A stretch of DNA of 27,996 bases. Source: a virus. Every line of letters starts with the position of its first letter. Position 1 is the stretch's first letter. The notes under the pieces were generated by a model that had not been told where the DNA came from, ran no database searches, and saw nothing but the letters and a program-made list of their open reading frames with translations. Of the stretch, positions 1 to 27,996 are shown piece after piece. Both the position numbers and the translations under genes were made by a program. The stretch is taken from positions 1-27,996 of the IMG/VR virus record IMGVR_UViG_3300044678_000134. The stretch is one strand, 5' to 3'.

Positions 1-8
1 TGACAACA

Positions 9-224
9 TCAGGACACCTGGCTTGCTTTTTCATAAGATACTTCCTCTAGGGCATCTTTTAGGTCATTGAGATAGATGAAGTCACCTAAATCGTTGAAGG
101 TCGAGTTCAAGTCTATGGCCTTCCAAAGCCTTGTATTTTCCTGCTTCCTGCCCTCTTTTACGCCTATTTCGTAGGCCAGCATTGTGGCTCGGTGGATTGT
201 GTCGTGCATCTCCGTGTTAGTCAT
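9..224 (-). CDS. Small hypothetical protein with G-x3-G helix motif
   Basis: A 71-residue soluble protein I do not recognise. The ATG at 224 follows a purine-rich AGGAGCAGGAGAAG leader, so the start is well supported. Around residues 17-30 it reads AYEIGVKEGRKQENTRLW, a short amphipathic helix with paired glycines four apart followed by charged residues. The same layout (aromatic or aliphatic, x2, G, x3, G, then basic and acidic residues) recurs in three other small genes between 302 and 1223. No catalytic or metal-binding motif is visible. It is the last gene of the leftward early cluster inside the window. Such tiny proteins are typical phage early accessory products; no function is claimed. 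Confidence 0.7.
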   Translation of the reverse strand: MTNTEMHDTIHRATMLAYEIGVKEGRKQENTRLWKAIDLNSTFNDLGDFIYLNDLKDALEEVSYEKASQVS

Positions 225-301
225 TTTCTTCTCCTGCTCCTGTTTTTAGTAAAAGTATTGCTATAAGTAAAGTGTTGACCACCGACAATATGAGGATGTA
301 T

Positions 302-481
302 TCAATCATCTTCAAGCCTTATCCAATCTATTGCTTCGTCAATCGCTATAAAGTGCAATCCAAGATGCTTATCTGGAACTCGCAAACCCTTCAATCGCTC
401 TAACAAATCAATAATTCGCTGTCTTTCATCTTCTTTTCCTTTGCGAATACCGAGTTCCCAAAGTTCTTTTGCATCACTCAT
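302..481 (-). CDS. Small hypothetical protein with G-x3-G helix motif
   Basis: About 59 residues, unrecognised. I choose the ATG at 481, nine bases after a perfect AGGAGG; a TTG at 490 is a possible longer start but lies too close to that site. The N-terminus LWELGIRKGKEDERQRI carries the glycine-x3-glycine helix shared with neighbouring small genes, here followed by a charged ERQRI stretch of the kind often seen in tiny phage proteins. The rest is a leucine-rich helix and an acidic end (IRLEDD). It begins within the last codons of the redoxin gene upstream, so the two are probably translationally coupled. Confidence 0.65.
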   Translation of the reverse strand: MSDAKELWELGIRKGKEDERQRIIDLLERLKGLRVPDKHLGLHFIAIDEAIDWIRLEDD

Positions 482-785
482 CGTCAGCAACCTCCTCTGC
501 TACTTGCTTGATTGGTTCTAGTGGCACATTGATGCCGTGAGCCCTCTCGGACTTCAAGTGCATCTCAAGGCTGTTGATCTTGTCCAACCGAAAGCCAGAC
601 CATCTCTTTGCATCAGTTTCGATAATCGGAGCCTGACTGAATCCCAACTCTAAGAATCGCTTGACTGCCTTCTGTGATTTGTTTAGCTGTCGAGTTTCGA
701 AGATGATGCCTCGCTTCTCAAACTCACGCTTAGTCTGCATGCACTGCACACAATTAGGCAGCTCCCAGACTGTAATCTTCATCAC
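474..785 (-). CDS. nrdH: NrdH-like glutaredoxin/redoxin
   Basis: A thioredoxin-fold redoxin. From the ATG at 782 it begins with a beta strand (MKITVWELP) leading to the active-site CVQC at residues 11-14; the cis-proline is in SQAPII near residue 52, followed by the WSGFRLDKI segment (61-69), where NrdH proteins have a W-S-G-F/R-P-like motif. NrdH donates electrons to class Ib ribonucleotide reductase, and actinophages often carry it to support dNTP supply. It runs to about 102 residues, longer than the usual 75-80, with an acidic C-terminal tail. No ribonucleotide reductase is visible here, so it would work with a host or distant phage enzyme. A GTG at 785 lies seven bases after AGGAG and could equally be the start. 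It overlaps the upstream gene. Confidence 0.85.
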   Translation of the reverse strand: MMKITVWELPNCVQCMQTKREFEKRGIIFETRQLNKSQKAVKRFLELGFSQAPIIETDAKRWSGFRLDKINSLEMHLKSERAHGINVPLEPIKQVAEEVADDE

Positions 786-1036
786 AGCATTGCTCCTGTT
801 CTGGCGTGAATCTTCTTCTTAGAATCCCTGACTGCCTTGCAAGCAACCTCAAAGCCAACTGCTTGAGCCTTTGTTAGCTTCTGCTTTTCTCCGGCCTCCG
901 TGATTGTGAAAGACATTGTGCGGGCTGCATACTCTGCACCGATACGAATGCCTTGGGCATAAGCCTCATCCATCTGCTTCGGGAAGAGGCGGTCTGCCAC
1001 ATCGTATAGAAATAGCTTCCAGTTTCTAGGCTTCAT
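782..1036 (-). CDS. Hypothetical protein
   Basis: An 84-residue basic protein I do not recognise. The ATG at 1036 has GGAGGG five bases upstream and overlaps the end of the preceding gene; its TGA overlaps the redoxin start. Residues around 25-40 read AYAQGIRIGAEYAARTM, again the glycine-x3-glycine helix found in the adjacent small genes. The second half is lysine-rich (KQKLTKAQA, DSKKKIHARTG) with one cysteine. No known fold is evident. Its position within the string of coupled early genes supports it being real. Confidence 0.7.
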   Translation of the reverse strand: MKPRNWKLFLYDVADRLFPKQMDEAYAQGIRIGAEYAARTMSFTITEAGEKQKLTKAQAVGFEVACKAVRDSKKKIHARTGAML

Positions 1037-1223
1037 TGATGCCCTCCAGCTTCTTGATTACACTACGGATTACATCTGCTGTGACTTTGTTACCGATGTT
1101 CCATTCTTGGTTAGACATTGTGTCTAGCTCGCTGATTAGTGAGTTCCAGCCCATGTCGTAGCCCGCTTGGAATAGGGCATCGGCGTGAAACTCGATTTGA
1201 GATTTGATTTCGTTTACTCTCAT
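1026..1223 (-). CDS. Small hypothetical protein with G-x3-G helix motif
   Basis: A 65-residue protein, unrecognised. A very good ribosome site, AGGAGG six bases before the ATG at 1223, supports the start. Residues 17-34 read FQAGYDMGWNSLISELDT, the fourth example of the glycine-x3-glycine helix in this cluster. The remainder looks helical with a basic patch (VIRSVIKKLEG). It overlaps the next gene by 11 bases. No enzymatic motif is visible. Confidence 0.7.
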   Translation of the reverse strand: MRVNEIKSQIEFHADALFQAGYDMGWNSLISELDTMSNQEWNIGNKVTADVIRSVIKKLEGINEA

Positions 1224-1272
1224 TTGTTACCTCCTGCAATCACTTTAGGGCAGGGGCCTGACATTTGCCAGA

Positions 1273-1684
1273 TTATTCAGGTAACGAAAATATAACGATT
1301 ACAGCACCAGGGGCACGGTCATCGGCGTAGTGCTTACGGGCCACAGCTTCTACAACTTGGCTGTCATCGCCCCAAATGTAGCCTGACTGACCGATGGCGT
1401 CTAAACAACCTCTTAGGAGCTTGTCCACATCTGGAGGCACTATAGGCAGTGGTCTGTCGGCTTTTTTGATTGTTTTAGGTCTGGGTAAATAGAAATCCAC
1501 CTCAACCCGAACTGGGCCAAGGTGGACTATCTGTTCTGCATAAGGCTGACAAGCATCAGCGATTTCTCGCCTCCATACTTTGAGAGCCTGACCAGAGGCT
1601 TCGATTAGTCGCCCGTGAATTACTTTTTTGGAGCCTTGTGGCTTAGGTAATCCATAGACATCTAAGCGAATTAGAATGGGGCAT
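1273..1684 (-). CDS. rusA: RusA-type Holliday junction resolvase (no in-frame start; probable +1 frameshift at 1678-1681)
   Basis: RusA-family endonuclease that cuts four-way DNA junctions. The C-terminal part carries the acidic centre: PDVDKLLRG, then LDA and GDDSQVVEA, matching the family D-x-D-K...D...DD-x-QV pattern. The reading frame stays open upstream to 1692 and encodes a convincing N-terminus (GLPKPQGSKK, then LKVWRREIADAC), but contains no ATG, GTG or TTG before a GTG at 1500 that would discard it. An ATG at 1682-1684 in another frame reads ATG CCC C then ATT; skipping one C gives a 136-residue protein starting MPILIRLDVYG, a normal RusA length. The alternatives are initiation at ATT 1677 or a sequence error. 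The gene overlaps the end of ssb, whose DAPF C-terminus argues that the CCCC run is real. Function is confident; the mode of expression is not. Confidence 0.8.
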
Positions 1685-2000
1685 CCGATCTGTCAAGCAC
1701 AACCGATTCTACCGCTTGAGGGTAGAGGCGTATCTTGACAGCGGAAGTTCCATCCTTCTTTTCGTAGGTTGCTAGTTTGGCATTGCCAGTAATAGTTACT
1801 CGAGTGCCCTTCTCGGCAGTGAGTAACCAACCGAATTCTGAAGATGCGTCTACTGAAACATCAATGTAGTCACGGCTAACGGTTTCCCATTTGCCCTGTT
1901 CGTTCTTCTTCCGGTTAGCGTGGGTAACGGTTACAACCGAACCCCAATCGAATGTTTTGGCTTCTTCTACAAAGCCAGTAAATGTGAGCGAGAGTGCCAT
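1671..2000 (-). CDS. ssb: Single-stranded DNA-binding protein (OB fold)
   Basis: A 109-residue SSB-like protein that would coat ssDNA during replication and recombination. It shows an OB-fold style sequence: alternating beta strands (SLTFTGFVEEAK, SVVTVTHANRK), a WETVSRDYIDVSV strand, and GTRVTITGNAKLATYEKKDG, which resembles the SSB G-x-L-x-x-x-x-W/Y-x-x-x-D-G segment. The C-terminus SDAPF is the short acidic-proline-phenylalanine tip by which SSBs recruit partners. It lacks the long glycine/glutamine linker of bacterial SSBs. The ATG at 2000 has a weak GGAAA upstream. It is directly followed by, and overlaps, the resolvase gene. An ACCGAAT motif lies inside it at 1830. Confidence 0.8.
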   Translation of the reverse strand: MALSLTFTGFVEEAKTFDWGSVVTVTHANRKKNEQGKWETVSRDYIDVSVDASSEFGWLLTAEKGTRVTITGNAKLATYEKKDGTSAVKIRLYPQAVESVVLDRSDAPF

Positions 2001-2012
2001 GTGTAGGTTTCC

Positions 2013-2276
2013 TTATCTTTCAATGTGCTCGGGATTTACGCAATCTAGCATTCCACAGATTCTGTTTCCTGGCAAGATGGGTTCCCCGAGTTCGTTTAGT
2101 GGTGTCACTAAATCTGGTGCAAATCTGCCATGCCACGGGATGCATTTCAGTTCCCCCGTGTTGACAGTTGTAGATCTTCTGGTGCGACAGGATTGGCAAA
2201 ATACCTTGGCCTTTCCTCGCTTCTTGATGACATCCCAAGACATGCCACAGCGGTAGCAGGTTTCCCTTTCCCACAC
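2013..2276 (-). CDS. Small zinc-binding HNH-like protein
   Basis: An 87-residue cysteine-rich protein. Pairs C7/C10 and C27/C30 form a zinc ribbon; the C-terminal part has C45 (LKCIPWHGRF), then ICGMLDCVNPEHIE with C74, C79 and H84, resembling the end of HNH nucleases where C-VNP-x-H holds the metal. Similar WHGRF...CVNPEHI proteins are common small genes of actinophages. It lacks a full catalytic HNH, so it may only bind zinc or nucleic acid. The start is a GTG at 2276; a stop codon lies in frame a few codons upstream, and the nearby ATG at 2278 is in another frame. Confidence 0.65.
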   Translation of the reverse strand: MWERETCYRCGMSWDVIKKRGKAKVFCQSCRTRRSTTVNTGELKCIPWHGRFAPDLVTPLNELGEPILPGNRICGMLDCVNPEHIER

Positions 2277-2310
2277 ATAACTAGGCTAGTTGCCTTTACT
2301 GGAAAAGTCG

Positions 2311-2730
2311 TCATTTCATCCTCAGTAGTGTCGCTTGGGCTATAGGCACGGCTATAAACCTCTCGGCTGTCGTGTAAATCGTGTCCTTGACAATAACAGG
2401 GGCCTCTGACATTTGTAGGCCGTCTATGAGCAAAGCCCATGACCAGTCATCGTTTAGCATCCAGAAGATGTTTAGCTTTGAGGGCTTGATGAATTTTCTC
2501 TTTCGCTCCGAGAAGTGCACTGCCTCGTAGGGGAACTTCTGTCCCTTCCAGTTGTGCTTCACCTCCACCTCGATTTCAAAGAAGTTTTCATCCTTCTCGG
2601 CGTAAACATCTATGCCGTATTTGTCAGGGTTTACCCATGCGTCATAGTCCCGAGACTTTAGATAGTTCACGACTAGCTCTTTGGCAAAGTCGTTTTTGTC
2701 GAACAGGTCTTGGCTGAACTTCTTGGTCAT
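2311..2730 (-). CDS. PD-(D/E)XK nuclease-like protein
   Basis: A 139-residue protein that looks like a single-domain PD-(D/E)XK nuclease. After an N-terminal helix (DFAKELVVNYL) come D41 in YGIDVYAEKD and the E56-V-K58 of EIEVEVKHNW, the spacing expected for this metal-dependent active site. A following FPYEAVHFSERKRKF segment and an NIFWMLNDDWSWALLI strand complete a plausible fold. Such genes sit among phage replication genes and could act in recombination or host DNA degradation; the substrate is unknown. Start and stop overlap the flanking replication gene as ATGA. Confidence 0.65.
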   Translation of the reverse strand: MTKKFSQDLFDKNDFAKELVVNYLKSRDYDAWVNPDKYGIDVYAEKDENFFEIEVEVKHNWKGQKFPYEAVHFSERKRKFIKPSKLNIFWMLNDDWSWALLIDGLQMSEAPVIVKDTIYTTAERFIAVPIAQATLLRMK

Positions 2731-3473
2731 AGCCCTAATCGTCTCTTGAGCTCTGGGGTGAGTGGGACTGACCTCTTCGCCAGCTCTTCCATCTCCCGAA
2801 TGTATTGCTGACTAGCCTCAACTTCTTTTTTCCGGCGTGCTTCGTTAGCAGCCTTGACTTCGGGCAGTGTTGCAGCGTTCTCCCAAGAATCAGCATTTAG
2901 CCATGAGGCAGGGTATTTCGTGTATTCAGGCTTTCGTGTCGGATCGTTCTTGTAGGCGATAACCCCAGCGAGTATGTCCTCGAACTTAGCTCTTTTGAGA
3001 GCTGACTTGAATGCTCTAAAGGCTGCTCCCTTGTCTAGCCGTCTTGGATATTCCTTCCAGAATTCTTTGAATAATTCCTCATGCGTGTTAATAGGTTCTT
3101 GTAATGGTTCTATAAGGGTTTGCACGCCATCTGCTGTCACCCCTGACGCTCTATTTGTCACCCCTGACTGCGATTCTGTCACCCCTGAGACCGAATCTGT
3201 CACCCCTGGCAGGTTGACCCAGTATCGGTTGGACTTGTATTGACCGCTAGTCGGAGCGTTCTGAACCTCGACTATCAGCTCGCCAATCTTCTGCAAATAC
3301 TGGATGTCCCTCTGCACACTACGCTCTGAGGAATTGACCATCTGAGCCAGCCTTCTGATTGAGGGCCAAGCTCCTATCTCGCCTTGGTGATCTGCAATAG
3401 CCAAAAGCACTAGCCGTGCCCTGCCATCGGACTTAGATTCCCGCCATACGGCATTCATAATTTCAATGCTCAA
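2727..3473 (-). CDS. Winged-helix replication initiator/replisome organiser
   Basis: A 248-residue protein with an N-terminal winged helix (residues ~5-75: VWRESKSDGRARLVLLAIADH, PSIRRLAQMVNSSERSVQRDI), as in helix-turn-helix phage replication proteins. A linker at 90-115 repeats a seven-residue unit (SGVT at 97-113), encoded by a 21-bp DNA repeat. The C-terminal part has FKEFWKEYPRRLDKGAAFRAFKSALK (137-163), a segment I associate with phage O-like/organiser proteins. By analogy it would bind origin repeats and recruit a helicase; no helicase is in the window. The TTG at 3473 follows AAGGA with nine bases between and gives the usual MSIEIMNAVW start; an ATG at 3458 would trim five residues. 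Confidence 0.75.
   Translation of the reverse strand: MSIEIMNAVWRESKSDGRARLVLLAIADHQGEIGAWPSIRRLAQMVNSSERSVQRDIQYLQKIGELIVEVQNAPTSGQYKSNRYWVNLPGVTDSVSGVTESQSGVTNRASGVTADGVQTLIEPLQEPINTHEELFKEFWKEYPRRLDKGAAFRAFKSALKRAKFEDILAGVIAYKNDPTRKPEYTKYPASWLNADSWENAATLPEVKAANEARRKKEVEASQQYIREMEELAKRSVPLTPELKRRLGL
3061..3208. other. Candidate replication origin: four 21-bp-period iterons plus AT-rich stretch
   Basis: Within the replication gene the + strand word GTCACCCCTG starts at 3136, 3157, 3178 and 3199, an exact 21-bp period (two helical turns). The 12-mer TGTCACCCCTGR is conserved in all four copies while the bases between them differ. Next to it, 3061-3120 has only 19 G/C in 60 bases. Direct repeats beside an AT-rich stretch inside an initiator gene is the classic layout of lambda-type and lactococcal phage origins. 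An ACCGAAT motif lies between the third and fourth repeats. Coding constraint alone (four SGVT units) does not require identical codons, but a peptide-level repeat remains possible. Confidence 0.55.
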
Positions 3474-4452
3474 TTTCGACCATCCTTACCGCCTGTGGTA
3501 ATGTCACTGAGTGCATTGACCCCTCCTTCTGTTGTGTGCTAGATAGTTTGTCTGTAAAAATGTCACTTACGGTTGGTGTTGGAAAATTCACTTGTCCCCC
3601 CCTAGCAGGTATGGGCATGCCCTCAAGCAGCATCCTAAGTGCCAGCTCAGCCTGTTGTGGAACGACACCGTTACCACATGCTTTTAGTTCTTCGTTTCGG
3701 GTCAAACCGACATCTGTTATCCAGCCCTCGGGAACGCCCATCATCCATTCTGTAAAGCGACTAGAGAGCCTGTGAGCACCTTCTTTGCCATCGGGCTTCG
3801 TAGGGGCCGGTGCAGGTCTGCCCAAGACTTGCTCCCATCTACGGATTGCAGGTTCAAACTTGCCCCAGTTTGTTCCTGACACTTCACCACTATTGAAGAT
3901 TGCTCTAGCCACGGTGTCTACCTGAACTACACCATCACGTTTGTGTTCAGCCGTGCCATCTTTGTGGTCACGAGATGCGGGGGTGGGCATCAAGTCATTG
4001 ATTACTGTTTCCCTGACATTTGCATGCCCGCCTTTTGACTTATCAATCTTTGATGGGTCTCGTGCGGGTAGGTGATCCATGGTGTTAGGAGTAGGCATAA
4101 GATTCATCTGCACTCTGCTTACGGCTTCACCGTTTAGCTTTGCGATGTCTATTGCTTGGTCACGGATACCTACAGTGTTGCCACGAGCTCTAGCGGTCTC
4201 CTCACCGAGTGCTCCGCCTTCTCCCTGACTAGCTGTTGGGGAACGCAGTAATGAAGATTCTGAAACGCTGGTGGGGTGCTCCGGCATCGGAAGCTCGAAC
4301 ACCTGCCCATTTCGCATCAAACCCGAGATCGGCCAAGTCCCCAAGAACGGCTCCCATTGCTCGAATAGGGTGTCCGTTCCCGATGACTGCCAAATCTTCT
4401 TCTGAGTATTCCATTCCATTGTCGGCTTTAGCTGAGAGTAATCCTCTGACAT
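3463..4452 (-). CDS. Cytosine DNA methyltransferase, C-terminal part (target recognition, motifs IX-X)
   Basis: About 329 residues from the ATG at 4452. The second half has the closing region of C5-cytosine methyltransferases: WGKFEPAIRRWE, LSSRFTEWMMGVPEGW and NEELKACGNGVVPQQ (motif X). Between are repeated LMPTPNTMDHL / LMPTPASRDHKDG segments typical of phage methylase target-recognition regions. It overlaps the N-terminal frame by about 220 bases. A +1 shift at CCCC 4238-4241 would join both into one ~440-residue enzyme with motifs in normal order. If translated alone from 4452 it would start without a clear ribosome site; its first 70 residues (FLGTWPISGLMRNGQ) also look protein-like. On its own it lacks the catalytic and cofactor motifs. 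Confidence 0.7.
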   Translation of the reverse strand: MSEDYSQLKPTMEWNTQKKIWQSSGTDTLFEQWEPFLGTWPISGLMRNGQVFELPMPEHPTSVSESSLLRSPTASQGEGGALGEETARARGNTVGIRDQAIDIAKLNGEAVSRVQMNLMPTPNTMDHLPARDPSKIDKSKGGHANVRETVINDLMPTPASRDHKDGTAEHKRDGVVQVDTVARAIFNSGEVSGTNWGKFEPAIRRWEQVLGRPAPAPTKPDGKEGAHRLSSRFTEWMMGVPEGWITDVGLTRNEELKACGNGVVPQQAELALRMLLEGMPIPARGGQVNFPTPTVSDIFTDKLSSTQQKEGSMHSVTLPQAVRMVEIEH

Positions 4453-4786
4453 TTTCAATAACTACCAATCTTGGTCGGATTTCGTCAATCGCCCTAGCAA
4501 ACTCCGACCATAGCCCGCTGCGAGTTCCTTCTGTTAGTCCTGCCCGCTTGCCCGCTAAGGACAAGTCCTGACATGGAAAGCCACCCGTAAGTATGTCTAC
4601 GGGTTCGAGTTTTGTAAAGTCAACTGCTCTGACATCTCTGTAGTTAGGAACGCCAGGAAAGTTCTTTTCAAGAATCTTTGATGGAGCATCTTCCCATTCG
4701 CAATGCCAAGCAACAGTTGCACCTGTCACCTTTGCGACTGCTAAGTCAAGCCCTCCGTAACCAGAGAAAAGCGAACCTATCTTCAC
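4229..4786 (-). CDS. dcm: Cytosine DNA methyltransferase, N-terminal catalytic part
   Basis: 185 residues carrying the first half of a C5-cytosine methyltransferase: motif I FSGYGGLDLA (7-16), the catalytic GGFPCQDLS with C72 (motif IV), VVIENVRGLL (motif VI, 108-117) and GAPHQRFRIF (motif VIII, 169-178). Such phage enzymes modify the phage's own DNA against restriction. The frame stops at 4229 just after ITAFPNS, before the target-recognition domain, which continues in the +1 frame. The enzyme is therefore either split, expressed by frameshift, or interrupted by a one-base error. The start ATG at 4786 overlaps the upstream gene. Confidence 0.85.
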   Translation of the reverse strand: MKIGSLFSGYGGLDLAVAKVTGATVAWHCEWEDAPSKILEKNFPGVPNYRDVRAVDFTKLEPVDILTGGFPCQDLSLAGKRAGLTEGTRSGLWSEFARAIDEIRPRLVVIENVRGLLSAKADNGMEYSEEDLAVIGNGHPIRAMGAVLGDLADLGFDAKWAGVRASDAGAPHQRFRIFITAFPNS

Positions 4787-5004
4787 GCTGTAAGGCTCAC
4801 CTTCTCAAAAGCTTCACGAGCGTTCTTGTCCCTTGCTCCGCCAGCCCATCTGCCAGCGTGAAAGAAAAGTTTTTTGACCGAATCTAAGCGTTGCTGTTGG
4901 AGAAGTTTTTTCTTCTCTTCCTCAAAATTCAGATTCTGTGCTTCTTCGTTTTCTATCGCTATCGCCCGCTGTCTCATCCGCAAGGCTAAGTCCTCGCAAT
5001 TCAT
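4783..5004 (-). CDS. Hypothetical charged protein
   Basis: 73 residues, unrecognised. AGAAGGAGG five bases before the ATG at 5004 makes the start secure. The sequence is almost wholly helical and charged: MRQRAIAIENEEAQ, NFEEEKKKLLQQQRLDSVKK, then KLFFHAGRWAGGARDKNAREAF. The first 55 residues could form a short coiled coil. It overlaps the HNH gene by 83 bases and the methyltransferase by four. It contains an ACCGAAT motif at 4877 read as D-S-V. Location suggests a role linked to modification or recombination, but that is guesswork. Confidence 0.65.
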   Translation of the reverse strand: MNCEDLALRMRQRAIAIENEEAQNLNFEEEKKKLLQQQRLDSVKKLFFHAGRWAGGARDKNAREAFEKVSLTA

Positions 5005-5317
5005 GTTTGCCTCCTTCTAGGTCTAATACATACCAGATGCCCGAGCACTTATCAAGTAAGGGGGCCTCTGTTGTTTCATATCTGCTCAGCTTGTGTCCGT
5101 CTAGCCGAGCTTCTTTCGCTACTTCGGCATCTGCCTCCATAGCAAAGTTGTAGTTATGGCAGACAAGAATCAGATTGTCTACCCGATCTAACGCCTTTGA
5201 ACCTCCCGAGCCACGGTTGATACGGTGATGCGGAACTAGGTCAATTCCAGTCCCACAGTGCCAGCACCAGGCATCCCGCTTTAGCAGGGCATCCCGAAGC
5301 TTTTTTGAGAGGGTCAC
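4922..5317 (-). CDS. HNH endonuclease
   Basis: 131 residues with an HNH nuclease core: C18-x2-C21 (WCWHCG), the histidine pair in LVPHHRINRG (30-31), DNLILVCHNYN with C53 and H54. The four cysteine/histidine ligands and HH...N...H layout match HNH proteins with a structural zinc. The C-terminal 70 residues are unusual for a minimal HNH (KCSGIWYVLDLEGGKHEL) and may be a separate small domain. The GTG start at 5317 overlaps the previous stop as GTGA. It lies among recombination genes rather than next to terminase, so it may be a free-standing or homing-type nuclease. Confidence 0.75.
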   Translation of the reverse strand: MTLSKKLRDALLKRDAWCWHCGTGIDLVPHHRINRGSGGSKALDRVDNLILVCHNYNFAMEADAEVAKEARLDGHKLSRYETTEAPLLDKCSGIWYVLDLEGGKHELRGLSLADETAGDSDRKRRSTESEF

Positions 5318-5640
5318 AGGTTGATGTCCATTTGCATCAGCTTGGCTTGTGTCCCAGCAGCCATCAGAGCCGTTTCTAGGGCCTTTATTTTGACCTTTAT
5401 ACGATTCACCTTAGCCCGAGCTAAATCACGCTCTAAACGGGCTTGAGAGGCTTCTAAGCGGCTAATGGCAGTGCGGTCTGCAACCGTGCCCTGAGACCGA
5501 ATAAAAGCCTTCTGTTCAAGGGTGTCTAAATCGAACTCTTTTTGGGCTAGGTCTACCTCAGCCTGATAAAGGGCATCAGCTCCCTTATTGTTCTCCGCCG
5601 TCAGTTCTGCGATCTGCTTGGCTATCTCCGATGGATGCAC
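5314..5640 (-). CDS. Coiled-coil hypothetical protein
   Basis: 108 residues, helical almost throughout. Heptad-like spacing is visible from EIAKQIAELTAEN through DLDTLEQKAF and LEASQARLERDLARAKVNRIKVKIKALETAL, so a long coiled coil is likely. No catalytic motif. The GTG at 5640 has GGAG seven bases upstream and overlaps the gene before it by 56 bases. An ACCGAAT motif lies at 5496 in the I-R phase. It may be a structural or regulatory partner in the recombination cluster; no family is recognised. Confidence 0.65.
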   Translation of the reverse strand: MHPSEIAKQIAELTAENNKGADALYQAEVDLAQKEFDLDTLEQKAFIRSQGTVADRTAISRLEASQARLERDLARAKVNRIKVKIKALETALMAAGTQAKLMQMDINL

Positions 5641-5812
5641 TTAGCTGCTCCATTCGCTCAAGCATGTTGATACGCCAGATTTCACTTTCCTCTGCCAGCT
5701 TTCGGCTTAGCAGTAACTGACCCGATTCCCTCGCCCGCTGCTGTTTCATCAAACAGTCCTGATATGCTTCCTTCAGTTCCTGAAGGCTTGCTGCCTGTAT
5801 CTGGTAGAGCAT
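5585..5812 (-). CDS. Small hypothetical protein overlapping the annealing-protein gene
   Basis: Up to 75 residues if it starts at ATG 5812 (AAAGGG three bases upstream); an internal ATG at 5749 with AGGA seven bases upstream would give about 54. Residues after 22 look genuine: MKQQRARESGQLLLSRKL, then EESEIWRINMLERMEQLS, a charged amphipathic helix. The longer form shares 131 bases with the end of the putative annealing protein in another frame. That stretch encodes a low-complexity glycine-rich tail in the other gene, so the internal start is attractive. No function recognised. Confidence 0.45.
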   Translation of the reverse strand: MLYQIQAASLQELKEAYQDCLMKQQRARESGQLLLSRKLAEESEIWRINMLERMEQLSASIGDSQADRRTDGGEQ

Positions 5813-6296
5813 TAGCCCTTTCCTTTATGTAATCCAGCACGGAAGTAGTTACTCTTTTCGCCTTGGCTTGTGCCCAGAGGCTACGGAGTGCTTCCTTGTC
5901 ATTCAGGCTATCAGCATCAGCCTTCCAATCTCTTTCGCCCATCGAGCTAAGAGCTTCTACGGCATTGAACTTCTCTACCTTCTCCATCTCCTCACGGCTT
6001 GGCCTTTTGAGGCCCGAGTAAATGTAGTTGGCAAGGCAGCGACCAATCGAACTGGTCTCACATCGTTCAAGAGCAAATGGGTCTGAGTTAGCCTCACTTG
6101 CCCAGCCAGTTGTCTTAGGCAGGTCTGTTGCCTGATCTCCGGCGGTTAAGTAGAGCCGTGTCTCAATCACCCATAACGATGAATCCTTGGTGTGGTTAAC
6201 GGTCACGATACGGGCATCCTTGTTTTCCTCGTCTGCCCAGAAACTGCGAAGTCTCTCTTCAACAGTTGCATACTGTGATAAATCGAATCTAGCCAT
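5682..6296 (-). CDS. Putative ssDNA-annealing (ERF-like) recombination protein
   Basis: 204 residues with a strong start (AGGAGG six bases before ATG 6296). The N-terminal ~110 residues resemble actinophage proteins found next to YqaJ exonucleases: FDLSQYATVEERLRSFW, ARIVTVNH, a VIETRLYL strand, then ALERCETSSIGRCLANYIYSG, close to the ETSAIGRALA signature of ERF-type annealing proteins. The C-terminal third is low in complexity (TGSKPSGTEGS) and ends with basic KPKAGRGK. Immediately downstream of the exonuclease, it would supply the annealing half of a Red-like pair. The annealing role is inferred from context and the short signature; the family could be a different conserved early protein. 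Confidence 0.6.
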   Translation of the reverse strand: MARFDLSQYATVEERLRSFWADEENKDARIVTVNHTKDSSLWVIETRLYLTAGDQATDLPKTTGWASEANSDPFALERCETSSIGRCLANYIYSGLKRPSREEMEKVEKFNAVEALSSMGERDWKADADSLNDKEALRSLWAQAKAKRVTTSVLDYIKERANALPDTGSKPSGTEGSISGLFDETAAGEGIGSVTAKPKAGRGK

Positions 6297-6305
6297 TGCT
6301 TCCTC

Positions 6306-7187
6306 CTACTTGTGAATCACTAGATAAGGCACGCCATCTCTGCGGGCTTGCCTAGTTGCTACTTTGATTTTCTGTCCATCTTTCAGAACAAAACCTGTCT
6401 TTGCGTATTGCATTGTGTCAAGAACCATTGATTTCAGCAAGTTGACTTGCGACTGAGATTCCTCGAGCATTGCCTGAGCGTTCTTGAGCTGTAGTCCCAA
6501 AGTCCCCAGCTCTACCTCCGTATCGTCAATCTGCGGGTGCTGTTGTCGAACTGTCTGGTAGGTGCTCTCTGATCCATCCCATTCAGGGCGTGTGCCATCC
6601 GTGAGGCTCTTGTGAAACATCGTGGCGTAGTCAGCCTGGGTGAGCTGAACAAACTCATCAGCTTCGACCTCATACTCAAACCAGTCCATGCCGGCGACAG
6701 CTACGACAATCGCCTTACTCACGCCCATTACATGCATGTAGTGCTGCACCTGACAGGCATAGTGTGCGGGTAGAGCATCCCAGTTGTAGCGAGCTGTCTT
6801 GACCTCTATGACAATCCACTCGCCAGTCTCTTTGTTACGAGCCATTGCGTCAGGGTTTGCGTGCATGAATTCAAACTCTTTAGACACGAATGATCCTGCA
6901 CGGTAAATCTCTAGCTCAGGGTGCTGTTGACCGAATAGCTTGAGGATGGGCTCCTCGAAGGCTTTGCCCAACCGAATTGCCCAGTTCTCTTGGAAGCTGT
7001 TGGGGATAAGTTCTAGCTTCTTAGCCCATAGTGTGTAGGCACTCTCCCATGGGTTTAGCCCCATGATTGTGCCTATCTCTGACCCGCCGATTGAGTGCTT
7101 GCGGGCCTCGTGCCACTCAGGGCTGTCTGATTCAAAGTTTCCCAGGTGTGTAGCCTGTGGAAAGTTCTCGGGTGTTACATATTCCAA
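6306..7187 (-). CDS. YqaJ-type viral recombinase / lambda-like exonuclease
   Basis: 293 residues of the YqaJ family, 5'-3' exonucleases that resect DNA ends for single-strand annealing. Visible landmarks: EWHEARKHSIGGSEIGTIMG (24-43), WAIRLGKAFEEPILKLF (69-85), the catalytic NPD at 111-113, IEVK at 127-130, and QVQHYMHVMG at 146-155. The last 80 residues include a helical LKNAQAMLEESQSQV stretch. The start is a TTG at 7187 five bases after a perfect AGGAGG. It is the first leftward gene after the divergent WhiB-like gene; with the annealing protein, SSB and RusA it makes a complete phage recombination set. ACCGAAT motifs fall at 6930 and 6971. Confidence 0.88.
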   Translation of the reverse strand: MEYVTPENFPQATHLGNFESDSPEWHEARKHSIGGSEIGTIMGLNPWESAYTLWAKKLELIPNSFQENWAIRLGKAFEEPILKLFGQQHPELEIYRAGSFVSKEFEFMHANPDAMARNKETGEWIVIEVKTARYNWDALPAHYACQVQHYMHVMGVSKAIVVAVAGMDWFEYEVEADEFVQLTQADYATMFHKSLTDGTRPEWDGSESTYQTVRQQHPQIDDTEVELGTLGLQLKNAQAMLEESQSQVNLLKSMVLDTMQYAKTGFVLKDGQKIKVATRQARRDGVPYLVIHK

Positions 7188-7188
7188 T

Positions 7189-7217
7189 TTGTCCTCCTAT
7201 GACTTAGTGACTAACAT
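7189..7217 (+). promoter_or_regulatory. Possible promoter of the WhiB-like gene
   Basis: TTGTCC (7189-7194) and TAACAT (7212-7217) are 17 bases apart, each matching four of six positions of the vegetative -35 and -10 boxes. Transcription would start near 7224, giving a very short leader that includes AGGTGG. The match is modest and the same bases also hold the AGGAGG of the divergent exonuclease gene, so coincidence is possible. Confidence 0.3.
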
Positions 7218-7236
7218 ACACATAGGTGGTGACATT

Positions 7237-7491
7237 TTGAAAGAATCTCAGAAGAAATACATGAAGCTCCAGTGGGCAATCAAGAAGAATGGCGGGGTTG
7301 TCTGTGAGCAAGTGCCTCACATTTTCTTTCCCGAAGATTCCTATAACACCGATAACGGCTACTTTGCCGAGAAGAAACTTGCCCTAAAGATTTGTTCCCA
7401 GTGCCCTGTTCAGCAGCTTTGTGCTGATTATGCAATGACGGCCCGTGAGCCCTACGGCATCTGGGGTGGCACTACTCCTACTGACAGATAA
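7237..7491 (+). CDS. WhiB-like iron-sulfur transcription regulator
   Basis: The only + strand gene. From TTG 7237 it is 84 residues with the four Wbl cysteines C23, C53, C56 and C62 (VVCEQ...ICSQCPVQQLC) that hold a 4Fe-4S cluster, then GIWGG at 74-78, the turn that contacts the principal sigma factor. Wbl proteins are confined to actinobacteria and their phages, which is the main host clue. AGGTGG lies seven bases before the TTG; an ATG at 7261 would shorten it by eight residues without losing any motif. The open frame extends upstream to 7063 but that part is antisense to the exonuclease and is not coding. Divergent placement between early and late modules suggests control of the early-late switch or of host sigma-dependent promoters. 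Confidence 0.88.
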   Translation: MKESQKKYMKLQWAIKKNGGVVCEQVPHIFFPEDSYNTDNGYFAEKKLALKICSQCPVQQLCADYAMTAREPYGIWGGTTPTDR

Positions 7492-7558
7492 GCGAAACCC
7501 CCTAGGGAAGAACCTAGGGGGCTTCTGCTAACTAACTAGAAGGAGAGCAACACTCTCA
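7491..7558 (-). ncRNA. Candidate small structured RNA or early leader (three abutting stem-loops)
   Basis: On the - strand three perfect stems lie back to back: GAGAG/CTCTC (7553-7557 with 7543-7547), CTTCT/AGAAG (7538-7542 with 7522-7526), and the 9-bp CCCCCTAGG/CCTAGGGGG (7513-7521 with 7498-7506), followed by TTTCGC. A promoter 6-8 bases before the first stem predicts a 5' end at about 7557. The transcript would be ~65 nt if it ends after the third stem. The segment between stems 1 and 2 is pyrimidine-rich (CTCTCCTTCT) and could pair with a ribosome binding site. Alternatives: a leader of the leftward early operon, or simply the 3' untranslated end of the WhiB-like mRNA. Confidence 0.45.
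7498..7521. terminator. Perfect 9-bp hairpin, likely terminator
   Basis: CCCCCTAGG (7498-7506), loop GAAGAA, CCTAGGGGG (7513-7521). It begins seven bases after the WhiB-like stop, so it may end that rightward mRNA, though the downstream + strand bases (CTTCTGCT) are not a good U-tract. Leftward it is followed by TTTCGC. It could act in both directions. Confidence 0.6.
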
Positions 7559-7563
7559 AGATA

Positions 7564-7591
7564 AGTATACGACTAACCGAATGTTTGTCAA
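7564..7591 (-). promoter_or_regulatory. Strong leftward vegetative-type promoter
   Basis: On the - strand TTGACA (7591-7586, perfect -35) is followed after 16 bases by TATACT (7569-7564, five of six to TATAAT). This is the best promoter I see in the window. It sits just after the late-operon terminator and points to the structured RNA and, beyond the WhiB-like gene, the early operon. Its spacer contains the only intergenic ACCGAAT (7576-7582). Confidence 0.65.
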
Positions 7592-7621
7592 ATAAGAAAC
7601 CCCCGCCATTTAGACGGGGGC
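7590..7621 (-). terminator. Rho-independent terminator ending the late (structural/lysis) operon
   Basis: On the - strand CCCCCG (7620-7615), a nine-base loop and CGGGGG (7605-7600) are followed by TTTCTTATTT. It lies about 70 bases after the last lysis gene, and no other leftward gene intervenes, so it closes the rightmost transcription unit. Confidence 0.7.
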
Positions 7622-7691
7622 TACTCGGCTTAGCTAGGAGGCTTATGGACAAGCGAACAAGGATGTCGAATAACAGCCGAGCAAGACTAGC

Positions 7692-7889
7692 TTAGTCCTT
7701 TTTGAAAGCAACTGAGGTCAGGATTGAAAGAAATCCGGCACCAAGTGAAACCGAAGCCAAGCTTACCCAATCAATCGTAAACAGACCCATAGATCCTGTT
7801 CCTAGGAAAGCTATTGCCGACTGAGCTACGGTCTTTACAGCTCGCTCTCCTGCATAATCTCTCCAAAATGCAACGCTAAATATCTTCAT
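7692..7889 (-). CDS. Holin, r1t-like
   Basis: 65 residues resembling r1t-type holins: an N-terminal FWRDYAGERAVKTVAQSAIAFLG that starts the first membrane helix, a polar TIDW turn, and a second helix SLASVSLGAGFLSILTSVAF ending in the basic KKD tail. It would form membrane lesions releasing the M23 peptidase. The ATG at 7889 overlaps the end of the preceding membrane-protein gene by 14 bases. It is the last gene before the late terminator. Confidence 0.75.
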   Translation of the reverse strand: MKIFSVAFWRDYAGERAVKTVAQSAIAFLGTGSMGLFTIDWVSLASVSLGAGFLSILTSVAFKKD

Positions 7890-8097
7890 TGTCCCGCTTC
7901 CTTATCTTTACATCTTCGTATGTAGCAAATGCAGTATAAGCGGTAAGGATTATAGAAATCAAGGCAACTCCCCCGATTATCAGTTCCCTGCTAACCGAAC
8001 TGTCAGAGGCGTAGGTAGCCGCACCGAAAAGAATCATTAGGGCAGACAACGCAAAGCTCATGTAAATAAGCCTACGGCGATGCTTCCAACTAGGCAT
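7876..8097 (-). CDS. Two-helix membrane protein, lysis module
   Basis: 73 residues with a basic start (MPSWKHRRRLIY) and two hydrophobic spans, MSFALSALMILFGAATYA and IIGGVALISIILTAYTAFA, ending in charged KIRKRDNEDI. Holin-sized and located between the peptidase and the r1t-like holin, it may be a second holin, antiholin or pinholin-like partner. No sequence motif decides between these. The ATG overlaps the peptidase stop by eight bases. Confidence 0.65.
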   Translation of the reverse strand: MPSWKHRRRLIYMSFALSALMILFGAATYASDSSVSRELIIGGVALISIILTAYTAFATYEDVKIRKRDNEDI

Positions 8098-8512
8098 CTA
8101 GTCGCTCGTCAATAAACTTCTCAGGGTCAAAGACGGTGCCGAAGAATACTGAATTGACCCTAGGGCCGATAGTGAGGTGTAAGTGAGCTCCCTTGCTCGC
8201 TGATCCCGTATTGCCTACTTTGCCGACTGTCTGGCTTTGAGTGATGATTGTTCCAGGCTTTAGCTTCGGCTCTTCTTGCAGGTGGCAGTAGCCGATGTAA
8301 ACAACTTTGTCATTGACCGAATCCCAGGCAGTCTGCACCAACACCCAACCAAGAATGCTTGACCACTTGACAACCTGCACGGTTCCACCGCTGACAGCGG
8401 GAATGCGTGTGCCTTCTTTTGGTGCGTAGTCCAGTCCACGGTGCGGGATAACACGGCCTTTGATTGCACCGAATCGGGAGGTAATTGTCTTTTTAGAGAA
8501 CGGGTGTCTCAT
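8090..8512 (-). CDS. M23-family peptidase, phage endolysin
   Basis: 140 residues forming one M23 (LytM-type) zinc metallopeptidase domain: H24-x3-D28 in PHRGLDYA, H77 in YCHLQEE, and the closing H110-L-H112 in GAHLHLTIG. It would cleave peptide cross-links of the host wall at lysis. There is no signal peptide and no separate wall-binding domain, so it depends on the adjacent holins and is compact for an endolysin. The alternative, a virion-associated tail peptidase, is less likely given the neighbouring membrane genes. The ATG at 8512 overlaps the upstream stop. ACCGAAT motifs occur at 8316 and 8468. Confidence 0.85.
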   Translation of the reverse strand: MRHPFSKKTITSRFGAIKGRVIPHRGLDYAPKEGTRIPAVSGGTVQVVKWSSILGWVLVQTAWDSVNDKVVYIGYCHLQEEPKLKPGTIITQSQTVGKVGNTGSASKGAHLHLTIGPRVNSVFFGTVFDPEKFIDERLDA

Positions 8513-8751
8513 CGCAGTAATGCCCAGAGTGCTGCGATGAAGCCTGTGATGCCCGATCCTAAAGCCGTGAAAACCAGCTTCTCAATCCACTCCATGCGAG
8601 CGAGTTTCTGTTCTACTCGATTCATGCGGGCAGGTAAGTCTTTGAGGTTTTTGATATCGGCAACAAGCTCAATCTGCACCGATTGAACCTCGATGAGCTT
8701 TTCGTAGATGTCTCGTTGCGTTATGCGAACGCCGTTTGTTTCCTCAGCCAT
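8509..8751 (-). CDS. Membrane-anchored coiled-coil protein (DUF2746-like), lysis module
   Basis: 80 residues. Residues 15-55 are an amphipathic helix (YEKLIEVQSVQIELVADI, MNRVEQKLARMEWIEKL) and 57-79 one hydrophobic span (FTALGSGITGFIAALWALL). This layout, coiled coil then C-terminal anchor, matches small phage proteins that often precede or follow holins. It could be a holin, a lysis regulator, or an assembly factor. The start at 8751 has no strong ribosome site. Confidence 0.6.
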   Translation of the reverse strand: MAEETNGVRITQRDIYEKLIEVQSVQIELVADIKNLKDLPARMNRVEQKLARMEWIEKLVFTALGSGITGFIAALWALLR

Positions 8752-8753
8752 GA

Positions 8754-9002
8754 CTAGCCTAGAAGTGCGAGTATCTCGGCCTCTGATAGACCTAGTGCTT
8801 CGAGCTTTGCCTTTGCACTTTCTTTGTTTGCCTGTTTCTGAGCCTCGGCAGCTTCCCTCTCAGCCTGTTCGATAGCGGCTTGTGCGGCTTGTGCCTCACG
8901 CTCTGCAATCTCAGCATCGGTTAGGGGAATAATCTGCACCTTGTCAGGGTGGCCTTCAGGAAGGCTGCAATCTACAACTAGGCGTGTTGGTCTGTCTGTC
9001 AT
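8754..9002 (-). CDS. Helical protein following the fibre genes
   Basis: 82 residues: a short N-terminal beta part (TRLVVDCSLPEGHPDKVQIIPLTD) then a highly charged alanine/glutamate/glutamine helix (AEIAEREAQAAQAAIEQAER) ending LEALGLSEAEILALLG. The closing L-x-A-L-G-L-(T/S)-x-x-E-I/L motif is frequent in small phage proteins encoded after tail fibre genes. It may be a fibre chaperone or a minor structural protein; neither is shown here. Confidence 0.55.
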   Translation of the reverse strand: MTDRPTRLVVDCSLPEGHPDKVQIIPLTDAEIAEREAQAAQAAIEQAEREAAEAQKQANKESAKAKLEALGLSEAEILALLG

Positions 9003-9022
9003 GTTTTTATTCTACCTGTTCT

Positions 9023-9559
9023 TTAGCTAACGACTACTCCGCCGCTTGAACCCTTGGTAATTCCGTATAGGGTTGCGGATGAATATTGAGCAAGATTGCC
9101 GTTTTGAGTTGAAATAGCAATTTTTGTAATGGCATCAGTTATGTTCCAAAGTCCAGCGTGAATCACCTGAAAGGCCTCGGTTGCATTATTCTCAGTAACT
9201 ACATCTGCTGAAATTGACTTTGCTGTAGAGCCAGCATAGTTTGGAATGTAAATCATCGCATTTCCAAAGGTGCTTGCGGTGTTGTTGCCTGATGAAGCGT
9301 AACCAGTTTGACTATCGCTGCCACTAAAAGAATCAGTTGCACTTCCGTTTCCTTGCAAGAATCTTTTAGTGAAGTTTGCAGTTGATGTATTTATGGTAAG
9401 TCTTATCTGTTCAACGCTAGAAGCTTGAGTTGAACGCAGGGAACAAAGAATTACCAAATCGGTATAAGTTGCTGGAATATTTCCCACATTCAAAAAGGTA
9501 ATGTTTGCAGCTCCACCGCTTCCAACCTCAGTATGTGCAATAACTGTCCAAGCACTCAT
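9023..9559 (-). CDS. Putative receptor-binding/minor tail protein, paralogue C
   Basis: 178 residues from ATG 9559 (MSAWTVIAHT). All-beta, rich in serine, threonine and asparagine. It shares a scaffold with the two genes upstream: an ITFLNVGNIPATYTDLVILCS strand pair, an RLTINTS segment, an IHAGLWNITDAITKIAI segment and a terminal YGIT. This pattern (PATY-x-DL...YGI) is seen in phage tail-associated beta-sandwich proteins. It ends with a glycine/valine tail. An upstream in-frame extension to 9661 runs over the neighbouring gene and is not used. Host binding is inferred from place and composition. Confidence 0.6.
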   Translation of the reverse strand: MSAWTVIAHTEVGSGGAANITFLNVGNIPATYTDLVILCSLRSTQASSVEQIRLTINTSTANFTKRFLQGNGSATDSFSGSDSQTGYASSGNNTASTFGNAMIYIPNYAGSTAKSISADVVTENNATEAFQVIHAGLWNITDAITKIAISTQNGNLAQYSSATLYGITKGSSGGVVVS

Positions 9560-9561
9560 GT

Positions 9562-10035
9562 CTAGCTCACTATTCCGTAAAGGGCAATCGTAACCCCTGC
9601 ACTCATGTTTCCAGAAAAGTTGAAAACAGTCACAGTATTCACAGCATTTGTGTTTGCCCATCTTGCGGCGTGCATAATTACCGAGCGACCAGTAGTTGCT
9701 GTTTCAATGCTTGCTCGACTAAGAACTGTTTTGTGTTTGTCTGTTGCTGAATAGTCCATGATGTTGCAGATAAACATATGCGGATTACCAGACCATCCAA
9801 AATTGGATAACGCAATAGAGGTATCGGTTGAGCTGTAGCTACTTGCGTTTTGAGTAAATACCTGTGGATAGTTTGAGCCTGAATCGCTGTTTAGCCTAAC
9901 CCCAACAGAAGTTGAATCACCATTCCAAACTAAAACCAAGTCTCGGTAGGTGGCAGGGATAGAAGTAAAAGCAACTGAGTTATCAGTTCCAGTTAGCGTG
10001 ATATTAGCCAAAGCAATATAAGTAGCAGTAGGCAT
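9562..10035 (-). CDS. Putative receptor-binding/minor tail protein, paralogue B
   Basis: 157 residues from ATG 10035, which overlaps the previous stop as TAATG. It carries the shared scaffold: NSVAFTSIPATYRDLVLVW, VRLNSDSGSNY, ICNIMDYS, MHAARWANTNAVNTVTVF and the closing IALYGIVS. It is the shortest of the three tandem copies. The open frame continues to 10140, but this is antisense-free overlap with paralogue A and lacks a normal start. Probably a tail-tip beta-sandwich domain; no enzymatic motif. Confidence 0.6.
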   Translation of the reverse strand: MPTATYIALANITLTGTDNSVAFTSIPATYRDLVLVWNGDSTSVGVRLNSDSGSNYPQVFTQNASSYSSTDTSIALSNFGWSGNPHMFICNIMDYSATDKHKTVLSRASIETATTGRSVIMHAARWANTNAVNTVTVFNFSGNMSAGVTIALYGIVS

Positions 10036-10622
10036 TATGAACTCCTCAGACCATATAGAGAGAAACGAGAGCCAGTTTTGAAAACTGTTCCAAAAAATTG
10101 GTCTAGAAAAATAGTGGTTATAGCAGATGTAGAATTCCAAAGCCCGCTATTGAGGCTTACATAGTTATAGCTTCCAGTAAGACCAGTCATAGCCCTAATC
10201 GTAGTGTTTTTTGTGGTTTCAAAAGGATCAAGAATATCAATTATCACCGCACCGAAACTGTTTGCTGTTTGAGTATTAGCGGTTATTGAATTGATTTCTA
10301 TGTTTTGATAGTTTGTTCTAGGATTGCTTGACTGAACATTGCTTCCATTGCCTCTCACGTTGTGAGAGGTGTAATTATTCCCAGAATCCCCATTGAATCG
10401 CAACATAATAAAATCATCAGTATCGTTTCTATCTGTTCTAGCAAGAATTCTCAATTGCAAATGCTGATAAGTAGAGCCATAATTTGAATTGACATTAGAA
10501 AATGTAACAGAGGTAGTGTCGCTCCCCAAAATTTGCGTTTCAAGCCATTCATAAGCATTACCAGCAACAACTGGCTCTGCCCCTGCTCCCGCAACAGCAA
10601 GAACTCCTAAAGGAATAGGCAT
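10035..10622 (-). CDS. Putative receptor-binding/minor tail protein, paralogue A
   Basis: 195 residues. The first ~22 (MPIPLGVLAVAGAGAEPVVA) are hydrophobic and small-residue rich, either a lipid/fibre attachment segment or a hydrophobic anchor within the tail; the other two copies lack it. The rest has the same scaffold: TSVTFSNVNSNYGSTYQHLQL, MLRFNGDSGNNYTSHN, IDILDPFETTKN, SGLWNSTSAITTIF and SLYGLRSS. The three copies share recognisable landmarks but little identity, so the duplications are old or fast-evolving. Confidence 0.6.
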   Translation of the reverse strand: MPIPLGVLAVAGAGAEPVVAGNAYEWLETQILGSDTTSVTFSNVNSNYGSTYQHLQLRILARTDRNDTDDFIMLRFNGDSGNNYTSHNVRGNGSNVQSSNPRTNYQNIEINSITANTQTANSFGAVIIDILDPFETTKNTTIRAMTGLTGSYNYVSLNSGLWNSTSAITTIFLDQFFGTVFKTGSRFSLYGLRSS

Positions 10623-11248
10623 TATGCAGTTATCTTTCCAACTACTCGGTAAGCACCTGCACCAGTTTTGAATACAGTTGCAGCATTATATCTTTGATCC
10701 ATTTTGAAGGTTACGGCAGTTCCAGCAGTGCCAGCACCTGCCCAGTCAGTTATGCCTGTTCCTGCGGCAATAGTTACGGTTCCTGATGAATCACGAACAA
10801 TGTCCAAACGCCCACCAATGGACAGGACATCTGGAACCGTGATTGTGTAGGCAACTGTTCCTGCTGCAATTAGAAGCTCATTGTTGTCTGCTGCTACTGC
10901 GGTATAGGCAGCGGTTACAGTTCCGGTTGGAGAATTTAGGGCCGCATAATTTACATTTAGAGTTACATCACCGGAGCTTCCACCGCCGGTTAAACCAGTG
11001 CCAGCAGTTACAGCGGTAATGTCGCCAGGTTGTGACACATTCTGCCAAGCTGAGCCATCGTAATACTGAAGGGTATTGGTATCGCTTAAATAAGCCACCA
11101 TACCCTCAGCAACGGCAGTTCCTAGGGCTGATCCTCTGGCAGCAGTGCCAGCAAAGACCATGACAGACTGCTCCATCAAATAGCCGTTGACATTAGCGGC
11201 GGTTAGAACTTCGCCCGCTGTGAATACTTTATAGCCGAGACCTGCCAT
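10622..11248 (-). CDS. Minor tail / fibre-like protein
   Basis: 208 residues with a good start (AAGGAAATC before ATG 11248). It opens with GYKVFTAGEVLTAANVNGYLM, a segment that recurs at the start of many phage baseplate-attached fibre proteins, then SDTNTLQYYDGSAWQNV and ITAVTAGTGLTGGGSSGDVTL, a fibre-type repeat. The C-terminal half is a regular beta-rich region (TVAYTITVPDVLSIGG) closing with YRVVGKITA. No peptidase or glycosidase motif is seen. Its position directly after the main minor tail protein suggests it joins the tail tip to the host-contacting proteins that follow. Confidence 0.65.
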   Translation of the reverse strand: MAGLGYKVFTAGEVLTAANVNGYLMEQSVMVFAGTAARGSALGTAVAEGMVAYLSDTNTLQYYDGSAWQNVSQPGDITAVTAGTGLTGGGSSGDVTLNVNYAALNSPTGTVTAAYTAVAADNNELLIAAGTVAYTITVPDVLSIGGRLDIVRDSSGTVTIAAGTGITDWAGAGTAGTAVTFKMDQRYNAATVFKTGAGAYRVVGKITA

Positions 11249-11255
11249 GATTTCC

Positions 11256-12473
11256 TTACCAGCTCAAACTGTATAGGTCTAGCTTACCAAACTCTGCATC
11301 ATCTAGGACTAGATAGGCAGCGTCAAGTGACTGGAAGCCAAACTCTATAAAGTGGTTTTGTGGGTTTACCGTGTGATTTATTGAGATTACCTGCACGAAA
11401 CGCTGGATTGCGTCTCCTATGCCGTTAGGGGTGAAAACTATCTTTGCTATCGAACCGAGCTCTAAGCCCAGCACATCTTCCTGCTCAGCGGGGTCAAGTT
11501 TGTGAATAGCGACCTCTAGGCTGCTGAATCTGTATTCAGGCTGTGAGTATTGCTGGGCGAGCACTAAGGCGAGTTCTGCTAGGGCTAGGTCGGTATTCAG
11601 CAATAGGCCAGACTGACTGAGGGTTCTAAGACCGTAATCTGTGACACTTTGGGTGTCTGTGGCTGTCGCCGTTCCTCCACCTACTCGGTCTAGGACTACT
11701 TCGTTGTAGAGGTTGTCAGATCCATAGCTGACATCTACCGACTGGAATGGAATGCCTGTTCCACCGAACTGAACTAAGCCTGTAGAGGTAGGGCTTTGCG
11801 TGCGATCTAGGAAAGTTAGACGACCAATCTTGTCTACGAATACCAAGCCTGGCTCAGATAGAGCAATGGTCTGTAGGTAATTCATAGCATTTGTATTGGC
11901 ATCAATTACTGCCGTGCCTAGGGTTGCTACACCTGCTTCTATGTTTCTTTCCTCTGGCGACCAGTTGATTTGGTCAAGGATGTTAGAAACACGAGCACCT
12001 GTGAGCTGGGCAGTGGGTGTTCCAGCAGCCAAGGTCTGACCAGAGATAATGCTTGTAGCGTCATAGGCGATAGCTTCTGCAACCGAATCTCCGTTGGGCA
12101 AATAGCTGAATCCCCAGTCATCTATCCAACCGACATACTGAACTACATCGTCTGTTGATACACGGATTTCACGCCTAGGCACGATGTTGCCGGCGAATGG
12201 CGACTGAGCGTATAGCGGATCGAAAGCCCTGTCGTGGTTATTGAACTCAACATTTAGCTGACCCGCTGGGAAGGCTGAGAATAGGTTAGAGCGACCCCTA
12301 GAGATGCTGAAGTTTCTTACCCTGTCAGTAACATCAATAAAAGTCAATCCGCCCAATGGGTAGGAAGTATTATCTAGCTGACCCTTTGTAGCATCGTCAA
12401 GAACAAAGAAGTTTCCTGCTCCAGAGAAGCTAGTGTCGAAACCTACTTCAACCTTCTCGATTGGCATTGCCAT
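11256..12473 (-). CDS. Minor tail protein (tail tip/baseplate)
   Basis: 405 residues immediately after the tape measure gene (TAATG overlap), the slot of distal tail/tail-associated proteins. It has a beta-rich N-terminal part with ITDV-like VTDRVRNFSISRGRSNLFSAF and LNVEFNNHDRAFDPLY, common to actinophage minor tail proteins, and FVQVISINHTVNPQNHFIEFGF near the end. A short motif is repeated at both ends: FVLDDATKGQLD (residues ~24-35) and LVLDDAEFGKLD (~388-399). It would form part of the tail tip; no catalytic residues are visible. ACCGAAT lies at 12082. Confidence 0.75.
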   Translation of the reverse strand: MAMPIEKVEVGFDTSFSGAGNFFVLDDATKGQLDNTSYPLGGLTFIDVTDRVRNFSISRGRSNLFSAFPAGQLNVEFNNHDRAFDPLYAQSPFAGNIVPRREIRVSTDDVVQYVGWIDDWGFSYLPNGDSVAEAIAYDATSIISGQTLAAGTPTAQLTGARVSNILDQINWSPEERNIEAGVATLGTAVIDANTNAMNYLQTIALSEPGLVFVDKIGRLTFLDRTQSPTSTGLVQFGGTGIPFQSVDVSYGSDNLYNEVVLDRVGGGTATATDTQSVTDYGLRTLSQSGLLLNTDLALAELALVLAQQYSQPEYRFSSLEVAIHKLDPAEQEDVLGLELGSIAKIVFTPNGIGDAIQRFVQVISINHTVNPQNHFIEFGFQSLDAAYLVLDDAEFGKLDLYSLSW

Positions 12474-15400
12474 TAGATAGCCACCGATACATTGAAGTTT
12501 CCGTTTATAGCTCCAAACTTAGTCAGAGCCTCGACTGTCGCCTCACCTGCTCTGGCACCGCTTACTCTGCTGTCTGCTGTGACATTCACATAATAGTTAT
12601 TGACTGTGGTTCCTCCAGCAGCTGTGGCAGCAGCAGCAAGCTCTGCCGTGCTCATACCTGACCGAATACCCGATAGGTCAATGGCTCTACCTGCTTCAAT
12701 ATCTGCTTCAAGGCTTCTGTAGATGTTTCTCTTGACTTCAGCACCAGCTCGTTTTGTAGCGTCTCCTACGCTAGTTATGTAGGCACTTGCTTGAGCAATT
12801 AGTTCACGGATTCTCGTCAGAGCAGCTTGATCAATCTTTGGCGGCTCCTTGAGGGCCTCTGGGACTGGAATAGCAGCAATCTCGCTAGCAGCAGTTGCCC
12901 TAGCAGCATCGGCAGCAGCCTTGGCAGCAATGTCTACCTGAACGCTCAGAGATGCTTGGAAGGCGGCGTTGAAGGCTTGAGCCATGACACGAGCTTGATT
13001 CTCCAGCTCAGCTTGCTTTGACCGAATACCCTCGAGTAGCCCGTTAGCCATGTCAATGCCAGTGCCGTAGAGCGAAGAAGCAACTTCCTCACCTAGAGAA
13101 CCACCTACAGCATCAATCTCTTCAAACAAATCATTGAGCTCATTGATTGTGTCCTTGCCACCCTCTACTAGAGCCTGGGCAGTTTCTCCACCAGCCTCAA
13201 TACCAGCCTCGACCAACTGGTTGAATAGCATGCCGTTCAATCCCATATCACGGAGCTTGCGTAGATTCTCGGCAAAGGTGCGGGCCTTCTCAGCCATAGC
13301 CCTAAAGCCCTCTAGGATGCCTTGTGTCTTGTTTTGGATGCCACCTATGGTCTCTTCATAGGTAGAAGAGATTGTGACCTCAAACTCTCGCATAGAGCCT
13401 CCCAGACGCATCAGAGCACGGCTTACGGAGGTTACGGTGCGGGTCTCAGTCTCTTCTTTTAGCTGACCGAATAGTGAGGTTAGATCAAGGGCAGCAGTAA
13501 AGGCTCGCTTGTAGTTATCAATCAAGCCCTTGGCTAGGTCGAATCGCTCGGCTAGTTCGTCACGCTGACGACCAATCTTTTGAAGCTCAGCAAGCTCAGC
13601 TCGTGCATAAGCACGGAGGTTGTCATAGCCCTCTTGTAGAAGGTCTTTATTCTGGAATGCAGACTTGAGTGCGTTTTCGATGGAATCAAGCTGAGAAACA
13701 AATTGCTCCTCAAACCTGCCCATAGCACGCTCAATGGTTGGTAAAACATCAAAGCCAGCCAAAAGATCAGCAAAGCCCATCCTGGCTTCTTTAGCCTTTT
13801 CAGCAATCGCCTTTAGTTCTTCCTCAAGGCGTGTATCGATTGCGGTAACTTCTTCGTTATATTGTTCTATTTCATCGGCGGCTTTTTTAGCTTCTGCTGC
13901 TAGTTCTTTAGCTCCAGCTGCTGTCCTGTAAAACTGATTTTGTAGGTCTGCAAGAACAATCTTGCCTGACTTGATTTGCTGCCAAACCTTCATCCAGCCT
14001 TCACCAGCAAGGATGGAGCTAATCAAGCCCTCAGAAGCACCACGAAGCCTTAGCTGCTCAGTAGCGGTCTGCTTTTGAATTTCATCTTGTAGATTCTTTT
14101 GGAAGTCGGCAACATAGTCTTTGATTGCCTTCTTGGTCTTTGTATCGGCATCTGAATCCGTGCCAGTGATTATCTGCTTAGGGTCAGGAACAAGACCTTC
14201 TTTGATAGCCCACTCACCACGGGCCATCCATGAATTAGCCCAAGCTCGGTTGCCTCGCTCAAGAGCATCCTTCTGATTAGCAATCTCTTGATTGAGCTGA
14301 ACAACTGCAAGTCTTTGAGCATTTACAGCATCCTTGATGGCAATTTGAGACTTTATCTGGCCTGTCCAGTCAGTATTGAGTAGTCTGCTCCAGTCTCCAG
14401 TAAAGAAGGCATAAGCCATGTCTCCCAAGACCTTGAGGCCAATGACCGTGTTTTCAACCAAGTAAATAACGCTTTGAATAGCATCTGCCACAAACCGAAC
14501 AGCCTCGGTAATACCAGCAAATACAGCTTCAATAGTTAACTGCTCGCCAGTGATTGTCTGGAAGAGCGACTGTATCTGGATAAATAGTGCCGAGACGGAT
14601 TCGCCAACCCTAGTTGTGGGGTCAAGCATGGCTCCAATTAGCTTGACTACCTGACCGAATGTTTCAATAACAGCCATACCCAGCTTGGCAAGAGCTGGCA
14701 TCAGCGTTGTGTTTAGGCTCTGGATGATTGGAACTAGGTCATTGAAAATCTCTTTGATTTCAGGCTCATAGCCTTCAAGTGATTCCCGCAAAGATTGTGT
14801 GAGCTGTCCTAGGGCAGGTAGCAGATTGAATGCAACCGTGTCACGCATGTTATTGAAGGTGGCAGCCAGCTTGAGTTGTTCTACAGCAAGGGTTCCAGTG
14901 CCACGCTCAAATGCACCCTGGGCATCGGCAGATCGCTGGAATAGAAGCTCTACACGGATTTGCTGTTCTGCAAATCTTCTAGCTGCACCAGTCAGATGAT
15001 CTAGTTTTCTTGCTGCTAGTTCCGAGTTGATTTCGGATTGCTTCAGAGCAACACCGAACTTCTCAATCGGGTCATACTCTCCACGGAAGAGAGCAGTCAT
15101 ACCCAACAAAGCTTCTTGAACATCGTATCCATAGGTCAGCGATAGGTCAGTTCCCAACCTAACCAGACGCTCAGTTAGGTCGGCAGTTTCTTCAATCGAA
15201 AAGCCAGATTGCTTTAGAACCGAACCAATAAATGTTGAAGCCTTAGCTGCTTCGTTTTGAGATAGACCAACATCTATGGCAACTTTAGAAAAGTTACGCA
15301 TCTGAGGAGTGACTTGCTCAAATACAGACTTGAGACCGAGCAGGTTACGCTCAAGGTCTCTAGCTCCAGAGATGGCATCAACCGCAAAGTCGGCACCCCT

Positions 15401-15553
15401 CATTCCGACCTGGAATGCGGTAAATGCTAGACCGGCTAAACCTGCTGCCTTACCAAGGTTATTGATGCCCTGACCGAGTTGATTGAACTGCTGAGTAGCA
15501 CGAGCAAAGCCTTGGACAATCGTGGTTAGATTGACATTTATCTTTCCTGCCAT
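12473..15553 (-). CDS. Tail tape measure protein
   Basis: 1026 residues, the longest gene here. It is helical through most of its length, with an N-terminal RATQQFNQLGQGINNLGKAA region, hydrophobic stretches (GLAGLAFTAFQVGMRG; VIETFGQVVKLIGAMLD), and many charged helices (AKEARMGFADLLAG; LQDEIQKQTATEQLRL). It sets tail length and may insert into the host membrane; at about 1.5 angstroms per residue the tail would be near 150 nm. The C-terminus is beta-like (TTVNNYYVNVTADSRVSG). No lysozyme or peptidase insertion is seen. The ATG at 15553 follows GGAAGAGCTAA. Five ACCGAAT motifs lie inside. Confidence 0.9.
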   Translation of the reverse strand: MAGKINVNLTTIVQGFARATQQFNQLGQGINNLGKAAGLAGLAFTAFQVGMRGADFAVDAISGARDLERNLLGLKSVFEQVTPQMRNFSKVAIDVGLSQNEAAKASTFIGSVLKQSGFSIEETADLTERLVRLGTDLSLTYGYDVQEALLGMTALFRGEYDPIEKFGVALKQSEINSELAARKLDHLTGAARRFAEQQIRVELLFQRSADAQGAFERGTGTLAVEQLKLAATFNNMRDTVAFNLLPALGQLTQSLRESLEGYEPEIKEIFNDLVPIIQSLNTTLMPALAKLGMAVIETFGQVVKLIGAMLDPTTRVGESVSALFIQIQSLFQTITGEQLTIEAVFAGITEAVRFVADAIQSVIYLVENTVIGLKVLGDMAYAFFTGDWSRLLNTDWTGQIKSQIAIKDAVNAQRLAVVQLNQEIANQKDALERGNRAWANSWMARGEWAIKEGLVPDPKQIITGTDSDADTKTKKAIKDYVADFQKNLQDEIQKQTATEQLRLRGASEGLISSILAGEGWMKVWQQIKSGKIVLADLQNQFYRTAAGAKELAAEAKKAADEIEQYNEEVTAIDTRLEEELKAIAEKAKEARMGFADLLAGFDVLPTIERAMGRFEEQFVSQLDSIENALKSAFQNKDLLQEGYDNLRAYARAELAELQKIGRQRDELAERFDLAKGLIDNYKRAFTAALDLTSLFGQLKEETETRTVTSVSRALMRLGGSMREFEVTISSTYEETIGGIQNKTQGILEGFRAMAEKARTFAENLRKLRDMGLNGMLFNQLVEAGIEAGGETAQALVEGGKDTINELNDLFEEIDAVGGSLGEEVASSLYGTGIDMANGLLEGIRSKQAELENQARVMAQAFNAAFQASLSVQVDIAAKAAADAARATAASEIAAIPVPEALKEPPKIDQAALTRIRELIAQASAYITSVGDATKRAGAEVKRNIYRSLEADIEAGRAIDLSGIRSGMSTAELAAAATAAGGTTVNNYYVNVTADSRVSGARAGEATVEALTKFGAINGNFNVSVAI

Positions 15554-16261
15554 TTAGCTCTTCCTTAGCAACTCGAGTTCAATCTTCTGATTGATTTCAA
15601 AAATCTTTTGTCTAATTTTACGAGTAACTGCTGGCATTGCCTTTTCTGCTGCTGGGTAGACAATGCGGGAAGCAGTCATTTGTAGTTTGCTCTTAGCATT
15701 TGCAGTTCCTTTTGCAAAGGCCATTGGCACTACACGGTGCTGACGCTTGCCTGGGACTTTTTGACCGTTGATTGTATACATGTAGTCATAGATAGGGGTT
15801 AGGCCCTTACGGCCCTTGGCGTATCTTGCACGACCACCCATGTCAAATAGAACTGTGGCTGGAGATCCGATTTGCAACCGAAGAATGGGGATTCTTTCCA
15901 TCTCACGGTATTTCTTTTTACGGGTATTTGGCAACTGAATTAGAACCGACTTAGAGGGCTTTGCTCCCTTGCCATGCGTGCTACCCCAAGCCAAGCGACC
16001 AAAGTGCACCTGACGCATACCTGACATAGGCGGGTTGGCTTTGTTTGGAATAGCCCTTTTGACAGCTCCCTGAGCGTCTTTACCTATCTCTCGGAAGTCT
16101 CTTCTAAGGGTCTTGATGTAAGTCTGGTCAAGGTCTTTGATAACCGCCATGACTTCATTCCAGTTAGTAATCTCAATTCGCAGAGTGTTGGCTGAACCGA
16201 ATCCCCCAGACTTCATGCCTAGTTCTGTTGCTATTTTGGGAAAAGCCAAGATTACCGCCAA
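15554..16261 (-). CDS. HK97 gp10-like neck/tail-completion protein, displaced position
   Basis: 235 residues, strongly basic. Features of gp10-like proteins: an N-terminal LRIEITNWNEVMAVIKDLDQTYIKTLRRDFREIG helix pair, VKRAIP-type segment after it, and a beta-rich middle (VLIQLPNTRKK, PILRLQIGS) before a C-terminal helix (MPAVTRKIRQKIFEI). Such proteins normally lie between connector and tail terminator; here the gene is downstream of GT, directly before the tape measure. The start is a TTG at 16261 with AAGGA four bases upstream. A terminator hairpin precedes it, so its expression and that of the tape measure may be reduced relative to the major tail protein. Family call is moderate. Confidence 0.55.
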   Translation of the reverse strand: MAVILAFPKIATELGMKSGGFGSANTLRIEITNWNEVMAVIKDLDQTYIKTLRRDFREIGKDAQGAVKRAIPNKANPPMSGMRQVHFGRLAWGSTHGKGAKPSKSVLIQLPNTRKKKYREMERIPILRLQIGSPATVLFDMGGRARYAKGRKGLTPIYDYMYTINGQKVPGKRQHRVVPMAFAKGTANAKSKLQMTASRIVYPAAEKAMPAVTRKIRQKIFEINQKIELELLRKS

Positions 16262-16283
16262 TCAATCCTTACAAGTTTACCGC

Positions 16284-16310
16284 TAAAAGAAAAACCGCCC
16301 CGAAGGGCGG
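16284..16310 (-). terminator. Rho-independent terminator with UUCG loop after GT
   Basis: On the - strand CCGCCC (16310-16305), loop TTCG, GGGCGG (16300-16295), then TTTTTCTTTT. The UUCG loop gives extra stability. It lies six bases after the GT stop and before the gp10-like gene; partial termination here would set tail-protein stoichiometry, because no new promoter is obvious for the tape measure. Confidence 0.8.
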
Positions 16311-16315
16311 CTTCC

Positions 16316-16713
16316 CTATTTAGGCATGTTTCTTGCTACAAGCCATCTATGCATAGTCCATAGCATGCGTTCTGATTCTTGCATCAAAACGCTAGGTGCT
16401 ATGCCAGTTTCTACGGCAAGACCAGCGATAAACCAGTGAGCTGAGGAATCCCCCAGCCCCCTTATTTTGGGTCGCTGTCAGAATCTCCAACCGAAGCAAC
16501 TGTTTCCAGCCACTTGTCGAAGTCGTCTTTTGTCGAGCCGGTTCGCTTCTCGGAATGCCAAGCCAAGAAGAGCAAGTGGCTTAACTTGGTCTCGGCTCCG
16601 ATAGCTGAAATTGATACTTCATACTTATCTTCAAAAGCAACTAAATCTGCTGCGTTGCAAACAACGAGCTTCTTAGTTCCATTCTCGTAAGTAACTTGTA
16701 GGTTGATTTTCAA
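16316..16713 (-). CDS. Tail assembly chaperone GT, -1 frameshift product
   Basis: The long chaperone made by -1 slippage. The G frame reads GAC CCA AAA TAA; the heptamer CCCAAAA (16471-16465) fits X-XXY-YYZ, and slipping gives CCC AAA ATA AGG, extending the protein by 49 residues to a stop at 16316-16318 (132 in total). The added part contains AHWFIAGLAVETGIAPSVLM and MLWTMHRWLVARN, which is typical GT C-terminal sequence. Eight bases downstream of the slip site a six-pair hairpin (CTGGGG with CCTCAG, 16456-16441) could stimulate the shift. G and GT bind the tape measure during tail assembly. Confidence 0.85.
16462..16713 (-). CDS. Tail assembly chaperone G
   Basis: 83 residues made without frameshifting. 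Ubiquitin-like N-terminus (MKINLQVTYENGTKKLVVCN), then helices (ADLVAFEDKYEVS; KLSHLLFLAWHSEKR) and an acidic C-terminus (SVGDSDSDPK). DKW near residue 66 and the FLAWHS segment are typical of actinophage G proteins. The start is a TTG at 16713 with AAGGAG five bases upstream. The gene follows the major tail protein by nine bases. Confidence 0.85.
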   Translation of the reverse strand: MKINLQVTYENGTKKLVVCNAADLVAFEDKYEVSISAIGAETKLSHLLFLAWHSEKRTGSTKDDFDKWLETVASVGDSDSDPK

Positions 16714-16722
16714 TTTTGCTCC

Positions 16723-17136
16723 TTATGCAGTTGCGTAGCTAACTTCTCCGGTGGTCGGGAAGGTAACTGAGAATGTGCTTAGGTCTCCAACTGCACCGCT
16801 AACTGGGGTGAAGCTGTTGATTAGCACGGTTGCTGTATATGCAGGGGTGTTCTGCGATGCAGCAGTTCCGTTAGCAGCGATTAGAACTACTGTTCCGATT
16901 GTTCCAACTAAAGGCTGGAAAATACGGGATACAGCACCTGTTCCAAAGTCGCTGTGGAAGTCAAGTGAAACCTGACCTGATTTTAGGCCCCCAATAACTT
17001 CAGTCCAGCCATTTGAACCGAAATCTGTTGTGGTCACCTCGGCGGCGTTGATCACCAGCTCTGCTCTCGCACACGAGCTGGAGAAATCGTTACCGTTCAA
17101 GGTCACCTTGGTGCCTGTAGCAATGAACTTTGCCAA
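16723..17136 (-). CDS. Major tail protein
   Basis: 137 residues, all-beta, forming the tail tube by stacking. Signs are FIATGTKVTLNGNDFSSSC at the start, AELVINAAEVTTTDFGSNGW, and the position between tail terminator and G/GT. It is small for a major tail protein and has no C-terminal Ig-like domain. Although the product should be abundant, the start is a TTG (17136) with a strong AAGGAG five bases upstream; no in-frame ATG or GTG lies near it. Confidence 0.8.
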   Translation of the reverse strand: MAKFIATGTKVTLNGNDFSSSCARAELVINAAEVTTTDFGSNGWTEVIGGLKSGQVSLDFHSDFGTGAVSRIFQPLVGTIGTVVLIAANGTAASQNTPAYTATVLINSFTPVSGAVGDLSTFSVTFPTTGEVSYATA

Positions 17137-17147
17137 TTTATCTCCTT

Positions 17148-17549
17148 TTATGCATAGACGGTGACTGTGAATTCAGCCGCCAAGTAGGTTTGGTCGTTTA
17201 TGGTTATAGACCCCACCGAACCTGAGCTCACAACCCGAAGGTCTTGAACCAAACCCGATAGTGTCCTGTCTGATTCTACCGCAACCTTGACAGACTGCTC
17301 GCCTGAAGGAAACATGTAAGAATCAAGCTTTCTTTGCATCGTGCGTTCTGCTGCACGACCAACTATTACCGTGATGGTGAATGTATAAAGGTTTAGACCG
17401 CTTTGATAAGCCTGATCGTATTCAACTGATTCCAAGCCAACTAAAGCCACTGGAGGGCTTGGATTATCAATTAGCTCAGACGCTGTTCTCAGCCCAGGGA
17501 TGGTAGCTAGGTTAGTTGCTAAGCCGTCTCTGATGTCACTGATGCTCAC
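17148..17549 (-). CDS. Tail terminator-like protein
   Basis: 133 residues: an N-terminal helix (ISDIRDGLATNLATIPGLR), then beta strands (LNLYTFTITVIVGRAAERTMQRKLDSYM) and VRVVS...YLAAEFTVTVYA-type end. This arrangement, with a helix packed on a sheet, fits gpU-like tail terminators that cap the tail tube and meet the head. Gene order (connector, this, major tail protein) agrees. The GTG start at 17549 shares its G with the previous TAG. Confidence 0.7.
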   Translation of the reverse strand: MSISDIRDGLATNLATIPGLRTASELIDNPSPPVALVGLESVEYDQAYQSGLNLYTFTITVIVGRAAERTMQRKLDSYMFPSGEQSVKVAVESDRTLSGLVQDLRVVSSGSVGSITINDQTYLAAEFTVTVYA

Positions 17550-18145
17550 TAAGCCATCCTCATTTTCTTGAATGGCATAATCAAGGCTTCGATGTCTGGG
17601 TCAATACGGCTTACACGGATAACGCCCAGTTCGCCCACGCCAGCAACACCAAGTGGTGAATCCATACGCTTGTAAAGTCTCATGGACAAAAGAATCGTTG
17701 CCATCTTGATTGCTCGTGGCACTGAGCTCCAACCAAATGTTCCAACTACCTGCACGGTTGCTTCTTCCATTGCAAGAGGGAACCAATAGTCGTCAATAGC
17801 TCTGATTTGTGTAGCAGGAGAGGGAATGCCCCCAGCAAGACTGTTGAGTGGCTCTAGTTGGTAGTCCTTAGCTGCCCAAGTCACATCGAATACTCCATCA
17901 GCAGCGGTGGAGGTTTTTAGACTGGTAAGACTGACCAAATCATCAATTTCGCACACGAAACTGTCTCTGGGGGCAAAGATTCTGGTCGCACCAACGGTCT
18001 GATAGAACTGCCTTTCGCAGATGTCATCAATCTGCCGAGAAGCCGTTTCAATGCTCAGCTCCAGAATTGTGTCGTCAACCGAATCTGTGATTCTGAGTGC
18101 GTCTTTGACTTCTTGCAGAGTGCAGTATGCGTTGGTGAGTGCCAT
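17549..18145 (-). CDS. Head-tail connector (gp6-like adaptor)
   Basis: 198 residues with the helical adaptor signature: LTNAYCTLQEVKDALRITD, DTILELSIETASRQIDDICERQFY, then FAPRDS and a C-terminal IKMATILLSMRLYKRMDSPLG helix. In HK97- and SPP1-like phages this protein forms a ring below the portal. It is longer than the ~100-residue minimal form, with a beta insertion in the middle. It is the first tail-side gene after the glycan cassette. ACCGAAT at 18078. Confidence 0.8.
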   Translation of the reverse strand: MALTNAYCTLQEVKDALRITDSVDDTILELSIETASRQIDDICERQFYQTVGATRIFAPRDSFVCEIDDLVSLTSLKTSTAADGVFDVTWAAKDYQLEPLNSLAGGIPSPATQIRAIDDYWFPLAMEEATVQVVGTFGWSSVPRAIKMATILLSMRLYKRMDSPLGVAGVGELGVIRVSRIDPDIEALIMPFKKMRMA

Positions 18146-18160
18146 GCTTTTATTCTACAG

Positions 18161-19159
18161 CTAGAACCAACGCTGAGACCATGTGGCGGGTAAGCGATCA
18201 CTCTCAATCTCTATGGGTAGGTGATACTCAAAATCCTTTACCCCTCTAGCCCTTATCCAATCAACCAGTTCCCTCAAGCCATTTTCTAGGGTCGTAGAGG
18301 TTTGATACCCAAGTAGCCTTCTTGCCTTGTCACTGCTGCATAGAGCTATCTTTACTTCCTGCGGTCTACCGCCGGTGTAGATAGGCTTGAATGTCGTGCC
18401 GACAATGCTTTGTAGCTTCTCTGCCAATTCATTGATAGTGATTGGTTCTTCGTCTGGCCCTATGTTTATTACCTGCCCCAATGCCTCGTCTGACATACAG
18501 GCAACATAAAGAGGGTCTACAACATCCTGAATAAAGCTAAAGCATCGCATTTGCTGACCATCGCCATAGATAATCGGGGGTTGATTCTGAAGCAACCTAT
18601 TAGCCATGATTGAGGCGACATTTCTAAACGGGTCGTCATACTTTTGTCTTGGGCCAATGATGTTATGTGGCACTAAAACAACCCATTCAAGCCCGTGTGT
18701 GTTGCATAGATTTTCCACTAGCTTTTCGCTTGCCAGCTTTGCTATACCGTATGGATCTTGTGGCTTAGGCTGCATATCCTCTGTATACGGAGTATCAATC
18801 GTGCCGTATCGAGCCATGCTTGATAAGTAAACGAACTTTTTTACCTTTGCTTTGATTGACTGAGATAGAAGCTCTGTAGTAGCTTGGGTTGTATTGGAGA
18901 CAACCAGTGCTGGGGAAAACACGCTCAGGCCCTCATAGGCAGTGCAAGCAGCATGAATGACTAAATCAACATCAGTCAATAAATCCTGAACCGAATCTTT
19001 TACCAAGTCTCGGGCATAAAATCTTGCACCATCGGGGACATTATCAACATAACCGCCAATCAGCGAATCTACCCCCACAACCGAATGTCCTTCTTGTAAA
19101 AATCTATCGGCTAGGTGTGAGCCCAAGAATCCGGCTATGCCAGTAATGAATACTTTCAC
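18161..19159 (-). CDS. NAD-dependent sugar-nucleotide epimerase (extended SDR, GalE-like)
   Basis: 332 residues of the extended short-chain dehydrogenase family. TGIAGFLGS (6-14) binds NAD; LSSMARYG carries the catalytic serine; YGIAK (in DPYGIAKLASE) the Tyr-x3-Lys pair; VPHNIIGP and GDGQQMRCFSFIQDV are typical substrate-side segments of UDP-glucose 4-epimerases and dTDP-sugar dehydratases. It would make the activated sugar for the neighbouring transferases. The exact substrate cannot be read from sequence. The GTG start overlaps the upstream TGA. The C-terminal ~25 residues (LPIEIESDRLPATWSQRWF) are an unusual extension. Motifs at 18990 and 19080. Confidence 0.88.
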   Translation of the reverse strand: MKVFITGIAGFLGSHLADRFLQEGHSVVGVDSLIGGYVDNVPDGARFYARDLVKDSVQDLLTDVDLVIHAACTAYEGLSVFSPALVVSNTTQATTELLSQSIKAKVKKFVYLSSMARYGTIDTPYTEDMQPKPQDPYGIAKLASEKLVENLCNTHGLEWVVLVPHNIIGPRQKYDDPFRNVASIMANRLLQNQPPIIYGDGQQMRCFSFIQDVVDPLYVACMSDEALGQVINIGPDEEPITINELAEKLQSIVGTTFKPIYTGGRPQEVKIALCSSDKARRLLGYQTSTTLENGLRELVDWIRARGVKDFEYHLPIEIESDRLPATWSQRWF

Positions 19160-19812
19160 CAGTTATTCCTTCTCCGTATGACCAAAGACCATTCTCCTGA
19201 ATTTAGTCGATTCTCTTGTTTTTTCTGATTGAAGTAAGCTTCGTTGGCTCTGTAAGTTTCTGAGTTCCTAGCAGCATAGTGATTGTTGCTCTTGAAGGTC
19301 ATTTGCCCGTCATGGATCATGGGCAAATTGGCTTTGGTTACTGAAAACCCCATTTCTGTAACCCTCCATTCAAATTCATCATCTTCAAAGTTCATCGGGA
19401 AGATAGCTTCATCGAATAACCCACAGGCTTCAAAGACTTTTGCTCCAACCGAAAATAGTTGCCAATGAGGCCACATCTCAGAGATTGTCACTTTGTCTGC
19501 GGCGGATTCTTGCTGAAGTTTTTGTAAAGTCCCTGGAGCAAACACACAATCATTTGAAGTGAAGTAAAAGACTTCTTCAAAGGGGTAATTCTTTACTCCT
19601 AGATTCCAAGCAGGTGCTATACCTAGGTTGCTATAAATGTTTATTACATCCATTGCCAACACATTTGGATTGTTTGATACGGGCCCTTCCAAACCTTGAT
19701 GAATTCCCCAGCCATTGTCAATAATCAAAAGTCTTTCAACTGGATAGTCAATGCTCTCAATCATTCTGTTGAGCAGGTCATAGCGGTTTAGGACTGGAAC
19801 TATAAGTTTCAT
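19156..19812 (-). CDS. Glycosyltransferase, GT2-like (GT-A fold)
   Basis: 218 residues. Starts MKLIVPVLNRYDLLNRMIESI, the usual GT-A nucleotide-sugar strand and helix; NLGIAPAWNLGV is the donor-loop motif of GT2 enzymes; YFTSNDC takes the place of the metal-binding DxD, and FEDDEFEWRV supplies the acidic catalytic end. It would transfer one sugar residue. At 218 residues it is a minimal catalytic domain without membrane segments. The ATG at 19812 overlaps the preceding stop (TGATG type), so it is coupled to the other transferases. Confidence 0.8.
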   Translation of the reverse strand: MKLIVPVLNRYDLLNRMIESIDYPVERLLIIDNGWGIHQGLEGPVSNNPNVLAMDVINIYSNLGIAPAWNLGVKNYPFEEVFYFTSNDCVFAPGTLQKLQQESAADKVTISEMWPHWQLFSVGAKVFEACGLFDEAIFPMNFEDDEFEWRVTEMGFSVTKANLPMIHDGQMTFKSNNHYAARNSETYRANEAYFNQKKQENRLNSGEWSLVIRRRNNW

Positions 19813-20834
19813 CAGACCACCGAGAATACTGTTTCATTGAATCGTTTGCCAATAACATCCCAAGAATACCCCTTGGCAAGCTCTAGGTTCGATTCTGAGA
19901 CACTTTTGTATTGAAGTGGTGTCTTTAGCTTATCTAGCCATTCTGTGACTTCCTGTGGCGTTCTAGCTATCAAACAACCCGTGCTGTAGCCCCTAGCTCC
20001 AACTATGGTGCTAATAACTGGTAGTCCATAGCTGATTGCCTTGATGACCTTTAGTGAGGTGCCTGATCCTGCCCCCATAAGGTTTACAAATGCATGAGCT
20101 GATAGGAATAGCTGATGTAGGGTTGATGGCTCTACATGCCCCAGCAGTTTGACATTTGGCTGATTGCTACGAATGAATTGACTGCACTGCCCAGCAATGA
20201 CTATCTGGTAATCTGGCAAGAACTCGGCAATACTTGCAAGGGCCATAGCCGCACCTATGTTTGGCGGATGACCGCTACCGACAAAGAGAAGAATGTCTGA
20301 ACCGAATCCTTTTGTGTTTACCTCTGGTGGCAGATTGACACCATTTGGTATCAAAGTCATCGGACTATCAGACTGAATCTCATCTTCAGTAGAGCAATAA
20401 GTCACATGATCTGCTTGTAAAGCAATCTTTTCCACTCTGGCAGTAGCTTCTTGTATTTCTGGGCCACCGATAAGTTGTTTGATTCTTGTTTCGTTATTGT
20501 GTGCATCATAAACGAATCTTTGAGTTTGGATTGCCTCTACTTGCCAAGGATGCTCAAGAATAATTAGGTCAGGCTCAATGATTCCTAGGACTGATTTGAA
20601 GGTCTCAGGAGTGCCTTCTATAACTGCTAAATCCCATTCCTTGTGACGCACATAGTGAGGCAACGGTAATGCTGTAAGCGTTAGGTTGTTGTGCCTCATG
20701 CGTTGCGGTTCACCGAATGTTGGAATCAAAACATCTATTTCGTTTTCCACACGGCTAAGTAAGTTGTAGATTCTTTCCCCGCCACCAAATTGAGCTCCTA
20801 CAAACGGGAATGGAGCTAGGGCAGTTATCTTCAC
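19812..20834 (-). CDS. Glycosyltransferase, GT4-like (GT-B fold)
   Basis: 340 residues from GTG 20834 (MKITALAPFPFVGAQFGGGERIYNL). GT-B features: the N-terminal GGGERIYNL loop, YDAHNNETR, LIPNGVNLPPE, LLFVGSGHPPNIGAA opening the C-terminal Rossmann domain, and GSGTSLKVIKAISYGLPVIST, the conserved donor site in which the usual E-x7-E is replaced by S-x2-K...S. It would use a nucleotide sugar to modify a capsid, tail or surface glycan. It overlaps the previous gene as GTGA; the longer frame to 20876 lies inside that gene. Confidence 0.82.
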   Translation of the reverse strand: MKITALAPFPFVGAQFGGGERIYNLLSRVENEIDVLIPTFGEPQRMRHNNLTLTALPLPHYVRHKEWDLAVIEGTPETFKSVLGIIEPDLIILEHPWQVEAIQTQRFVYDAHNNETRIKQLIGGPEIQEATARVEKIALQADHVTYCSTEDEIQSDSPMTLIPNGVNLPPEVNTKGFGSDILLFVGSGHPPNIGAAMALASIAEFLPDYQIVIAGQCSQFIRSNQPNVKLLGHVEPSTLHQLFLSAHAFVNLMGAGSGTSLKVIKAISYGLPVISTIVGARGYSTGCLIARTPQEVTEWLDKLKTPLQYKSVSESNLELAKGYSWDVIGKRFNETVFSVV

Positions 20835-22018
20835 TTCAACAGCTTCTTGAAGAATGGAACCCAGTTCTCGTTCCACACTTTGTCAGCATCAAATTGCTTA
20901 GCAAAGGCAATCGCCTTTTCGCTTTTAGCACGATCTGCTTCATAAGCTTCGTTTAGTGCCCTGACTATCGAATTGACCGAAGGTATCTGGAAGAAGCTTC
21001 CTTGAGCCTCATCCCAGAACGGCTGACCATCAATCTTCCAGCTATCTTCTGAGGCTAGGTCTTTAGATGCGGCGTAGTTACTTGTGATAACTCGTGTGCC
21101 ACAGGCTTGTGCCTCGACTGTCGGTATACCGAAGCCTTCTCCGTATGAGGTGCTAAGCAACACATTCATTGCGGTGTAGAAGCCAGCCATGTGCTCTTCT
21201 GGGTATCCGGCTCTGAGTAAGTATGGGTCTGGCATAAGAACATTGTCTTTAGGTATTCCCATTGCCTTTAGTAGAACAGCAATGTCAAATCCACCGTAGC
21301 CTCTGCCTGGTTCAGTGTGAATGTAAAGCAAACTATCTGGATGCGATTTGAGATGCATAGCGAAGGCAAGCAGGTTTTCAGCGTAAGCCTTGCGATGAAT
21401 CTGACCATTTGATTTGTTAGCTGCAACTATTCCGACTAAAAATGCATTTTCAGGAATTCCCATAAACTCTCTTACATCTTTTCCTGAAATCTCAAATGTA
21501 GGTTTGTAGACATTCGTATCTATACCGTGAGGGATGTAGGTAGATTCCAAACCGAGCCCTTCCATAATCTCTTGACCATGTGGAGCCATCGTTACAGGAA
21601 TGACATTTGGTTTTATTAGAAACTCTCTAACCGCTGGTGTGATGGTTAGGTGATCCATCGGAACCCATGAGATTATGTCGCCCTTATAGTCCATCTGGTT
21701 GTAAACCCAAACATCGTAGAGCGTCATTAGATACGGCTTGTAGTCAGGATGCTTGCCGTGGAAGTCTGCTGCCCAAATTGGGTAGACATCCGCAGAATAA
21801 AGTGTCAGTCCCTTTGGGTAGTGTGGGATTTTATTTGAACCGAATACTAGCTCTGTTTGCTGGCCTTCAAGTCCGTAGTTACTGAGAGCAGCTACCTTCA
21901 TTCCATGCCTAAGCATGCGAGTGATTAGTTGCTTGCCCTGCTGTCCGTAACCGGTAGGTGTTCCTGGTGAATTGCTACCGAATGCGATAGCAGCTTTTAG
22001 TAGGTCGTAGGTTGCCAT
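20831..22018 (-). CDS. Glycosyltransferase, GT4-like (GT-B fold), first of cassette
   Basis: 395 residues from ATG 22018 (MATYDLLKAAIAFGSNSPG). N-terminal SPGTPTGYGQQG is the glycine-rich loop; FLVGIVAANKSNGQIHRKAY and LLYIHTEPGRGYGGFD form the C-terminal Rossmann part; YGEGFGIPTVEAQACGTRVI contains the E-x7-E nucleotide-sugar motif. No ribosome site precedes the ATG, but TATACA ends about ten bases upstream, right after the capsid-gene terminator, which suggests its own promoter and a nearly leaderless mRNA. A longer frame to 22045 would overlap the terminator stem and is rejected. ACCGAAT at 21839 and 21977. Confidence 0.85.
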   Translation of the reverse strand: MATYDLLKAAIAFGSNSPGTPTGYGQQGKQLITRMLRHGMKVAALSNYGLEGQQTELVFGSNKIPHYPKGLTLYSADVYPIWAADFHGKHPDYKPYLMTLYDVWVYNQMDYKGDIISWVPMDHLTITPAVREFLIKPNVIPVTMAPHGQEIMEGLGLESTYIPHGIDTNVYKPTFEISGKDVREFMGIPENAFLVGIVAANKSNGQIHRKAYAENLLAFAMHLKSHPDSLLYIHTEPGRGYGGFDIAVLLKAMGIPKDNVLMPDPYLLRAGYPEEHMAGFYTAMNVLLSTSYGEGFGIPTVEAQACGTRVITSNYAASKDLASEDSWKIDGQPFWDEAQGSFFQIPSVNSIVRALNEAYEADRAKSEKAIAFAKQFDADKVWNENWVPFFKKLLK

Positions 22019-22025
22019 AGTCACA

Positions 22026-22071
22026 GTGTATAAAAAGAAACCCACCCAAGCAACCTACAACTTGGGTGGGT
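22026..22071 (-). terminator. Strong rho-independent terminator after the capsid gene
   Basis: On the - strand ACCCACCCAAG (22071-22061), a ten-base loop, and CTTGGGTGGGT (22050-22040) make an 11-bp perfect stem followed by TTTCTTTTTAT. It starts 20 bases after the major capsid stop and separates the highly expressed capsid message from the glycan cassette. Confidence 0.88.
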
Positions 22072-22091
22072 CTCGCTTATTTCGTCAGAAA

Positions 22092-23252
22092 CTAAGCAGC
22101 GTTTCCGATGAAGTATTTGACATGGGAGCTGTGAGTGATGTCACCGTCAAGGCGAATCAAGAATCTCCATGTGGTCAGATCGGTGTTGAATGCGAAGTCC
22201 TGGCTAGAAGCAACCTGGATTCCACCTGCTACACGAACCTTGTATGACGAGAGGTCACCGAACAATACAGACTTTGCCGAAAGGCCAGTGTCCGCCATGT
22301 GTGGGTTCTCGATTACACGGAAGCCAGCGAAGGTGTCAGGGTAGCCAACGCCTACCTGGTATAGGTAGTTGCCAGCGGTGTCCTTGAGCTTACGCATCTT
22401 TCCGATGGTTGCACCGTTTGCCATGAATGCTGCACCTGGCATACGGCGAACTGCACCGTCAACCGAGTAAGCAAGGTCAATTAGGTTGTCAGCGGTGAAC
22501 TGGCCTGTTACGGCAGTTCCACCAGTGATACCAGAACCAGCAGCAGGAACAATGCCTCGTGGCTTGTCAGATCCGTCACCTAGGGTTAGAACATTGTTCA
22601 CACCGTAACCAATGCCGTTACCAGCCTGGTTAGCAAGGTGAGAAGCTAGGTCAAAACCAGCGTCTGTTACTAGCTCGTTGGCGGCCTGGATGAGGAAGCC
22701 ATACTTGTAAGCTCCGAGAGTGATTGAGCTGTAGGTAGGCTCGGAAGCCGATACAGTTCCACCAGCGGAGGTCAAGGTAGCAGTGCTGTAGGCAGTTAGG
22801 GTTGGGATGGTTAGGTCTTCACCGGAAGTGGTGTTGATAACCTCTGGAACCTCTAGCATTGGGCCTACTAGGCGAGCAACATCGAATACCTGGTCGTAGA
22901 ACGACTTAGGAACGGTGTTGGATGATGGAGTTAGAGCAGCACGAGTGAACTCGTAGTTACGCTCTTCTCCCTTGGCAAGTGAACGGAAAATGTCAGCGGC
23001 TGAACGGCTTTCGCTCACCGATGGAACAAATCCCTTAGCAGCAACGGAAGCCTCTAGGCGGCGTTCCTCGTTACGCTGTGCGACAGCAATGGTCTCGTCA
23101 GCCTTGCGGATGTCGGCCTCAATGCGGTCAATTTTCTCAAGTTCAGCAGCGTCAAGCCCACGGCCTTCCTTCTCAGCACCTTCGATTACATCTCGAATCT
23201 GCTCAGTGAGGTTGGCACGGAGCTCCTGCTGAGCCTTTACAAACTCAGACAT
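22092..23252 (-). CDS. Major capsid protein (HK97 fold)
   Basis: 386 residues of the HK97 family. The first ~100 are a charged helical delta domain (LRANLTEQIRDVIEGAEKEG, KIDRIEADIRKADETI), normally cut off by the prohead protease and acting as scaffold. The mature part has LGAYKYGFLIQAANELVTDA, QAGNGIGYGVNNVLTLGDG (the segment around the E-loop/spine) and GFRVIENPHM near the A domain. A very good ribosome site (AAAGGAG) precedes ATG 23252. A long 158-base leader upstream and the terminator downstream fit a high-output transcript. No ACCGAAT motif occurs in this gene, only one ACCGAAC at 22257. Confidence 0.92.
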   Translation of the reverse strand: MSEFVKAQQELRANLTEQIRDVIEGAEKEGRGLDAAELEKIDRIEADIRKADETIAVAQRNEERRLEASVAAKGFVPSVSESRSAADIFRSLAKGEERNYEFTRAALTPSSNTVPKSFYDQVFDVARLVGPMLEVPEVINTTSGEDLTIPTLTAYSTATLTSAGGTVSASEPTYSSITLGAYKYGFLIQAANELVTDAGFDLASHLANQAGNGIGYGVNNVLTLGDGSDKPRGIVPAAGSGITGGTAVTGQFTADNLIDLAYSVDGAVRRMPGAAFMANGATIGKMRKLKDTAGNYLYQVGVGYPDTFAGFRVIENPHMADTGLSAKSVLFGDLSSYKVRVAGGIQVASSQDFAFNTDLTTWRFLIRLDGDITHSSHVKYFIGNAA

Positions 23253-23411
23253 TTAGTCTCCTTTATTTCTCTTACTAATGATTTACCAGTGGCGTTGACG
23301 CTCAACTGAACACGGCAGAGCTAACTCACATCCGATAGTAAAAGTTTACAGGAGGTAGGACACGCTAGACATAGCAAAGCCCCCTGAACCAAGAAAACAG
23401 GAGGCTAGTGC
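23253..23411 (-). promoter_or_regulatory. Leader region upstream of the capsid gene
   Basis: The only sizeable gap in the head module. It starts (leftward) with an imperfect hairpin, GCCTCCTG / CAGGGGGC (23405-23378, one mismatch) followed by TTTGC, probably a weak terminator, then a palindrome GTAAAAGTTTAC at 23339-23350, then a possible TTGAGC/ATCATT promoter pair, then the ribosome site. No single element is strong enough to call alone, but a separate capsid promoter or processing site here is likely. Confidence 0.35.
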
Positions 23412-23618
23412 TTACCGCTTTTCAATAGGTGCGGTGACCCGTGTTTCTCTATTGGTCTTGTCAAAAGCAACTTCAACAGTTTCTTCTGGCTTCAGAAGCT
23501 TCTCTACTGCCTTAGCCATGTCATCTACAACCGAAACGATTGCACCTGATTCAGGGTTTCCAGCAGCAGCTAGGAGAGCCTTTTTGATTTCTTCTTTGCT
23601 TGGCATCTTAGATTCCAT
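23412..23618 (-). CDS. Small head-module protein
   Basis: Up to 68 residues from ATG 23618, or 64 from ATG 23606, which follows the protease stop (TAAG ATG). Helical first half (KEEIKKALLAAAGNPESG; VVDDMAKAVEKLL), then an acidic beta-like part and a basic end (RVTAPIEKR). Unrecognised. Placed between protease and capsid, it could be a scaffold-like or decoration protein. The alanine-rich helix and small size give no more. Confidence 0.6.
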   Translation of the reverse strand: MESKMPSKEEIKKALLAAAGNPESGAIVSVVDDMAKAVEKLLKPEETVEVAFDKTNRETRVTAPIEKR

Positions 23619-25200
23619 TCAGTAGTAGTTCGAGCTTCTTCTTCTTCAGTGCCAGCATAGCCTGTCCAACCGAATTATCGCTAGGCTCTGATCCCTCTGA
23701 CTTTGGCATCAGGGTTTCTACGGCTTGCTGAATTAGACGACCCTCATCCTCGGTAAGAGTTTCGCCTTCCTCAAGTTTGTAAACAGCATCTGCTAGAGCA
23801 TCAGCGTCAATGTCAGCTCTCTTAGCAATCTTGTCTAGGCCACGAACAGCAACAGTGCCAGCCGTAGCGGTATATGCTGGCCAGCTAACCAAGGAGACCT
23901 CGAATAGACGAACCGAATTCAAGGTTCTCTCTGAGCCATCCTCTGACCATGAATCTCCTCCAGCAGGAACACTAAAGCCGAAGCTCATTGCGTCAACATC
24001 TCCACGGCGTAGCAGCTCAGCAACATCACGACCACGAGAAGTGTTCGGTAGTAGACCATCAACCCTCAAACCTTTGTCATCTTCTGTAAGCATAAGAGTT
24101 CCAGCACGAGTTGAGCCAAGAACCTCGCCAGCATCGTGATTCCAAAGGAACTTGATGTCATTGCGAGCTCTCAGGGATTTGCGGAATGCACCTGGTGCGA
24201 TTCTCTCGATAAAAGGCAGGGGCTCACTAGCAGAATTGAATACAGCAGCGTAGCCACTGAATCTCATGCCATCGCCTTCTTCACGAACCTCGATGGAGGT
24301 TGGAGTTCTGCGTGTTTCTATCTTTGACAATGCTTCGCCTTTCGCTCGGCCTTCATTTTCTTCTTCAATTCTAGCAACTACACCTTCTGCATAAGTGAGT
24401 GCTCGTTGTGCTGCTCTCTTTGATGGGCCTGATCCCCAAAGCAAGTGTGCAACTACACCAGGGCTAGGATAATCAGGCGAATCAGGTCTTGCGGCGGGAC
24501 TATCCAAATCAGGAAGATGACGAGCAATCCAAGCCCGAATCCTAACCCATTTATCAGCAGTGACATTGCCAGCTGCCATCGCTCTCGCCTCACGGATTGT
24601 TCTTTCAACCAAGCCATCTCCGCCATACCCCTCTTCGTAGTATTTGAGACCTCTACGAGCTGCTGCTCGCATGTAGGCTGGGGGCTCTAGCTTTACTTCT
24701 CGGTATTCTGTTTCAGACATGGAGTTTTCTTCCATATCGTCATCTTCTTCTTCATCTTCTGGTTCATCACTGGGTTCAGGAAGTGGAGCAATCTTTGTAA
24801 GTGTGGAGAACTTGTGGGCAACATACACATCCGTATCTTCCCATCCGTCTCTGACTGGCTGGTATACCTGAATCAAGGCAGCAGGGTCTTTTTCCGTGCC
24901 ATTGACTGTAACCGAAGAATTAGGTGGATTGATAGATCCGTTGTCTACAATCTCTTGAATTTCGCCACGAGCCCTACCACCCGAAGAGTTCCAAGATACA
25001 TAGTCACCGACTTTGAGGTCACCTGGTAATGCACGAATGTCTCTTTCGCCACCTGGCTCAATGCCTTCTGATAATGAGATAGCTACCATCTGGTCAAGTG
25101 CTTCTTTTTTGGTGTTGTGGCAAGCCATGACTTCGCCATCTTCTTTGACTACTGCCCAGCTTGAGCATTCTGAAGATTTGTCAGTTATGTAATAGGGCAT
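23608..25200 (-). CDS. Prohead protease with two extra N-terminal domains
   Basis: 530 residues in three parts. Residues ~55-145 (LKVGDYVSWNSSGGRARGEI ... VYVAHKFSTLTKI) look like a small SH3/Tudor-type barrel of the DUF2945 kind. After an acidic linker (DEPEDEEEDDDMEE), residues ~165-285 (AAARRGLKYYEEGYGGDGL, WVRIRAWIARHLPDL, VAHLLWGSGPSKRAAQRAL) form a domain I know from other phage protease or portal fusions. Residues ~295-460 are the U35 HK97-type protease with the catalytic histidine in LWNHDAG and serine in MSFGFSV. It should cleave the capsid delta domain. Usual proteases are ~200 residues, so this is more than twice the norm. ACCGAAT at 23669 and 23912. Confidence 0.85.
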   Translation of the reverse strand: MPYYITDKSSECSSWAVVKEDGEVMACHNTKKEALDQMVAISLSEGIEPGGERDIRALPGDLKVGDYVSWNSSGGRARGEIQEIVDNGSINPPNSSVTVNGTEKDPAALIQVYQPVRDGWEDTDVYVAHKFSTLTKIAPLPEPSDEPEDEEEDDDMEENSMSETEYREVKLEPPAYMRAAARRGLKYYEEGYGGDGLVERTIREARAMAAGNVTADKWVRIRAWIARHLPDLDSPAARPDSPDYPSPGVVAHLLWGSGPSKRAAQRALTYAEGVVARIEEENEGRAKGEALSKIETRRTPTSIEVREEGDGMRFSGYAAVFNSASEPLPFIERIAPGAFRKSLRARNDIKFLWNHDAGEVLGSTRAGTLMLTEDDKGLRVDGLLPNTSRGRDVAELLRRGDVDAMSFGFSVPAGGDSWSEDGSERTLNSVRLFEVSLVSWPAYTATAGTVAVRGLDKIAKRADIDADALADAVYKLEEGETLTEDEGRLIQQAVETLMPKSEGSEPSDNSVGQAMLALKKKKLELLLNGI

Positions 25201-26033
25201 TATGCCAGCCTCGCTTCCACGACAACAGTTCCACCGAGTGCGACAGCCGTGCCGTTTATTGTGATACCTGCGGCATTTACATCAATGCCAACAGTTTGAG
25301 TTCCTGAGTTGTAAGTAATCGGAGAAGTAGCAGCAACTACTCCAGCGGGGCCTGTCGCTCCAGTTGCTCCTGTTGCACCTTGGATACCTTGTGGCCCTTG
25401 TGGCCCCGTTTCTCCTTGAATACCTTGAGGCCCCTGCGGCCCTGTCTCTCCTTGAATGCCTTGAATACCTTGTTCGCCCTGTGGCCCACTAGCACCAGTT
25501 TCCCCCTGTATGCCTTGTGGCCCTTCTGGGCCTGTTTCACCTTGTGGGCCTGTCGGGCCAGTGTCACCCTGAATACCTTGAATTCCTTGCTCACCCTGTA
25601 GCCCTTGTGGGCCAGTCTCGCCTTGAGGGCCAGTCGCCCCTTGGATACCTTGCTCACCCTGTGGGCCCTGTGGCCCCGTTGCACCTGTTGCTCCCGTTGC
25701 ACCAGTGGCTCCAGTAGCACCGGTTGCACCCGTTGCACCTTGAATACCTTGTGGGCCTTGTTCTCCCCTTGGAATGACAAAGCTAAGAGTTTGATTGGGT
25801 GCAGTTCCAGAAACTGTTACCTCAGCGTCTCCGCCTGGAGCACTTGCTGTAACCGAATCTATAGTGAGCGTGTTAGCTGGGCCAACTGCTCCCTGAATAC
25901 CTTGAATGCCCTGCGGGCCAGAGTTGCCTAAAGTTACGGTTGTGTTGGTTTCAGTTACGCCAACATTTACAACCGAATTTTGAACCGAAACAAGTGTGTT
26001 TGTTTCAGTAATCTCTAGGACAGAGGCTGACAT
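25200..26033 (-). CDS. Collagen-like repeat protein in the head module
   Basis: 277 residues. N-terminal ~38 residues repeat [12 protein letters not shown] / [12 protein letters not shown], a possible attachment or beta-spiral. After a short GPQ/GIQ block and a beta linker come about 46 continuous Gly-X-Y triplets (residues ~90-228; [15 protein letters not shown]), then a ~45-residue C-terminal beta domain ([17 protein letters not shown]), likely the trimerisation head. It would form a triple-helical fibre. Such proteins are usually tail fibres; here it lies between portal and protease, suggesting a head fibre or decoration. Starts and ends overlap neighbours as TAATG. Confidence 0.8.
25350..25766 (-). 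repeat. Gly-X-Y coding repeat array
   Basis: The DNA encoding the collagen-like stretch is a low-complexity direct-repeat region of 9-bp units and multiples; on the + strand words such as CCTTGAATACCTTG and GGCCCTTGTGGCC recur with small changes. Length variation by slippage or recombination is expected between relatives. Confidence 0.75.
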
Positions 26034-26377
26034 TACCGAGTGACCTCAGCTTGGATTTGGAAAGTTCCCTGAATCAGTCTTGTAACAGTTGAACCAGAGT
26101 TTAGCTCTAAATCGTAAACATACTGCCCTGCTTCTGCTGCACCCATAGCAGTTGCACCGATTGTCACGGCGATTGTGCCGGCAGTTCCACCGAGTGTGAT
26201 ACCAGTGCCGTTGGTCAGGCTAAAGATAGTTGCGGTTGCTGCTGGAGTAGTGCGAACCTGCATAGCAGCCGTGTAGTTTGTCAGATTGACAGCCGAACCA
26301 CCGATTGTCCAAGTCAGGTTTAGGTCGTATGTTGCACCTTGGTATGCCGTGATGTTGTATCTGCCTGGGTTGATCAT
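26033..26377 (-). CDS. Conserved small beta-sandwich head protein
   Basis: 114 residues from ATG 26377, which overlaps the previous stop as TAATG; an ATG at 26398 would add seven. Beta-rich with [57 protein letters not shown] and a closing [10 protein letters not shown]. This pattern (lTgYtArmqvR ... G.Y.YDLel ... G...v..EVTR) is widespread in phage structural clusters and resembles adaptor domains that dock fibres or decoration proteins. Its place directly before the collagen-like gene suggests the two work together, perhaps as base and shaft. Confidence 0.65.
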
Positions 26378-26640
26378 TAGATTGTCTGCCTCATCCAACT
26401 AACATTGTGTCCGTTTTTAGTGCTTACACAATAGATTTGTTCTAGGGGTTGTAATTGAAATTGATAGCTCTCAAGCTTTACAAGTTGTAGCCCAGTGCTT
26501 ATTGTTACACCACTTCCACCAAGATAAACCTCAGCGGTGTTGTCGTTATTGTGAATGGTAATTATTGATGGATTAGTCCATACACCATCAATAGCAGTGG
26601 CCACGGTTCCAACTGAAGTTGTGCCATTGCTAATTGCCAT
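26377..26640 (-). CDS. Small beta-rich head protein
   Basis: 87 residues: MAISNGTTSVGTVATAIDG, PSIITIHNNDNTAEVYLGG, then GVTISTGLQLVKLESYQFQL and QIYCVSTKNGHNVSWM. The IHNNDNTAEVYLG...GLQL pattern recurs in small phage structural proteins. No metal or catalytic site. It overlaps the portal stop by 11 bases. Function unknown; a decoration or fibre-base protein is possible. Confidence 0.6.
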   Translation of the reverse strand: MAISNGTTSVGTVATAIDGVWTNPSIITIHNNDNTAEVYLGGSGVTISTGLQLVKLESYQFQLQPLEQIYCVSTKNGHNVSWMRQTI

Positions 26641-27996
26641 CTTCTACCCCGTAAGTTTCTTTGACAGCTGCTGGGTCTTGTGACTGACCGGCATTCTGCA
26701 ACTGAACGCTTGGAACGCCAGTGTGATCAATAGCAGGTAGACCGAGTTTCTCCAGAGCGTCTACTGGGTCGAATCCAACCTGAATCAATCTCTGAGCCAT
26801 GTCTACTCGTTCTGTCTGAGCAGATAGGTCGGCGGCATCAATGTTGACATTGGCCAGAGGCACACGAACAGTGTCGGCTGACGGATCCATGATTGGTGTC
26901 AAGTCCTCAAGTCGTCTCACATCGTTGATTGTCAAGAAGCCAGCTTGTAAACCAGTCGAAAATGCAGCCATTCTTGAGTTGATGTCTGCACGAAGTAGGC
27001 CATCAAGGTTGAACCGAATAAATGCGTTCTCTCCACCTGGGTAGCGAGCCATTAGCGGTGATAGTGCACCTTCAATCTTCTGAACGATTGGTCGGAGGCA
27101 GTGAGTTACCCAAGCAAGGTTGTTCTGCTCGACTGATGCATAAGAGTTTGTGCCTGGTAGTCCAAGTAGGTGTGGTGGAATGTTGAAAGCACGAGCAACA
27201 TCTTCAACAGCCATTCTGCGGCTGTCTAGGAACTGAGCTTGGTCGTTTGGCACATTAGTTGGCTTGTATTTCGCTCCGCCCGACAGGATTGCTGTCTTGT
27301 GTGCCTTTGCCCATCCCTTGTGGCGTGAATCGAATGCTTCTTGCATGACCTTGGCTTGATCTGCCGTAAGGTTGCCGTCAATCTCGATGACACCAGAGGT
27401 CTGAGTGCCTGAACCGAAGAATTTAGCTGCATAGTTTTCTAATGCCTTAGCTAAGCCGAAGTTTTCCTTCAGTGCTTCTACTCTTGACACTCCACGGATG
27501 TGTCCTGGGCGAACTACATCGGGAATAAAGACAATCTCATCTGAAGAGAGCATTCTCTTCTCTTCTTTGATGACAAAGCCGACCTGACCGATGCCATTGC
27601 GTTTGATTTCGACATCCATCGGGTTTAGAACTGTCATGTTGACAATCTCGCCTGACGAATTTGAATACAACCGAATAAATGCGTTTCCGTCTAGGAGTAG
27701 CGAGACAATGATTGAGCCGTAGAAGGCTTCTTTGGTTGTGTCAACATCTGGCTTGGTAATCCATGATGGTCTTGGGCGGAAAGCAAAGCGAGCACCATCT
27801 CTGCGGATGTAAGCATCTACGGGTAGTGTCGAGATTGTGTCGCTGATGAGCGAGACAGCGGAAAAGACCGGATTGACATGCAAAGCAGTGCCAGAATCAA
27901 TCCTGACCCCAGCGTTGCTCTGAGTTTCTAGGAAGTCACCAGATCCCCAGATGGTTTGAAACGAGATTGCTCGTTTTTCAAATAATCTACTAAGCA
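26630..27996 (-). CDS. Portal protein (HK97 family), 5' end just outside window
   Basis: 454 residues readable; the frame is open to the window edge. The last two bases in coding direction are TG followed by CTT AGT AGA, so the start is probably an ATG whose A is one base beyond the window, giving MLSRLFEKRAISFQTIWG, a typical portal start. Landmarks: HVNPVFSAVSLISDTISTLP, LLLDGNAFIRLYSNSSGEI, FIPDVVRPGHIRGVS, ALENYAAKFFGSGTQ and DVARAFNIPPHLLGLPGTNSYASVEQNNLAWVTHCL, all conserved in HK97-type portals. It forms the dodecameric DNA gate at the capsid vertex. The terminase should lie immediately to the right. ACCGAAT at 27013 and 27670. Confidence 0.92.
   Translation of the reverse strand, partial: LSRLFEKRAISFQTIWGSGDFLETQSNAGVRIDSGTALHVNPVFSAVSLISDTISTLPVDAYIRRDGARFAFRPRPSWITKPDVDTTKEAFYGSIIVSLLLDGNAFIRLYSNSSGEIVNMTVLNPMDVEIKRNGIGQVGFVIKEEKRMLSSDEIVFIPDVVRPGHIRGVSRVEALKENFGLAKALENYAAKFFGSGTQTSGVIEIDGNLTADQAKVMQEAFDSRHKGWAKAHKTAILSGGAKYKPTNVPNDQAQFLDSRRMAVEDVARAFNIPPHLLGLPGTNSYASVEQNNLAWVTHCLRPIVQKIEGALSPLMARYPGGENAFIRFNLDGLLRADINSRMAAFSTGLQAGFLTINDVRRLEDLTPIMDPSADTVRVPLANVNIDAADLSAQTERVDMAQRLIQVGFDPVDALEKLGLPAIDHTGVPSVQLQNAGQSQDPAAVKETYGVEDGN

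Follow-up and report, generated by a model that had tools for sequence, protein, structure and literature searches.

What keeps a seven-base word in a single orientation along the whole of a phage sequence? The window analysed here is the entire IMG/VR virus record IMGVR_UViG_3300044678_000134, a stretch of 27,996 bp classed as linear. ACCGAAT occurs 28 times on its plus strand, between 1830 and 27670, and the reverse complement ATTCGGT occurs on that strand not once. The shorter ACCGAA is present 50 times (next base T in 28 copies, C in 8, A in 7 and G in 7), and TTCGGT has a single plus-strand copy, at 24044. These are exact counts over the whole window, and they are identical to those given in an earlier reading of the letters alone (the sequence-only reading). 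The copies, all exact matches, are:

1830..1836, plus strand, ACCGAAT
3190..3196, plus strand, ACCGAAT
4877..4883, plus strand, ACCGAAT
5496..5502, plus strand, ACCGAAT within c6
6930..6936, plus strand, ACCGAAT within the exonuclease gene
6971..6977, plus strand, ACCGAAT within the exonuclease gene
7576..7582, plus strand, ACCGAAT, the sole copy outside the listed leftward ORFs
8316..8322, plus strand, ACCGAAT
8468..8474, plus strand, ACCGAAT
12082..12088, plus strand, ACCGAAT
12661..12667, plus strand, ACCGAAT
13021..13027, plus strand, ACCGAAT
13466..13472, plus strand, ACCGAAT
14654..14660, plus strand, ACCGAAT
16196..16202, plus strand, ACCGAAT
18078..18084, plus strand, ACCGAAT
18990..18996, plus strand, ACCGAAT
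19080..19086, plus strand, ACCGAAT
20301..20307, plus strand, ACCGAAT
20712..20718, plus strand, ACCGAAT
21839..21845, plus strand, ACCGAAT
21977..21983, plus strand, ACCGAAT
23669..23675, plus strand, ACCGAAT
23912..23918, plus strand, ACCGAAT
25852..25858, plus strand, ACCGAAT
25972..25978, plus strand, ACCGAAT
27013..27019, plus strand, ACCGAAT
27670..27676, plus strand, ACCGAAT
587..27418, plus strand, the 22 other ACCGAA copies (next base C, A or G), starting at 587, 1936, 7750, 7994, 8023, 10251, 11763, 14494, 15053, 15219, 15877, 16490, 17017, 17215, 19448, 20976, 21128, 22257, 23530, 24911, 25984 and 27413

Every 4-kb bin of the window contains the motif. AACCGAA is equally strong (30 copies on the plus strand, none on the minus), and TTCGGT, TTCGGTT and ATTCGGT take the top three places among the record's 6- and 7-mers whether the null is an order-2 Markov model or a synonymous shuffle. 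The word is better written in the coding sense, as ATTCGGT(T/C) with the core TTCGGT. Single-base neighbours of this core do not exceed roughly twice their Markov expectation, and in the window their polarity is weak or absent. The sequence-only reading had also placed one copy in an intergenic promoter, which the copy at 7576 contradicts, since two genes converge on it with their 3' ends and it is therefore not in a promoter location:

7063-7491, plus strand (rightward), whiB ORF
7692-7889, minus strand (leftward), holin

The excess might come from codon usage or amino-acid content, from a repeat dispersed through the sequence, or from shared ancestry. Against 2000 synonymous-codon shuffles of the window (8808 codons), in which ATTCGGT averaged 3.5 ± 1.6 copies with a maximum of 11, the window has 28; for TTCGGT the shuffles averaged 9.4 with a maximum of 21, and 50 are observed. 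The codon-preserving shuffle, named in the sequence-only reading as one that could refute it, thus comes down on its side. The 49 ACCGAA copies within listed leftward ORFs fall in all three codon phases (18, 9 and 22), as had been claimed, and the flanks of the motif carry little information. Of the antisense hexamer there is 1 copy where 6.5 are expected, a mild depletion (21 of 2000 shuffles were as low), and the absence of the antisense heptamer is without significance, 557 of 2000 shuffles also having none. In some motif-rich relatives codon use does explain part of the excess, certain contigs standing merely 1.5 to 3 fold above their own codon shuffle, and within one species the copies are held in common (33 of 33 sites in L002).

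Sites turn over between more distant relatives. In 13 gene pairs common to the window and L048 (66% nucleotide identity), 20 motifs fall in the window's genes and 16 in those of L048, with only two co-located. When sites were compared with those of 13 far relatives, 28 of 153 site-by-relative comparisons showed conservation, where other CpG hexamers predict 24.5. Two close relatives hold more sites than background: L009 (23 of 27, background 59%, p 0.003) and L023 (12 of 13, background 66%, p 0.03). Positions are lost at the background rate and the motif nevertheless stays frequent; selection therefore seems, from these alignments, to act on density and orientation rather than on individual sites. 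Together, the shuffle, phase, flank and turnover counts refute codon usage, amino-acid content, repeats and ancestry as the cause in the window, and we give such explanations virtually no credence.

Attention then falls on three genes that lie side by side, two of which, the exonuclease and c6, best predict the motif by their type:

5314..5640, minus strand, c6, 108 aa, helical by the look of its sequence, an alternative candidate reader of the motif
5682..6296, minus strand, c4, 204 aa, phrog_11717 (function unknown), adjoining the exonuclease
6306..7187, minus strand, predicted YqaJ/RecE-like 5'-3' recombination exonuclease, 293 aa

The exonuclease product matches PF09588 (E 1.1e-21) and phrog_434, and residues 10-221 of its AlphaFold model (pLDDT 88) align with LHK-Exo (Z 18.4) and lambda exonuclease (Z about 17). 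By profile and by predicted fold it is a member of the lambda-exo/YqaJ family. From its position beside the exonuclease, c4 is possibly a single-strand annealing protein; the best rows for its model were a tie between human RAD52 (Z 8.0) and dsRNA-binding domains (Z 7.5).

Among relatives, presence of the motif appears to track the exonuclease, not the phage backbone, through few transitions and with c6 an equally good predictor. Changes between the motif-rich and motif-poor states were counted on gene trees for 54 dereplicated contigs (27 rich, 27 poor) and numbered 3 for the exonuclease, 4 for c6, 7 for c8, 11 for c4 and 13 for RepO, where shuffles gave means of about 18 and minima of 11-14 in 200. 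RepO's 13 changes barely exceed the lowest count among its shuffles (12), and RepO is therefore not wholly unlinked. A stricter threshold for richness of 0.9/kb (52 contigs, 25 rich) gave 3, 4, 7, 11 and 12 changes for the same genes, and 32 contigs ascertained by RepO (12 rich) gave 2 for the exonuclease, 3 for c6, 7 each for RepO and c8, and 8 for c4. Other contig sets gave 4 for the exonuclease against 8 for whiB, 10 for holin/M23 and 11 for c4. In the exonuclease tree, clade A (bootstrap 100, n=21) comprises 20 rich contigs and 1 intermediate, and clade B (n=28) comprises 25 poor, 3 intermediate and no rich contigs. Pooled clade-A contigs hold 255 sense copies against 79 expected, and are also enriched in ATTCAGT (87/9 against 26/9 expected).

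Additional contigs, fetched by similarity of their exonuclease to the query, were scored as polar at a ratio of at least 2:1. Where the exonuclease was at least 62% identical (51 further contigs, 382 kb), there were 471 sense and 48 antisense copies; all 51 were polar with at least 0.6/kb, and 42 had at least 0.9/kb. Where it was at most 56% identical (18 further contigs, 182 kb), there were 38 sense and 61 antisense copies, one contig reached 0.6/kb, none reached 0.9/kb and four were polar. Within three mixed RepO groups (at most 30% distance), 46 of 47 contigs whose exonuclease carries an LG insertion were rich, and all 27 lacking it were poor. All seven full contigs with a clade A or C exonuclease were polar in the coding sense (e.g., 44/4 and 21/1), and none of the nine with a clade-B exonuclease was strongly so (nearest G804, 12/5). 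The polarity described in the sequence-only reading extends beyond the window, as equal use of both orientations was seen in none of the seven longer contigs from motif-rich relatives.

The association has exceptions and bounds. Nine poor contigs, apparently of a single species, have the L286-type exonuclease, which bears the LG insertion although their genomes lack the motif; clade C includes poor contigs (L409, 1/2; L412, 2/1; L414, 2/0) and one that is polar but under threshold (L411, 7/1). Contigs with clade-B exonucleases showed weaker polar words only, and no polar motif of comparable strength. Three of them are skewed the opposite way (sense/antisense 3/23 in G801, 8/21 in G802 and 7/17 in G800), for which codon use accounts in part (in group B1, 49 antisense copies would be expected and 66 are present). 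The exonuclease tree has only about 3 to 4 independent transitions, and c6, with 3 to 5 changes across sets, fits as well; the two cannot be separated as predictors. Nearest-neighbour regression placed c6 (0.80-0.85) above the exonuclease (0.50-0.56), and with neighbours more than 30-40% away only, c4 (0.46-0.56) above both.

We propose that ATTCGGT(T/C) is a polar, Chi-like DNA signal whose most likely reader is the phage's own recombination module, a proposal to which we give close to an even chance. The candidate module comprises the YqaJ/lambda-exo-type exonuclease, the possible annealase c4 and the small c6, and reading would be analogous to that of Chi by RecBCD or AddAB. Selection on density would keep the coding-strand motif at about 1 to 2 TTCGGT cores per kb. 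The exonuclease, the proposed reader, would enter the phage DNA from a double-strand end and resect one way; at the motif it would pause, dissociate or pass the DNA to the annealase, while an exonuclease arriving from the opposite end would be unaffected. One end of the linear or concatemeric phage DNA might thereby be spared or made into a recombinogenic 3' tail.

A host factor, such as an AdnAB-like end-processing or defence nuclease, might read the motif instead, with exonuclease type merely marking the host group. ATTCGGT is at expectation in 20 pooled pieces of Microbacteriaceae, the likely host family (54 against 58.4). One Microbacteriaceae MAG has three of its four phage contigs rich and polar (ATTCGGT in the coding sense 5/0 in L082, 3/0 in L083 and 9/0 in L323), the fourth, C78, not clearly so, and the MAG DNA itself has 48 copies against 44.8 expected. 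G086 (50 against 42.9) and G149 (29 against 28.9) are similar, and in all three the two orientations are about equally frequent. The densest of 394 actinomycete genomes had, as read from a table, about one ATTCGGTT per 14 kb with both strands counted; the window has 16 in 28 kb on one strand. Nor is the motif enriched in Pontimonas phage phiPsal1. Without enrichment in the sampled actinobacterial chromosomes or in phiPsal1, a general host Chi, KOPS or DNA uptake sequence is unlikely; the strong host enrichment expected of an uptake sequence was not found in the sampled genomes. Of the roles suggested in the sequence-only reading, the FtsK-like one would likewise need a host enrichment that these counts do not show, and the Chi-like one survives as the best-supported class of signal but not as a signal of the host chromosome. 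A search of 20 Microbacteriaceae genomes, not all of them complete, gave no match to RecC. On the other side, adjacent pairs of ~1000-aa ORFs with PDDEXK_1 domains, as in AdnAB or possibly AddAB, occur in 7 of 9 Microbacteriaceae tested. The portal and TerL trees, in smaller sets, also have few changes, and phages can exceed their host in over-representation of the host's signal in cases described by Bobay (2013, PMC3784561). RepO, c4, whiB and holin/M23 nevertheless cross the rich/poor boundary more often than the exonuclease, and their exchange between rich and poor phages is hard to reconcile with separate hosts. A host reader is an unlikely explanation, though one that deserves weight.

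The signal could also act in RNA or transcription, as AUUCGGU in the mRNA: a stoperator-like, antitermination or mRNA-stability element read by c6 or by a WhiB/HTH regulator. Almost all genes in motif-rich contigs run one way, which confounds strand with transcript, and c6 tracks the motif. Stoperators of Cluster A mycobacteriophages are described as asymmetric sites distributed genome-wide, most of them pointing the same way with respect to transcription, and their motifs vary among genomes together with the repressor (PMC6550527). The present motif resembles them as an asymmetric set of sites across an actinobacteriophage genome, also mostly one-way relative to transcription. Stoperators, however, are read by an immunity repressor; no repressor was identified in the window, and the present sites move in diverged relatives, occupy all codon phases and fit the exonuclease and c6 better than the neighbouring whiB. 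In the few reversed ORFs of rich contigs, 10.7 kb in all, 7 copies follow the genome strand against 1 that does not, although such ORFs are doubtful and a single one, in near-identical contigs, supplies four of the 7. We regard reading at the RNA level as unlikely, slightly more so than a host reader.

Restriction offers a further precedent for one-orientation sites. In T7, the orientation of EcoP15I sites is explained by avoidance of head-to-head pairs, and the copies here likewise all lie on one strand. A Type III/ISP enzyme needing head-to-head sites would suit the mild depletion of the antisense hexamer. Such avoidance predicts neither the main effect, an 8-fold sense excess, nor the association with the type of exonuclease. 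Several antisense copies are present in many rich relatives, and the methylase encoded in the window is of the C5 kind. The Type III site put forward in the sequence-only reading therefore leaves the enrichment unexplained, and we consider this origin very improbable.

The polar signal for the phage's own module could have a broader form: phages with YqaJ/lambda-exo-type enzymes might write into their whole genome a directional code for the exonuclease they encode. Such a code would be a viral equivalent of Chi, read by a phage enzyme and not a host one, maintained by density selection, and gained or lost with exonuclease type. We hold this generalization tentatively, at somewhat below even chances. 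If true, it would be a self-recognition signal rendering one phage DNA end resistant or recombinogenic, and exonuclease-plus-annealase recombinases would be directional and self-recognising in vivo, which would change current thinking. It would also provide a use for the strand-specific pausing of lambda exonuclease in vitro, and oriented stop signals would become available for recombineering enzymes. Whatever the reader, a polar, density-selected motif that tracks one or two genes over their neighbours is an unusual evolutionary signal.

Lambda exonuclease, of the same nuclease fold family, is a close enzymatic parallel, being a phage 5'-3' exonuclease with a strand-specific sequence effect. 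It is reported to pause at GGCGA in a strand-specific manner (Perkins et al., 2003, as covered in the review PMC7496540), and the same review relates a proposal of slower in vivo digestion from one end. Here the motif is a different one, it extends over the whole record, and pausing is a proposal. In the lambda left arm GGCGA is not above codon choice (52 against 46 +- 5.6), and lambda therefore does not appear to use motif writing of this kind.

Chi is the textbook short sequence from which an end-processing nuclease takes both the timing and the direction of its stop. The present motif resembles Chi (RecBCD GCTGGTGG and its AddAB equivalents) in being short, asymmetric, over-represented and position-independent, in that orientation and density matter, and in its probable link to the processing of DNA ends. 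Unlike Chi, it is not enriched in the sampled host chromosomes, and RecC went unmatched in 20 sampled genomes of the likely host family; it is enriched instead in phages that carry an exonuclease of their own, and appears to follow the type of that exonuclease.

The window, a linear-class IMG/VR record of 27,996 bp, comes from an HK97-type siphophage and encodes the following features (strand given where it bears on the text):

26630-27994: portal
23608-25200: head maturation protease
22092-23252: major capsid protein
12473-15553: tape measure (weak match)
7063-7491, plus strand: whiB, a WhiB-like regulator
6306-7187, minus strand: YqaJ/RecE-like exonuclease (exo)
5682-6296, minus strand: c4
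5314-5640, minus strand: c6
3463-4458 and 4229-4786, minus strand: C5 methylase ORFs
2727-3473: O-like replication protein
Also in the window: an M23 peptidase with an r1t-type holin, and a weakly SSB-like protein

Among named phages of the collection, Pontimonas phage phiPsal1 comes closest (62% for the protease, 66% for the capsid). In the searched genome collections the only close capsid relatives are phage contigs of one Microbacteriaceae MAG, which makes an aquatic member of the Microbacteriaceae the probable host. The gene whiB is the only clearly rightward gene and is divergent from exo. Of 141 contigs with an exo, 118 have a member of the whiB cluster upstream of that gene, encoded on the other strand. 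The C5 cytosine methylase appears as two overlapping frames, with the N-terminal part of PF00145 in 4229-4786 and a methylase PHROG in 3463-4458, reflecting either a frameshift or an assembly error.

The sequence-only reading had reported 28 plus-strand copies of ACCGAAT with none on the minus strand, and 50 copies of ACCGAA against one TTCGGT; all of its motif counts were correct on recount. In the coding sense (minus strand), TTCGGT, TTCGGTT and ATTCGGT are the top three 6/7-mers under both a Markov null and a synonymous-codon null. The claim that codon choice does not explain the excess was borne out by 2000 synonymous shuffles, in which ATTCGGT (28 observed) reached at most 11 copies and TTCGGT (50 observed) at most 21. 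Beyond one base on each side the flanks hold little information, spacing along the window looks irregular, and codon phases are occupied 18/9/22. Sense copies number 4 to 10 in every 4-kb bin; the lone antisense copy is at 24044. One copy had been assigned to an intergenic promoter; this was mistaken, because the copy at 7576 is flanked by converging 3' ends and thus sits outside any promoter. Contigs with high sense-motif density and polarity, hereafter rich (as opposed to poor), contain too few reversed genes to part a strand effect from transcription.

A host Chi or KOPS word was considered and rejected, as no enrichment was found in Markov tests of pooled and individual Microbacteriaceae genomes or in a count over 394 actinomycete genomes. 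ATTCGGT is at expectation in 20 Microbacteriaceae stretches (54 observed, 58.4 expected). The same holds for the MAG, three of whose four phage contigs are rich and polar, and for the two genomes, out of 20 sampled, that lie nearest the window by tetranucleotide use. The densest chromosome of the 394 carries, by table reading, about one ATTCGGTT per 14 kb. An apparent host enrichment, with ATTCGGT exceeding its reversed control in most genomes and strongly in many, was gone under an order-3 Markov model. A RecC match was absent from all 20 genomes examined, and AdnAB-like nuclease pairs were found in seven of nine. Judged from the sampled genomes, a general host signal is unlikely.

Among phiPsal1 and 80 loci fetched on capsid similarity, some carry the motif with strong polarity, some lack it, and others fall in between. 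Close relatives keep motif positions more than those of other hexamers; one of them, L009, retains 23 of 27 motif sites, against 59% for other hexamers. Over 9.9 kb of genes shared by the window and locus L048, 20 and 16 copies respectively have only two in common, which is chance level. Across 13 distant relatives the conserved comparisons number 28 of 153, with 24.5 expected, each window site being counted once per relative. Such turnover speaks against operators acting at fixed sites, against repeats and against a protein-coding cause. It is the behaviour of a signal for which density and orientation count and single sites do not, as is the case for Chi.

Motif state was then compared with gene trees, using rich and poor labels drawn from raw sense density and polarity, uncorrected for codon use and with intermediates left out; some rich contigs surpass their own codon shuffle by just 1.5 to 3 fold. 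The labels depend on the threshold chosen, most contigs are fragments, and independent rich/poor transitions are few. In a first set of trees (rich at ≥0.9/kb), motif state required 3 changes on exo (61 rows), 7 on RepO (63) and 7 on the capsid (64); TerL, portal and tape measure required 2 to 3 each in smaller sets (35 to 44 rows), where portal and TerL thus also correlate with the motif. The cut-off was lowered from 0.9/kb to 0.6/kb once density counts had been seen. For 54 dereplicated contigs with all five early genes, the changes numbered 3 for exo, 4 for c6, 7 for c8, 11 for c4 and 13 for RepO, against a mean of about 18 and minima of 11 to 14 in 200 label shuffles; at 0.9/kb (52 contigs) the values were 3, 4, 7, 11 and 12. 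RepO, from the same early region, is near the low edge of chance and far above exo.

A further 80 loci were retrieved with an exonuclease alignment in which the sequence of locus L260 comes first. All 51 new contigs with exo at least 62% identical to that of L260 have a sense to antisense ratio of at least 2:1 and at least 0.6/kb, and 42 have at least 0.9/kb; among 18 contigs at 56% identity or less, a single one attains 0.6/kb and none 0.9/kb, while four show polarity. Taken alone, contigs found by exo similarity (28, 23 of them rich) do not discriminate between genes, with 1 change for exo, 1 for c4, 2 for c6, 2 for RepO and 3 for c8. Nearest-neighbour regression at distances of 0.1-0.2 gave 0.80-0.85 for c6, 0.50-0.56 for exo, 0.42-0.55 for c4, 0.29-0.38 for c8 and 0.21-0.23 for RepO; at 0.3-0.4 it gave 0.31 and -0.36 for exo, 0.29 and -0.28 for c6, and 0.46 and 0.56 for c4.

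In the exo tree (58 rows), 20 of the 21 rows of clade A (bootstrap 100) are rich and the other is intermediate. None of the 28 rows of clade B (bootstrap 86) is rich, 25 being poor and 3 intermediate. In a loosely supported clade C the window, L422, L290 and L259 are rich, and L411, L414 and L409 are poor by threshold. Two long outliers, L266 and L286, are rich and poor, respectively. All seven full-length contigs with a clade-A or C exo are polar in the coding sense; nine with a clade-B exo are not polar that way, and three are skewed oppositely, partly through codon use. In these three contigs (G800, G801 and G802, from loci L405, L408 and L413) ACCGAA outnumbers TTCGGT on the coding strand (17/7, 23/3 and 21/8), an excess that is only partly codon use.

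As a control for phage backbone, only RepO-similarity groups containing both exo types were compared. The types differ in an LG insertion at about window residues 227-231 (VELGxLG versus VEIDxL), which starts a long C-terminal helix in the predicted exo model. At 20% RepO distance all eight contigs with the insertion are rich and all nine without it poor; at 30%, 46 of 47 with and none of 27 without are rich; widening to 40-50% brings in 10 poor contigs with the insertion. Many of these contigs are near-identical copies, so the counts are not independent events. Of 83 rich contigs 82 have the insertion and the other is truncated at that place; 13 of 54 poor contigs (nine L286-type, four L259-like) have it too. 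It marks the clade and is at most a candidate for the reading element. Twelve related contigs (L276-L278, L280, L282-L289; 127 kb) have zero coding-sense TTCGGT, and the nine scored exonucleases of this group all carry the insertion.

Gene presence or absence was rejected as a cause, since rich-only clusters are small and mostly limited to near relatives of the window. A family of 67-86 aa proteins with conserved LYFHAGR...GGARD (e.g., L246:2196-2405) is encoded close to exo in 33 poor contigs and in 2 rich ones, and is found in other rich contigs too.

Some other words are also enriched or polar. ATTCAGT is a second polar variant in clade-A contigs such as L376, L381 and L379; pooled over 20 clade-A contigs it occurs 87 times in sense and 9 in antisense (26 and 9 expected), and in L381 TTCAGT (16/2) outnumbers TTCGGT (7/3). 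The window lacks this signal (TTCAGT 14/10). In L306 TTCAGT occurs 14 times in sense and never in antisense, with just 5 TTCGGT, and is absent from the top words after codon shuffling. GGATC-containing words are enriched on both strands, without polarity, in L041, L042, L049 and L050 (GGATCTC 17/11 and GGATCA 30/25 in L041). TGGTGG(T), similar to a stretch of the Chi sequence of E. coli, is strongly polar beyond synonymous shuffling in L248, L251 and L300; glycine-rich repeats may account for this.

A scan with spaced triple patterns, meant to find unrelated phages that share the motif, yielded 78 and 68 stretches, with loci scored in 600-bp bins and seven counted across the full contig. Several have local motif clusters, none at the window's density; G403 (L171; 10/1 in 34 kb), G404 (1/10 in 38 kb) and G409 (L161; 0/13 in 47 kb) are moderately polar, at a density below the window's. 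The scan had low sensitivity, and its outcome is no evidence of absence.

The reader of the motif is, from these comparisons, most likely exo or c6, because c4, the adjacent whiB and the holin/M23 cluster follow it less well on trees (for the last two, 8 and 10 changes, versus 4 for exo in the same sets). The two are not separable here: c6 fits as well as exo on trees and better in nearest-neighbour regression. The exo protein belongs to the lambda-exo fold, its predicted model matching LHK-Exo at Z 18.4 and lambda exo at about Z 17. Lying between exo and c6, c4 may by position be an annealase, and the top rows for its predicted model are human RAD52 (Z 8.0), tied with dsRNA-binding domains (Z 7.5); its tree fits the motif poorly (11 changes). 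The simplest model with precedent is that the motif would act as an oriented signal at which the phage exonuclease pauses or stops. No paper on an overrepresented Chi-like phage motif tied to an exonuclease was found in a title- and abstract-level survey that covered subscription journals thinly, so novelty is not proved. Propionibacterium phage PFR1, whose YqaJ exonuclease is distant, has no strong polar motif.

The precedent is lambda exonuclease, for which a review describes strand-specific, sequence-dependent pausing at GGCGA and a suggested in vivo slowing of digestion from one end (PMC7496540). The left arm of lambda is not enriched in GGCGA. Lambdoid phages, according to Bobay et al. 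(PMC3784561), enrich or avoid the host Chi depending on their recombination genes, whereas here the cognate enzyme appears to be encoded by the phage itself.
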